In this document: positions 1-64,000 of the stretch, piece by piece | How positions within the stretch are numbered: position 1 is the stretch's first letter | Layout of the letters: each line of letters begins with the position of its first letter | DNA from: Nereocystis luetkeana | Lineage: Eukaryota; Sar; Phaeophyceae; Laminariales; Laminariaceae | Assembly: GCA_031213475.1 (NCBI GenBank) | Contig: JARUPZ010000007.1 | Coordinates: 6,505,586-6,569,585, forward strand | Direction of reading: 5' to 3' | Length of the DNA stretch: 64,000 nucleotides | The notes under the pieces: generated by a model | What the model was told of the DNA's origin: nothing | Database searches by the model: none | The model's input: only the letters and a program-made list of their open reading frames with translations | Program-made: the position numbers and the translations under genes

Positions 1-81
1 CGGTATAGACAAAAAACTATATATTTCCGTATTTTTACCAACAATAGTTGGTCCTATTTACTACGGCCCCCCGCAATATGA
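1..81. mobile_element. R2 MITE, clipped by window start
   Basis: This is the right part of the ~110 bp R2 inverted-repeat element, ending in a slightly diverged GGCCCCCCGCAATA. The left end lies outside the window. R2 copies have termini TTACGGGGG/CCCCCGTAA and sit in TA. Confidence 0.75.
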
Positions 82-142
82 ATACTATTACCATTAATAA
101 CATTCCACCTTTCGCCCTTTGTTCGAACCTTCTTATCCCTTC

Positions 143-480
143 ACAGATTGTTTCTCCTAGATTTTGCTTTCATTTTTTTCTTTTTCTCTTTCGATTTGTC
201 TACCTTGTTTTTGTTTTCTCTTTGATTGTTTCTTTTCGTTTCACTATTTCATAGATTGCGTATGTCGTGCCTATCGTATCTATTAATAGTATGATGACAT
301 GGCTTTGCATTGCATTGCCCAGTACTGCATACTGGTACGTGGCAACGTAGTATCTCTGTGGCGTAGCTTTGTGACCACAGAACTTGTATCTCTTCTAGGA
401 TTGAAGAATCGGCACGGACACTGGTCGTGCTGGATGTCGACGGGTAGAAAGAACGGTTTAATGTGAAGAACACACACACG
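143..480 (-). repeat. R3 dispersed repeat, full-length copy
   Basis: This ~340 bp family has a (CA)n end next to a conserved block with CGTCGACATCCAGCA and a pyrimidine-rich other end. Near-identical copies lie at 1037, 17850, 18659 and 23616. This copy carries an extra TTAATA at about 284 compared with the others. ORFs in the copies are not conserved in one frame, so it is treated as a non-coding interspersed repeat, perhaps a retroposed sequence. Confidence 0.8.
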
Positions 481-1036
481 CTCGTTTATACCAACTATTG
501 ATCCTATTAATAGCTGGTATCGTCCACTCACGTAGACTCGCCTCGAATCCAAGGCCGCATCCGGGCTCCATTGCCCACTCCATGGTTGCCTGCTCAACGG
601 GTGAGGGTGTCACCATCCCCCTCCCCCCCGCTCTGTTCTCTTTTTAGCCTCTTTAGCGATCTCGCATGTGGGATTTGAAGACCCGCCTCGAGATGGATGG
701 CGACCTGAGTGGTGACCGAGACGATCTGCAACAAACAACGGGCGCCCCTTCGTTAAGTATGTCACCATGGGTATCGGCCAGTCAAATCAACGACCTTCCA
801 CTCGCATCACAATGACCAGCTTCTCTTTCCTCTCTCTGCTCCAGGCAGCACGGCAAAGAGAACAACAAGAAGAAGACACATCAGGGGAAGCAACCATTTA
901 TGAATAGTACGTTACGAGGAAGGATATTTGACACTGCCGCTGTACAGGTAAGTGGTCTATCACCCCGTTGAATTACCCCGGTAGACGTTCGGAATTCCTA
1001 TAAAAAATAAAACCAACCGGAGTAATCGTATACCAG
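481..1036. other. Anonymous intergenic stretch
   Basis: No recognisable gene. A good polypyrimidine tract and AG acceptor sits at about 822-843 (CTCTCTGCTCCAG), followed by a short lysine/arginine-coding stretch. No partner exon could be supported. Confidence 0.3.
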
Positions 1037-1345
1037 GTATGTGTGTGTGTTCTTCACATTAAACCGTTCTTTCTACCCGTCGACATCCAGCACAACCAGT
1101 GTCCGTGCCGATTCTTCAATCCTAGAAGAGATACAAGTTATGTGGTCACAAAGCTACGCCACAGGGATACTACGTTGCCACGTGTGCAGTATGCACTGCA
1201 GTGGGCAATGCAAAGCCATGTCATCATACTAGATACGACAGGCACGACATACGCAATCTATGAAATAGTGAAACGAAAAGAAACAATCAAAGAGAAAACA
1301 AAAACAAGGTACTCGTACTCGTAGACAAATCGAAAGAGAAAAATA
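1037..1345 (+). repeat. R3 dispersed repeat, copy 2
   Basis: Begins with (GT)n and matches the reverse complement of the copy at 143-480. It carries a 12-base insertion, CTCGTACTCGTA, at about 1311-1322 directly after a TA; the other copies lack it. Confidence 0.8.
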
Positions 1346-1411
1346 ATGCGCACAGCTGAAACGTGAAAAATTAATACCAGGTACTGGTAATAATATTCGT
1401 ATTTAACCCCT

Positions 1412-1491
1412 TTAGAACCGCAGTCCCGTTTTGGGGACAAACTACTTGGAATTTGAGTGGTTTGTCCCCAAAACGGGACTGCGGTTCTAAA
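1412..1491. mobile_element. R1 foldback MITE
   Basis: A near-perfect palindrome with arms AGAACCGCAGTCCCGTTTTG and a short TTGGAATTTGAG loop. At least 16 relatives occur in this window. It has no coding capacity. Confidence 0.9.
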
Positions 1492-1977
1492 CCTACCTAC
1501 TGCTGTTTGTACCTGGCTGTGGTACCTGGTTTCTTGTCTCGCGGAATGTTCACCATGAATGATGAATGCGCATATAGGTAGGAGTCATCGACCTTGAAGC
1601 TTGTTATTATGTTTTTGTTTGTTTTTCTTCCCGCACGTTGTGGGATGGCGAAATAATATGCACAAACAAAATTAATGGTGGTATATACTGGTAATAACGC
1701 TACTACCTGCCTGCCCTTAACCGTTTTCGTTGTTGTGGGGACAAACTGTATGCATGCATGCTCGGAATTGGTCTCGGACATTTTTATTTTAGGCTTCCTC
1801 TGCTGTAGAGTGCAGCACCACAATGTTACATCATGAGTGGGGTGTCACCTGCTGCCGATGACGTGGAGGTGGCGCGTTGACGAGGATGAGTATAGGTGTA
1901 TAGGGTAAACGAGGGTTTGCCTAGGGAGGAAGACGCAAAACTATTATTATATCAATAGGATCCTGGAGACTTTGATA
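1492..1977. other. Anonymous intergenic stretch
   Basis: I see no gene and no repeat that I can match elsewhere in the window. A 108-codon minus-strand open frame here has no recognisable features. Confidence 0.3.
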
Positions 1978-2074
1978 ATAACCTTTTCGGCAAACTGCGC
2001 ACCCGTTTGGGAGACGAACTACACTCTAGTTCTAGGTAGTTTGTCACCCCAAAACGCGACTGCAGTCCTATATA
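1978..2074. mobile_element. R1 foldback MITE, degenerate
   Basis: Retains parts of both arms (CCCGTTTGGGAGACGAACTA and GTTTGTCACCCCAAAACGCG) with many substitutions, so it is an older copy of the family. Confidence 0.6.
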
Positions 2075-2272
2075 ACGGAAGACGATACTGGTATATCTGT
2101 TGGCTCTGAGTGAATCAAGAGGGGCTGACAAGAATGCGGTATTGGGAGGCGTTCGATTCACGTCGGAATGGGAGATGCACGATACACTACTGCTGTGTCG
2201 GAGGACAAAACCAATAATACTAACATTCTTAATATCAACACTATTAATAGTACGAGTACGATATACGAGTAG

Positions 2273-2381
2273 TATTACGGGGGACCCTAGTTAACAGGAC
2301 CTATGGTGTACATAAAAACCTATATATTTACCCGTTTTTACTAACAATATTTGGTCCTGTTAACTATGGCCCCCCGTAATA
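2273..2381. mobile_element. R2 MITE, full length
   Basis: Inverted termini TTACGGGGGACC and GGCCCCCCGTAA with a TA on each side. The internal sequence CCTATATATTTACC and the TTTTTACTAACAATATTTGG block are shared with all other R2 copies. Confidence 0.85.
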
Positions 2382-3418
2382 GTACCAATTGAATCGTTAA
2401 TTAATTGTGTCAGCAGCGCTTATTACTTACATACAGAACGCGTAGTGCCATGTAGTACGTACTATGCTGTGGTTCAAGCAGTGACGGGCGAACATCATGT
2501 AGCTCATTCAGTGTTCGGAACTACCAGGTACCTGGTACTACTTACTGCTGAAAAACGAGTTGGCCGCGCCAACAACCACAAGCACAGGCAGGGCTGCGAT
2601 GCTGTAACAATCGACCTTTTCCGTCGTCATCGTTTTTTTCTCTCAGAAAAGCTGTCAATCTGCCAATAGTCCATACTGCTGCTGTATTCTACCAAAAAAA
2701 AGTAGTATTAGTGTTAATACTGGTAGACACGACAGCAATATATACGGCGGCTCCTTTCGTTCCCTATTATTTCGAGCTCCTCTTCCACACGTGTTTGTTT
2801 GTTTGTCCGTTTGACCCAAATTCCTTTTCTTCTTTTGGTCTTCTACTTGGTTCACGCTCAAGATTCTACCTTGCCTATAATAAGAATGTTCGAGTCCTCA
2901 GTCGTATGGGGGGGGAGGGTGAGTCTGCCAAAGGCATGCATGATGACATTTACATGATGAGTACCCCCCCCCGCCCCCCCCCTCGGCGTACGCTTCCAGC
3001 CTATTGATGGCGACGCCACACAATCAATCGGAATATGTTTTTGTGTTGTGTCATTGATATATATGGAATTATCCTAGAAAGCCTTTTAAGGACCAGGAGT
3101 ATGAGGAATCCGGGGAAGGAGGATGGCGTATTATATCCAGGAAGCCCTATATCTGCATACTATATAGGGAATGGGGGTTCAGCGCGGCTCTGTTCAGACT
3201 TTCATCGCCGGAGCCCTTTGTGAATAATTGGCCTAACTGAAGCGCACCCAGCACACACGTGAGTGACGAGGCGGGACTTGTCGAACAGGAAAACCTGCGA
3301 AAGGGGTTGCAAAACGTGTTTCGTGTGTGTCTGGGTCCCAAAAGCAACCTCTCGTAAAAACACCAGACTCTCGGAACACACGAGACATACATACACGACG
3401 ACGATGAAATGCTTGTGA
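2382..3418. other. Anonymous intergenic stretch
   Basis: No gene recognised. It contains the back-to-back word TACCAGGTACCTGGTA near 2522 and C-runs near 2962. Open frames here are short and lack family features. Confidence 0.3.
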
Positions 3419-3758
3419 TTTTTTTTATTTTTTTTTCTCATCCCATTCATCTTCTCTTCGCACATCTTCTCTCTCTCCTTCCAACTCGTAACTCAGATCC
3501 GGGGTCACATAGCAGGCTCTTCTCCCCCCTTCCCGCTACGGTACGTGCCTTCATTTTTATCGCGAGAAGATTTCAGCATTTTCTTCCCTCGTCGACTCGC
3601 ATCGAATTGTGCATACCCACGCTGCAAGGCGCCCTCAACAATTGAATCCTTTCTTATTTTTGCAAATAAAGTCAAAGTCCGACCCACCTGGGGCTCGAAC
3701 CCAGGACTCAAACAAGTAGAATTCGAGGTTAACCACTTGAACCACCGGGGCGACCGGG
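3419..3758 (-). mobile_element. tRNA-derived SINE (S1), full length
   Basis: Read on the minus strand, the head at 3758-3680 carries an A-box-like TGGTTCAAGTGG and a B-box-like GGTTCGAGCCC, the internal RNA polymerase III promoter of a tRNA. A body of ~250 bp and an A-rich tail (T-run at 3419-3437 on +) follow. Copies at 20469 and 31507 match over the body, and the one at 31507 also matches the head. Mobility would depend on a LINE supplied in trans. Confidence 0.8.
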
Positions 3759-3977
3759 ATATGTTATCGGACGACGAAACACATGCGTGGCCATATCAAT
3801 ATGTCCAGGATACATCAGTTCAAATCCGTTCACTCATAAGACATCAATCTACATAATAACCCGTATCGTATATTCAAATCGCATACATACACAGAAACAA
3901 AACCTCGTTGCAAACCAACACTGGAATCCTCTTTTAATACCAGTCGGTTACACGTACCTCCTTTCGTTAACTACTCC

Positions 3978-4115
3978 AACTCAGGGACCGCCAAGAAACT
4001 ATAATGAGCAGGGGGGAGCAGGGGGAGGGGTGACAGACCCACACCCATTCATGATGTCGTGGGGATGGAGCCTGAATGCGGCTCGGGATTCCAGGATAGA
4101 GCTATACACCTTTAG
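3978..4115 (+). pseudogene. 3' end fragment of the RLE-type LINE family
   Basis: The sequence GGGACCGCCAAGAA...GACAGACCCACACC...GTGGGGATGGAGCCTGAATGCG matches the last ~90 bases of the intact LINE ORF ending at 16289. It is a severely 5'-truncated copy, the usual product of incomplete target-primed reverse transcription. Confidence 0.75.
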
Positions 4116-4312
4116 GGGGGGACCAACTACTTGGAATTAGAGTTGGAAGCCTTTTGCGGCGGTAAAAAGTAAAAAGGGTACAAAATTAAGTTATTAGACG
4201 GTTTTTTTCTACCCTACTATCTGGTACATGGTACATCATGACAGTGCACGACAGTACACCCCGTGTCCGTTCTCATTAATCCTAGCGAGACCTGTGATAT
4301 GAATACCTGTTT

Positions 4313-4314
4313 GC

Positions 4315-4390
<76 letters not shown>

Positions 4391-4393
4391 GCC
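4313..4393. repeat. (TTG)n microsatellite
   Basis: About 27 uninterrupted TTG units. It is open in several frames, which creates meaningless poly-Leu and poly-Thr open frames. Confidence 0.95.
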
Positions 4394-5173
4394 TGATCTC
4401 CAGGCTTCTTGCCACTCGCTCGTCTCACTTCTGGTCCTCGAGTCCTAAGCCACATCCATCCAAAGGCTCCACCCCCACGCCATGGATGGATACGGGTCTG
4501 TCGATCTCTCCCCCCCCCTCCCCCGCCGCCCGCCCCCCCGCGCACGCCCTACCCCCTAGTCTCTTGCCTATCCGGCAGCTGGAGCTTGAACCGGGGACAC
4601 CTCCTGCTCCGCGGGATCACGACTATATACCTACCTGTTTGAGGTGATCACACACCCACGGGCGATTCTTTTTAGTGTGATCACGTTTTTTTTCTCTTGA
4701 AATCTGACAACGCAATGCAATTCAATTAATTGCTCTGTGTGCAGCATAAACTTCACAACGCACTGCTGTTATTTTGTTGTGATGATGGTGTCGTTCACTG
4801 TCCTCTCGCCGTTTACTCCCAAACAGGTAGTTCCAGGGTATACAGGAACAAGGAGAAGAAAGCACAGACATGGAAACCAAAGAAAAAAGACAGGGGGATT
4901 AAAACCCCCGTATCGTACGTTTCCATATAATATTGTGTTATGCCAATCCACAGCGAGAGCGCCACATGGCTCCTTTCGCGCTATTTGAATATGTTTCTCT
5001 CGGGCTCAACATTTCGACCCCCCCCCAACATTCTTTGCACGTAAAGCAAGTACGTACGTACGCTGTAGCACCTGGCACGTTTACTATTAATAGTAGTATA
5101 CCTGGTAGTATATTATTATGCTTGCCATCCGACAATGTGTAGTGTTCTAAAAAATACTATAACATAGAATGGA
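4394..5173. other. Intergenic stretch with a LINE-tail word
   Basis: No gene recognised. At 5120-5138 the minus-strand form of the LINE tail word CATTGTCGGATGGCAA occurs with AATAAT-like sequence next to it, so a very short LINE tail may have inserted on the minus strand. Confidence 0.35.
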
Positions 5174-5345
5174 ATAGACAAGCCTAAAGTTGGCACAGAA
5201 GGGAGGTAGACTTGGTGCATGGGTTTCCCCTTGTTTCCGAGATTTTCTTCTTTCGGGAAAGTTATGAGTGATCAATGTTGAAGATCATGCGGTGCACATT
5301 GTCGGATGGCAAGGGAAATAATAACATATTAATAATAATATATAG
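5174..5345 (+). repeat. LINE 3'-UTR tail, 5'-truncated copy
   Basis: Matches the 3' UTR of the intact LINE at 16339-16505 nearly base for base (TAGACAAGCC...GGAGGTAGACTTGGTGC...CATTGTCGGATGGCAA) and ends in AATAATAA-type sequence. It is a dead-on-arrival insertion containing only the tail. Confidence 0.85.
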
Positions 5346-5671
5346 TGTGTGTTGTTTTTTCTCCGGTTTTCTTTCTCGTCAACTCTGCTCGCGTGCGATA
5401 TATACTCAGTCAGGTATAAGCAGCAGTACCTTCTCTGATCTTCGTACCCCAAATGCTTGCTTTTCTCGTCTACCCGGAGTATTTCGCGCGCAACATATCT
5501 CCATCTCGATCTATATCTATCTGGCAATCGGCGTACCATGCATGTATGCAATGCATGTTCCATAACATACGGCAGTATACTCTGTAGTGCGATTGATGTA
5601 TCCGTTTTTCTATCGCTCTGTCTCTCTCACTTACACTGTTCTTGTCGTTCCGTCTTCGTACGTAGCACTTG

Positions 5672-5708
<37 letters not shown>

Positions 5709-5896
5709 GCTACTACTACTGCTGCTGTGTGCTTTCCCATACCAGCCTTTATATAGTAAAGGCTCCTCGCCAGCGTGCGCAACGCCTATATCTATCCATA
5801 TGAACGAATGCACATACCTCCTGTGGTATTCTGTGTTTATAATTTTCAAAAACAACAAAGAGCAGCTTAGCTGCTATTAATACTACTATACTACGT
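5346..5896. other. Intergenic stretch with a (TAC)n tract
   Basis: Holds a (TAC)n/(TGC)n microsatellite at about 5670-5722 and the word CTATTAATAC at 5874. No supported gene. The first LINE copy starts at its right edge. Confidence 0.5.
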
Positions 5897-8800
5897 CAGC
5901 GGGACAAGTGGGGACCCCCCGGACAACATCCAGCCCAGCCCTGGCCAGGTGCACCCTCGGGATACTAAACGCTCGGGGTACTAAACGTGCGGGAAGGAGG
6001 TGATGCGCTACCTCCTCTTCCGACGGCAGAGTAGACCCCCGGGGCCCAAAATGCGTTGGAGGCAGGGGACGATTTGCCTCCTTTTCCGACGGCGGCGGTG
6101 TCCACAACGGAGGGAACGGTCCCGGCGGGGGAGAGCGGTCCGCAAACTAGGGGGCAGGTGGAGCAGGGAGGAGATGCTGGGAGTGCCGTAGAAAGCCGTC
6201 ACACCGAGGGGGTTAGGGATGCCGCGCTAGCGGGACAAGTGGAGATCCCTCAGGCAAGGCCCAGTACCGTCTCTGCAACATTTGCGGCGGCAACGTCCCC
6301 TAGATCAACTGGAAGCGAATCGCCCTCGCGCGAGGGCGGCCAAGGTGGAATGGAGGCAAATGTTGGAGGTTCCTGTCCAAGTGCTGCGCGGCCGCTGCCC
6401 CCGGCGGCCGAAACGACACCACCGGGAGGAGAAGCCCTGGCGTCGGAGGGCGACTCGCGGATAGGGGGGCAAGTGGATCAGAGAAATGCTGTTGTAGTAG
6501 CGATGGCAAACCTTCAAACAGCCAGAGACAGGGATGTCACGCCCTCGGGACGCTTGGGGGTCCCCCTGACACCATCCGGCGCCACCCCAGCAATAGCTGG
6601 GAATACTTCCTCCGAACCTGGTAGCGCAGCCAGGGAGGGGGGGGGCACAGGAGGCGGACGAGGTCGACCGCGTGGGTCTAGGAGGGGGTCACGAGCGACA
6701 AGCACTGGGAGAGAGGCCGTCACGAACCGGGGAAGAATCCCTCGACCCGGCGGCAGTGAGCCACCCTCGGTTCCTGAACCTAGAGGGGGCAGCGAGTCGC
6801 CGCCGACGCCCGGATCTAGAGGGGGCAGCGAGCTTCGTTCGGATCCTGGATCGAGAGGGGGAGGTGGCGAAGAGAGAGAACTCCCCAGGGAAGGAGAAGG
6901 TGGCGAGGGGGGAGGACCAGCATCGGGGGGCGTAGGACGACTCCGTGCATCCATTGGCACCAGTCAAGACGGCGTGATGTGCGGGGGATGCCGAGCGGCA
7001 GTTGCTCGGGGGCACCGAGTGGTAGGGCTGCCGTGTGGAAACCAGCACGTTATGCACGCGCGGTTTGTGGTGTAAGCTATTCGAAGGAGTGGGTCACACG
7101 CACAACTCATTTGCACTACACGAGGGTGCACAGCCCGCCATGGGAGACGGGAATCACTGGAGGCAGCAGTTCAGGCTGATCCTGGACTACCAGGTATGTG
7201 TTACGGTCGCAGGACTTGGAGGAAGGCCGGACAACAACTACGATGAACGGGGGGAAGAGCTTTGTTACCCGTGGGACCAGAATTCGTTAGGAATAGTAGG
7301 GCCACTCGATGATAGTTCTCTCGAGCATCTCCAACAACGTTTCAACACCGTTGTTAAGGTGCAGCCGGGGCTAGCTACTGTCCATGCCAAGCTTCTCACC
7401 CACGTGCTCGGTCTCCTGAACCACGCCCTCGGAGCGCATTGGCCGAACAGACACTCCGAGACGCCGAGTTCGCTCCTGAGGGCCATCAAGCTGTGGTACA
7501 TAGTGCCAGCACTGCTACACTCGCAGGACAGCCGCGTGAAGCGACGCGAAAGATTCGCGTCCGTCGAACGTGGTGACATCACGCTTATTCTCCCGTGGTT
7601 GATGGAGTACACCAGTCGAGCATCGACACGGCGCAGGGGCCCAACCTACGAAGCCACAGACGCGGCTAAGTACGAGAGATCGTCGTCAGCCTGTCGCCAC
7701 TCGGGCGGGGTTTCAGTGGCAGCACGCGGTCTTCTCGCGGAAGCTCGAGCGCCCGGCGACGAGGTGACATGGGAGCGGGTGAAAGCCAAATTCCCGGGGG
7801 AAGACCGTGCCTCCATCTCCGAGTCGGCAGTGGCAGCGGTGACAGCAAGCTCCACGGAACCGGAGGAAGGGAGTGTTCCCAACTGGCGTCCAGAGCAAGA
7901 GTTCGATTCGCAGGTGGCCCTCGACGTCATCAACTCCCGAAATGCGTTATCAGGCGCGGGGAGTGACAGTCTACGCTTCTCACACTTGCAGTCGATCATC
8001 AGGACCGGCTTCGGTCGCGAGAAATTTGGAGCTAGCATCGAGGCCCTTTGGAGGCGGATCTTCGACGACCCCGGTGCATTCCCACCAGAATTCTGGCAGC
8101 TCTTCTTGCAGTCCAACCTCACTGCCTTGGGGTAAAAATGTCGCCCCGTATGTGTAGGTGTGACATGGAGACGTCTTCTCGCAGCTGGGACGATGCGGCA
8201 GTGGCGGCCACGGCTGGAAGAGATTAATCGTGAGGCAAGGCAGTTTGGGGTAGGGGTTCGAGGGGGGGTGGAGCAGGTAGCTTTACGCGCCCGGGTGCAC
8301 CATGAGGCAAGAAACTGGCTCATCCTAACTGACTGTTCCAACGCCTTCAATACTGTAAAGCGGACGGCAGTACCTGCCGAGGCGGCCACTTGCGTGCCCG
8401 CGCTCACGACGTTCATTGCTAAATGCTACGGCGAGAGGCCCGCCCCTACGTTCTTCCAGATGGATTCGGGGGAGCGGCGCAAAATTGACTGTTCCAGTGG
8501 AGTGCAGCAAGGGGATGCCATGGGCCCGGCGCTGTTCTGCATGCCACTGCTGCCAATACTCAAGCGGGTCCGTGAGGAGTTCGAACCCCGGGGTGTTGAA
8601 GCCTTTGCCTACCTCGATGACATCAGCATCGGTATATCAGAGATCACACCGGACACGGTGAGAGTAGTGCCCTTTCTCCAGCACGAGCTGTGCGAAATAG
8701 GCATTGCCATTAACCCCAGAAAGACGGTTGCTTTGCCTCCAAAAGGGCATATATGCCTACGTCGGAAGAGATAGCACTTCTGAGGGGCATTGGTGTTCGC

Positions 8801-10706
8801 ATTGCGGAAGGGGGTGGGGTATAGGTGGTTGGCGTGCCCATAGGCGCTGATGCATTCGCGGTGAACAGCGCCGTGGAGATAGTCCGAGATGGGGGAGCCG
8901 AGCAACTCGCGCGCATCCTGCCGCGCATGCCGGACCAACAGTCGGCGAACCTCATCGCCACCAGTTCAATGGTGCAGCGGACCTCCTACACTTAGCGGGT
9001 AATGGACCCGGAGCTGTCACTACCCGCGTGTCAGCGGGCAGACACTAGCGCAATGTGGATGCTCGAGCGCCTTCTCGAGCTTCCAGGGACAGCGGACGAA
9101 TCGCCGTTCTTTGCGGACGGATGCCCGGCGAACCGGTTGACGCTACAGCCGCACCAGAAAGCGCAGGCGAGCCTCTCCACAGGGGCCGGGGGGCTTGGAC
9201 TGTCGTCGGCTGAATCAAGGAGAATGTCAGCGTCCATCGGGAGCTTGGTGGCGACGGTGCCAGAGGTCCTCGCCGACCTCTCCGGTCCATTAGGGGAAAA
9301 AGTCCGAAGGAAGTTGCCCAATTCGGACCTCGTTCGCCGAATATGGAGCAGCGTCAGGGACCTTCGCGATATCCATGGGGTATCGGAGGAGGCAAAGGCA
9401 AACGTAATCCCGGAAAGTTGGCGGAACAGGGCATTCCGCGCAAACGAGGAAGGAGGGACAGAACAGTATGATGTGGAGGTACTGCCGGCGCATGACGCCC
9501 TAACGATCAGCTCCCACAAGGCGCAATACAAGCTGGGGCAGCAGATCAACCGGGTACGGTACCAACGGTAAGTTGCTTCTCTGGACCAGCTCCCCGAGGT
9601 AGCAGGCCCGTCGGATCGGGACGACGTGTTCGGGGGGACGGAAACCAGAGGTCTTGCCAAGGCTCGGCAACGGAGCCTATCGGGACCAGGCGCTGTCGCC
9701 TGTTTGCGTGCAAGGCCTGTGGACACGGCACGTATCATACCGGCTTCTGAGTTCGTGTCTATGGGACGGCGCTTCCTGGGAATGGAGGAGCCCATAGTGG
9801 CGAGGTGCCCCTGCTCCGAAGCGACGGATGTCACCACACGTCACGCGCGCACATGCCACCGAGCAGGCGCACAGGTTAACCAGCATCAGCCGCTAGTCCA
9901 CGCGCTGTCTCGCACCTTTAAGTGGTTGTCCATCCGCCATCAAATGGAAAGCGGAGCGCCCTTCAACGCCGACAGAAACCTCCGCATGGAATGGGCATAG
10001 TGATAGAGAGGGGAGGCCTCCGAGACGCTACGTCGTCAGAGTACCGCAACAAGGCGATACTCCTCGACATCACGCATGCAGACCCCCAAGCGAGGGTCCA
10101 CATGCGGGCTGGCAGCGCTGATCGAGACGGATCAGCCGCTTCCACTTCTGAGGCGCGGAAGCGCAACCACTACGCTCGTGCAGGACAAGTGTCCTTCGAC
10201 GAGCGCAGCCAAAAACTTGTCACCCTCGCGGTGGAAAGCTTTGGACGCCTCGGGAAGGAAGGTAGCGATTTCATCGACCAGCTGGCGGCGAGAATCGTTG
10301 GAGGAACGGACGAGGGATCTTTAGCAAGAAAAGGGGTTTGTAAGGAGCACCTTTTCCAGGTAATATCGGTGACTACCCAGGTCGCGATCTCGCGCAGAGT
10401 GCACCGATATAAGCTCGCCCTGCGAGACCGCCAGGCCGCCAGGGGGAGAAGGGAGGAGGAGGGAAGACTACTTCCCAATGGCGTGGGGATGGAATGTAGA
10501 TGCGGAGTAGGACGCATGGCGTATAGATATATATTAGGTAAAATATCTCGGTAAATGGTGGGGGTGCATATTCAAGTGAGTATACGCAGGAAAGGAGAAT
10601 TGGTTAGATGAAGTTAGTGGTATTCGATTAATTATGTCAGCTTTTTCATTTTGAATGTAGAACGCCCTGCACATTGCCAGAAGGCAAATAAATAATAAAA
10701 ACATAT
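5897..10706 (+). mobile_element. RLE-type non-LTR retrotransposon, decayed copy
   Basis: This is the older copy of the family that is intact next door. It keeps, in order, a Gly/Pro/Ser/Arg-rich region, the second RING-H2-like finger, the reverse transcriptase, the CCHC knuckle and the endonuclease domain, but in several frames. The start is placed where LINE-like composition begins; no match to the first RING finger was found, so it is probably 5' truncated. The 3' end is ACATTGCCAGAAGGCAAATAA, a diverged form of the tail of the second copy. The left region also has internal repeats built on GCGGGACAAGTGG (5900 and 6228). Confidence 0.85.
6056..10554 (+). pseudogene. Broken LINE polyprotein (RT/endonuclease)
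   Basis: Open segments line up with the intact 1843-codon protein as follows. 6056-7075 covers the low-complexity region and finger MCGGC...GNQHVMHAR. 7035-8135, in another frame, covers the segment from WDQNSLGI to FWQLFLQSNLTALG. 8160-8774 covers the reverse transcriptase with LTDCSNAFNTVKRTA, GVQQGDAMGP and AYLDD. 9002-9571, 9626-10000 and 9922-10554 cover the thumb, CCHC and endonuclease regions. At least five frameshifts or stops (about 7070, 8135, 8770, 8995, 9570, 9990) make it non-functional. The catalytic YMDD of the intact copy is YLDD here. It should not be able to move on its own. Confidence 0.88.
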
Positions 10707-10757
10707 ACCTGGTATATACTGCCGAGGCTACACCTGCGTTATGACGGCGCCACAGTG

Positions 10758-13700
10758 ATGGGCGCCCATAGAAGGAGACAACTGGAAAGATCGTGGCGGT
10801 CAGCGATTTCGCAGGATGAGGACATCGCGAACCCAGCTCAGACCCAACAGGCAGAAGGGAGGGAGAGAGAGGAGGAAGACGCAGAGTGCACGTACTGCGG
10901 ACAGGCTCTGGAAGACTCGGCAAGGGCGTCGAGGGGCATTCACACGCAAGTACCCGTCCCGTGCTCCCACGGGGGTCTTGTGCACGCCAGTTGCATGCTG
11001 GAACGAGCAGACCGCCTCGCGAGAGGGCATACAGACCCGAGGTCCTGCGTCGCATGCCGCCATGAGGGGGGCGGGGGAAGACGACCCCCCCACCCGGCGG
11101 AGCTTGCTAGTGGCTTACCAATGGAGGAGTCGGGGGGAAGATGGGCAACGTTAAGGAGCACCATGCAGTTCGCCGACCTCCTTCAACGGGACACCCCAGG
11201 ACCGGGGCCGGCTAGTTACCTGACAACTGGCGTATACAGCTCATTCGAGCACATGGTACGTGCCCACGGGAGGAGCCCAACCTCTTCGTTCCTCTTGTGC
11301 TCCCTGTTCAGCGATGCTCTGGGCCTGCCTCAAGCGGCCTACCTTGATTTCCCACGCTCGAGGGAATGGGAAGTGGCCACCGGCCGCTACCGTACGCGGT
11401 TCGCCGCGCTCGGGATTCGATCGCAAGATGTCCTGCTTCGATTAACTAACCGGAGGCTCTACATTGGGCCCCATGTTCAAGAATACTTGGCGGGCCTCGA
11501 CGCTGAGTGGGAGGAACGCTTGACGAGATGGACTCTCGGCGTTCAAAACGCGCTGGCGGAAAGTAGCGCGCTCCCTCCCTTTCCTGCGGAGGCGGCGCCC
11601 TTGCCGGGAGCAATGGGGCCGGCGCTAGAGAGAGATCCGATGAGGAGAGGGCAGCTGGAGCAAGAACGCGCAGCTCCGAGTATCTCAGAGAGCCACCAAA
11701 ACGAGGGAAGCCGGGATACCACGCCAGCAGAACAACCCAGAACGCCCTGGACAAGGTCCGAGGCAGCGTCGACAACCCCCGGACCGACAGTGCCAACCAA
11801 CGTGAGGGAGCGGGGAGCGATCGCAAGGGGTAGACGAGGCCGATCGAGAGGTTCTGGGAGGGGTCCACGAGGAAGCAGTGCAGGGAGAGGGGCCGACGCG
11901 AGTACGGGGCGAAACGCCAGGTGGGGGGGTAGTGCGCCACCCTCTTCAGCAGACGGGAGGGGGGAGGGGGGAGAGGGGGAGGGAGTGGGGGGAGCGGAGG
12001 GAGAAGGGGAAGCGTGGGCACCGGGGGGGACAGAGGGATTGGGGGGAGCGGGGGGTGAAGGGGGAACGGAGGGAGCGGGGGGAGCGGGGGGAGCGGGGGA
12101 AGCGAGGGGAGCGGAGGGAGTGGGGGGGGCGGGGGGAGCGGGGGGAGCGGAGGGAGCGGGGGGAACGGGAGCAGCGAGGGGAGTGGGAGGAGCGGGGGAA
12201 GCGATGAGAGCGGGGAGAGGGGGTAGTGCGCCACCTTCGTCAGCAGGCAGGGGGTGGGAGGGAGGAGCGGGGGCGGGGGGGGGGGCGAGAGAAGCGAGGG
12301 GACAGGGGAGGGGCGGGGTGGAGGGAGGGAGGGAGGCGGGGGAAGCGGGGGGAGGGGGGGAGGCGGAGAGAGCATGGGAGGCGGAGGGAGCGGGGAGAGA
12401 GGGGGGAGCAGATAGGGCAAGGGGAGTCGAGGGCGAGGGGGGCGAGGGGGGGACGGAGGGGGAGGAGGGAGCGGAGGGAGTGGGGAGGAGTACCAGGAGC
12501 GAACCTACCAGAGAGGAGGGAGGTAGTGAGGGTAGAGGAGAACCGGAAACGGGAGGGCCGCGGAATGGTGGGGGAAGAGGGGGGAGAGAAGGGAGAGAGA
12601 CGGGCCAAAGAAGTGGAGGGAGAGGAGTCGCAATGGACGACAGGGGGTCTGGGATGCCAAACGACGAGGGTCCAACCGGAGGATCTCCCAGGGCGTCGGG
12701 GAGGAGACCCGGGAACGAGACGCGCCCCAGGGCCTTCCTTGGCGACACCACAGGGGAAGTGGCGTGCGGGGTCTGCGGTGTAACGCTACAACTAAGGCAC
12801 CGGGCGGTACGCTTTCCATGTGGACAAGGGCGCCACGTGCTTCACGCCCGTTGTGTGGTGGAGTCCCTTGCGAGAGGCGCAGCACCGGCACCTCTCCGCT
12901 GCCCAGCAGTCAACTGCGGAGCACAACATCCAAGACGGGAAGCACTGCAGGCAGCGGTCCAAGCGGACCCGGGGCTTCGTAATCGGGCCGCGAGGATGGG
13001 AGGGGGGACCATAGGTGATGAGGACCTTCGCAGCCGGGGGCTTTGGTACGGGTGGGACCAGAACAGCTTGGGTATAGGGCCACCACTTGATGCCGTTTCC
13101 TTGGATGACCTGGGCCAACGTTTCGCAACCGGGAAAACAGTGCAACCGCAGTTGGCGGGCGCACACGCGCGCATTAGCATTCACGTGCTCGGCATCCTCA
13201 ACCACGCTATGGGTGAGCACAGGCCGAACCGAGAGTCGGCGACACCGAACTCGCTCCTACGGGCGATCAAGCCTTGGTACCTCATGCCAGCCCTGCTCCA
13301 CTCACCGGACGGCCGAATCAAGAGGCGACAGAGGTTCGCGTCGGTGGAGAGCGGGGATATCGTACTCCTGCTCCCATGGCTGATAGCATTCACCAGGGGA
13401 GGGGACCTGAGGCGACGGGATGCCGCCCAAGAAGATTCGGAGGAGACGAAGCTTGAACGGGCGTCGTCGGCGTGTCGCCACGCGGGAGGGGTCAAAGTGG
13501 CAGCTCGCAACCTGCTAGCCGAGCCACGATCAGCTGGAAACGAAACGACGTGGAGCACACTGGTGGCCAAGTTCCCCTCCGAAGATCGCGCCGCAGTGTC
13601 CGCGGCAGCGGCGGCGGCTGCGGTGTTGGCGACCGCCACCGAGATGGAGGACGGAAACGCCCCTCCGTGGCGCCCTGACGATGAGTACGCCTCCGAGGTG

Positions 13701-16289
13701 CTCTTCGACGTCATCAGCTCCCGCAGTGCCCTTTCAGGCCCCGGAAACGACGGTCAACGCCTTGCGCACCTGCAATCCATCATCCACACCGACATCGGGC
13801 GGGAAGAGTTCGGAAAGGGCATGACAGCCTCCTGGCGGAGAATCGTCGACGAGCCGGACGCGTTCCCGCCAGAATTCTGGCAGCTCTGCTTGCAGTCGAG
13901 CCTCACTGCCTTGGGGGAAAAGTGCCTGCCGGTTTGCGTGGGCATGACATGGAGGCGGCTCATCACCGCGGGGGCTATGCGACAGTGGCGGCCGCGGTTG
14001 GAGGAGGTCAACCGAGAGGTGAGGCAGTTTGGGGTCGCCGTACCCGGAGGAGTGGAGCATGTGGGACTGAGGGCTAGGACGTTACACGAGACGGGCAACT
14101 GGGTCGTCCTAACGGACTGCTCCAACGCCTTCAACACGGTTAAACGGACGGCGGTGCTTGAAGAGGCGGCCAACTGCGTTCCAGCGCTCACGCCGTTTGT
14201 GGCGAAGTGCTACGGCACAAGACCCGCCGACGTGTATTTCCGGATGGACTCAGGGGAGACCAGGACGATCGCCTGCTCCAGCGGTGTCCAGCAAGGGGAC
14301 CCCATGGGGCCGGCAATGTTCTGTCTGGCGTTGCGACCAGGGCAGAAGCGTTTCCGACAGGAGTTCGAAGGAGAAGGAGTGGAAGCCTTCGCCTACATGG
14401 ACGATGTATCTCTCGGCCTTATGGGGGTCACGGCCAACACGATTAGAGCTTTTGCCTTCCTCCGGCGAGAGCTAGACGACATCGGCATTGTGGTCAACCC
14501 CGCCAAGACCGTAGCACTACCACCCAAAGGACACGTCCCGACGGCGGAGGAGATATCGCTCCTGGAGAGCGTTGACGTCCGCATCGCAGACGAAGGAGGG
14601 GTGACGGTGGTGGGTGTCCCGACCGGCTCGGATGAATACGTGCTGGGGCGAGCAATGGAGGTAGTGAGGGACGGAGGCGCGGACCGCCTTGCACGCTGCC
14701 TCGCTAACATGCCAGACAAGCAAGCGGCGGCCCTCATCACCGTCGAATCCCTCGGGCAGCGGACGGGCTACCTCGAAAGGGCTCTGGACCCGGGGCTGTC
14801 ACTCGAAGAATGCCGAAGGGCCGACAACGGGGCTCAGTGGGCCTACGAAAATATTCTAGAGCTACCGGGAGCGGCGGACGCACAGTCGTTTTTCCAGGAG
14901 GGGTGCCCGGCCTGCCAACTGACTCTAAAACCCTACCAACAAGCCCAAGCACGCCTTTCTACGGGAGCAGGAGGGTTAGGGCTGCCGTCGACGGAAGCGA
15001 GGCGAATGCCTGCCTCCATTGGGAGTAGGGTGGGCATCCTGCCGGAGGTTCTAGCAGACCTCATGGGCCCGCTAGGAGACAGGGTAAAGAGGGGTCTCTC
15101 TCATTCGAACATCATTGCTGAGCTCGGGGGCAGCCTGCGAGAGATCAGGGACACGTGGGGCGTGACTAAAGAAGCGATGGAGGGCAACGTCCCCGAATCC
15201 TGGCTGGAATGGAGCATGGGTGCAGAAGGGGACCTGGTCCCAGGGCCCGCTGAAGCCGACATGCTGGCGGCGCATGATGCCGTAACCACCAACTCCCGGA
15301 AGGCTCAACAGAGGTTGGGCAAGCTGGTGAATCAGGGTCGACACGCTGCACACACAGCCTCGCTGGAGGGGCTACCGGAGATTGCACGCCCACCTGGACC
15401 AGGCGACCCGCTGGGGGGGAGCGAGACCAAGGCCTTCGCCAAAGCTCGCTACAGGGGTCTACAAGGAGCAGGAGCCACTGCTTGCCTTCGGGCGAGGCCA
15501 ACAGACTCGCTCCGTGTCATACCAGCAGAGGAGTTCGTGGGCATGGGAAGGCGCTTCATAGGCATCGAGGAGCACGTGGCGGTGAGGTGCCCCTGCTGCG
15601 AGGCAGTCGACACAGACACACGCCACCCACGCATCTGTCCCAGAGCAGGGGCACAGGTAAACCAACATCAACCGTTGATTCACACGATTTCCCGCACGCT
15701 GAAGCGGCTGGGAATCCCTCACCAAGTGGAGAGCGGTGAACCGTTCACTGCAGACCGGAACCTGCGGATGGACATCGTTGTCAGGAGAGGAGGTCTTCGG
15801 GACGCTCCTAACAGGGAATACAGGGAAAAGTCCATCCTGATGGACGTCACCCATGCAGACGCGCAAGCGCAGGTCCACCTGCGAGGAGGCAGCGCTGATC
15901 ATGATGGATCAGCTGCCTCTACCTCCGAGGCGCGCAAGCGCCAACACTACGCGCGTCCGGGACATGTGTCCTTCGACGAGCGGAGCCACAAACTAGCCAC
16001 CTCAGCGGTGGAAAGCTTTGGGCGCCTCGGGGTAGAGAGCAGCAACTTCATCGACCAGCTGGCAGCTAGCGTCGTGAGGGGGAGGGATGGTGGGTCGATG
16101 GCAAGGAAGGGGGTAGTGAAGGAACGCCTACTCCAAATCATCTCGGTGACCACTCAGGTTGCCATTTCGAGGAGGGTGTCGAGGTTCAAGCTTCAGCTTA
16201 GGGACCGCCAAGAAGGAAGAAGGAACAGGGGGGGGAGGGACGACAGACCCACACCGATGGCGTGGGGATGGAGCTTGGATGCAGTTTAG
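10758..16289 (+). CDS. LINE polyprotein: RING-H2 fingers, reverse transcriptase, RLE endonuclease
   Basis: This 1843-residue protein, counted from the ATG at 10758 (the codon before it is GTG), would nick target DNA and copy the element RNA into the nick. Residues 44-100 have Cys/His spacing C-X2-C-X21-C-X-H-X4-H-X2-C-X17-C-X2-C, a RING-H2 pattern. About 385-655 is extreme Gly/Glu/Arg low complexity. A second Cys/His finger begins at C670 (CGVC...PCGQGRHVLHARC...C-X4-C). The reverse transcriptase has motif A TDCSNAFN with D1120, motif B GVQQGDPMGP, and the catalytic YMDD at 1213-1216. Near the C-terminus C1611-X2-C1614-X8-H1623-X3-C1627 is the CCHC knuckle typical of RLE elements. It is followed by ESGEPF, RMDIVV (D1672) and ILMDVTHAD (D1696), which fit a PD-(D/E)XK-type nuclease. 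The frame is uninterrupted, so it may be active or recent. Clade assignment (Utopia-like or another RLE clade) is not certain. Confidence 0.9.
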   Translation: MGAHRRRQLERSWRSAISQDEDIANPAQTQQAEGREREEEDAECTYCGQALEDSARASRGIHTQVPVPCSHGGLVHASCMLERADRLARGHTDPRSCVACRHEGGGGRRPPHPAELASGLPMEESGGRWATLRSTMQFADLLQRDTPGPGPASYLTTGVYSSFEHMVRAHGRSPTSSFLLCSLFSDALGLPQAAYLDFPRSREWEVATGRYRTRFAALGIRSQDVLLRLTNRRLYIGPHVQEYLAGLDAEWEERLTRWTLGVQNALAESSALPPFPAEAAPLPGAMGPALERDPMRRGQLEQERAAPSISESHQNEGSRDTTPAEQPRTPWTRSEAASTTPGPTVPTNVRERGAIARGRRGRSRGSGRGPRGSSAGRGADASTGRNARWGGSAPPSSADGRGEGGEGEGVGGAEGEGEAWAPGGTEGLGGAGGEGGTEGAGGAGGAGEARGAEGVGGAGGAGGAEGAGGTGAARGVGGAGEAMRAGRGGSAPPSSAGRGWEGGAGAGGGAREARGQGRGGVEGGREAGEAGGGGEAERAWEAEGAGREGGADRARGVEGEGGEGGTEGEEGAEGVGRSTRSEPTREEGGSEGRGEPETGGPRNGGGRGGREGRETGQRSGGRGVAMDDRGSGMPNDEGPTGGSPRASGRRPGNETRPRAFLGDTTGEVACGVCGVTLQLRHRAVRFPCGQGRHVLHARCVVESLARGAAPAPLRCPAVNCGAQHPRREALQAAVQADPGLRNRAARMGGGTIGDEDLRSRGLWYGWDQNSLGIGPPLDAVSLDDLGQRFATGKTVQPQLAGAHARISIHVLGILNHAMGEHRPNRESATPNSLLRAIKPWYLMPALLHSPDGRIKRRQRFASVESGDIVLLLPWLIAFTRGGDLRRRDAAQEDSEETKLERASSACRHAGGVKVAARNLLAEPRSAGNETTWSTLVAKFPSEDRAAVSAAAAAAAVLATATEMEDGNAPPWRPDDEYASEVLFDVISSRSALSGPGNDGQRLAHLQSIIHTDIGREEFGKGMTASWRRIVDEPDAFPPEFWQLCLQSSLTALGEKCLPVCVGMTWRRLITAGAMRQWRPRLEEVNREVRQFGVAVPGGVEHVGLRARTLHETGNWVVLTDCSNAFNTVKRTAVLEEAANCVPALTPFVAKCYGTRPADVYFRMDSGETRTIACSSGVQQGDPMGPAMFCLALRPGQKRFRQEFEGEGVEAFAYMDDVSLGLMGVTANTIRAFAFLRRELDDIGIVVNPAKTVALPPKGHVPTAEEISLLESVDVRIADEGGVTVVGVPTGSDEYVLGRAMEVVRDGGADRLARCLANMPDKQAAALITVESLGQRTGYLERALDPGLSLEECRRADNGAQWAYENILELPGAADAQSFFQEGCPACQLTLKPYQQAQARLSTGAGGLGLPSTEARRMPASIGSRVGILPEVLADLMGPLGDRVKRGLSHSNIIAELGGSLREIRDTWGVTKEAMEGNVPESWLEWSMGAEGDLVPGPAEADMLAAHDAVTTNSRKAQQRLGKLVNQGRHAAHTASLEGLPEIARPPGPGDPLGGSETKAFAKARYRGLQGAGATACLRARPTDSLRVIPAEEFVGMGRRFIGIEEHVAVRCPCCEAVDTDTRHPRICPRAGAQVNQHQPLIHTISRTLKRLGIPHQVESGEPFTADRNLRMDIVVRRGGLRDAPNREYREKSILMDVTHADAQAQVHLRGGSADHDGSAASTSEARKRQHYARPGHVSFDERSHKLATSAVESFGRLGVESSNFIDQLAASVVRGRDGGSMARKGVVKERLLQIISVTTQVAISRRVSRFKLQLRDRQEGRRNRGGRDDRPTPMAWGWSLDAV

Positions 16290-16505
16290 GATTTAAGAAT
16301 AGAACGTAACGAGAAGAAAGGAGCAAACACAGCAAATAGAGTAGACAAGCCGAAAGTTGGCACGGAAGGGAGGTAGACTTGGTGCATGGGTTTCCTTTTG
16401 TTTCCGAGGTTTTCTTCTTTCGGGAAAGTTATGAGTGATCCATGTTGAAGATCATGCTGCACATTGTCGGATGGCAAAAAAAGAAAGAATAATAATATTA
16501 TAGCA
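16290..16505 (+). other. LINE 3' UTR and tail
   Basis: The segment 16339-16505 is repeated at 5174-5345. The terminal word TTGTCGGATGGCAA also appears in short form near 5120, 18570 and 19255. It is probably the part recognised by the element's own reverse transcriptase, since truncated copies always keep it. Confidence 0.7.
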
Positions 16506-16604
16506 GCTACTACTATTAATACTGCTTGCTGTGATGAGATCGAAGACTTTGTCGAAACTCATTTTCGCAAGCTGTGCTGCTGTATGGGTACCTGTTATAT
16601 ACTC

Positions 16605-17340
16605 GTACCTACCCTCAGAGCGGAACACTTTGCCAAGCTTCGAACGGCTCACCACCAAGTCCTGTTGCGAGTCATTGGCTTCCAGCGCCGACTTCGTACT
16701 GACCATGCCACCCTCTCGTACGCGAAGGCCCTCAAGATGACACGCTGCGAGAGCATCGAAACGACCATTCGCAAACGGCGGCTCTTCTTTGCGGGGGGCG
16801 TGGCACGGCAAAGCAAGGAGCGATTACCCAATCGGGTAATGCTCGGGACGATAGCTGGTGGGGAGAACCCGAGACCAGGCGGACAGTGTAAGACTTGGCA
16901 TAGATGCATAGTCGAAGACCTTAGGGAGTTCCGAGCCACCGAAGGGTCAACGGAAGTTGCCCCCTTGGTGTTTGGAGTTGAGACCGCGTTGTGGTCCACT
17001 GCAGCCAAAAAGGTGGGGAAGTGGTACCGGGGGATCCTTGAAGCAGCCGAACGGTTCATGGTGAGGTGGCACGAGGCTGAGGCTGAGATGAGTAGACAGC
17101 GCCGCGCATCCGCCGTGGATGGTGCCCAAAGGAACGGGGGGGGAGGGGGCAACAGGAGAAGTGGCATAAAGCCCGACCGAGTGAATGCGGAGAGGGGGGG
17201 GAACAGGAGGGGTAGAAGGGAAACGGCGGTAGACGAAAGTAGGAAGGAGATGGCAGACAGGGTAGCAAGGCACCAAGTCGACTAGGAAGTAGAATATGAC
17301 CATACTACTAGTGCTACCAACTGGTGCAGCTGGCTCGAAC
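16605..17340 (+). pseudogene. C-terminal fragment of a second LINE family (L2b)
   Basis: An open frame to 17285 encodes the end of a reverse-transcriptase polyprotein: SYAKALKMTRCESIETTIRK, RRLFFAGGVAR, ERLPNRVMLG, a WHRCIVEDLREF block, and a basic Gly/Arg tail ending MADRVARHQVD. This is the thumb/C-terminal region common in APE-type LINE proteins; the RT core and endonuclease are absent. Its 3' UTR (CTGGCTCGAACGTG) runs to a long T tract. It lies directly downstream of the intact RLE LINE. Related fragments are at 17545, 24676, 32860 and 33273. Confidence 0.8.
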
Positions 17341-17370
17341 GTGGTCTTCCCTTGTCTTCTCTTTTAGTTT

Positions 17371-17371
17371 C

Positions 17372-17407
<36 letters not shown>

Positions 17408-17408
17408 C
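17371..17408. repeat. Poly(T) tract
   Basis: About 37 T bases after the LINE fragment. It may be a tail-associated expansion. Confidence 0.85.
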
Positions 17409-17544
17409 TTTTTTGCGCTGACTCTCCGTGATTTTCATTTCATTTTTTCTCTTCCTCTTCCTTTTCTGATTGATAAGCCGTACTCAAGGAGCCGTGTGGC
17501 GTGGTTGGAAGACGAACCTGCTCTGCTCGGCTCGTATTGTCTGA

Positions 17545-17665
17545 CGCCAAGGGGCTGGGCATAGTTGACGAACGCAGGGCGGAGACGGCAGTCTGGGTAG
17601 CAAGGTACCAGGCGGATTAGCAGGGAGAACCTGGCTATACTACTCGTACCACAAGCTGCTGCCGC
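17545..17665 (+). pseudogene. L2b LINE 3' tail fragment
   Basis: GACGAACGCAGGGCGGAGAC...GGTAGCAAGGTACCAGGCGGA matches the final codons of the fragment ending at 17285, followed by the same 3' UTR words (CTATACTACTCGTACC, CTGCTGCC). Confidence 0.6.
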
Positions 17666-17849
17666 CACCTAGAAGGTGCTTTGGGCTTTGGTCTGCCTGT
17701 TATTTCCCCTTTGTTATTTTTCCTTGTTACTTTCTCCTTGGTTCTTTGTCTTACTCTGTTCACAAGCAGTGGTGTCTTTTGTTATTTCTTCTTTTTTCCA
17801 GCTCGTTCTTTTTCAAGTGTAGGCCACCTCGCCTGCGGGGGGGGGGGCA

Positions 17850-18188
17850 CGACAGATTGTTTCTCTTAGATTTTGCTTTCATTTTTCTTCTTTTTCTTTT
17901 TCGACTTGTCTACCTTGTTTTTGTTTTCTCTTTGATTGTTTCTTTTCGTTTCACTATTTCATAGATTGCGTATGTCGTGCCTGTCGTATCTAGTATGATG
18001 ACATGGCTTTGCATTGCCCACTGCAGTTCACACTACACACGTGGCAACGTAGTATCTCTGTGGCGTAGCTTTGTGACCACAGAACTTGTATCTCTTCTAG
18101 GATGGAAGAATCGGCACGGACACTGGTTGTGCTGGATGTCGACGGGTAGAAAGAACGGTTTAATGTGAAGAACACACACACACACACA
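17850..18188 (-). repeat. R3 dispersed repeat, full-length copy
   Basis: Good reference copy of the ~340 bp family with none of the TA-bounded insertions seen in other copies. The (CA)n end is at 18172-18188. Confidence 0.85.
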
Positions 18189-18658
18189 CGTACAGAATAA
18201 GTAGACTTGACATCATCATCATCGTCATCAGTGGATTTATGAATAACGGCGCACGCAGTACCCACCGGCAATAAAGTCGTAACGAGATCGCAGAAATATC
18301 AAAGAAAGATCGCGGGCCGTCGGCGTAAAGGTCAAGGTCAACTATTATTATTGTGTACTCACTCGTAATTACTATCAATAGTATTTTGTTACCGATGTTA
18401 TTTATTGACCGTTAAGTTGGTGCAATGTATCTGAAACGAAAAGGTTTCAGCCGTTCACCTGTTCGCTGTTCGCCTGTTCGCTCGTTCGCCTGTTCGCTGG
18501 CAAGATCAAGAAGAAAAGAAGAGTAAATACATACCAGATGAATGCTGCAAACATTATATATTACGTATGTCGGATGGCAAGAAAGCATGAAATAGTGAGA
18601 GTCATGACGTAGTATTCTAAAATAAAGTCTAGAATAAAGAATAGCTCGACAGTATAGA
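18189..18658. other. Anonymous stretch between two R3 copies
   Basis: No gene recognised. It has a tandem (GTTCGCCTGTTCGCT)n-like segment at 18450-18497 and the LINE-tail word GTCGGATGGCAAG at 18569. Confidence 0.4.
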
Positions 18659-18998
18659 CAGATTGTTTCTCCTAGATTTTGCTTTCATTTTTTTCTTTTT
18701 CTCTTTTGATTTGTCTACCTTGTTTTTGTTTTCTCTTTGATTGTTTCTTTTCGTTTCACTATTTCATAGATCGCGTATGTCGTGCCTGTCGTATCTAGTA
18801 TGATGACATGGCTTTGCATTGCCCACTGCAGTGCACACTGCACACGTGGCAACGTAGTATCTCTGTGGCGTAGCTTTGTGACCACATAACTTGTATCTCT
18901 TCTAAATAGGATTGAAGAATCGGCACGGACACTGGCTGTGCTGGATGTCGACGGGTAGAAAGAACGGTTTAATGTGAAGAACACACACACACACACAT
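18659..18998 (-). repeat. R3 dispersed repeat, copy with AATA insertion
   Basis: Near-identical to the copy at 17850 but with an extra AATA at about 18904, giving TAAATA where others have TA. The (CA)n end is at 18979-18998. Confidence 0.85.
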
Positions 18999-20152
18999 AT
19001 ATCTACCACACACGAGAACCACAGCCACAGAAGAATCGCCGACCACACACCGCAAGAAGATACGCTTATACTACTTATACTACTTGGCCGCGGGGACCAC
19101 AGCTTCAGCATCGACCTGCGGCATCATATCATAGCAACAAACAGCAGTGTATAACATTAAATAGTACCCCCCCCCCCACATTACGTACAACAAGTAAGTG
19201 TGAGAGATCTATTTGTGTACCATGATATATATATATATGATTCACTTTTATTTTGCTTGCCATCCGACAATGTATTATTTGTGTATACCGGTATGATTCA
19301 TTGACAATGTCAATAAAGGTACCAGTATACCTGAGGAAGGTACGCTCTCGGGATCGGGATGGTGCAGATTCTTACATTATTAATTATCTTCAAGTTGTTT
19401 TTAAAGAGCAGCAGCAGTAGTTTCGGGTGTACCGGTTTTTCTACCATGGCAACGCCACGTCCAGCAAGAAGTCTTCTCGAAGCGAGAGTGTATATATACT
19501 GCAGAATACTGCTGCTGCTGTAGTATGAGTATTTTAGAGCAGCAGCTATTATAGCTGCTGCTATAGCAGTGGAATGCAGATGGATACTATTATTATCATG
19601 TTACTTTTATTATTACCAAACCTTGTGCCAGGGTAGTACCTCCTCTGGTAAAGCAACTGAAAAAGCAGCAGCACAGCAGCAAGCAGCCAAGCATGTTTCG
19701 TATCGTGTCTCTGGGACGTTTTTTTTTTTCCATTTCATCATTCCTCAAAGCTTATCATTACTTACTTGTTGTTAGTGCTGTTCGGAGTTCGGACGCGGAG
19801 TGATGAGAGCAGACCAACACAGAACAATCCATTCGCCCCATATTCCCCATATTCCCAGCTCCATATTCCCATAATACACCTTCAGGTCGGCGGGTCTACC
19901 GTAAGAAAAAACGCCCCCCATCCTGTTTCCGGTTTGTTGTGTTGTACATGCTACAGCAACAAAAGCAGTACCGCTACTAATACCATTGGTATTTTTATAC
20001 TACTATTAATACTCCAGACCTGAAGATATCACGACAGCAAGAAGAGGACAACTGGATCGTACCAGGAAATCGATCGGCGTGCCGTACATCAACGTCATCA
20101 CGCAACGCCATCATCATCACCATCGTCATCGAAAGTTACCTGGTACCTGGTA
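18999..20152. other. Anonymous intergenic stretch
   Basis: No gene recognised. It holds a minus-strand LINE-tail word at 19256-19272, several AGCAGCAG tracts and numerous CTGCTG-TA words. The open frames are made of simple repeats. Confidence 0.35.
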
Positions 20153-20226
20153 TTAAGAGTTATTGGAGCCTGTCCTGCGACCACGGACTGCATTGTATTG
20201 TGAGTTAATGTGAGAACAACAACAAC
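20153..20226 (+). repeat. (CAA)n-tailed repeat, short copy
   Basis: AGAGTTATTGGAGCCTGTCC...TGTGAGTTAATGTGAG followed by AACAACAACAA. The same sequence occurs at 24245 and, reversed, at 50733. The trinucleotide tail suggests a retroposed 3' end. Confidence 0.75.
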
Positions 20227-20328
20227 AATTAATAGACACATATCATACCCACTTGGGGTACAGCAGTATAGGTAGAACACTACAACAACAGCCAAAGCAA
20301 CGGCAAACATCTAGAAGAAGGGATAACA

Positions 20329-20330
<2 letters not shown>

Positions 20331-20369
<39 letters not shown>

Positions 20370-20371
20370 GT
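20331..20371. repeat. (AGC)n microsatellite
   Basis: About 13 AGC units in non-coding DNA. Confidence 0.9.
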
Positions 20372-20468
20372 GTAGGGGCACAACGGCAAACGCGTAACGA
20401 TCTTGTTTCTGGTTCATCTCTTCTATGTCATCATCCATCGTCATCTATCAGCTATCATCTCATCAATC

Positions 20469-20745
20469 ATTTTTTATTTATTTTTTTCTCATCCCATTCA
20501 TTATCTTCGCACATCTTCTTCTCTCTCTCCTTCCAACTCGTAACTCAGATCCGGGGTCACATAGCAGGCTCTTCTCCCCCCTTCCCGCTACGGTACGTGC
20601 CTTCATTTTTTTATCGCGAGAAGATTTCAGCCTTTTCTTCCCTCGTCGTCGACTCGCATCGAATTGTGCCTACCCACGCTGCAAGGCGCTCTCAACAATT
20701 GAATCCCTTTTTTTATTTTTGCAAATAAAGTCAAAGTCCGACCCA
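20469..20745 (-). mobile_element. tRNA-derived SINE (S1), 5'-truncated
   Basis: Same body and A-rich tail as the full copy at 3419-3758, but homology stops at 20745 within the head, so the A and B boxes are missing. 5' truncation is the usual outcome of target-primed reverse transcription. Confidence 0.8.
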
Positions 20746-20883
20746 ACTTGCATCATCCCGATCTCGGTTTTCGATTTGATATTCAAAAACAAACGAAACG
20801 GCAGAAATTTCTATGCACACACAATCATATAATCATCATACCGATCGATACAGACCTTTCTCCCTGCTATTCACGTTCACCAG

Positions 20884-21047
20884 CCAGCTCCGCAGCGGCG
20901 CTCACGGGAGACGAAGCTTGTGCACCCGGTGGAAGCCCAAAGCAAGGGCCGGTAGGAGGCACCCCTTATCTCGAAACAACAGCTGCAGCAGCGAACGGAG
21001 GCAGCAGGCGCGGACTCTATAAACGCGGAACTAAAACACAAAGAAAG
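20884..21047 (+). CDS. Possible internal exon, unidentified
   Basis: Bounded by an acceptor-like pyrimidine tract ending TTCACCAG and a donor-like AAAG/GTCAGA. The open frame encodes an Ala/Gly/Ser-rich segment (ALTGDEACAPGGSPKQGP, then RRGLYKRGTKTQRK). No partner exon was found and the protein family is not recognised, so this remains weak. Confidence 0.25.
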
Positions 21048-21976
21048 GTCAGACGCGGGTCAAAGTCCAATCTATTTCCTCCCGACTTCGTGTGTTTCAG
21101 AGGCTAGTTCTAGGAGTGTGATCGCCGGTGGTATACGAGTCCCTTTTCCGGTTGATGATCTACACAGAGACTCCTCTTAACTGCTGGCAGCTGAGATCGA
21201 GTGTGGATAGTTATAATACATACCTGCTGTCGCTCGGCCCGGCCTGTAAACCAATCCGCTTTTTTTTGGTCGATTATATCTCGGAATTTAGCAACCCCCG
21301 TTCGTACCCAGCCAGTACCCAGTGTTTGCCAAGTGAGGTGATTGCGTCGCTGCGCTTGTTGATTAAGAATTTTCCTTCGATGGGAAAGGCAGCCCGTTCT
21401 TTTCCGCAACCTGCGGCCTGTGAAGTCCCGCCGCCATACTACTTTGGTACTGGTACTACAGACAGCAGTAGTAGTACAGCCAGAAAAGCAGTACCTGGTA
21501 GTCTACTGCAGTAGTTGTCAGTCTGTACATCAGGAGAGAGATATGGTGCATGCATGTATTATGACGTGGCTCGAGATCCCTCGTCCCGGGCTCGTAGGTG
21601 GGCCGAACTGGGTTGGGTTCGCATCCTGCTGTTTTTTTCTCCTTATTATTATTACCATGTTGTCAAGCCTCTCGTCTCTCGTACTATACGAGTGTACTCG
21701 CGAACCTGACCTGAGGTCATGAAGCAAGGTCATACACAAGCACAGCAAGCGTAGCATGCAGCAGACCAGGTTCAACACTACTGTACTACGTATTACTGCT
21801 GTAGCAACAAATTGTACTGCTGTTGACGTACCACTGCTGTTTGACAACTCCTATCCACAGCAGTACGTGGCAGCAGCATGTACTGGTGTAGAAGCTGATA
21901 CCCCGCTGCTGGTACAGCAATATAATTATATTATTATAGTTCGACCAAACATACCAAGCAGGTACTGGCATAAATT
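21048..21976. other. Anonymous intergenic stretch
   Basis: A 128-codon + strand open frame (21128-21514) has ordinary composition but no recognised motif, and its minus strand is also open over 99 codons. TACCTGGTA occurs at 21485. No gene is called. Confidence 0.3.
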
Positions 21977-22084
21977 ATTTACGGGGGGGCATAGTTAACA
22001 GGACCAAATATTGTTAGTAAAAATGGTTAAACATATAGGTTTTTATGTATGCCATCGGTCCTGTTAACTATGGTCCCCCGTAAT
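21977..22084. mobile_element. R2 MITE, full length
   Basis: TTACGGGGGGG and GGTCCCCCGTAA termini with an internal AGGTTTTTATGTAT block. Confidence 0.9.
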
Positions 22085-22274
22085 AATAATAATAGTATTA
22101 ATACTGACTGATGAATGTACTGGTGTGTACACCTGGTATCTCTGTTATACTTTCTGCTGTGTTCGTTGTGGCTGCTTCTGTATGTTCGCGCCCGGTCTCC
22201 GTTTCTATCCCTCTGTGGTTTTGTTGTTGATGTTGCTGCTGCTGCTTTATATCCTCTCGTCGTTGCTGCTGCGC

Positions 22275-22307
<33 letters not shown>

Positions 22308-22897
22308 CCCGGCGGCTTGCTTTTCTCTGTGTTGATGTTTGATGTTTGCTACTGTTTGCTGCTGTGTTGCTGGTGTTTGCTGCTGTTGCTGCTGCTGACG
22401 CCGCTACCCGCTTGCTACTGACTAATAATACACGAGGTACACACATGAGAACATTTGGAGACACCAGCAGTGCAGTACTCGTACACGAATTAGATAACAC
22501 CTGTACTCCACCAACCCAATGCTGTTCGCCGCTTGTTCCATTCGCGACTGACTTCGGGCACGACGCTGAAGCGTAGCATACGTGTAGCAGGTAGTTCACT
22601 CATTGCTGTTACTGCTGTTTCTCTCCTGCCGCCTGCAGCAAGCTTGTTTTGTGCGTCACACCGGTAGCGGTACCTGGTGCTGCTGCTGTACTGGCAACGG
22701 CAGTAGTAATACCTCTTGCAGCAACCTCAACACCTCAATGGAGCGCTGTACTTGCTCACTCGTTTCCACCTTCAATATGTAGTTGCTACGTACCAGGTAT
22801 TACTACGCAGCACGGAAATAAATAATAGGGTCACTATTAATATTTGGATAATAATATCAGTAATATGAATGCCAAACGGTCCTTATATTTCCGTATT
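22085..22897. other. Intergenic stretch with a (GCT)n tract
   Basis: A GCT/GTT-rich microsatellite region at 22228-22395 accounts for all the open frames. No gene supported. TACCAGGTA at 22791. Confidence 0.45.
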
Positions 22898-23000
22898 AAC
22901 CCCTTTCAAGACCGCAGTCCCGTTTTGGGGACAAACTACGTTATAATTTTGAGTTTTTTGTCCACACAATCACACAATACGAGAGTGCGGTGCTAAAGGG
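22898..23000. mobile_element. R1 foldback MITE, rearranged
   Basis: The left arm is intact (ACCGCAGTCCCGTTTTGGGG). The loop carries CGTTATA, and the right arm is interrupted by ACACAATCACACAATACGA before GTGCGGTGCTAAAGGG. Confidence 0.75.
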
Positions 23001-23328
23001 TCCAACCCCAAATATACCGGATACATATACATCAAGTAATATACCGGATACATCAAGTATCATACCCGCGGCAGAAAGCTGAACACGAGCTATATGCAAG
23101 AACAGAAGAAAGAGACCCCGAACATATACCAGCTATCTACTGCACAAACAGTAACTGCTGTCGTAGCCACCCGGTATACTTGTAGACTGCAAGGCTCTCT
23201 AGGTACGCCAGTGTTACGGGTAGGGGGTGCAATATTTACATGGTACAGCATACGGCAGCAGTACCTTGTAGAACGGTTAGCTGCACGGACTAATACGAAA
23301 CAAAGCATGGAATTTGTTCCTACGTACT

Positions 23329-23420
23329 ACGAATGTGTGTGTTCTTTCTACCCGTCGACACCTAGCACAACCAGTGTCCGCGCGGATTCTTCATCCTGAA
23401 GAGATACAACAAGCTCTGTG
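23329..23420 (+). repeat. R3 dispersed repeat, fragment
   Basis: Only the (GT)n-proximal third is present (TTCTTTCTACCCGTCGACA...). The rest is lost. Confidence 0.65.
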
Positions 23421-23615
23421 TTCACAAAGCTACGCCACATCAATGTGTGTGTGTTTTCACAATATTTATGAGTCATGGTAATCCAGGTTTCACTCAAACA
23501 GATAAGAGTAATAACGAATAAAAAAGAGTAGACAATGCGATGCCATGCTCATCGTACTGGATACGACAGGCACGACATATTGTGTTTTCAGCATTATTAG
23601 ACATACCTGGTACAC

Positions 23616-23866
23616 CTTTCACTATTTCATAGATCGCGTATGTCGTGCCTGTCGTATCTAGTATGATGACATGGCTTTGCATTGCCCACTGCAGTGCACA
23701 CTGCACACGTGGCAACGTAGTATCTCTGTGGCGTAGCTTTGTGACCACAGAACTTGTATCTCTTCTAGGATTGAAGAATCGGCACGGACACTGGTTGTGC
23801 TGGATGTCGACGGGTAGAAAGAACGGTTTAATGTGAAGAACACACACACACACACACACACACATT
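23616..23866 (-). repeat. R3 dispersed repeat, truncated copy
   Basis: Lacks the pyrimidine-rich end. A stray piece of the same family, GATACGACAGGCACGACATA, sits just before at 23560. The (CA)n end at 23840-23866 is the longest in the window. Confidence 0.8.
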
Positions 23867-24244
23867 ATACAACAGACTGAAGCCTGGTTATGGCCATCAT
23901 CGTCATGATGCACTCCCTTCTTTGGGACCCAAGTAACTAGCATGGTGCCACCTGGGCAACTTTGCGTGTCTGTATGCTCCAGTGCCTGCGTTCGTATTTT
24001 CTTTCCCCCCCGCCCGTGATTATCGCTTTTTTGTCCCCTCTTTTTTTCATCTTTCTTTCATTCCTGTTTGTACCTCTTTGTGTCTGTGTTAGTATGGTCC
24101 GTTTTGCCTTTTTTGCGTTTTGCTACCTGCTTCTGTTTTTGTTTTGTTTTTGTTTTTTGCTTCGCTTCATCTTCTTTTTTAGGTTTTTGTCTGGTATTAA
24201 TAGTCTCCTTTTTGCTTCCCTTGTGTCCGCAGTGGTGGAGTGCG
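23867..24244. other. T-rich intergenic stretch
   Basis: Pyrimidine-rich DNA giving Phe/Leu/Cys-rich open frames. No gene supported. Confidence 0.4.
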
Positions 24245-24380
24245 TGTGCTTGTTTTTTGTTTTTGCCTCTGTTTTACTACCGAGGTATTTCTTCCACTCC
24301 AGAGTTATTGGAGCCTGTCCTGCGACCACGGACTGCATTGTATTGTGAGTTAATGTGAGAACAACAACAACAACAACATG
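24245..24380 (+). repeat. (CAA)n-tailed repeat, longest copy
   Basis: Shares CTACCGAGGTATTTCTTCCA...GAGCCTGTCCTGCGACC with the reverse copy at 50733-50860 and ends in (CAA)5. The sequence continues past the short copy at 20153 on the 5' side, so truncation is from the 5' end. Confidence 0.75.
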
Positions 24381-24675
24381 ATAGGAACTGATCGAGAGGC
24401 GCTGGAAGAGAGAATAAGCGAATACAATAGGGAACAAACAAAAAGGCGAAGAAACAGGAGAAAGAAGAAAAGAAAAAAAAGAGCCCAGCAGTGTCGTGCC
24501 TTGCCCCCGAAGATGCGACAGACGCTACAAACCACACCAAGAAACAATGCACCAAAAGTACGCAGAGTACAACGCGTGGAGCAGTATTAATATTAATAGT
24601 AAATAACTCAACTCAAGTACCAGGGAAACAACGGAAGGGAAGCGCGGGGAAACCGAAGCACAGCAAAATCACCTC

Positions 24676-25000
24676 GACTTGAGTTAATGTGAGAGCAACA
24701 ACAAAACAACAACGAAAACACCCTCCAGGCATCCGCAGCAGTCAGTTTGTGCTACGTGGCTACGGCTATTATATAGCATAGACAGGCTCTACTGCTGTTA
24801 TTTATGATAGTCGGTCGGTACCTTGCATCGAGTATGTACCCTGTCTGCCATCTTCTTCCTGCTTTCGTCCACGTTTATACCGCGGTTTCCCTACGACCAT
24901 CCCCCCCCCCTTCCCCATTCCCTTTTTGACACCACACATATAACGGATGTGTGGCCGCTTCCTACTGATACTCAACTTCGCCTCTCTTCGTGCCGAACAC
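24676..25000 (-). pseudogene. L2b LINE 3' end, decayed, minus strand
   Basis: Read on the minus strand, it matches the last ~50 codons and 3' UTR of the LINE fragments at 16605 and 33273 (tail GRKQEEDGRQ against ESRKEMADRV). It shares the outer block CACCCTCCAGGCA...CCGCAGCAGT with the copy at 32860. An extra ATCGAGTATG is seen inside the CCTTGC-TACCCTGTCTGCC block. Confidence 0.6.
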
Positions 25001-25149
25001 GAAAGACAAGACAAGCTGCTGCTTACGCAGTCTGCATGCCAGGTACCAGGTATACTGCTACCAAGGTACAGTATATAGTAGTACGTACCTGGTATATAGA
25101 CTGCATGCACTCCGTTGTGGTTTCATGTGGTGTACAAGGTGCTACGTAT

Positions 25150-25235
25150 CCCCTTTAGTACCGTAGTCCCGTTTTGGGGACAAACTACTTGAAATTTGAC
25201 TGGTTTGTCCCCAAAACGGGACTGCGGTTCTAAAA
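25150..25235. mobile_element. R1 foldback MITE
   Basis: Arms TTTAGTACCGTAGTCCCG and CGGGACTGCGGTTCTAAA are near-perfect inverted repeats around a GAAATTTGACTGG loop. Confidence 0.9.
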
Positions 25236-25385
25236 TTTATACCGCCTCACCAGTATGCTGCATAACAGCGAGTATGGACAGAAACAACCAACCGGTATGG
25301 GCTCGTGACGGTACCACTAGTAGTTAATTGGGACCCCGAGATACAGAGCGACTACGATTCAAGCACTATTACAGTTAGTAGTCAA

Positions 25386-25617
25386 ATTCGGAGAGCTTTT
25401 TGTCCAAATTTTCGACACTTTTTTCGCGCAATTTTTCAATCTTCCATATTTTCCTGGGTTTTTTTTTCCAAATATTGGAATGTTAACGAACTTCATATTT
25501 TTGCTTCCGGAGAATTTCACGAATAGTGACAGAACGCCTCCGTATATTGATATACATATCTCCAATTATTTCCAAACTTTGGAAATTTAGGAAAACGCTC
25601 TCCGATAAAGAATGAGC
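25386..25617 (+). mobile_element. R5 Harbinger-type MITE
   Basis: A ~235 bp AT-rich element matching 40775-41023 (inverted) and 41260-41495. Right terminus CTCTCCGATAAAGAATGAGC followed by TAATAA. The left terminus is eroded. See 41260 for the target-site evidence. Confidence 0.8.
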
Positions 25618-25884
25618 TAATAATAACTTTGTCTGGTGTTGTCAACTACTCTGTCTATGATTTTATTAATATTTGTATTAGTAGCCGTGTGAGCGCCGAG
25701 CAGCACCGGTGAGACACATGCTGCGCCCCGTGCCCTACGTACGACTCGTTCGTTGCCTTGTTACTCGTAGGACACCAGTGTATGTAGTTCCCTGACCCTG
25801 ATTCATGCACGCGGTGGCCGTTGCTGTAATCGTGACGTAATTATTAAATTGGTTCCCCCTCTGAAGCCTCAAGAGGGTTATTGA
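25618..25884. other. Anonymous intergenic stretch
   Basis: No gene or repeat that I can match elsewhere in the window. Confidence 0.3.
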
Positions 25885-26013
25885 TATTACGGGGGACCAT
25901 ACAGTAGTAAATAGGACCTACGGTTCATACAAAAACCTACATATTTCGATAATTTTACTTACAATATTTGGTCCTACCAGGTACCAGGGTATTTGTTATG
26001 GTCTCCCGTGAAA
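25885..26013. mobile_element. R2 MITE carrying two TA-bounded insertions
   Basis: Compared with other R2 copies, it has CAGTA inserted after CCATA at about 25902. It also has CCAGGTACCAGGGTA inserted after CCTA at about 25977. In both cases TA borders the insertion on each side. The outer termini are TTACGGGGGACC and a mutated GGTCTCCCGTGAA. Confidence 0.85.
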
Positions 26014-26333
26014 TTGCAGTACAAACAGCAGCAGTGTATTCGTATGAATAATAGCCGACGAATTAGAAAGAATCCCGCAGCAAAGTTATCTACTTCTGTG
26101 ATACACGGCCAAACGTGGGGCGGTAGTCCCGCGGCAAGTTATCTCTTTCTGTGATTTGGGTGTAGAGACAGACCGAGTTGGGTTTATTTTGGGTGGCGTC
26201 ACCACCACCACCACACCCTCGGGTTTCAGTTCAGCATCTATTTGATCAATTATTAATAGTAGGTGGTAATCTCAGAGTGCCCCCCAGGAGCCTGTAGAGG
26301 GCAAATATTTCAGGAGGCGGCACTTGCACCCCG

Positions 26334-26480
26334 TGACAGACTGCAACTTTGCCTTGACATGCGTTGACTGACATCAAACTACTAGGTTTTGGTCTGGAAC
26401 ACTCGGCCCTACTCCCTCACAGCGCACGTTTTGCGTTGCTTGACGTGTCTCCTGACATATTTGGCATAGAGTTGCTCCCC
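26334..26480 (+). repeat. R9 dispersed repeat
   Basis: Shares ACTGCAACTTTGCCTTGACA...GACTGACATCAA...ACTAGGTTTTGG...CTGACATATTTGGC with 46236-46385 at roughly 80 percent by eye. Ends not defined; class unknown. Confidence 0.7.
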
Positions 26481-26499
26481 GGCCTCAAAATTTGGAACC

Positions 26500-26800
26500 G
26501 GGTACCCGACCGGGTGGGGGGCGGTTGAGACGGAACCGGAACCGGGTACCCGGGTCCCGGCAGACACGGGTACCCGGGTACCCGGGTTACCATACACTAT
26601 ATGCTCCCCTTTTAGCGTTTGAGCGGCGGCGGATGAGGCAGGCACGGGTATCTGGGTACCCGTGTACCCGAGTACCCGGGTTACCATACACTATTCGCTC
26701 CCCTTTTTGCGTTTGAGCGGCGGCGTGGTAAGGCGGACACGGTTACCCGGGCACCACTGTTACCGTACACTATTTGCTCCCCTTGTAGCTTTGGAGCGGC
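26500..26800. repeat. GGGTACCCGGG minisatellite
   Basis: About three ~105 bp units, each with a GGGTACCCGGGTACC-type core, TTACCATACACTAT, GCTCCCCTTTT and GCGTTTGAGCGGCGGCG. Related GGGTACC and GGTTCCGG pieces continue at 26945-27025. Overlapping KpnI/SmaI-like palindromes make it highly self-complementary. Confidence 0.85.
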
Positions 26801-27310
26801 GGCGTGGTTGGCAAGGCAGGTATTAATAGGGGGATTCTCTATTCTCGGTCTGTAGTCTGCAGGGGCGAGAGGCGAGAGGCACAGCCGCTGGAGTGTAAAT
26901 CAACGTATACCCCAGTCTTGTGGCCTCCGTATAGCACAATTGACGGGCACCCGGGGTACATATACCCGCGGTTCCTTGAGTTGGACCGGGACGGTTCCGG
27001 TTCCGACGGTTCCGGGTACCCGGTTCTCAGTCAGACGGGATACAACTCTAATTTGGCAGAGGATGGCCGTGAAGGATTATAGTGGTACTGTCTATAAAAT
27101 AGGGGGTAGGACCTGGCATCCACACTACTACTGGAAAATAAAATGAACATATTAACCGAAGGCTCAGTTTTTTTTGGGGGACGCTCGGAAAGTCGAAAAT
27201 TGGATTAATAAATTTTTCTCGGGGGCGAGCGCTACAGAAGTATATCGTACTGCTGTATACCGTGGCCTCTGCTCAAGGTTGTTCAAGGATGGCGTCACAA
27301 CAACGCTCCT

Positions 27311-27400
27311 TACCCTTTTCAGAGCTGCAGTCCCGTGTTGGGGACAAACCACTCAAATCCTAAGTAAGTTGTCCCCAAAACGGGACTGCGCTTCTAAAAA
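27311..27400. mobile_element. R1 foldback MITE
   Basis: Arms GCTGCAGTCCCGTGTTGGGG and CCCCAAAACGGGACTGCGCT with a CCACTCAAATCCTAAGTAAG loop. Confidence 0.85.
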
Positions 27401-28348
27401 GGTCAAGGCTTTGAATATGGCAATATGGGCGGTAGTATTAGGGCCGTTTAGACATCAATAAGAAGATCAAGCGGTTCTTATATATATATATATATATCCC
27501 CCGAGTGGTACACCAAGTAGGCGTTTCTCGTGGGCGGGCCCATATTGTTTTTTTGCGATGAATACTGCCGTACAGCAGCACCTCAGTAGTAGTGCACGCA
27601 TCCGCCTGGTATGATGTAAGATATGCTGCTGTGGTACAGTAGGTCAGAGCCGGCATATAGAACGAATAGAATAGGGCACGCGCACGCTCTTTTTTACGAT
27701 GTTGACTACCCTTGGTATTAGATATTAACATCACTACGTGTTGCTGCTGTTGTTTGGCTGTTGCCCGAGCAAGTGAGTGCGGCCTGCCTGTGTGTGCCCT
27801 CTGCATCGACTGTCCACATACGTTCTCCGCAAGCAGCAGTATACAGAACCCCGCTATATGTTACATTCAAAAACGTCAATTTAGCGTCGAAGCTCAGTCA
27901 ATATATGTGTGTGTGCGTGTGTGTGTGCACACTCGCTACGAATAATAACTTGTGGTACAGCTTCGTATTTCCTCATGCTCTCGTTGTAAACCGTTTTATA
28001 TCTTAAAGGGGCAGTTTCTTGTTTATTTGGGTCCTCGTCAACCGCCAGTTTCTTGACCTCAATGATCTTTTCTCGCTGGTTCTGAATTCTATAATATGAC
28101 TCTCATGTTCCGCGAGAAACATCCTTTATGTTTTGTACCAGATACATATTATATGATACGAGTAGTCACGGACTTGTCCCTTGAATTTTGTATAGCGCTG
28201 ATACCTACAGATTACTCCCCCATCGACAACGATGTTGAGAACGCACGACGTGATGATGATGATGATGATGGTGTCACATTATTTCACCCGTTCGAAACTC
28301 ATTTCCCTGAAATATAGGCCGTGTTCACAAACAGCCTGAAAAAAGCTG
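27401..28348. other. Anonymous intergenic stretch
   Basis: Contains (TA)n at 27480-27497 and (GATGAT)n at 28252. Open frames are short and unrecognised. Confidence 0.3.
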
Positions 28349-28700
28349 GACTGTTCGCGGGTCATGACCGGACCCGTGGGTCGAGTCTAGAGGTGCTCGA
28401 AGTTACACGGGTCGGATCGGGTTTGGCCTGGTCATGAGGTTTTCAAATCTCGGCTCGGGTCGGATTGGATCAAGAGGCTTTTAAATCTCACGGGTCAGGT
28501 CGGATCGGGTCGGGTCAAAAGTTTTCAAATCTCACGAGCCGGGTCGGATCGGGTCTAATCAGGAGGTGTTTGCAAATCTCACGGTCGGGTCGGGTCACAA
28601 CGCGCGAGAAGCGAATCACTCGCGGGTCGGACCAGCATGACGCGCGGGCTGTTTTCCTCTGACCCACGGGTTGGACCCGCGGACCCGACACAAAAAAGCT
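28349..28700. repeat. GGGTCGG-rich inverted-end repeat, left unit
   Basis: Starts CTGTTCGCGGGTCATGACC and ends GGACCCGCGGACCCGACAC...AAGCTGTCC. The interior is a loose ~45 bp tandem of CTCACGGGTCGGATCGGGTC with AGGTTTTCAAATCT. Similar ends and interior recur at 28880-29300 and 60562-60756. Confidence 0.7.
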
Positions 28701-28879
28701 GTCCGCTTTCCGCCCAAAGGCTTCTCTCGTACCAACACTCGAACGACTCAATAGTATTCCGATTCCTTTGGCATCATATTGAAACGTTAGAACACCTGCA
28801 AATCTACAGTATAGACGCATGTCCGCATCCACCCATGCCAACCACAGCCAGGCCACATATCACTGCGGGATATAGAAAT

Positions 28880-29300
28880 GAAGATTCAGTTGTTTTTGAA
28901 GAGCCGACCCACGAGCCGAACCCGTGGGTCGAGATAAATGTTCTCGCGGGTTAAGGTGGCCCAACCCGCGACATGACCCGTATATCACGGGTCAATCGGA
29001 TTCTGGCGGGGTGGGGTCGAGTCAGGAGGTTTTTCGAAATCTCACGGGTCGGCTCGGGTCGGGTCGAGATGTTTTATAGTCTCGCGAGCCGGGTCGGGTC
29101 AAGAGGTTTTCAAATCTCGCGGGTCGGGTCCGGTTGGGTCGGGAGGTTTCGAATATCACGGGTCGGGTCGAGTCGGGTCGGTTCATAACGGTCCCAAAAT
29201 CTCGCGGGTTGGGTAGGGTCAGCTCGAGGCATCTCAATTTTTTCGCGGATCGACCTGACCCGTGAGGTATGACCTGACCCACGGACAGCCCTGAAAAAGA
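28880..29300. repeat. GGGTCGG-rich inverted-end repeat, right unit
   Basis: At least six ~45 bp units of TCGGGTCGGGT with GGTTTTCAAATCTCGCGGG. It ends in TGACCCACGGACAGCCCTG, the inverted form of the GGGCTGTTCGCGGGT end seen in the other copies. Confidence 0.75.
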
Positions 29301-29886
29301 GCGTCCCGACTGAACGAAACAAGCAAGTGCCATGTACAAGGTAATCCCAGGTGCCGCAGTTTTGATACGTGCACCGACCGCAGTATGAAGTACGAGTACG
29401 CAAGGGAACGGTCCTGAAGAGCGTGGAGAACGCTCTTCGCGACTGGTGCTTCAAACTGTGACCCCCATGACTTGCAACTTTGGCCTATTTTCTTGTGTCG
29501 TGTGCGAGTCCCGTTTCTGCTGCTTCTTGTGTGGTTTATTTCATTGTTACATGCACTTTGAGCTCTGGTTCTCAAGTTCGCCACTTCTGTTTCATTTCGC
29601 GGAAGAACGAGCCGCGAACAACTTTCCTTGTTGGAGGGGGCGCCCTCTTCCATCATACCCCGCTGCTGTACGCAGCGAGCGGCACGCATCTGTTCGAAAC
29701 GCTCCCCTCCCCCCCCCCTGTGTTGCAGTTCAAGTGTTGCGGTTGGAGTGCTGAGTGCTGAGGAGTGTTGGTGTTGGAGGTATTGTGTACGAGTTGTCAT
29801 GAGGGGTGCCCTGCAGGCACGGTGCGGGAGGGGGGCGTTTATCGCTTTGTACTCCTCTACCTCTGTGTTTCCATGCTCATCAATAG
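29301..29886. other. Anonymous intergenic stretch
   Basis: Mixed-composition DNA with overlapping open frames in several phases (up to 188 codons on minus). None shows recognisable motifs or consistent splice signals. Confidence 0.3.
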
Positions 29887-29994
29887 ATTACGGGGGGCCA
29901 TAGTAAATAGGACCAAATATTGTTGATAAAAATAGCGAAATATATAGTATTTTATGTGTACCGCAGGTCCTATTTAATATGGTCCTCGGTAATA
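29887..29994. mobile_element. R2 MITE, full length
   Basis: TTACGGGGGGCC left terminus and slightly mutated GGTCCTCGGTAA right terminus, directly followed by TATTAATAG. Confidence 0.85.
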
Positions 29995-30369
29995 TTAATA
30001 GTACGTATTCTCTCTTATCTTCCTTCTCTCGTCAGGCATCTAACTGCAGCAGTATCATCCGTCCACTCTCGGGTAGAATTCGTTGTCTTTGGTGCCTGGG
30101 GATGATGATGATGATGATGATACTGACCTTCAATCGAGCAGTAGTATTTTTAGCTCGCTCTTATATATCACCTGCGTGACTGGCTACTACTATCTATGAA
30201 TAGTGTTGAGACGCGAGACGGGAAAAGCATTATTTGGTCCACTACCGCACGAGACCTTTTGCGTTCGCAGGAGGAGTCGATCTGCAGCAGTAACAGTAGC
30301 AGCAGCAGCAGCAAGAACGACGGCCGGTACTACTTTGTGTTTCGTTTATTTCTGTGTCGGGATTTTAAG

Positions 30370-30444
30370 CGTGAACGCCGCGATCAACACGAACACCGTC
30401 GTCAGGAGGTCGAAGCTGCAGCTGCACCGTCCGTGTCGAAGAGG
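30370..30444 (+). CDS. Possible small exon, unidentified
   Basis: Between an AG acceptor (GGGATTTTAAG) and a GT at 30445, one frame reads VNAAINTNTVVRRSKLQLHR with almost every third base G or C. That is the codon pattern of the LINE and HAD exons here and contrasts with the AT-rich surroundings. No neighbouring exon could be linked, so it is only a composition-based candidate. Confidence 0.25.
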
Positions 30445-30502
30445 GTTTCTTATTACGGTATTGTTAATGATAACACCTGCTTGGTACAATCTTAATTGTT
30501 GA

Positions 30503-31197
30503 AATATACAACAGCAGTTACTACTACAGTAGTGTTGTAAGGACCAAAAGAGGAACGATGTACAGCAGCAGTACACTCCTTCTCACTGCTGTCAAAATGA
30601 AAAACAAACCAGTGTTGGATTTCTGGCCGATATTACGAAAAACACTTTTTTTTCATACATACCTGGTAGTTGTCTTTTTACTCGATTCTACCTACTCGTA
30701 GTATACCCCCCCCCCCCCCTTTCTGAGTGTCGAAAATGGATAGTGGGGTGTCGTTTTTTTTCGTGTAACCCTGGTGTACGTAGGGAGTAGCAAGGCGTTT
30801 CTCACGTGATGCTTTTCGACCGAAGACTAAGACGAGACTACAGCAGTCAGCAGTACTCTGCTTTGCCTGTGTTAATAGTTACTGCCCTTGGTACTCTTCT
30901 TCTGCAGTAGAATTAGCCCCTCGATCGACATCGACGTTGGACGTTGCACGCGATCGATCTGACCTGATGATGATGTGGTCTGGTCGTCTGGTCGTTGATC
31001 ATCTTGATGTAATGATGCGACCGGCTGTTCTATTCTGACTATCACGGCGTACACCATTGTTATCAATGGCATACTGCACCTGGTGCGCACGATCATGTAA
31101 TGGACTGCTGGACTACTCTTATCCGAACAGCTTTTTTGTTTTCTTTTCGCTTGGTTTCATCTCTTGGTTGTTTTTGTTGTTCTGTGTTGCGTGCGTG
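30503..31197. other. Anonymous intergenic stretch
   Basis: No gene recognised; poly(C) at 30707-30719. Confidence 0.3.
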
Positions 31198-31320
31198 TTT
31201 AACCGTTCTTTCCACCCGTCAACATCCAGCACAACCAGTGTCCGTGCCGGTTCTTCAATCCTACCTGGTATAAAGATACGAGCTCTGTGGTTACTATACT
31301 TCGACGCTACCACACAGGCA
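31198..31320 (+). repeat. R3 dispersed repeat, fragment
   Basis: Contains AACCGTTCTTTCCACCCGTC through TCTGTGGTTACTA. Where other copies read CCTAGAAGAGATAC, this one has CCTACCTGGTATAAAGATAC, another case of TACCTGGTA inside a repeat. Confidence 0.75.
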
Positions 31321-31363
31321 CGCACCACTGCTGTACATCGTTATACAGCAGTAAGGGCCATCT

Positions 31364-31452
31364 TAACCCTTTTGAAACCGCAGTCCCGTTTTGGGAACAA
31401 ACCACTCAAATTTCAAGTAGTTTGTCCCCTAAACGGGACTGCAGTCCTAAAT
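31364..31452. mobile_element. R1 foldback MITE
   Basis: Begins TAACCCTTTTGAAACCGCAG and ends CGGGACTGCAGTCCTAAA; the loop is CACTCAAATTTCAAG. Confidence 0.9.
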
Positions 31453-31501
31453 GGAGAAACTCTTTTTTATGATACTCCGCCAATACGTTCTTCGTTTGAT
31501 T

Positions 31502-31506
<5 letters not shown>

Positions 31507-31539
<33 letters not shown>

Positions 31540-31874
31540 CTTTTTTTTTTTCATCCCATTCATTATCTTCGCACATCTTCTTGTCTCTCTCCTTCCAACT
31601 CGTAACTCAGATCCGGGGTCACATAGCAGGCTCTTCTCCCCCCTTCCCGCTACGGTACGTGCCTTCATTTTTTATCGCGAGAAGATTTCAGCCTTTTCTT
31701 CCCTCGTCGACTCGCATCGAATCGTGCCTACCCACGCTGCAAGGCGCTCTCAACAATTGAATCCCTTTTTTTTATTTTTGCAAATAAAGTCAAAGTCCGA
31801 CCCTCCTGGGGCTCGAACCCAGGACTCAAACAAGTAGAATTCGAGGTTAACCACTTGAACCACCGGGGCGACCG
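31507..31874 (-). mobile_element. tRNA-derived SINE (S1), full length
   Basis: On the minus strand it starts CGGTCGCCCCGGTGGTTCAA, with A-box-like TGGTTCAAGTGG and B-box-like GGTTCGAGCCC about 30 bases apart, then the shared body. It ends in a ~45 base A tail (T-run at 31507-31550 on +), longer than in the copy at 3419, suggesting a younger insertion. Confidence 0.85.
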
Positions 31875-32181
31875 GATTTGGATCTGATTGATCGAAAAGT
31901 GAATCATCAATCAGGCACTTTGATACTCCGGAGTATTTGATTCGGAACGAATAAAGACGAATTCGAAAATATGTTTTTTGGGACTTCTTTTGCTCTTCGT
32001 GTTGTTCGAGTCGGGGAGTTTTGCTCTTTCCTGAAACCGAAGCAAGCCACGCAAACTTGAGCCGTGTTGTCGACTGCTTCACAGGTGAGATCCACCATTC
32101 CCGAGAGACGGGGCCACCGGAGCAGCCGCAGCGCGAGGTCCGACGGCCCCTAGCATAGCAGAGTAGACCATCCGCGGGGCC

Positions 32182-32538
32182 TCAAAAAATTGCAAGGCCG
32201 TCGCAAACCCAGCTTTTCATCCCTCTTTGCCTCGCAAACCACACGAGCACAGACCAGGTCACGACCTCGCTTAGAAGTTCGATCGCTGTATCCCCGTCGC
32301 GGCTGCCTGCGTGGGGCTGGGCTGCGCCAGCCACCCAAGACGTCCCAAGAGCGATAGCCTCTTCGGCGGTGCCGGCAGAAACAATCGACCGCTGACCGCG
32401 GCGCCCCGGGGAGGACTCGGGCCGTCGCTCGCCTCGTTGGTTACCCTCGGGTGTTTGTTGACCCTTGTACTCGTTTTTTTTACTACGCTTTTCCTCGATA
32501 GGATCCAAAGGCATCTTTTTCACGGAAATTACATTCAA
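32182..32538 (-). CDS. Unidentified open frame, possible exon or TE remnant
   Basis: A 118-codon frame whose second half (SIVSAGTAEEAIALGTSWVA, then LLSEVVTWSVLVWFARQ) has GC-rich third positions and ordinary protein-like composition. I do not recognise the family. It sits between a SINE and LINE fragments, so a transposon remnant is as likely as an exon. Confidence 0.3.
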   Translation of the reverse strand: MNVISVKKMPLDPIEEKRSKKNEYKGQQTPEGNQRGERRPESSPGRRGQRSIVSAGTAEEAIALGTSWVAGAAQPHAGSRDGDTAIELLSEVVTWSVLVWFARQRGMKSWVCDGLAIF

Positions 32539-32859
32539 ATAAAATCAATTTTTTTTTTTCCTATTCGATTATCATGAGAAAGGTTTCTCGTTAAGACGGG
32601 CCTTTAAGCAGAGTAGACGATGCAATGCCATGTCATCGTACTGCATACGTACAAATTCTGTGAACGAGAGAAAAAGCGAAAGATCCACAAAAACAAAATC
32701 GACCCCCCCCCCTCAAGAAGGTGGCGTTGTGCACCCCAGAAGGAGATGTGGAAGACACTACAAAAAACAAGCCAAAGAAGATATTACCATGGCGTATAAA
32801 CAGAGTGAGACTACGAACCGATCGAAAGAACAGGGAAAAAACCGAAGCACAACAAAAAG

Positions 32860-33000
32860 CACCCTCCAGGCAGCCGCAGCAGTTTTGTGGTACGAGTGTT
32901 ACTAGTAGCATGGACAGGTTGTACCTACTATCCATAGTCGGTCTGGTACCTTGCTTCCCTGTCTGCCGCCTCCTTCCTGCTTTCGTTAACCGTGCACGAC
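32860..33000 (-). pseudogene. L2b LINE 3' tail fragment
   Basis: GGTACCTTGCTTCCCTGTCT...CTTCCTGCTTTCG is the reverse complement of the terminal codons and UTR of the second LINE family. It shares CACCCTCCAGGCAGCCGCAG with the fragment at 24676. Confidence 0.65.
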
Positions 33001-33272
33001 CCCCCGGGACAGGATGCGCCAGGCAACACCAACACAAACAAAACAGGCGCGTCATCATGCACCCACGAAACGAGGACTTGTTTCATACTCTAGTATATTG
33101 AAGGACGAAAAGGAGGAAAGACAGGAGGGAGAAAAAAAAACACAAAGGACCAATGCGAAAAAAAAAAAGTTTACGAACGAGAAAAAATGAGAAGTCTCAC
33201 GTTCGAACCAGTTGCAGCAGTTGGCGGTACGAGTAGCATAGACATGTTCCACCTATTACAGCAGTAGTCGGC

Positions 33273-33800
33273 CTGGTGCCTTGCTAACCTGTCTGCCGTC
33301 TCTTTCCTACTTTCGTCCACCCCGGTTTTCCTTCTACTCCTTCTGTTGCCCCCCTCCCCCCCCTCCTCCCTTGGGCACCATCCACAGCGGGTGCGTGGCA
33401 CTGCCTACTCAGCTTTGCCTCATCCTCGTGCCACTTGACCACGAACCGTTCGGCTGCTTCGAGGCCCCCCCGGTAGCGCTTGCCCGCCTTTTTTGCTTCA
33501 GTGGTCCACAGCGCTGTCCCAACTCCAAACACCAAGGGGGAGTGTTCCTTTGATCCCTCGGTGGCTCCGATTTCCCTGAGGTCTTCGACTATGCATCTTT
33601 GCCAAATCTCAACACTGTCCGCCAGGTCTCGGGTTCTCCCCGCCAGCCAATGTCCCGAAGATTACCCGACTGGGTGTATCGCTCCTTCTTGTTTCGCCGC
33701 GCGACGGGCCCCGCAAAAAAGAGCCGCCTTTCACGGATGGTCTTTTCGATGCTCTCGCTACGTGTCATATTGAGGGCCTCGTGTGGTACCATAGTAGTGT
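33273..33800 (-). pseudogene. C-terminal fragment of the second LINE family (L2b)
   Basis: On the minus strand it encodes EALNMTRSESIEKTIRERR, LFFAGPVARR, LVFGVGTALWTTEAKKAG and RFVVKWHEDEAKLSRQ, collinear with the fragment at 16605-17285. The frame shifts at least once near 33590, so it is dead. It ends with the same basic Gly/Arg tail and 3' UTR (TGGTTCGAACGTGAG). Confidence 0.8.
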
Positions 33801-33913
33801 GGTGTTGTGCACTGAGATTTTCACCGCCTTATATAGAGTGGCCCCACCCTATTCGATACTGGAGCAGAGCAGAGCGAGGGTTTTGCGCTGTTGTGGAGGC
33901 GAGGACGGGACGT

Positions 33914-34014
33914 GAACAGGGCGGCTACCGCCATATTTAGACCCCCAGGACGGATACCGCCCCTACTAAGGCCGCGGGAGTCTGTGTGTAGGTAGGGCGG
34001 TAGCCGCCCTGTTC
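33914..34014. mobile_element. Short foldback element
   Basis: GAACAGGGCGGCTACCGCC at the left and GGCGGTAGCCGCCCTGTTC at the right form a near-perfect 19 base inverted repeat around a ~60 base core. The words GCAGCCGCCATATTTA (44085) and GTAGCCGCCTTGTTC (34057) suggest further diverged ends nearby. Confidence 0.8.
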
Positions 34015-34169
34015 AGGGTTTCTGTCGTGACATATTACTTTACCGCGTTATCTCGAGTAGCCGCCTTGTTCATCCTGCCATATATATGCCCCCACTGCTG
34101 TACATCGAGTGTCCTTGGTGAGTTTACGTCCTATGCTGCTGTATACCGTGCGTGTGTTGTTGGATATCG

Positions 34170-34345
34170 CATCGAAACTTCCGATATTATCGTAATATCG
34201 AACTTTCGATACATGATACGCCATATCAAAATCTCGATAACATCGTAGTATCGAACTTTCGATATATGATATATCATATCGAACTTTCGATATTATTGAA
34301 ATATCGAACTGAATATCGAACGTTCGACATATCGTGTTTTGCCCT
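34170..34345. repeat. ATCGAACTTTCGAT minisatellite
   Basis: Irregular repeats of the palindrome-like words ATCGAACTTTCGATA and ATGATATA(C/T)CATATC. A related tract is at 53835-54020. Confidence 0.75.
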
Positions 34346-34815
34346 CGATCCCCTGGCATCCCCGTGTTTTTTAATGCAGATACTGAACGAATCCTTTGGA
34401 TGTATCAAATATCGAAATCGTATCAAAAATGCGTTTTTTTCGTTGATCGGTATCGTATCGAAGTCGATCCAAACAAAATGGACTTACCAGCAGGTTTTGG
34501 CTCTTCTCGTGCTGTGAACGTATGACAGCTCGCGCATCGCCTGATCTCCTGTGGCCACCTCTCACCCCGGCCCTCCTCGCAGACAACAGCAGGCAAGCTT
34601 CGGGCTCCTTTCTTGTGCCGCGATGCGTTTGTTTGTGTTGTGTTCGAGGACGACACACGGAATATCGAAATATCTCACACGTATGCGGCGGTGCAACTGG
34701 TTGCGCGTCGGGTTGCGCTGTGGGCTGCGGATCTATTTTTCGAAGGTTAATCTGTTGGGGGAAGTTGCGTTTGAATCAGCCGCCAAGTCGAGCCACACCG
34801 CATACGGTCTCGACA

Positions 34816-34826
34816 ATGCCTGCGGC

Positions 34827-34860
<34 letters not shown>

Positions 34861-35121
34861 GCAGCAGCAGCAGCGGCAGCAGCAGCAGCGGCAGCAGCAG
34901 CAGCTCACCCCCCGGGCACTTCTTTTGAATTTGGAAAGCGTCCGCCCACAGCGTCCGCCCACAATAACAGACCACCAGCAGCGGTAATACCACCAGAAGC
35001 GAACTTTACGTTTGGCTGGTATGCACAGGAGGAACGCCATTGTTTTGTGTTCCCTCCCCCTTTCCAGTTTGCGACGCCCCCGGGATTCAAGTCAACTACA
35101 ATCCGAAGGGGAACCTTATAA
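34816..35121 (+). CDS. Poly-Ala protein, unidentified, possibly one exon
   Basis: The ATG at 34816 opens 101 codons beginning MPAAAAAA with 27-28 Ala from an imperfect (GCA)n tract. It then continues with HPPGTSFEFGKRPP, IPPEANFTFGWYAQEERHC and FPPPFQFATPPGF before TAA. The second half is proline/aromatic-rich and not simple repeat. The start has A at -3. No family was recognised. It could be a real short protein, a terminal exon, or chance; the (GCA)n tract is open in all frames, which lowers confidence. Confidence 0.35.
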
Positions 35122-35157
35122 CACATACCAGGCCATGCAACACCAAACGCGTGCTTT

Positions 35158-35398
35158 ATCCCGTTTAGGACTGCAGTATGGTTTTGGGGACGAAATACTT
35201 GGGGTCAATCTTAACGAGGGCTATTTTTTTGTTTTTTTTCGGTATTTTCCCAAAATTTCGGTAGTTCTTGGTTTTTTCCTATAGGAAAATACCGGAATTT
35301 CGGGAAAATACTGAAAAAAACTGAAAAACACTCCTCGCTAAGATCGACCCTTCGATTATGGCTGGTTTTGTCCCCTTAACGGGACTGCTGTGCTAAAA
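35158..35398. mobile_element. R1 foldback MITE split by another inverted-repeat element
   Basis: The left R1 arm (GACTGCAGTATGGTTTTGGG) and right arm (GTCCCCTTAACGGGACTGCT) are separated by an AT-rich palindrome at about 35203-35351. That insert has ends GGGTCAATCTTAACGAGG and CCTCGCTAAGATCGACCC and a centre TCCTATAGGA. The ends resemble the Harbinger-type R5 MITE, so this is a nested insertion. Confidence 0.8.
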
Positions 35399-35599
35399 GG
35401 CCATGAGATATTATATCACAAGTGTCACATCAGATGTAGGCAGGTACAGAGTAGGTAGCCCAAGTGCATGTTTTTTTGTCCTTCACCCCATCTGTACGTA
35501 CGTACCGGCATGTTATTTATTAGCAGCTGTTTATTAACCCTACTCGTATTTCTCCAGCTCCCTCCCTCCCTCCCTCTGTCGTAGATGAGATCCTTATCA

Positions 35600-35690
35600 T
35601 CCCTTTTAGGACCGCAGTCCCGTTTTGGGGACCGACTACTTAAAATTTGACTGGTTCGTCCCCAAAACGGGACTGCAGCACCAAACGGGT
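35600..35690. mobile_element. R1 foldback MITE
   Basis: TTTTAGGACCGCAGTCCCG and CGGGACTGCAGCACCAAA arms; loop AAAATTTGACTGG. Confidence 0.9.
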
Positions 35691-35851
35691 TAGTAGTAAG
35701 GCAACGTATGTACATCAGGCACTTCCGCCTCCCCTCCCCGTTGCAGTGCATGTCTTCGCTTCCCATGGCGGGGAGAGTTGAGCATTTTCTCCCCTCGTGG
35801 GACTCGCGTCGAATTGTGCGTGCACACAAGGGTATTCTAGGAGCTTTCTGC

Positions 35852-35961
35852 TATTACGGGGGACCATAGTTAATAGGACCTATGGTATACATGAAAGCCT
35901 ATATATTTGACCATTTTTTTTCAACAATATTTGGTCCTGTTAACTATGATCCCCCGTAATA
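35852..35961. mobile_element. R2 MITE, full length
   Basis: TTACGGGGGACCATAG and CTATGATCCCCCGTAA termini flanked by TA on both sides. Confidence 0.9.
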
Positions 35962-36149
35962 TGAATAGTTTGTGTTTGTGGCCGATTGAAGAAAAATCCT
36001 CGTATATACGTGGCAGGATTCGAAGAAGTCGTGGCCTTGACTCTCGGTTTGAATAGTGGGGAGGGTTTAGTTAGCCACCTAAAGTATTAGACAGTCTAGT
36101 TAGTAGCCCGCTCCGGGGGGCCATGCGCGCTGGATACGAAACTATTAAC

Positions 36150-36242
36150 AACCCTTTTTAGAACCGCGGTCCCGTCTGGGGGACAAACTACTTAGAATTA
36201 GACTGATTTGTCCCCAAAACGGGACTGCGGTACTAAACGGGG
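36150..36242. mobile_element. R1 foldback MITE
   Basis: AGAACCGCGGTCCCGTCTGG and CCCCAAAACGGGACTGCGGT arms. Confidence 0.9.
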
Positions 36243-36653
36243 TTTTACCTTCGTATCGATCCCGTGGCTACTATTAATATGATGGACTTAAATTTCAAAA
36301 TAGTTGGGAGAATGCACGCAAGCCAGCGAACCAGACGAACTGCGGGAGAGGAAAGGAAACTGGAAAGAAAGAAGGATTTTTTTTTTTTTTAAAAGTAAAA
36401 AAAAGAAGGGGATGAAGAACGAAGCGCATCGCAGCCTGTAACCGTAACCACATACCTCACCAGACTCGCATTCATGCACACCCGCGTAACAACTCGTGTT
36501 AGCGCTGTATTGTAGCTTTGCTTCTTCATATTTCGAGTACGTGTTTATTTATATCTCACACCCGGTGTACGAGCCGATTGGGAGATACAAGCTCTGCCCA
36601 CAAAACTGCGATACGGAGTTATATACGACTGGGTTTGCTTGCGGGATGCCCTT

Positions 36654-36751
36654 TAACCCTTTTAGTACGCAGTCCCGTTCTGGGGAGAAACTACTTGAAA
36701 AATTGACTGGTTTGTCCCCAAAACGGGACGGCGGTACTAATAGTAAAAGGG
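36654..36751. mobile_element. R1 foldback MITE with TAGTA insertion
   Basis: Starts TAACCCTTTTAGTACGCAG. At the right end CTAATAGTAAAAGGGT stands where other copies read CTAAAAGGGT, an insertion of TAGTA at about 36740. Confidence 0.85.
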
Positions 36752-37587
36752 TCAAGAGAACGGCTTGGTGTCTAAAGCGAGGACAGCACACACCACACAC
36801 ACTGCACTGCACTGCTGCTGTTGTACGTATGTATGGTAATCAAGCATGTTCTCATACGTACAACATACTTCGGAGCGCCATTCATACAGCAGTATTGAAT
36901 AGAATAGGTTTAGCAATCTGGGAGAAGGGATCTTTAGGGGTGTTTTTGACTTGAAAATTGCGTTGCGCGGTCTGCACTTCGGAATCGTCGTCCGCGATTG
37001 AGAATTTTCCTGGTTCGATGCCAACGCGGCGCAGCCGCGCTTGCGGGCAGTTTTGGCCCGTTTTGGTTGCGGTTTGGGGTCAGGGTTAGGGTTAGAGTCA
37101 AGGGTTGGGTTGGGTCTTCGCCCATACCTTGATCCCGACAGGAACCAAAATACCTGAACAGCCTACCAACCTAAAGGTCCTTTCTCTCAGATTGTAATGG
37201 GACAATACCTGGTAGTAGTTGTTTGTCAACCCTTTCTTCGTTTCGTGCTTTTTCCAAGTATATACTCGTAATATATACAGGACCAGTAAATAATACCTGG
37301 TACTTGTTATGTACTCTGTATATAATACATATCTCTCGTATGGTATCACACTACGGTTTATACTCGATATATATTATATGATATTGCAATGCCGGGTATA
37401 TACGACGTACACCCACGTGTATTAATAGCATACTATTAATACCACTTGTACCTCTGGCCGGAGAAGTAAGGATAGTTTCTTCTTGGTGTGGATGCCTGAA
37501 TGGTCCTTATATTTACGTCAAGAGTGCTACATACCAGATATAATACACGGTATGTTTGATTATCACATTTATAATTAATCAGTATAA
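36752..37587. other. Anonymous intergenic stretch
   Basis: No gene recognised. It has two TTAGGG-like units at 37082-37096 and many TACCTGGTA and TATTAATA words (37205, 37290, 37420, 37433). Confidence 0.3.
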
Positions 37588-37690
37588 TAGGACTGCTGTC
37601 CCGTTTCGGGTGTTTCCGGGACAAAACTACTGCGGTACTTACGATGGAATTTGAGCGTTTTGTTCCCAAAACGGGACTCTGCGGTTCTGG
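37588..37690. mobile_element. R1 foldback MITE, rearranged loop
   Basis: Both arms are recognisable (GGACTGCTGTCCCGTTTCGG; CAAAACGGGACTCTGCGGTT), but the loop has about 13 extra bases (GCGGTACTTACGA) inside ACTAC-TTGGAATTTG. Confidence 0.8.
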
Positions 37691-38012
37691 AAGAGTTGAT
37701 TGAATGAATACCGCTCTCGAGATGTAAGCAGCAAGTACGGCTTTGTGTATTGTCCCGAAAAAGACGGAGCGCTTGTACACGTATTGTCCCGAAATATGTC
37801 CGCTGGGATATCGCTCGAAATGGAAGGAGTTACCTGGTACCTGGTACAATTCGAGAAAAAAAAAAAAAAAACTGTACCACCACCGTGCAGGATACATTCG
37901 TATCTCGTATACGTATATACATCCCGACATAAGGGTCGCTTGTCTATTTCCTGGTATATGTATTATGTACGTACTGGGTAGTAATTACGAGCGGTGCGTG
38001 GTGCGTATTTTT

Positions 38013-38105
38013 TAACCCTTTTAGAACCGCAGTCCCGTTCTGGGGACAAACCAGTCAAATTTCAAGTAGTTTTGTCCCCAAACGGGACTGCGGTTCTAAA
38101 AGGTC
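38013..38105. mobile_element. R1 foldback MITE
   Basis: TAACCCTTTTAGAACCGCAG at the left and GACTGCGGTTCTAAAAGGTC at the right. Confidence 0.92.
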
Positions 38106-38407
38106 AAGAGTGGTACACGATTGGTATTCGTATCCTTCGAAGTATGTTGTAATCGGAAGTTATTTCGTTCTCATGTGAGATGGATGGATGGATGAAGGAT
38201 GCAAGATGACTTGACAGGGCACCGTTCGTTAGTTTTGCCGAGAAAAGTTACCCCTTTTTTTGCGGGACATCGGCTTACCAATGCCCGAACTAATTAACTG
38301 GGTACTCGACAGCCCCTCCACCGCAAAAGAGGCAGCAAGCCCCCTGCCTCCCTGTGGATCAGACGGTCACGCGTGCCTGCCCGCCTGCCCCCTGTATGCC
38401 TACCTCT

Positions 38408-38417
38408 TTCTCTCTCT

Positions 38418-38469
<52 letters not shown>
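38408..38469. repeat. (TC)n microsatellite
   Basis: About 30 CT units with two TTT interruptions at the left. Confidence 0.95.
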
Positions 38470-38472
<3 letters not shown>

Positions 38473-38658
38473 CGTTTCTGCCGCCACGTATGTCTGCTGA
38501 AAAACCTGCTGCAGCTTTTCGAGGACTAGCTAGTATACTACTTGGTATACAGGACGCCACGACCAGAGACCCAAGGGGAACGCCACCACAAGCAACAACT
38601 ATTAATACGACAAACACGCCGATCAACGTCTACGACTGCTGGATTCCTGGCGCCGTAA

Positions 38659-38903
38659 AAATCGATTAAAAGGCGTTACGCGCTGCGCTCGAAACTGGTG
38701 GAAAACACTGGTTTGGAAAAAAAAAAAAACGAAATCGAAATCGAAGCAACAGTGAAAACTATTTTTTCATTCGGCATCCCTCGTCCGGCGGGAAGGAGGG
38801 CCCGCGCTCGCCAATTCGCCCGCGACCGCGATTGGGCGCAACAAGAACAAGAACAAGAACAAGAACAACAACAACAACAACAACCCACCCCCACCACCAA
38901 CAA

Positions 38904-38947
<44 letters not shown>

Positions 38948-38953
38948 GCGGCA

Positions 38954-39000
<47 letters not shown>

Positions 39001-39129
39001 CACTATATTCTCCCACCGGGCCAGTTTCTCACCACCATCGGGGGAGGGGGGTTGGACAGGGCGATCGCCAACGGCTCAAGAAGCACGGGAGGGTGCAACA
39101 GCTCTACTGGCAGTCCGCAGCACCGGCGG
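38659..39129 (+). other. Open leader upstream of the HAD gene ATG
   Basis: The frame of the HAD first exon is open back to a TAA at 38656 but has no ATG before 39130. It passes through (CAA)n/(GAACAA)n, (CAG)n and (CGG)n tracts that would encode poly-Gln, poly-Ser and poly-Gly. Either this is 5' UTR, or an upstream exon splices into it and the protein is longer. Confidence 0.5.
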
Positions 39130-39378
39130 ATGGCCTCGACAGTACCGCCTGCTGACAGGGCTCGTAACCGCGGAGAGGGGCTCTCGGGAGGCGTCGTCGG
39201 AGGCGGGGGCGGGGGCGGGGGCGGGGGTGGCGGCGGGGGCAGGGTAGTGGACGGGCGCGGAGGGGGGGGGATGGGCGGACGGGGCAGAAGGCCGACACAT
39301 AGAGAACCGAAGGAGTGGGATCTGGACATGGAAGCATGCTGCCGTAAAATATGCACCATTTTGAAGGACGATTGCAAG
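39130..39378 (+). CDS. HAD gene exon 1 (candidate)
   Basis: Starts MASTVPPADRARNRGEG, passes a ~14-residue Gly run and ends EACCRKICTILKDDCK at donor AAG/GTGGGT, phase 0. ATG at 39130 is the only ATG upstream of the gene body in this frame. Confidence 0.6.
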
Positions 39379-42300
39379 GTGGGTCCGGTCTGTGTAGAGA
39401 GAGGGAAGGCTTTTGTGTGTAGGGTGGGGGGAGGGGTGTGGGGCGAGGAAAGAGGCGTGTGTTGAGAGGAGAGGTGTGGGGGCCAGGAAGTAGGCGTGTT
39501 TTTGTTGGGGAGCAAGGAGATCGGGGAGTGTGTCAGGAGAAGAGGGGTGGGGTGTTATATATGGTACCAGGTACAGTGATTGTATGTATTTATCTATGCA
39601 TGCACGTAAGTATTTGCCAGAGGTACGTTTTGGGAAGGATGGGCGTTTCTTTGAAACAGTATCTCTGTGAGTGGTGGTGGAGGAGGTAACCTCGAGGTAT
39701 ACGTCCGCTCTACAGTAGTCTACCGCCGCACCATATACCGGCTATGCATGCGCTCCAACCCATTTGATCTATTTGGCCGCTTTTCATGTACGTGGTCCTA
39801 CCGCTACTGCTGCTGTACTTGCTTGCGGTACTCAACCCCTCTGGCGGGGTTTAGCACTGCAGTCCCGTTTTGGGGACAAATTACTTAGAATTTTAGTGGT
39901 TTATTCCCCAGAACGGGACTGCAGTCCTAAAAGGGTTGATATAGTGACCAAAACAGCAGTGATATCTTGGGTGATACATGTCGGTGTATCGGCGAGTGGA
40001 TTCCCAGCGGCACCGGTAAGTTCACGTTGCGCCCGTACCCTGGCGACTCCTCGCATCAACTATTGTATCTAAATACCAGGTATACCTATTAGTTGTGCAT
40101 CCTGTTATGAGGCTTAGATTGGGTAGGCGATTGGTTAACCTTTTACCTTTAGCCCAGTAGCCGGCGTCTCCGGTGGCTTGGTAGGTGGTCCGCGTGCCTA
40201 TCAAGAGCAATTTCGTGGGTCCAAGTCCCACCGAGTGCATGCTCGGAAGGGCTTTTTCTTGCATGAAATAAATTGATTAGCGGAAAGCGCGAGAGCGTGA
40301 GTTAGCTACATTCGATGAAAATCGACGAGCAGTGGGAATGCTGAACCCTACGGGCGACAAAAACTAAAGGCACGTACCGGGGGGGAGAAGGGTAGACAGC
40401 TGTGACCACGGCTTGTCCAGAAGGTCGTCGAGGGCAAAACCTCCTGCGGGTTAGGCTGGAAAGTGAAAGTGATGATGAAAAAAAAAAAAACGGGCTAAGA
40501 CCTTACCGGTAACAAATAGCGTCGACGACAGGACATGGGTCGTCGGTCGTGAGTTCGAATCTCACGTCTACCATGAAATCGCTTTTCAAAGAAAAGTGAA
40601 TTTCCTCATGCCAAGAATGTGAAAAATACTGCTGGATCCCCAGAAATTGGAACGGCGTGCTGGTGTCTCGCGTCGACCCGTATATTATCCGGTCCGTTCC
40701 AGGGGGGGGGAGTGTTACGAGGCTTAGATTGGGTAGGCGATTGGTCAACCTTTTACCTTTAGCCCAACGGACTAAGGTTCATTCTTATCAGAGAACGTTT
40801 TTTCCATAATTTTCAAAGTTTGGAAATAATTGGAGACATGTATCAATATACGGAGGCGTTCTGTCACTATTCGTGAAATTCTCCAGAACCAAAAATATCA
40901 AGTTTGTTAACATTCCAATATTTGGAAAAAAAAAAAAAAAACAGGAAAATATGGAAGATTGAAAAATTGCGCGAAAAAAATGTCGAAAATTTTGGACAAA
41001 AAGCTCTCCGATAAGAATGGCCCTGAGACCTTAACAATCATCCCCGAATTAGGCGGGGGTCTTTGGTGTATCAGTCTGTCGTCACCTTTTTACCGTCAAG
41101 CTCGTCCCTCTGAAGTCCCTACAGCAGTCGTTGGCTAACCCGGCTATAACCCGTACATACACTACTGCTGTACACTGCTGCTGTATACCAAGTATGTACT
41201 TCGACCTCTCCCTGGAAAATCGCAACTCCCGTTTTGAGGACATATTACTCGGAATTTAGGGTCGTTCTTATCGTACTAGTTTTTTCTCATCATTTCCATA
41301 TTTTTTTCGCGCAATTTTTAAATCTTCCAGAATTTCCTGGGTTTTTTTTTTTTCAACTGCTGTGAAATTTAACTTTCCTTATTTGGTTGCTTCTGGAGAA
41401 TTTCACAAACAGTGACAGAACGCTGGAAACATATCTCCAACTATTCCGAAACTTTGAAAATTCTAGAAAAAAAAACTCTCCGCTAAGAATGAGCCTAGAG
41501 TCGGATGTACTGCTGTCGGTGTATGTGTATTTATGTACGGTGGCCCCTCTATAGTGCCGGTCAAGTAGAGCCGGTTGCCCGCTATGGCGCCTGTGCCTGT
41601 ACCCGTACCTGGTACGAACTACTGCTGTACTTTGAATCTTTTAGGACCGCAGTCCCGTTTTGGGGACACAATACTTGCAATCTGAGCGGTTTGTCCCCGA
41701 AACGGGACTGCGGTTCTAACAGGGTTACTCCCTGTAAGATCGCACTCCCGTTTTGAGGACATATTACTTGGAATTAGAGTCGGACGTACTGCTGTAGGTG
41801 TTTGTACAGCAGTGGTCTCTCTATGGTGCCGGTTTAGTTCTGAGGACGTATTACTTAGAATTAGACTCGGATCTATGTGTATGTATAGTGGTCCCTCTAT
41901 AGCGCCGGTTGAAACGGTATAGCGCCTGTCGGGGTCGCTTGGCACAGATGGGATTGGCCAGTGTGGCAGTGTGCGGAGCAATTAGTGCCGGTTGGCGCTA
42001 TAGTGCCGGTATTATTGGCTAGCACTATAGAGGGACCACTACTGCCTCACCAAAAGGGTCAAGGATTGGTATAGCAGTACAAAACAGTACAGCAGTAGTA
42101 TCCCCTTCGAGCATTGAAGGGGTATTGTACCAATGTCGTTACAACGTACCAGGGTGTGTACGCAGGGTGTTTGTGATATAACCCAAATTAGTTGCGTTGT
42201 AACAATATTTTGAAACCGACAAAACATGAGGAGCTGATTGGCTAGGCGGGTGAATCAGAAGCTGCTCCGTCTGCTACACAACCAAACCCACGCTGCTGTT

Positions 42301-45300
42301 ACCCAACCCAAGAACATACCTACCGTAGGTTGCAGTCTCATTTTGGGGACAAACGACTCAAATTTCAAGTAGTTTGCCCCCAAAACGGGACTGCGGTCCT
42401 CAAAGGGTGAAAGCCGTCATTTTGGTCGTTTTTCCCCACAGAACTTTCGTTCTGTCGTGGGTTTGGGATTGCTGCTACATAATAAACAGACTACAAGAAA
42501 ACCAAACCATCCAGAATCTTCGAAACATCCTCTCGCAGTGACGATCGCAAGCACCGACGAAAACGGAAGCACCAATCTGGAGCGACTGGGGAATCAGGGG
42601 TGTAGCCGAAAATCCAACTCACGGAGGAGGGTGGGATGGTTATGGTTGACATCTACCAGATTACGTGCGTAAGGCAGCATGACGAAAACAAAGCAAAAAT
42701 GCGTGCTGTGTGTGCACACGTCCCCAATGTTTGTACGTGGACGGTTCGGCAAAGCCCGCATCTAACATTTTTTTTTTTTGGTCGACACATTTGAAAACCA
42801 AGCGGAAAGGATTAGTCGAAGGGGAGGTTTTATGCGAGGACGCAAGACAACCACTACAGCACCTACCGTATCATGTATGACAACACGCAAGACGATAAAT
42901 AGCCTCCCCCCCCCCCCCCCCACCCGCCGCCGCCGCCGGGAATTAGTTTCAGAGCCGGTTTTCTCCCCGAAAAAAACATCGGGGGGGGGGGGGGGGGGGG
43001 TGTACTCAATATAGGAGAGATGTACTCGATCTCACGCATGGCCGTAGTCGTATGATCGTATAGACCTTCGCATCCCTACAGTGCCGGGACGGGGTATGTC
43101 GGGTTTTCGCCGACCAGGCAGACATTGCTTGCACCCAGCGCCAAGCGCCGTGAGGTGTCCGGCGAGTCGCATGAAGGGTAAGCCGCATCCTACTAAGAAC
43201 CGCTTGTGAGGCGGACTCGCATATTTATATGGATGACAGCTTCAATGAGTTAATTCCATTTCCGGTGTAGCCACTTCCAGAGACAGCAATGGGAGTACTA
43301 CTGTATGTAACTGCCTCTGGGTGCCTTACCGTGAACACTACGTGACACGATCAATTCCCTTGTGCGGAGTAAAGGTTATTTACCTCGCACCAATGATCTA
43401 CAGTACCAGGTAACTCGACCACCAGCTGTGACCGACCGCCGAAAAAAAAAACAGATGAAAAAAAAAAACGGTACCCTGGTTGTCTAGCTCATGAGCGGCA
43501 TGTTTTACAGCGTCGTTCGCCAACCGACGCCAATCCAACCTATATATAAAATAGTGGGGGGGGGGGGGGTGCAACACACGAAAACGAAAAAAAAAAAGTG
43601 GCGTTGAAAATTGGAAATATTATGATTACTCTGGCCGTGGATACACTGTACAAGGACCGCTTTCGTGTTGATATTATTGTCTGAACGGGTCTTATAATGC
43701 CGACGAGAGCGCCATCTCATCGAGATATTTCCGTATTGAATATAGACTCGTGCGCGTCGCTCGGCGTTTTTTTTTTTGCGCTTGCCCCTATTCAAGAAAA
43801 GCACTGTCTGTGTTGTACTACTGCTGCAGGTTTGAAAAAAAAAAAAAAAAAAAAAAATCCTCTCCAAGAGGGGGGGTGTACTATGAATAGATTGTTGGGG
43901 CATCGGATTATCGAATGATAATCGAGTTCGATGCCGATATAATCGAGTTCGATGCCGATATCATCGAGTCCGAGGCTGATACCGATATCATTCGGCGGTA
44001 GGGGTTCGGTCGGCCCCCCTATAAGGCGGTGGTGTGCCAGTGACAGTAGTAGAGCAATATGACTCACCTCGTTCGGGGGGGTAGGCAGCCGCCATATTTA
44101 TTCTGGGCTTCCTGTGAGTGCAAAATACCCCAGTCGCGGCAAGCGATTTTGACCGTCTGAGATCGGGATACCGCGGGGGTGTACCTGGTACTCGACAGGA
44201 GAGATGTACTCGATCTCATGCATGGCCGTAGTCGTATGACGCGGGGGGGCGGGGGGGGCGTAGTCATTCGTTGCTTGCCTTAGTCATTTGACCATTGACC
44301 ACGCATCCCTTTCGAGACGGAGCACCGGGGGGGGGAGGGAGGGGGGGAATTACGTACGTACTTGTTACCGAAAGACTTGTGGATATGATTTCGATATTTT
44401 GATACGACTGTTGTATACTGGCGTATACAGTGGACGCCCGGCGTTAAGACACGTCGATTTGGTGTCGAGGCTCACTCTCGGTCTTATTTTTTTTTCCGAC
44501 CTTGGTCTAACCCTATCGTATGGTGGGATTTAGAGTTGGTCTCACTACTGTCTAGCAATGTTTCTTAACCCTTTTAGAACCGCAGTCCTGTTTTTGGGGA
44601 CAAACCAGTCAAATTCCGAGTAGTTTGTCCCCAAAACGGGACTGCGGTTCTAAAGGGGTTAATTAACCCTATGTTCTCTACAGTATCGTTTGTGTCGATC
44701 TTGAGCCTATTTTTTTCTCGAACACAAAGTTTCTTGACTGCGATCTGACTCCATTGCATGGTAGGATTTTAGATTTGGTCCCCACTACTATACTGTGGAG
44801 GCGTGTTTCTTGACCCCAATTTTCTTTACGGCATACGTTCGTGCCGATCATTAGCCTTTTTCTTTTCTCGAACACAACGTTTCTTGACTGCGGGCGCCCA
44901 CGGCTGCGTACACGTCGAAGCTTCCGTTCAGTACACGGCACACAACACGCAGCACGCAGCACTACTACCCGCACAAAGAAAACACGGGGGGTGATGCCAG
45001 GGGATGGATGGTGGGCAACAGAACACGACAATTCCATACGTAGGACTATCGAAACTTTCGATAAGATAAGATATCCAACACTCATGATCGTATATATATA
45101 TATAATATATATAATATATATATACATATATATACATATATATAATATATATATAATATATATAATATACATATATATATATATATATACTGCTGTAGTG
45201 CGGTAAGCGGTAACCGGCAACGGCGAGAACATGAATGAACTTTTTTTGGTTTGCGGTTTTGGTTGTTGTGCGGTTTCTTATTCAGGATGATGTCGTATGA

Positions 45301-48300
45301 TGACGTGGTATTACTTGCACCGGGCGGTCATCAAGTTCTGGAAAAGCAACAGCCGGTGGCGGTGATGTGACGGGCGGAGCGTTTCGTTGTTTTTGCAATG
45401 GCGCGTTTGTTGCGTAGCCATCTGCTGAACAAAATAAAGTTTGACCGACCGGGGTATATATCTCAACGATGTTGTGCGACCCCTGGAGAGCCAGCGAGGA
45501 GGAAATGATGCCTTGCCTCGTGTGATGTGTGATGTACGTACAGACAGCAGTAGTAGGTACTACTGTACTGCTGTAGTATTAATAGCTGTGATCGTTTGTT
45601 TTTGTTGTTGTTGTGTGGGTCTTGGAGCAGTGCGCGCATCCCGTGAATGCCCGAACGCTGCCAGCAACGAATCAAAAGCCCTGCTGTGGCAAAAACCACT
45701 CCTCGAGGCTTTCGGGGGTCTCCGTATTCATCTACACCAACGCTCCTTTCGTTTCCGCCCGATATCACACTCCGGACGGCGATGTAATGAACGTTTACGC
45801 ATCAATACAAAGACCGGGTGATCCTTATAGTTTCGTCCACGAGCGATACCTTCATACCTACAACATGTGAAATGTGTAACGTGACACACCGCAATAATAC
45901 CGTTGAGATCGCATGATGGGGGATGCGATCGTTTTTAAGAGCTCGTTTTCATCGACGTCAACGGTAAGAAAGGAGGCTTTTTAAAAAAGAATCGAGTCGA
46001 GCGTGATATTTTCGGAAAAAGGCTCTCGCCCGAATATTTTACCGAAAACGCCCTTTGTTTTCGGGATAATATGGGCAAACATTTCCCGCTCTGGGAAAAA
46101 ATCGGACGCTTAAAATCGGTCTCTCACGCCTGCGCGAACTCAACGATTTATTTTTTTGTACGGTATCGTGCCGGTACGTGCGTACGTACATATCTGGTGC
46201 ATACCAAACAACGTTGGGCAAAGATTTCCATCCCTCTGACAGACAGCAACTTTTGCCTTTTGACATGCCTTGACTGACACCAAGATACTAGGTTTTAGTG
46301 TGGAACGCTCGGCCCGCTGCCCTTGACAGCGCACGATTTTGCCTCGCTTGACATGTCTTCCTGACATATTTGGCGTCGGCGCGCTTGCGGGGGTTGGTAA
46401 GGGAAAAACTGCTTGGAATTGATGGGCGTGTCATGATTTTCGCAGGGGGGTAAAAGGGTTGAAACCCCTATTAATACCAGGTACGGTACCTACCCCCCCT
46501 GGTATACAGCTGCACCCTCGTTTTGGCGCCAAAAACTTACTTGGGATTCGTAGAGCAAGGGAAAAATTGCTGCACTCCATACAGTAGTACCTATAAAGCA
46601 TAAATACTGCTTACCGTATGAAACTATCACCCTAGGGTGATAAGATAGCACACCCCCTCAGCGGACGATTTTTGACAAGCTGGGTTTCTCGACAGCGGAG
46701 AGGGCGTACTGAGTACGACGAGCGATGCGTCTATGCAGCCTTCTCGACGAAATATTTCCAAAGCCCCACCATTTTGGTTGCGTGTGCCCCTTAACCCTTT
46801 TAGGGTCTGAATGGTTTGTCCCCGAATCGGGTCTGAAATTCGCCCCAGGGGGTGCGTTATCTTATCACCCAGTGTGATAGTGTGATGCTGTATACGTACA
46901 TGTCATACCTGGTATGTAAATTGTCCTTATCTCGAGACAGAGTGGTGTGTGATACCACTGTGTCCGGGAATATAGTGCCCGTTTAATGTTGAAATCAACT
47001 GCCAAACGGTTCTTATATCACCGGCCCGAGTAGTATCGTATTCGTACTCGGAACAGGAGAGGGGGGAAAAGGTTACACGTACAGTATTGGTGTACGTACG
47101 TACAGCAGTATACCAGGCACCAGGTATATATATTTTCCTTTTTGGAATTGCATCCCACCTTTTTTGGACACGACTTCTCAACTTTGGTACGAGTATCAAT
47201 CAAACCACTGTGAAGACTCTTGACGCAGGACTAACTGTTGGCGCAAAATGAAAAGAGAAAAGCCAACAGATGTGGGTAGGTATTGGATATATATCCGTTG
47301 GTATCTTCGAACCGAACGTGGAGGTATATTCTCCGTCTGGCGATGCTACCCAAATTATTCAATTTTTCACACATTTTCGGATCTTGCGGTTGTTGCGTCG
47401 ACAACGCCTCTTTCATTTTTCAGGCCGGGGGGAAATGCCGTTCCTAAGGGCCGGTCTTATCGAGGGCCAAAGAAAGGAAACAAAAAAATTGAAATAAAAC
47501 GAACAGACTTTCGTTTTTCGCAAAAAACAGCAGGTTGAGTCCTCACGAGGGAAAAAAAAACGAAAAAAAAAACGAAACAAAAATAAGAAGCCGAGTCGAA
47601 TTTTTACGGGGTGCAATTTTTCGGAATGACTCAACCGCCACAGCACGTGGTTCCCGGCGATAGCGCTCGACAGCGACGGTGGATAGGCACAACTCGCACA
47701 CGTAAGGCACCCTCCACAGCAGGCGGTTCTCGTGGTCCAACCCGCTCCCTACGGAGTGCTCTAGAACTTGTGTATCGGCCATCGCTGTTCGATGGCAGAC
47801 GTTTGAATGTTGAGTGGGACTCATGTCGAAAAGTATACCGCCACACCCACTTCCTGATCCCCCGGTTTCTTACGGGGGCACCCCATGGTGATTCCCTACC
47901 CATACCTGCTCGCGCCGTCAGCAGACAAGCCGCGTGGCAGCCACAAGCACTACCTCGGCCATCGTGCGTTTGTCAACCGGTCGTAGAAACTTTATCGGAA
48001 CTTCGTCCCAACGCGTCGAGCTCCTTCTATGTTCCTCTTCGACCCTGGGTATCCCATATTTCGTTTATTTGGCACCCATTTCGTTTTTTTTCAAGTCCTC
48101 TGGGACCTAAAAAAAACGAAATGTGAAAACGGAGGTATCGGGATCTCTACTTCTAATTTTTACAATTTGACCAATAAAACTCACGTACTCTTTAGTTCTG
48201 TTTTTCGTTTTTTCATTTCGTTTTTTTTTTCGTTTATTTTACCCTTGATAAGACCGGCCCTAATACTTCGAAGTATCAATATTCGAAGTCTGCAGCATAA

Positions 48301-50349
48301 TCGGAACTACTACTTCACGTAACTGGTTGAAGGCTGGCTAACTTGGGTACGACGTGTTGTTTCTCGAGGTGTGGAGTGCTTTCGCGAAGCCCCACCCTAC
48401 ACACCCATCAAATCCACCACCAACTCAGCAGTGCATGACTTTTTTCTTCACAAGCAAGCAACCCCCCCCCCCCCCCACACACACACACACCAGCGACTCC
48501 ACGCCGCCCTGTTAATATTACTGCTGTACACACACGCAACACGCAAAAGACAGAACATGAGCGACCACGGAACGAATGCCCACTAGCGGTGACAAAAACC
48601 AGCGCCGCATGATATTATGATATTGTGCGATGCAAGCAACGACGGCTAATTCTCCCGGGGCCCAAGCGGCGTCTCTCCAAGGCTGGGAGAGCGACCCGGA
48701 CGGTGCGGAGAGACGCCGGCCGGGAGCCGAAAGGGGGACGGCACGAGCTAGCCATCGACCAGGGAGGGCAACGTACCCTGGCCTACCTTTCCCTCCTTTC
48801 ACCCCCCCCCCCCCGGTGCTACGCTGCCGGCAGTGCCGAGGAGGAAAAAGGTAGACTTTTAATAGACAAGAAGAGCACATCGCCCTCTGATCTGTCGCTT
48901 CGTAGCTACTGCTCGTTGCCGCTGCCCTTCTCGGCTCCTGGGCGGCGTCTCTCCGCACGTGTGCGACGTCTCTCTCGATCCTGAAGAGAGATCCTGAAGA
49001 GAGGAGGGTGGCTTGGATGGAAATCCAGCAAGGAGCAGTCCTCGCTGCTTGCGTCCGACAGAGGCTACGGCGCTAGTCTCAACGCTGGTCGGCAGAGAAA
49101 GAGAGACAGAGAGACGGACGCGTTCTAGCGCATGAAGGGGTAAGGGCACGGTTCGGCCCAAAAGTATTCCCTTGGCCCGAATCGTCAGGGTACTACCGCC
49201 AGGTTCGTGATGGAGATTGCGCGCCTTGGACAGGTAGATGACGATCCACGGCAGCAGACCATCCACATGTACACAGCAGCAGTTCCTCAGCTTCCGTCTG
49301 TGAGAGGCTCCACAGTTATTCGGATCCCAACCCAGGAAGCACATATCCTACTACGGGGGAACCATACCAGGTAGTAAATAGGACCAAATACTGGTATTAC
49401 GGGGGACCATAGTTAACAGGACCAAATATTGTTAGTAAAAATGGTCAAACATATAGGTTTTTATGTATACCATAGGTCCTGTTAACTATGGTCCCCCGTA
49501 ATAGTAAAAATAGCGAACTATATACCAGGTAGGTTTGTGTGTGTACCGTAGGTCCTATTTAATATGCCCCCCCGTAACAAGGCAGAGTGTACGGGTCCCA
49601 CCCTAAAGCGACATGATGAGCTACGCAGATCATCTGCCTTGATAGGTGTAGATCACTTGAGTGGGACTTGATCGACCGTCAGAGGTGAGGATCGTTGCCC
49701 TCCGTGCGATGTACCACTCTTGTCGGGAATGCAAGGAGAGCGTTTGGACACTAATATGAGGACGAAGTGGTCCTTATATTTCGGACCAGACCGGTACGGG
49801 AGCTTCCCGTCGAACGAACAACGCACTTATAAGCTAGAGCGGTGTGGCTCGAGGTCGGCGCACTGTTGTCAACGTTGAAAGCATGGCGGTACAACAAACA
49901 ACGACAACGAAAGAAAGGGGACAAAACGAAATGGCCGAAGCTCAAAAGCGAACGACGACGTTACGGCCATGGATTTATGTTGCCCACATGCCACAGCGGC
50001 GAGCAACAGCTGCGAAACCGAGCACCGCCCTCTAAATGTGGTATATGAGAGAGGAGTACTGTGACGGGGGACCATATTAAATAGGATCTACGGTACACAC
50101 AAAAACCCATATATTTCGCTCTTTTTACTAACAATATTTGGTCCTATTTACTATGGTCCCCCGTAATAGTACGCTCGTTACATCCGTCGTCATCGGCGGC
50201 GGCGGCTGCGGTGGTGGCGGCGGGCAGACATGGTAGAACCGCCGCCGGTGGCTTTTGGTGCGTGGTTCCTGTGTTTCTGGAGTAGCAACAGCGTTCGCAG
50301 CAGGCAGCAGCCGGCCGGCCTCTATTGTCTTCGACGCTACGACAGCGGC

Positions 50350-50387
<38 letters not shown>

Positions 50388-53300
50388 CCGGATTTTGGAA
50401 ACCCACGAATTTGTCTGCTATAGTAAGCGGGCTTCGTTTTTTTTATTTTTATTTTATTCGAAAATGCTATTATTCGGGACCCCCCCCCCCCCCCCCCCCC
50501 CCTTGTGCAATAGCAGCAGGCGTAGTAGCCAGGTTCCAGTTGGAATTGAAAGTGGAACCTGTGCTGCTCCTGGCGGCGCTGCCCCTTTTACCTTGAATTT
50601 GTGTGATGAGACGGGCGGACTCAACAGACGAGCCTCCTGAGACCGATGCTTGCCAATGTATGTAGGAGTCCGGCTTTGTTGGGCGCTTCGAGTCCTCTCT
50701 TGGCCTCGACACAATATACATTTAGAGTTGTTGCTGTTGTTGTTGTTGTTGTTGTTGTCACATTAACTCACAATACAATGCAGTCCGTGGTCGCAGGACA
50801 GGCTCCAATAACTCTGGAGTGGAAGAAATACCTCGGTAGTAGAACAGACGCAAGAAACAAAAAAAAACATACATCCGCATTCCACCACTAAGGACACCAG
50901 GGAAACAAAAAGGAGACTACTACGGGGGGCCATAGTTAATAGGACCTATGGTATACATAAAAACCTGTATATTTAAGCATTTTTACTAACAGTATTTGGT
51001 CCTATTAACTATGGTCCCTCGTAATAACAGACAAACCGCTAAAAAAAAAGAAGATGAAGCGAGTACGAAGTATGGGGCCATCACTCAAGAGGTCAAACCG
51101 CGGTCTCCTATGATGGCGTATTCGACCGCGTGTGCGCAACATACTAGCTTCGAGAGTGGGGGGCGGTCAGTCAAGCAATCAGTCGAGAGGTCAAACCGCG
51201 GTCTCCCATCACAGCGTGTTCGACCGTGTGTGCGTAACATAGTAATTTTAGTATAGGAGCGATCAGCCAAGAGGTCAGACCGCGGTCTCCTATACGATAT
51301 GTTTGACCGCGCGGAGCGGTCAGCCAAGAGGTCAGACCGCGGTCTCCTCTACGGCATGTTTGACCGCGCGGAGCGCTCAGCCAAGAGGTCAGACCGCGGT
51401 CTCCTATACGACATGTTTGACCGCGTAAATGTTGTTTTAGTGTGGGGGCGGTCAGTCAAGCGGTCAGCCAAGAGGCCAAACCGCGGTCTCGTATGGGGCA
51501 TATTTGGCTGCAGTGTGCAACCTAAGGGCCTCCTATGGTAACGACGGCAGTTGTGGCAGCCAAGCCATCCCGTTTCGTTCATGCATATTTCGCGATGGCT
51601 CACGGGGTTGGTGCGGGGGGGGGGGGGGGGGGGGGCGGCAAGGAGGAGATTGTGGGGGAAGCGGGGGAGAGGGGGTCGGAGGAGAGGATAAGAGGAGGGG
51701 GAGGGGGAGGGGAGGAGGAAGGGGGGGGAGGGTGTACTCGATAGGATGTATGTACTTGATCTCATGCACGGCCGTAGTCGTATATTATCCTATAGACCCT
51801 CGCAGCCCTACAATGTCGGGACGGAGCATTTCGGGTTTTCACCGACCAGGCAGACGTTACTTTCACCAAGCGCGAAGCGTCGTGAGGTGTCCGGCGAGTC
51901 GCGGCGAGGGTGAGCTGCATCCTACTAAGAACCGCTTGTGAGGCGGACTTCCATGTGGAGGAAGGGCTACGCGGGTCTGCAACCACAACGAACGGCCGGA
52001 CTCTTCGGGAATCACTAGCAGGCTATTCGACCGGCCCGACCCGGCCCGGCTCGGACAAGCCGAAATAAACTGCGACGTTAGATCTATTATCCGAATTTTT
52101 GCAGGGTGCAGGGAGGGGGGAGGCGGGGCGGGGAGGGAGTGGGGGGGTGGGGTTGGGCGCAAGATACGTGGAATGCGAAACATTTTGTTGGTGGTGGTGG
52201 TGGTGCTGCTGCACGATGCTTTACGGGTGATATGTACATGCGTAACAGACCGCGGTTTGACCGCTCGGAGGACCGATCCCGTGCACTAAAACTGGTATAT
52301 TGGGGCCAGAAGAGACCTTTTGGCAGATGCTGAAGAGACCTACCGATCAGTGGGCAGTGGTATATACCTCCGCAATGTCCCTCCCCTCGCACGGACCATG
52401 ATGCAGATAGATCATGAAGATCATGATATATCTATCTGTCTATCTACAGTGTTAATAGTATCATCACCTGCCGATGGGAGAGGCTGTGCAGGATCTGCAT
52501 GCCATGGTACGAGCCCCAACCCAGGAATGACGTGGTTAATCATGCAGATTACACGGCTCCCACCCGGCAACATGCTAGATCATACAAGATCATACTGCTC
52601 AGGGATCTATGTGCCCCTTATTCATCGAGATCATACAGTGGGAACGATCTGTACATGATCTGCTCGAGGTATCAAATGTTGGAATCTCGCAGGCTTCGCA
52701 GCATTGATCTCCGGCACCCCCCCTCGTCACGGACTATTTCAATGTAGTCCCCCACACTTATTTCGAGTAACGTGTCCCCCATTTTTTTGTTACTACTAAA
52801 TGTATGATGCCGCGAAAAAATCATGATTTACAGTAGATCATCTAGACCATCTGCTGTACAGATAGGTGATCTAGTTCCATCACCTGCCGTTCTGGGAGGC
52901 TGTGCAGGATCTGCCTTACAGGGCAGATCCCACCCCGGAAACACGTGCTGTTATACTGCTGTAGATGGATCATGCAGATTATAAGAGTCCCACAGACAAA
53001 ATGGGCAAGAAAAACATCTGAAAATTCAGACGGGTCGGGGGGGGGGCGGGGGGGGGACCAGGAAACATGAGCGATATCATACTATTACGGGGGACCATAG
53101 TTAATAGGACCTATGGTATACATAAAAAACCTATATATTTAACCATTTTTACTAACGATACTTGGTCCTATTAACTATGGTCCCCCGTAATAGCAAAAAA
53201 AGCTACTTGGGATTGCAGCAGTAGAAGTATATGCTGTTTATCCTTTCTTCTCTCTCCTCTCTCCTCCCGAAACGCTTTTGGTGGGTTTCCGTACCATAAT

Positions 53301-55286
53301 ATGACGTGTTTCTTGGACGTACGTAAGATAAAAACTACTGGCGAACATACTGGCTGTGTCAATCAGCAAGATTACCATTAATAGTGGCAGCACATACTGT
53401 GCCAGTGCCCAGCCTTAGTTGCCGCATTTGGGGTCCATGGTGGGTCCTGATTAGTTTACAAGCCCCTCGTATGTAAAGAAAGTGCCGGGAGTCTTGCTAA
53501 TATTTTCGGTTATTGTGGTTGCCTCCTCTCCTTCTTTCTCTGGGCCCGGTTCTGTTCGCCTGCCTGTCTGCTGTTGCGCTACAAAGGTGAACTTCCTGGC
53601 GCTTGACTTCGACCTGACGATTCTGGACGTACACACGTCCGGCAGATGGCCTGGCACACCGGAACAACTCGCGCAGAGGATCCGACCGTTTTTTCAGACC
53701 CTGATACCCGTGGCGATAGCTCAAGGTGATCTAATTTTGTGCGACTGCTGCGTATATATACTGCGAATGTGTACGTACAGTAGTTGTAGTGTTGAGCGTG
53801 TAGATATCGTACGATTTTTGTATATGCATGGTATCGGAAGGTTCGATATATCGGAAAACTGAACTTCGATTGTCGATACCGCATGTATATTCGAACGCCG
53901 CCGAGTTCCGCGGCTGTCGATGTTTCGGAATATCGAACTTCGATTACCGCATGTATATTCGAACGCCGCCGAGTTCCGCGGCTGTCGAGATATCGGAATA
54001 TCGAACTTCGACACCGCGTATTTTGTCGATCACCCCTGAGTTTAACAGCCGTCAGATTGTATTCCCCCTCTTACACGGAATGTGCATCCTTCATGCAGCC
54101 ATATAAAACCCGTCAGTACACGCGATCCAAGTACGGCAACATTTGTGTCGGTCCCTCTACTCATAGCGCCAGTATGTATGTATGTATGTATGTATGTATG
54201 TATATATGTATGCGCGAACCAACACTACTCGCCCCAATTACTGTAGCGGCAACCGGCACAAATTGTTCCGCACAGTGCCGCGTCGGATACATCCCATCTG
54301 TGCCGAGCGACCCCGACAGGCGCTATAGCGGGCAACCGGCAAACACTCGACCGGCCCTGATAGAGACCATAGTGAATAGGACCGAATAGTATTCTTAATA
54401 GTAAAAATAGGGAAATACACAGGTTTTTGTGTATACCGTAGGCCCTATTTACTATGGTCCCCCGTGATACTATATCAATACGTAGGCAGCATGGAAAGAT
54501 GAGTTTCGACGAAATCTTCGATCTCACAGCTCATGCTCTTTTCTGTTAAAATTATACCAGGTACGACTCTTAGTCGTAATTGTATGGACCGCTTGTTCTC
54601 CGCATTAATGTATGACCGGTTCTTATACTTCCGCGCTGCTGCTGGACGAGGTTTTAACCCCTTTTATCCCCTTTATTGCGGGGGGACGATAGTTAATAGG
54701 ACAAAGTATTGCCAGTAGAAATGGTTAAATATATAGGTTTTTATGTATACCATAGGTCCTATTAACTATGGTCCCCCGCAATAGTACTGCCGTCCCGATT
54801 TGGGGACACACCACTCCAATTCCAAGTGCTTTGTCCCCGAAAGGGGACTGCAGTACTAAATGGGTTATAAACGACGCGGCGCGTTTTCGAGCAGAAATGT
54901 TTGGAATTCGTAGTTCGACGCTCTGTCACCCATGTGCAAGAAAGTCCGTCTCCAAGAGCGGTTCTTAGGCAGGATACAGCTCTCACCCTTCATGCGGCCT
55001 CGCCGAACACCTCAGGGCGCTTCGCTTGGTGCAGGCAAGCAATCGGTCAAATGTCTGCCTCTGGTCGGTGAGAACCCGACGTGCTCCGTCCTGGGATTGT
55101 CATAGGGATGCGAGGGTCTCTATGGCCCATACGACTACGTACGGCGGCCATACATGCCATGTCATTTCATGGGTACACCCCACTGCTCTCTGTCAGGAGC
55201 AGGAAGGGTGCTCTCCGTCTCGAAAGCGATGCGTGCTCAATGGCTCAATGGTCGAATGCCTTAAGGCGAGCAACAAATGAGTACCG

Positions 55287-55330
<44 letters not shown>

Positions 55331-55875
55331 CCGCCGCCGCCGCCGCCTTATTGCTTCTCTACCCTCCCCACTCGGTGGTCTGCCTGGCAGGGATGCACTT
55401 GGGGGTGGTGACGTTCTCTCCCCAAGTGTCGATGATCACCAGCGTACTCAAGGCGTCGTTTCCCGACGTTGCAGGGCAGGTCAGGGGGGAAGAGGGGAAG
55501 GGGGGGCGGGGGAGGACGGGAAGTAGAGAGAGGGGGGGGGGGCGAGGAGGGACGGAGGGAGTAGGGAGGGAGAGGGGAAAGGGTGGGAGGGGGGGGAGTA
55601 GGGCAAGAGGGAGGGGGAGGGAAGGAAGGATGGAAGGAAGGAGGGGGGAGGGGGGAAGGAGGGATGGAGGGGCTACGGTTATGTACGATTTAGGTTGAAT
55701 GCCTTATTGAGAAGAAACGGGGATCTTATCCGTCTATCCCCTATTATTTACCTCCGGGGGGGGGGACATCGGTTGGATTTTGTGGGGTGCACCTCTCCGT
55801 ATGCATGCCGAGACATGCGATAGAGGCGTTCATCGTCTGTCATACATGTTGTATACGCGGCAGTTACTATTGTTG

Positions 55876-55915
<40 letters not shown>

Positions 55916-58900
55916 GATTATTATTATTATTATTATTGTTGTTATTCGTCTTTTATTTGTAAAGGGCGACTATTTTTCATCGTCTGCCAGTCATTACAGC
56001 CGCTTCTTCTTCTTCTTCCTTTTTTTTTTCCTGACGCGCTTTTTTTCGCCGTGGTTGATTTTGGTTTTTGTCTTATTATCCTCGTCTCTGCTGATAACAA
56101 ACACTCCATGAATGAATGAAGCGTTTTTTAATGTATTCTTGCTTCTTTCTTTTCTTCTCTTTTTCCTGACGCGCAGTTTTTTTCGTCGTTGTTTGTGCTT
56201 GATACTCTACTGCTTGGCTTGTAGATACCGATCCGTGGGGACGATTTCAGCTGGGAATACGAGGGCCGCGGAGCGACGGACGGGAAACAGGTGCGATGGT
56301 GTCATTGCCTTTGTAAGCCTGTGCCTGTGCCCGCGGTATAGCGTGTACCTGGCACGTCTCTGATCCTGCTTCCACACAATGGTTTACACCTCGAACAAAT
56401 CATGGACAAGAACATCTATCCCTGCTTCATGATCTGTGTATAGATGGTTCAGCGCAGATAGATAGTTCATATATTCCTGATTTGTGTGATCTGTATGATC
56501 TGTATGATCTAGCTCGCCTTGCCGGCCGAGAGTCGAATGAATCTGCCCTATCTGCCACAAGAAGAGAACATGTATCCTGGGTTGTATCCTGGGTTGGGCC
56601 TGAACTGTGCAGGGCCCGCACAGCATATCGCAACGGTAGGGTTCGAGATCTAGATGATCTATCTGTAAATGATCTACATGCAGATGATCTATCCGTAGAT
56701 GATCTATCTGTGGATGATCTATCCGTAGGTGATCAATCTGTAGATGATCAATCCGTAGATGATCTAGATGATCTATCTGTAGATAAGCTATCCGTAGACG
56801 ATCTATCCGTAGATGATCTACCTGGCCGGCGTTTATCTGAAGCGATTGATTTGAATGGAAAGAAGAACGAAGAAGAAGACACAAATCCAATTGTCACGTA
56901 CTGGTAGGTAAATACATACACACGATTTTTTTTTGTTGCCCCAACAAATCTTGCTTCGGATAGATGACTGTTGTATTTTTTTTTTGCGCGAAGAGCCAAG
57001 ACAAAATACATTTTGAAAAACTAGCTCCTCTTTTGTGAGGCCATCGACGGACCACACCTCGCCACGGTGTGTTTGTTCCCTATCTATCTATCCTTGGCTT
57101 TTGGTATCCCATAGAGCAATATGCCTGCGCTCACACTACTCATGTCAGCTTTTTTCCGAGAATTTTCCAGGCGGTCGGGGATGGAGGAACGGTAAGGCTA
57201 AGGTGACGTATCAGAGCCAAGTATGCTACCAACAGTTTGGTCGTGGCTGATTGACCCGTGTACGCGTCTCGGAACTGATACAGTTAATTTGTTGTTGTTG
57301 TTGTTGTCGTTGTTGTCCTCGGTGGTGGTTGTTGCTGCTGTTGTCGTCGTTGGGTGGTGATTTTTGTCGCGCTCGATCTGGTTATTTCGTACCCGTACGT
57401 ACTGTAGGCGTTGCTGCTTTTTCCTCTATGCCGCCATCACTCTTGCCCGTGCCACATAGTGCTCGCTCTCTGCGCCCGCGCCCGGTGCCCTGCCCTGCGG
57501 CGTTACTGCCTTCGTGCCCACTGCTCGCTGATTGCGGGCCAGGCAGTGTAGTGCGGTGTTAGTAGCAGTCCACGTTCCATCCTGTGAACGCTTATGTCCG
57601 GCCACCCGCGCGGTCGCCGTGGTCATCCTCTTTGGAAATTACTATTATTAATAATGATTTGTTCGTCTCTATATATATTAATATATATGTATATGATATA
57701 TATACCGGTATATTATATGGGGGGAGTTGATTCTTGGATAAATTGAGCCGATCAAGTCGCGGTTTCGTCGCGCGGAGCATACCCAGCCCCATTCCCAACC
57801 CCCCCCCCCCCCCCGCCACCCCTCTGGGGGTGTCCGCAGTAGGAGTAGGAACGGTGCTGCGTCTCGAAAGGGATGCGTGTTTAAATTGCCAAGTAACTAA
57901 GGCGAGCAACAAATGAGTACCCCCACTCCTCCACCTCATACGACTCCGGCCATGAATGATAATGAGTACACCCCCGCCCTCCACCTCCCCCACCTCCCCT
58001 CCACCCCCCCTCACCGCCCCCCCCCCCCCCCTCCCTCCTGTACCCCCCACCCGTCCCGTCGCTCCGCGCGCTACCTCGCCCGTTGCCTCTGTCGGTCTGG
58101 TTGGGTTTAGTCGCACATGGCATCGGCGGCGGAGGAGCTAACGCAGACACACGCGGTCAGCATCACCCGCGCGAGCACCCTCCTTATCGACGACGATGTC
58201 AACAACGTGAGACTAGGAATGGAGCAAGGAAGGACGAAACAAAAATGGCCTGTCCATTGTATAACGTAAAGAAAGGGGGTACTCTAGGACACAGAAAGCA
58301 GCGCGAGAGGTGGGAGGGGGGTCCTTGCAATTTGCGTCGGGACAGAAGTGGTTAGCGCAAATGGAAGCAGCCCTTTTATGACGAAAGGCGGACCAACTGC
58401 ATCCTAACTCGTCAAGGCCCCCGTACAGCTACAGCTACGATGTACCTGATGTTCAATTCAAGTCCGCCGACAGCTTGGCTTCTGCCCCCAGCCAAGGAGG
58501 ACTCGAGACAGATCATCTACAGATCAGATAGACCATCTAGATCAAGTATGTCATCTGCAGATCAGATAGATCGTCTACAGATCAGATATATCATCTACAG
58601 ATGAAATATATAATCTACAGATGAAATATATCATCTACATATCAGATATATCATCTACATGTCAGATAGATCATATACATATCATACATATCATCTACAG
58701 ATCAGGTATATCATCTACAGATCATGCCTACTTCATTATCTAGATATTTAGGGCAGATAGTTGGGTCCCTGATCTTATGATGTGATCTATCTTTTCATGT
58801 TGCCGCTTGGGGCCCGTATATTTTATGTAGTCTGCACGTTCTATCAAGACAGATCACCCGGGTTGGATGTGCAACTACACAGATCCTGCACAGCATATAA

Positions 58901-59312
58901 TAGTGGCCAGAGGCTATGATAAGGATCTACTTGAAAAAAAGGATCTGTAGATGATCTACCACGAGATCGTCATGTTTCCGACTAATGCAACAATGGTACC
59001 ATCGGGGATGTGTACCCACAATGACGCTCCCCTGAGGACCCCATACACACCCTAAAAAAAAACACTCCCAATTCTCCACAACTCCCCCCCGCCTCCCCCC
59101 CCCGAAAAACACAGGTGAAAATTGCGCTGAGCGAGGGCGTAAAATCTGTCTGGTGCAATCCGAAGGACCCAGACACGATGATCGCGGAGCTCCTAGACCT
59201 GAGCAGTAACCTCAACCAGATCGGTTACGGCGGAGAGGGCGGCGGTGGCGGTGGCGGCGGCAGCGGCAGCGGGGACTACCGGCAGACTGGCGCCGAGGAG
59301 TGCGCACCATAG
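39130..59312 (+). CDS. HAD-superfamily phosphatase-like gene, six exons, 278 codons
   Basis: The exons join in phase to a protein with the haloacid-dehalogenase signatures. Motif I is DFDLT (D90, D92), motif II VVTFS (T137), motif III Lys in GKQSHM (K180) and motif IV LLIDDD (D208-D210). These residues bind Mg2+ and the phosphate in HAD phosphohydrolases; the substrate is unknown. Residues 1-83 include a Gly run and a helix-like MEACCRKICTILKDDC just before motif I. The C-terminus ends in a Gly/Ser-rich tail. Exons are 39130-39378, 53587-53725, 55391-55479, 56225-56290, 58111-58206 and 59115-59312, all with GT-AG introns. Motifs II, III and IV lie on separate exons. Link of exon 1 across a 14.2 kb intron rests on phase 0 to phase 0 and a sensible join (DDCK/VNFLALDFD); it is less sure than exons 2-6. 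A possible AATAAA lies at 59767. Confidence 0.75.
39848..39937. mobile_element. R1 foldback MITE in HAD intron 1
   Basis: TTTAGCACTGCAGTCCCG and CGGGACTGCAGTCCTAAA arms. Confidence 0.9.
40107..40772 (+). mobile_element. Composite tRNA-like element with direct repeats
   Basis: A ~50 base direct repeat (GAGGCTTAGATTGGGTAGGC...CCTTTTACCTTTAGCCCA) is at 40111-40160 and 40720-40769. Between them are two tRNA-like units. The first, at about 40157-40240, has A-box-like TGGCTTGGTAGG and B-box-like GGGTCCAAGTCCC in a GTGGG/CCCAC stem. The second, at about 40508-40573, has GAGTTCGAATCTC in a GTGAG/CTCAC stem and ends TCTACCA. The acceptor stem of the second does not pair well, so neither looks like a working tRNA gene. 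It may be a dimeric SINE or a very small terminal-repeat element. Confidence 0.6.
40775..41023 (-). mobile_element. R5 Harbinger-type MITE
   Basis: Inverted copy of 25386-25617. Ends GGTTCATTCTTATCAGAGA and CTCTCCGATAAGAATGGCCC form terminal inverted repeats, with TAA directly before the left end. Confidence 0.85.
41260..41495 (+). mobile_element. R5 Harbinger-type MITE with 3-base target duplication
   Basis: Flanked by TAG at 41257-41259 and 41496-41498. The uninterrupted paralogous unit near 41769 reads GGAATTAGAGTCGGA, the expected empty site. A three-base duplication together with GGGYC-type ends fits PIF/Harbinger-type MITEs. Confidence 0.85.
41635..41726. mobile_element. R1 foldback MITE
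   Basis: TTTTAGGACCGCAGTCCCG and CGGGACTGCGGTTCTAACAG arms. Confidence 0.9.
41887..42039. mobile_element. R8 small inverted-repeat element
   Basis: GTGGTCCCTCTATAGCGCC at the left and GCACTATAGAGGGACCAC at the right, with TA at each border. The interior CGCCTGTCGGGGTCGCTTGG is found inverted at 54305-54340. Confidence 0.8.
42326..42408. mobile_element. R1 foldback MITE
   Basis: GTTGCAGTCTCATTTTGGGG and CCCCAAAACGGGACTGCGGT arms. Confidence 0.85.
42409..43011. other. Intron 1 stretch, no gene seen
   Basis: Contains C- and G-homopolymers at 42906-42922 and 42979-42998. A 71-codon open frame at 42457 has no recognisable features. Confidence 0.3.
43012..43215 (+). repeat. R7 repeat, module b
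   Basis: A ~200 bp module: GTACTCGATCTCACGCATGG, TCGCATCCCTACAGTGCCGG, TTTTCGCCGACCAGGCAGAC, GCCGTGAGGTGTCCGGCGAG, CCTACTAAGAACCGCTTGTG. It is preceded by a 20-base G run. Other copies are at 51737 and 61500, with inverted or partial copies at 54965 and 59836. Confidence 0.8.
43216..43904. other. Intron 1 stretch, no gene seen
   Basis: AT-rich with several A and G homopolymers (43554-43569, 43834-43857). No gene. Confidence 0.35.
43905..43990. repeat. ATCGAGTTCGATGCCGATAT tandem
   Basis: About three 20-25 base units of ATCGAGTTCGATGCCGATAT. Confidence 0.8.
44198..44340 (+). repeat. R7 repeat, start of module b plus module a
   Basis: GTACTCGATCTCATGCATGGC breaks off at a G-rich run, followed by module a (TTGCTTGCCTTAGTCATTTG...CCCTTTCGAGACGGAG) and another G run. 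The modules thus flank homopolymer tracts. Confidence 0.7.
44567..44661. mobile_element. R1 foldback MITE with full outer ends
   Basis: TTAACCCTTTTAGAACCGCA...TGCGGTTCTAAAGGGGTTAA: the inverted repeat extends out to TA on both sides, which suggests the element is ACCCTTTTAG...CTAAAGGGGT in a TA target. Confidence 0.92.
44662..45092. other. Intron 1 stretch with a two-copy repeat
   Basis: The words TTTTTCTCGAACACAA(A/C)G-TTTCTTGACTGCG occur at 44711 and 44861 with similar flanks, an old ~150 base tandem duplication. No gene. Confidence 0.5.
45093..45189. repeat. (AT)n-rich microsatellite
   Basis: Nearly 100 bases of TATA/TATAATATA. Confidence 0.95.
45190..46235. other. Intron 1 stretch with an unidentified open frame
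   Basis: The 126-codon frame 45441-45821 has a hydrophobic segment (TAVVLIAVIVCFCCCCVGLG) followed by RECPNAASNESKALLWQ. I cannot tie it to a family, and an overlapping frame is open too. No gene is called. Confidence 0.3.
46236..46385 (+). repeat. R9 dispersed repeat, second copy
   Basis: Matches 26334-26480 (CAGCAACTTTTGCCTTTTGA...TGACTGACACCAAGATACTA...GACATATTTGGCG). Confidence 0.7.
46627..46877. mobile_element. 251 bp TA-flanked inverted-repeat element
   Basis: Ends TCACCCTAGGGTGATAAGAT and ATCTTATCACCCAGTGTGA form ~34 base terminal inverted repeats including CACCCCCT/AGGGGGTG. TA stands on each side. A damaged R1 half (CTTTTAGGGTCTGAATGG... at 46797) lies inside. Tc1/mariner-like by its TA target. 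Confidence 0.8.
46878..47447. other. Intron 1 stretch, no gene seen
   Basis: No gene recognised. TACCTGGTA at 46908. Confidence 0.3.
47448..48260. mobile_element. 813 bp Harbinger-type element
   Basis: Terminal inverted repeats GGGCCGGTCTTATCGAGGG and CCCTTGATAAGACCGGCCC (one mismatch) are flanked by TAA at 47445-47447 and 48261-48263. The GGGCC start and TAA duplication are typical of PIF/Harbinger. It contains a 171-codon + frame (47611-48126) with no recognised transposase motif, so it is a non-autonomous element. The ends resemble those of the R5 MITE. Confidence 0.85.
48261..49349. other. Intron 1 stretch with an unidentified minus-strand open frame
   Basis: A 161-codon minus frame (48859-49344) has mixed composition (HVDGLLPWIVIYLSKARNLH) but no recognised domain. 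The words GGCGTCTCTCC and GGAGAGACGCC recur as inverted repeats at 48670, 48706 and 48940. Confidence 0.35.
49350..49577. mobile_element. R2 MITE interrupted by another R2 MITE
   Basis: The outer copy has left end TACGGGGGAACC and right end TTTAATATGCCCCCCCGTAA. It carries CCAGGTA insertions at about 49366 and 49521 relative to the family. The inner copy is at 49395-49503. Confidence 0.88.
49395..49503. mobile_element. R2 MITE, inner nested copy
   Basis: Full-length TTACGGGGGACC...GGTCCCCCGTAA with TA on both sides, inserted in the middle of an older R2. Its near-identity to copies at 21977 and 54673 suggests recent movement. Confidence 0.9.
49578..50060. other. Intron 1 stretch, no gene seen
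   Basis: Two overlapping 60-70 codon frames occur at 49842-50048; neither is recognisable. Confidence 0.3.
50061..50168. mobile_element. R2 MITE
   Basis: TGACGGGGGACC left terminus (mutated) and GGTCCCCCGTAA right terminus. Confidence 0.88.
50351..50384. repeat. (AG)n microsatellite
   Basis: About 17 AG units; a poly(C) run follows at 50481-50503. Confidence 0.9.
50733..50860 (-). repeat. (CAA)n-tailed repeat, inverted copy
   Basis: (GTT)n then TCACATTAACTCACAATACA through GGAAGAAATACCTCGGTAG, the reverse complement of 24245-24380. Confidence 0.8.
50919..51026. mobile_element. R2 MITE
   Basis: CTACGGGGGGCC and GGTCCCTCGTAA termini. Confidence 0.88.
51055..51500. repeat. GACCGCGGTC tandem array
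   Basis: Units of 57-85 bases, each with AAGAGGTCAGACCGCGGTCTCCTA and usually GTTTGACCGCG. The three units at 51252-51425 are a regular 57 bases and stay in one frame (FDRAERSAKRSDRGLLY). The 10-base core GACCGCGGTC is a perfect palindrome. Another piece lies at 52240-52262. Confidence 0.85.
51737..51952 (+). repeat. R7 repeat, module b
   Basis: Same order of blocks as 43012-43215, again preceded by a long G-rich tract (51616-51735). Confidence 0.85.
52385..52990. repeat. GATCATG/GCAGGATCTGC-rich region
   Basis: Two diverged units share GGGAGGCTGTGCAGGATCTGC and ATCATGCAGATTA (52475 and 52888), mixed with ATCATGATATATC. Related CTGTGCAGGGCCCGCACAG sits at 56605. No gene. Confidence 0.55.
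53083..53192. mobile_element. R2 MITE
   Basis: TTACGGGGGACCATAG and CTATGGTCCCCCGTAA termini, TA-flanked; close to the family consensus. Confidence 0.92.
53587..53725 (+). CDS. HAD gene exon 2 (motif I)
   Basis: After a strong pyrimidine tract ending TACAAAG, it encodes VNFLALDFDLTILDVHTSGR with the nucleophile-type Asp pair, then WPGTPEQLAQRIRPFFQ. It ends in phase 1 at CAAG/GTGATC. Confidence 0.88.
53835..54020. repeat. 72 base tandem (TATTCGAACGCCGCC)
   Basis: Two nearly exact units of CGCATGTATATTCGAACGCC-GCCGAGTTCCGCGGCTGTCG plus partial units with ATCGGAATATCGAACTTCG. Confidence 0.85.
54148..54360 (-). mobile_element. R8 inverted-repeat element expanded by (TATG)n
   Basis: GTCCCTCTACTCATAGCGCC at the left and GAGCGACCCCGACAGGCGCTATAGCG on the right match R8 at 41887-42039 in inverted order. 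A (TATG)n microsatellite (54173-54207) has expanded inside it. Confidence 0.65.
54361..54472. mobile_element. R2 MITE, left end lost
   Basis: Begins at AGACCATAGTGAATAGGACC joined to R8 sequence; right end GGTCCCCCGTGA. Extra GTA and ATA lie in the AATATTGTTAGTAAAA block. Confidence 0.8.
54673..54783. mobile_element. R2 MITE
   Basis: TTGCGGGGGGACGATAG and CTATGGTCCCCCGCAA termini; the next R1 element starts directly at its right border. Confidence 0.88.
54784..54866. mobile_element. R1 foldback MITE abutting R2
   Basis: AGTACTGCCGTCCCGATTTG and CGAAAGGGGACTGCAGTACT arms around CCACTCCAATTCCAAG. Confidence 0.85.
54965..55329 (-). repeat. R7 repeat, inverted, modules b and a plus poly(C)
   Basis: AAGAGCGGTTCTTAGGCAGG...GTCTGCCTCTGGTCGGTGAG is inverted module b; GTCTCGAAAGCGATGCGTGC...GGCGAGCAACAAATGAGTAC is inverted module a. 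A C run of ~43 (55287-55329) follows, the counterpart of the G runs at the other copies. Confidence 0.8.
55391..55479 (+). CDS. HAD gene exon 3 (motif II)
   Basis: Acceptor CTGCCTGGCAG. The two leading bases complete a Gly codon from exon 2, then MHLGVVTFSPQVSMITSVLK and ASFPDVAGQ follow. Donor CAG/GTCAGG, phase 0. Confidence 0.88.
55480..55680. repeat. GGGA-rich purine tract in intron 3
   Basis: Almost pure A/G on the + strand for ~190 bases. It begins immediately after the exon 3 donor. Confidence 0.9.
55876..55946. repeat. (TTA)n microsatellite
   Basis: About 20 ATT units with small interruptions. Confidence 0.93.
56225..56290 (+). CDS. HAD gene exon 4 (motif III Lys)
   Basis: A 22-codon exon, IPIRGDDFSWEYEGRGATDG then KQ, between TTGTAG and GTGCGA. 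Too short for ORF searches but collinear and in phase 0. The Lys before Gln is the likely motif III residue. Confidence 0.82.
56640..56825. repeat. GTAGATGATCTATCC minisatellite
   Basis: About eleven 15-18 base units of GATGATCTATC(C/T)GTA. The tandem stays open and would encode (VDDLS)n, but it lies in HAD intron 4. A complementary tract is at 58505-58730. Confidence 0.9.
57838..57965 (-). repeat. R7 repeat, inverted module a
   Basis: CTGCGTCTCGAAAGGGATGC...AAGGCGAGCAACAAATGAGTAC, with a C run just upstream (57799-57814) and C-rich DNA downstream. Confidence 0.75.
58111..58206 (+). CDS. HAD gene exon 5 (motif IV)
   Basis: Acceptor TTGGGTTTAG; encodes SHMASAAEELTQTHAVSITR then ASTLLIDDDVNN; donor AAC/GTGAGA. 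The DDD supplies the acidic residues of motif IV. Confidence 0.88.
58505..58730. repeat. ATCATCTACAGATCAGATAT minisatellite
   Basis: About ten ~20 base units. Complementary to the tract at 56640-56825, so exon 5 sits between two inverted repeats. Confidence 0.88.
59115..59312 (+). CDS. HAD gene exon 6 (C-terminus)
   Basis: Acceptor AACACAG; encodes VKIALSEGVKSVWCNPKDPD, TMIAELLDLSSNLNQIG, a Gly/Ser run and DYRQTGAEECAP before TAG. Confidence 0.88.
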   Translation: MKIALSEGVKSVWCNPKDPDTMIAELLDLSSNLNQIGYGGEGGGGGGGGSGSGDYRQTGAEECAP

Positions 59313-60366
59313 CGCGTCCCCCACTCCCCACCCCGTTGGTGCGAGCGACGATTGCGAAAAACAAGTTTGGTCGTTTTTGTTCCTTCTTTTTTCGTTTTTT
59401 TTTTTCTTCGTTCCCTCCTTTTTTTTTGTTCCTTCTTTTTTGGGTTCCTTCTGTTTTTCGTCCCTTCCATTTTTTCCCTCCTACTTTTTTCTCTCCTTTT
59501 GCCGTGTTTGTGCTTCTTGCCTTTTGCCGCCGGCGCTGTGTTTGGTTTTGATGCCTGGCTGTCTGACACGTTTGTTCGGCCTGTAGAAGGTAGACGGGGG
59601 CGCGGGGGGACGGGGAGCAGAGGGGAAACCGAATGGTGCGAGTTGTCTTTTTACCCGGTGTGCCCGAAACGTTTTTTTTTGTTTCTCCCCTCCCACACAC
59701 ATATGATGCGTAAAAAAAAAAAAGACAAAAACTGGTATGTTTTGTCCCCCGCCGTGCAGGGGGAAACAATAAATGGCGCGAGAATTAATATAGTTCGAAT
59801 ATCCCCGCCCCCCCCCCCCCCCCCCACCCCCCCGGCATTGTAGGGATGAGAACGTCTATGTATGGTCGTACGACTACGGCCATGCATGATATCGAGTCCC
59901 CCCCGCCTTCTCCCTTTTATCGGGTACGGTGAGGGCATCCGTCATCATTCACCCCTGGCAGACAGCAGGGGAGGGTTAGTTGCCACCTTTTTTTTTCTCT
60001 CGCTGGTGGTGGATCGGATCTACCAGGTGTATCCCACGCCAAACACACACACACAATGGCACCCACCCCCCTGCCCCCCCACCTTCAACTCCACCCCCTT
60101 TTTGGCCGTTCGCGGAGGCGTGTTTCATGGCCGGGGGTTTCCCGCCACCTTTTATGTATATAACCTGTGTTTTGTCTTGTTGAGAACTTCTTCCATGTTT
60201 TTTGTGTTTTTGTGTTTCGTAGGAGTTTTTTTTTTTTTTTTTTGTTTCCCCCCCCCCGCCCCCCCGCCTTTTTTTGTTTTTTAATTTTTCGTTTTTTTCA
60301 TGGCGTCTGTTTTTTTTTTTTTTTTTTTCAGCCCTCGTGCGCGCGCGGTGTGGCACGTCCTCTGTG
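59313..60366. other. T-rich stretch after the HAD gene
   Basis: Pyrimidine- and homopolymer-rich DNA, likely 3' UTR and downstream spacer. AATAAA occurs at 59767. A fragment of R7 (GTCGTACGACTACGGCCATG) lies at 59866 next to a C run. The many Phe- and Lys-rich open frames are composition artefacts. Confidence 0.5.
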
Positions 60367-60510
60367 ATGAGAGGAGGAGGGAAGGCGAGAGAAAGGGAGG
60401 GAGGGAGGGAGGGAGAGGGGGACGGGGGGAAGAAGGGAAGCGAGGGACGGAAGGAGGGAGGAAGGAAGGGCCGGAGGGAGGGAGGGAGGGAGGGAGAAGG
60501 GCCGGCGGGC
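60367..60510. repeat. GGGA/GGAA purine tract
   Basis: Nearly uninterrupted A/G on the + strand with (GGGA)n stretches. Confidence 0.9.
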
Positions 60511-60561
60511 GGCTGAGCCCCCCCCCCCCCCCCGGCCCGCCTCTAGCGTGTATGAAAAAAA

Positions 60562-60756
60562 ACTGTTCTCCACGGGTCATGACCCTACCCGCGGGTCGGG
60601 TCAGGAACTTCTTGAAATCTCGTGGGTCGAATCGTGTCGGGTCGGGTCGGGTGGGGTCGGGTCGGGTCGGGTCGGGTCGGGTCGGGTCACCCTTTACCCA
60701 ACCCAGCCCTGACGTGACCCGCGAGGCTTGACTCGACTACCCGCGAACAGCCCTGA
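60562..60756. repeat. GGGTCGG-rich inverted-end repeat, short copy
   Basis: Left end CTGTTCTCCACGGGTCATGA, (GGGTC)n core at 60635-60690, right end CTACCCGCGAACAGCCCTGA; same family as 28349-29300. Confidence 0.8.
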
Positions 60757-61369
60757 ACCAAAAAAACGCTTCGAATGTTGCGTTGTGGTCGTTGCGGCGG
60801 AAGAAATTTCGCTCACACGCCTGTGGTCCCCAGCATTGTGGATTCCCCTCTTGTCCACCCTTGCGATCGCGCGCGAACTGAGTGTGTGTGTGGGGGGGGT
60901 GCATTAGGGTAGGGTCGGAAGGAGGTCGAAGTGCGGCGCGCTCCCGGGCGGCGGGGCTGCTGGCGTCGTTGGTGCGGAGGGGGGTACACGAGGGAGGTCC
61001 TTGGAGGGCAAAGTGTATCAGGAGGCGTGTCTTGTCTGTCCGCCCGGAGAAAAACGTGCGCACTCGGGTCAATAGGGTCGTTAGGACTCCAAGTGTTTCC
61101 ACGCTGAAACCTTGCTCGCCCCCGCTGATATTAGGGGGCGGGGGGAGGGGGGGGGGGGGGGGGCGTAGCAATCAGAACCCAAAAGCCCCTAGGTTTCTAC
61201 ACGCCATCGTTGGTTCTGATTTATATTTTCCTACCGTGATAGTAGCGTGTCAAGGCTTGTGGAGGTAATTTTTTCTGTCCGTCTGTCCGTCCTGCACAAG
61301 GGTTGAAAGTCCTGTCTCTAAGACATCTTTTGCCTGGGAGGGGGGGGGGGGGAGGGGGAGGGGGGGGGG
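60757..61369. other. Anonymous stretch
   Basis: Mixed-composition DNA with 128- and 144-codon overlapping frames on opposite strands; no family recognised. G run at 61138-61163. Confidence 0.3.
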
Positions 61370-61440
61370 GGCGTACTCATTTGTTTCTTGCCTTAGTCAT
61401 TTGACCATTGACCACGCATCCCTTTCGAGGCGGGGGGGGG
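61370..61440 (+). repeat. R7 repeat, module a
   Basis: GTACTCATTTGTTTCTTGCC...CACGCATCCCTTTCGAGGCG between two G-rich tracts. Confidence 0.8.
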
Positions 61441-61499
61441 AGGGGGGGGGGGGGGGGGGGGACGGGGGGCGTTAAGCGGGGTGCGGGAGGAGAGGGTGT

Positions 61500-61740
61500 A
61501 CGGGTGTACTCATGCTGCAACCCGTAATCGTATCTATGACCTTAGACCCTCGCATCCCTACGATAATGCCGGGATGGAACTCGTCGGGTTTTCATCGACC
61601 AGAGGCAGACATTGCTTGCTGGCACCAAGCGCGAAACGCCGTGAGGTGTTCGTATGGCGAGTTGCCCGAATGGTGAGGCTGTATCCTACTAAGAACCGCT
61701 TGTGAGGCGGGTTGTCTTGCATATGAATGACAGCGTCGAA
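61500..61740 (+). repeat. R7 repeat, module b
   Basis: GTGTACTCATGCTGCAACCC then TCGCATCCCTACGATAATGC, GGCAGACATTGCTTGC, GCCGTGAGGTGT, CCTACTAAGAACCGCTTGTG. Together with module a and the G run at 61432-61461 it forms the fullest copy. Confidence 0.85.
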
Positions 61741-62744
61741 CGAGGGGGAGGGGGGGGGGAGGGGGGGGCAAGTGCGATGCTTACATCCTGATTTGCCGGT
61801 GGCGTTTTGACCTGCCGGTGATGTATTGACTCTTGCCGGCGGTGTTTTAAATATTCTGCCGGTTGTGTGTTTTGTGTTTTGTGTTTTTTTTTCGAGTTTT
61901 TTTCCCGACGCTTAAGCTAGGTGTGTATGCGTGCTTGTAGTTCTTGTGTACGCACTCGTTTGTAGCAAGCATCCCACGTTAGATTGGTCGCCTTGATCTT
62001 ACGGTTCGTGTATGGCTTGCTTACGTACGGTACCGCCATAAACGCTGCCTGCCCTCGCGCGATTTGGGCTCGTTTTTCGGCTCGCGCTAACGTCCATCCA
62101 CAGTAGTTTGAAGGCGCGGAGAAAGAGAGAAAGAGAGAGAGAGAGAGGCGTGTTTGTTTTCGATGATCGCCGTGAAGATATTGTGTGGCCGTATTTTTTC
62201 AAAGGGGGGGAGGGGGGGCGGGGGTGCGTTATTCAAGGAAGTTCTAGACAGTTGAGTGCGTCAAGGCAGGTATGTCGTCGTTGTTTTCGATCTTCCGAAT
62301 TATTTGTGGGTCAGACTTATAATACCGCAAATGTTGGGGTATCCCTCCCTCGAGTGGCTGCCTTTTTTTTACTTTTCATACTATGCCACTCTGTTCGGAA
62401 ACGTGAGGGTACCGTTGGGAGTACCGTTGGGATATATGCGTGAAGACGAAACAGTGCTCGCAAATTCGCCCACCCTGACGGAAATGTGAGAGGACCGGCG
62501 GGTTACTAAAATGAAGGCCAAGCGGACATTATCATTTGCACCTGGATTGACTATGACAAATGGGGCCCACGACGGCGTATTGTGTACCAGGTAGTGAGTA
62601 TTTTGCGGTCGCGCATGCAGCGGAGCGAATGCTCGATCGCTCTTGGCCTTCCTTCCGTCCGTCCTTTCGACACTCTCAGCGGACGGAACGGTGCAATCCA
62701 ACGGCCCAGCTCTACTACTGTGTTGCTGCGTTGTGGTAAGCTGT
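61741..62744. other. Anonymous stretch with a possible exon boundary
   Basis: (AG)n near 62115-62145. A consensus-like donor AAGGCAG/GTATGT at 62269 follows a short open stretch. The downstream 62256-62489 frame contains a membrane-like EWLPFFYFSYYATLFGN but has no recognised family. No gene is called. Confidence 0.3.
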
Positions 62745-63065
62745 TGGCTATTGTGACGGCTATTGGCTGTGATGGCTGTTATTGGCTATGGTGGCGACTA
62801 GTGGCTGTTGTGGCTGTTATTGGCTATTGTGGCGACTGTAGTGGTTATTTGTGGCGGCTATTTGGCGATTGTGTTGGCTACTGACTCCCCGTATTGTGGC
62901 GTGTATTGGCTAATTGTGGCACCTACTGCCTACTCATATTGTGGTCTATTGGCTAATTGTGGCCCCTACTGCCCACTCGTATTGTGGCGTCTATTGGCGA
63001 ATTATGGCACCTACTGGCTACTCGTATTGTGGCGTCTATTGGCCATTGTGGCGGCTATGTTGACT
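62745..63065. repeat. GGCTATTGTGGC minisatellite
   Basis: Short units (GGCTATTGTGGCGACT) at the left grade into ~60 base units (ATTGTGGCGTCTATTGGCTA, ATTGTGGC(A/C)CCTACTG) at the right, about four copies. Confidence 0.88.
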
Positions 63066-63751
63066 ATTGTTTGTGGCATCAACGGCGATAGAAAATAAAA
63101 TAAGACGAACGAGGTTCTGTTGGTTCATGTACATAACATACATGCGCAGAGGTAAAGCTTTTTGGCGAGTTCGAGAGACACGGGACGAAAAGGCGCGGAT
63201 GGTGGTGGTGGTGGAGGTGGTGATGGTGATGGGGGTTGTGGGGGTGTCGGGGGGCTAAGGACCATCATGCGTGCCTTTTGTTAGGATGCATCGGTTTCGT
63301 GGTGTGTGTTAGGCCTGCTTCGGATGTGCTTGCCTTGCTTTCCCGATGGGTCGAGTTGAAAAAATGGCGTTGAGCGTACGGTAGTAGGTGCATAAAAACA
63401 CGCGCGCGATGTTACTCCTGTTGTTGTTGCGGCGAAGGTTGGAGGCAGCCTGCCTGAAGAGCATGCGGTCATCTGTGAATAGCCCGAAATAAGCACGAGT
63501 AAAAACCGGTCTAGTTTTCTGTAAGCACGACTTTCTTGGTATTGTCGTCGTTTTTTTGTGATGTAGTGCCGTGCCGTGGATGCTGCGTCTGTCTTGTGTA
63601 CAGGAATCGTCACGCGTGCGTTGAGGGTGGCTTGAGCAATAACGAGACATCTATCTATGCCTGTTGCCGTAGGTCGGTCGCTTCATGGGCTGAGTTGCGG
63701 TTTGTACGTAGGTCTTATTGATAATTCTCGATCCCTCAACTTTTGCGTGGA
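63066..63751. other. Anonymous stretch
   Basis: No gene supported. (GGTGGT)n at 63200-63230. Confidence 0.3.
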
Positions 63752-63829
63752 CTACTTGTGAAGGAGAAGGAACAGCAGCAGTCCCCCTCTCATCGATGCC
63801 AGCTCATCCATCTTGGTCACCTTCGCCAT
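63752..63829 (-). CDS. Possible first coding exon, minus strand
   Basis: Minus-strand ATG at 63829 gives MAKVTKMDELASMRGGLLLF then LLLHK, with almost all third positions G or C and a hydrophobic stretch like a signal or anchor. TAG follows at once, but a GT inside CACAAGTAG could act as a donor. No downstream exon was identified, so this is only a hint. Confidence 0.25.
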   Translation of the reverse strand: MAKVTKMDELASMRGGLLLFLLLHK

Positions 63830-64000
63830 TTAAAATAAAAGACCGCTGGAGGACACGATCGGTGGCGTCTTAAGGACCATCACCCGCCACCGTGGGAAGG
63901 ACTCACGCATCGGACAAGATCGGGTTAGATACACATCCCCACCTCACGATATATAGATCATTCAAGGCAGACCAAACCCAACTCCCTGATTGTGTATGCA
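63830..64000. other. Window end, unassigned
   Basis: If the minus-strand exon is real, this is its 5' flank; it has TATATAGATC near 63950. Nothing else recognised. Confidence 0.25.

Follow-up and report, generated by a model that had tools for sequence, protein, structure and literature searches.

Very large numbers of short words inserted at TA in the genome of Nereocystis luetkeana, and their probable origin as transposon excision footprints

TA-bounded words in the window and the genome

The window is a stretch of 64,000 nucleotides from the brown alga Nereocystis luetkeana (contig JARUPZ010000007.1, positions 6,505,586 to 6,569,585, forward strand). It holds a LINE with an open frame at 10692-16289, a further frame at 7026-8135, and copies of three repeats, R1, R2 and R3. 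The LINE protein had no relative in the viral_contigs scan. R2 elements lie at 21979..22083, at 49397..49501 (TA-flanked, with TIR, about 105 bp, ends TTACGGGGGACC) and at 53085..53190 (with a TAC|TA flank). R3 copies lie at 1037..1311 (among six window copies with a match to the site anchor), at 17911..18185 (with an empty TA) and at 23617..23853, with TACCTGGTA just outside at 23604.

Five TA-bounded words were counted and compared with the means of 100 dinucleotide shuffles. The window contained 32 TACCWGGTA (0.38 in shuffled sequence), 25 TATTAATA (0.74), 18 TACWGTA (5.84) and, on both strands, 15 TACTGCTGTA (0.05) and 16 TACTCGTA (1.37). The first-pass annotation had reported an excess of such words in non-coding DNA, with 30 or more TACCWGGTA where well under one was expected, and both statements were borne out. 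Tiny identical insertions at TA are present in very large numbers and reach far beyond the window: the 465-Mb genome contains 182,395 TACCWGGTA, about one per 2.5 kb, against 1,744 for a reversed-pattern control. CCWGG is the most over-represented word type, and its centre is strongly W-biased (182,395 with W against 10,882 with C or G, genome-wide).

Among palindromic 4-mers between TAs, TTAA occurred at 28.8 times expectation. The others gave 3.1 (GTAC), 3.2 (ATAT), 3.9 (CCGG), 9.1 (CTAG) and 19.2 (TATA) times expectation, or between 0 and 1.4 times (ACGT, GATC, CATG, CGCG, GGCC, AATT, AGCT, TGCA, TCGA and GCGC). Further counts were made in a 264-kb sample, whose pieces were taken at round-number places on eight contigs and not drawn at random, and which abounds in runs of CAG and CTA. 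In it the direct join CCATGG was not enriched between TAs (0 seen, 0.4 expected). TACCWGGTA occurred 93 times, 32 of them in the window and 17 in a single other piece. Long open frames (at least 250 aa) held only 2 of these 93 sites but 2,602 of 15,364 TAs. Long frames are depleted of the word but not free of it; the LINE frame, described earlier as having none, contains one at 10706, within its first codons, and frame 7026-8135 contains one at 7188. Six of the 93 sites lay 7 bases from the preceding site, so that one TA had been used twice. Such adjacent pairs occur in the window at 2522..2537 (TACCAGGTACCTGGTA) and, as CCTGG words, at 20137..20152 and 37831..37846. Both the depletion in long frames and the re-use of TAs were counted in favour of excision footprints.

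Insertions in aligned repeat copies

Alignment of repeat copies showed exact insertions of a word plus TA at a TA, leaving TA on both sides. All positions of inserted words are given on the + strand. Within R3, TTAA plus TA gave TATTAATA at 281..288, CTCGTA was inserted twice at 1309..1323, AA plus TA was inserted at 18903..18908, and TACCTGGTA stands at 31262..31270, where other copies of R3 have an empty site. One R2 element has TACAGTA at its GGACCA|TA site (25900..25906) and, by reading, CCAGGTA followed by CCAGGGTA in its right arm (25975..25991). TACCAGGTA stands at the GGGGAACCA|TA site of an R2-like stretch (49365..49373) and, at 49523..49531, also within an R2-like stretch. TACTGTA at 43299..43305 has an uninterrupted copy elsewhere, in L022. 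The insertions that had been noted at 284, 1311, 18904, 25902, 25977, 49366 and 49521 were all found by reading or alignment. That noted at 36740 as a 5-base TAGTA in R1 is in fact a 6-base TA-bounded insertion (36738..36746; TAA|TAG|TAA).

With low-complexity loci (164 of 459 insert loci) removed, doubles removed by place and 40 fetched R3 loci included, 36 of 245 inserts duplicated TA, and the next dinucleotide was GT, with 8. Many small indels in repeats are therefore not TA-bounded. The fetched loci, 35 of them obtained with a query itself bearing CCTGG and 5 by pattern, supplied 20 of the 36, and the 264-kb sample 16. The sample alone gave 112 non-tandem inserts, of which 17 duplicated TA and 19 CT; CTA-rich runs held 7 of the 17 as well as the CT excess. 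One tally of R2 (34 inserts, 13 TA-bounded) counted events partly twice, R2 being palindromic.

The same TA was found to bear different words in dispersed copies, which was also counted for footprints. Among 53 anchor matches to one R3 TA, 16 were empty, 10 had CCTGG, 4 CCAGG and 2 TTAA, and CCATGG, CCAG, CAA and TT occurred once each. The R2 site GGACCA|TA carried CAG, CTG, CCAGG or a double CCTGG in different copies, and CCA in two more (L090 and L091). When words in the sample were tested for relatives with an empty site, CCWGG had them at 12 of 93 sites (two of these matches lying within 100 bases of the site itself), TTAA at 5/59 and CWG at 6/82; the test is weak outside CCWGG, with CTCG at 1/57 and CAGCAG at 0/33. 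Other words gave 8/173 (AA), 7/216 (CA), 1/143 (CG), 2/56 (TCA), 1/61 (CCG), 1/20 (GGWCC), 0/79 (CC), 0/28 (AT), 0/26 (GC) and 0/21 (four rarer words together).

Target preferences and candidate parent elements

Each class of word has its own target preference. The half-site TAC|TA was used by 18 of 102 TTAA half-sites against a background of 5.4% (p 9e-6), by 11 of 31 R2 elements and by 3 of 162 CCWGG half-sites. CCWGG instead favoured AYA|TA (22/162 against a background of 4.8%, p 1e-5; TTAA 3/102). These p values are optimistic, as TAC and AYA were picked after viewing the same data and each word gives two half-sites. CCWGG also has an extended symmetric flank preference, the symmetry being built in since both strands were counted. 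A preference shared with a proposed parent element was found only for TTAA and R2; that of CCWGG is separate.

R2 has the build of a Stowaway-like MITE, being short, with TIRs and a TA duplication: 31 of 36 ends were preceded by TA, in a set that comprises the ends matching one strict expression and leaves out looser ones. Because TTAA words and R2 share the TAC|TA preference, and the R2 ends TT...AA spell TTAA, TATTAATA probably derives from R2 elements such as that at 49397..49501. An autonomous partner of R2 was not found; a 2323-bp R2-ended stretch (L018) had frames of only up to 154 aa. R1, a TIR element (1404..1491; fuller copies end ACCCTTTTAGAACC), was rejected as a parent: it is TA-flanked, but the predicted word, ACGT, stood at only 0.3 times expectation.

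The genome gave 28 matches to the transposase domain DDE_1 and none to DDE_3. Transposase_1 also gave none, there and in the control genomes, so that this search is uninformative on absence. Pogo-like elements are present with the CAGT ends that TACWGTA needs; one is 2612 bp long and TA-flanked, with a 20/20 TIR (CAGTGGGGGGCC), and another is 2188 bp long, with a 17/18 TIR (CAGTACCGGCC). The ends of elements present in the genome fit the insert for TTAA (R2) and CWG (CAGT-ended elements); for CCWGG no such element was identified in the places searched.

Neither the R3 site, the R2 site nor scans of the 264 kb yielded an element ending in CCAGG, CCTGG or CCA. At the R3 site, a pattern of CCWGG with A, C or G next matched 0 places, and one of CCW with A, C or T next matched 5; three of the five return into R3, and the other two (L055 and L057) show no clear return within the stretch read. 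At the R2 site the second of these patterns matched 63 places. Ten were read and nine continue into R2; the tenth (L083) does not within 49 bases. The few places examined at these two sites showed no instance of a site filled in one copy and scarred in another. In the 264 kb, 23 candidate large insertions included no clear TA element with CC ends, and TIR scans returned the arms of R1, R2 and R3 plus a few others. A CC-ended candidate, TACCAGAAAACGG (L020:4286, 300 bp, 42 places genome-wide), is not an element end, because about 7 of 10 places read by eye also share sequence upstream of TACCAG. We also rejected the idea that R3 already contained a transposon when it dispersed: the two patterns gave only 0 and 5 candidate filled sites, L055 and L057 being ambiguous. 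Two word classes at one TA point instead to repeated hits.

Origin of the words

We consider it probable that the words are footprints left by the excision of cut-and-paste transposons that target TA. Elements that duplicate TA on insertion would be released by staggered cleavage a few bases in from their ends, and the flanks, each retaining TA plus a short 3′ overhang derived from the element, would be rejoined by end joining. Several families would contribute: R2-type elements (5′-TTA...TAA-3′) would leave TTAA, pogo-like elements (5′-CAG...CTG-3′) CAG or CTG, and a third, putative family, probably with 5′-CC[A/T] ends, CCAGG or CCTGG. One scheme could serve all three, with 3-nt overhangs rejoined at an overlap of 3 (CAG/CTG, with a central mismatch), 2 (TTA/TAA, perfect) or 1 (CCA/TGG, with an A:A mismatch resolved to either A or T). 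A 5-base overhang is thus not required, as 3-base overhangs could yield the same product. Three-nucleotide overhangs with CCA ends would predict enrichment of TACCATGGTA, TACCATA and TATGGTA; 5-nt overhangs with CCAGG ends would not. The first-pass annotation had read the words as footprints with a mismatched centre, a reading that is supported in part. Footprints remain the best fit, given the W bias of CCWGG, the match of TTAA to R2 and the presence of CAGT elements; against this stand the missing CC-ended element and the CAGCAG and CTCG words, which do not fit the scheme, TACTGCTGTA and TACTCGTA not simply following the mismatch rule (CAGCTG 2 and CTGCAG 4 against CAGCAG 30). The lack of enrichment of the direct join CCATGG and of the footprint predicted for R1 also weighs against it.

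It is possible, if rather doubtful, that part of the set arose by slippage as microsatellite products, notably TACTGCTGTA, as a CAG expansion of TACAGTA, and the CTA- and TTA-rich words. The richness of the sample in CAG and CTA runs, the many low-complexity insert loci, the prevalence of CAGCAG and CTGCTG with hardly any CAGCTG or CTGCAG, and the 33 CAGCAG sites lacking an empty relative all agree with slippage. CAGCAG between TAs nevertheless stood at 18 times expectation after simple repeats were masked, and slippage cannot apply to CCWGG. For CCWGG itself, a TA-cutting nuclease, for example a domesticated transposase, with repair that adds fixed short words, would account for the want of a CC-ended element in the places searched and for the gathering of several word types at some TAs. 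We judge this improbable, as a fixed W-centred word with its own target preference needs a template, which element ends supply, and TTAA and CWG match the ends of elements present in the genome.

CCWGG is a known methylation site, and a palindromic 9-mer with an extended flank preference, its symmetry built in, might be a functional site (protein-binding, methylation or nucleosome) spread by selection. Such an origin is very improbable: the words arise as exact 7-base inserts in transposon and repeat copies, including R2 arms, they occur once per 2.5 kb, and several unrelated words have common TA borders. Scarcely credible, finally, is programmed elimination from somatic nuclei in each generation, with the assembly representing the somatic state; elimination in ciliates also works at TA, which makes for a likeness, and footprints far exceed detectable CC elements, but the scars look inherited and ageing (about 4.9% of centres changed; (10,882-1,899)/182,395) and pogo-like and R2 elements are still in the assembly.

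On the footprint reading, the words resemble several known systems. TACWGTA is the product left by Sleeping Beauty, and the AYA|TA preference of CCWGG resembles the Sleeping Beauty target, AYATATRT. Sleeping Beauty and other Tc1-mariner elements are excised by cleavage three bases into the element, which leaves 3-nt 3′ overhangs (PMC7827188); a short element-derived insert remains and TA is duplicated, as the footprint reading would have it here. The main insert here differs in being a fixed 5-base word, of which a single genome contains about 180,000, and DDE_3 was not detected. Like the pogo superfamily, this genome has DDE_1 domains and TA-flanked CAGT-ended elements. The pogo-superfamily element Passer leaves footprints of 0 to 4 bp in the sections seen of PMC9976928; the 5-base words exceed these, and no CC-ended pogo-like element was identified here. 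Stowaway MITEs of the Triticeae and, in yeast excision assays, mPing/14T32 are likewise small TA-flanked TIR elements with several footprints per site and repeated gain and loss (PMC1925063 and PMC4561436, both as excerpted). Stowaway footprints were inferred to be 2-4 bp on one side and 1-2 bp on the other; these totals of 3-6 bases include the 5 nt of CCWGG, so that footprint length alone is not new (PMC1925063, same excerpt). R2 shares the Stowaway build, its link to a mariner transposase being putative, but its ends are TTACGGGGG, and the Stowaway footprints are from single loci, not genome-wide. Similar elements exist in another brown alga, Ectocarpus, with 17 Mariner-Tc1 families and almost 12,000 copies, most of them non-autonomous; "footprint" and "excision" do not occur in the main text as available (PMC12477816).

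Footprints of 3-6 bases at single loci are thus known. Among the matches listed from the open-access literature searched, none described a genome saturated with footprints or mentioned footprints of the CCWGG type, and of those listed for the word strings none was on transposons by title. The earlier suggestion of an undescribed 5-base type accordingly stands for the fixed word and its scale, not for its length.

The chances seem to us about even that a putative TA-target family left some 180,000 five-base footprints (CCAGG or CCTGG) and almost no copies, having jumped much and multiplied little, as a fossil log of transposition written in one fixed word. Past transposition is usually read from the copies that remain; here departures would be recorded, and could be dated and counted. 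If so, several families would be separable by word and target preference, and the rates of insertion and excision, the outcome of repair and the choice of target would be measurable over evolutionary time. The words would also form an added class of non-coding DNA, to which each CCWGG event contributes 7 bases and which repeat annotation will probably miss.

Abundance of TA-bounded words

Short words bounded by TA on both sides occur far above chance, both in the window and in the genome. Word statistics were drawn from the window, from 20 pieces of 10 kb taken at round-number places on eight contigs (264 kb together with the window), and from whole-genome pattern counts (465,085,209 bases, 1,987 contigs). 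Window expectations were means of dinucleotide shuffles, and all five words tested exceeded them: TACCWGGTA (32 against 0.38), TATTAATA (25 against 0.74), TACTGCTGTA (15 against 0.05), TACTCGTA (16 against 1.37) and TACWGTA (18 against 5.84). The first-pass annotation had placed TACCWGGTA well beyond chance, and this held genome-wide, with 182,395 copies, or one per 2.55 kb, against 1,744 of the reversed pattern; TACCSGGTA reached 10,882, against 1,899 for its reversed control. In the 264 kb, against an expectation built from how often TA and the inner word each occur, enrichment was 47-fold for TA-CCWGG-TA, 28-fold for TA-TTAA-TA, 18-fold for TA-CAGCAG-TA, 7-fold for TA-CTCG-TA and 2.9-fold for TA-CWG-TA, and TA came directly after 93 of the 136 copies of TACCTGG. 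Among 15 palindromic 4-mers other than TTAA between TAs, ten stood at 0–1.4 times and five at 3–19 times expectation.

The window also contains two LINE-like reverse transcriptase frames on the forward strand (8136–8774 and 10692–16289), both matching RVT_1; the second encodes 1,865 amino acids, and this protein has no relative among viral contigs. An 81-base unit is present in three near-tandem copies (26551–26804), 15-base units around GATGATCTATCYGTA form an array (56632–56839), and two inverted stretches of the dispersed repeat R3 (337–479 and 1041–1183), about 0.56 kb apart, could fold back. Long CTA/CTC triplet arrays and TACCCT-type repeats were seen in L024 and other sample pieces.

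Insertions at TA in repeat copies

The TA-bounded words are insertions. All-against-all repeat alignment of the 264 kb revealed AA, CG, CTG, CAG, TTAA, CCAGG and a double CCTGG, each inserted at TA together with a further TA. TA was duplicated by 17 of 112 non-tandem inserts, seven of the 17 lying in CTA runs of L024. When low-complexity loci and doubles were taken out and 40 fetched R3 loci put in, TA was duplicated in 36 of 245 inserts and the next dinucleotide in 8; 20 of the 36 came from the fetched loci, 35 of which were obtained with a CCTGG-bearing query. Sixteen of the 36 were 7 bases long. The earlier description of repeat indels as exactly a word plus TA at TA applies to such inserts, but most other small indels in the aligned repeats lack a TA border. 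Insert-bearing copies of R2, a TA-flanked element of about 105 bp, have insert-free counterparts. An uninterrupted relative was found in the 264 kb for 12 of 93 CCWGG sites, against 5/59 for TTAA, 6/82 for CWG, 8/173 for AA and 7/216 for CA, so that CCWGG is the one word for which this comparison is clear by itself.

The R3 site CAATCC-TA-GAAGAG gave 53 anchor matches, 7 of them without CCTA. The remaining 46 comprised 16 empty sites, 10 with CCTGG, 4 with CCAGG, 2 with TTAA, one each with CCATGG, CCAG, CAA, TT, TAG and CCTGT, and eight diverged or complex sequences, one starting with CCAGG; these proportions are not unbiased, because five loci were pattern-chosen and most others were chosen by similarity to a CCTGG-bearing query (40 of 937 candidates scored). 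At the R2 site GGGGGACCA-TA, 63 places have CCW with A, C or T as the next base. Ten of them were read: two contain TACCATA (L090 and L091), four show a form of CCAAATAGG, and at L083 the sequence departs from R2 in the stretch read. The R2 copies L084, L085, L087 and L088 carry CCAAATAGG where other copies carry GTAAATAGG. At L055, L057 and L083, TACCA follows the repeat flank with no clear return to the repeat within the stretch read, and L057 continues into sequence resembling R2 and R1, another TA-flanked element.

Candidate source elements and target sites

Of all the words, TATTAATA is the most firmly linked to an element, namely R2. The element ends read 5′-TTACGGGGG...CCCCCGTAA-3′, and TATTAATA is TA+TT+AA+TA, the R2 end letters at the R2 target. 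Before TA, 31 R2 ends have T (0.74), A (0.61) and C (0.68), and TTAA sites likewise favour T-A-C; CCWGG sites favour A at three positions (−6, −3 and −1) and a pyrimidine at −2. At sites more than 150 bases from R2, TAC half-sites accounted for 18/102 TTAA and 3/162 CCWGG (background 5.4%), and AYA half-sites for 3/102 and 22/162 respectively (background 4.8%), both motifs having been selected by inspection of the same sites. The 264 kb contain 32 merged R2 loci and 59 TATTAATA sites.

A profile search of the six-frame translation, ignoring introns, produced 28 matches to DDE_1 (pogo type) in the genome and none to DDE_3; Transposase_1 had no match here, but none in control genomes either. The TA-flanked element at L076 (2612 bp) has identical 20-base terminal inverted repeats, CAGTGGGGGGCCCTATATAG, and a 295-codon open frame covering the DDE_1 match; L074 shares its left end. 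A second element, at L080 (2188 bp; inverted repeat CAGTACCGGCC, 17/18 letters matching), has one end in common with L082. All four are pogo-like with CAGT ends; their predicted footprint is TACWGTA. At L079 (374–400), TACAG lies immediately 5′ of a CAGTGGGGGG end, a possible source of CAGCAG words.

Formation and age of the probable footprints

Sleeping Beauty and mariner transposases are described as nicking three bases inside the element, leaving flanks with 3-base 3′ overhangs (PMC7827188). Such overhangs are the most likely way for three of the words to form: CAG rejoined with a 3-base overlap would give CWG, TTA with a 2-base overlap TTAA, and CCA with a 1-base overlap CCWGG. Alternatively, CCWGG could arise from a 5-base overhang, CCAGG. 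The lack of CCATGG between TAs in the 264 kb lends some weight to this alternative, and the lone CCATGG at the R3 site and the two TACCATA places at the R2 site lend some to a 3-base overhang.

Changes at the CCWGG centre, if they are mutations, amount to 4.9% of the exact genome-wide count. In the 264 kb, TACCAGGTA has 93 exact copies and 94 single-letter neighbours, against 52 for a control word, an excess corresponding to about 5% change per site. Both values suggest that the probable footprints have been inherited and that their average age is not great.
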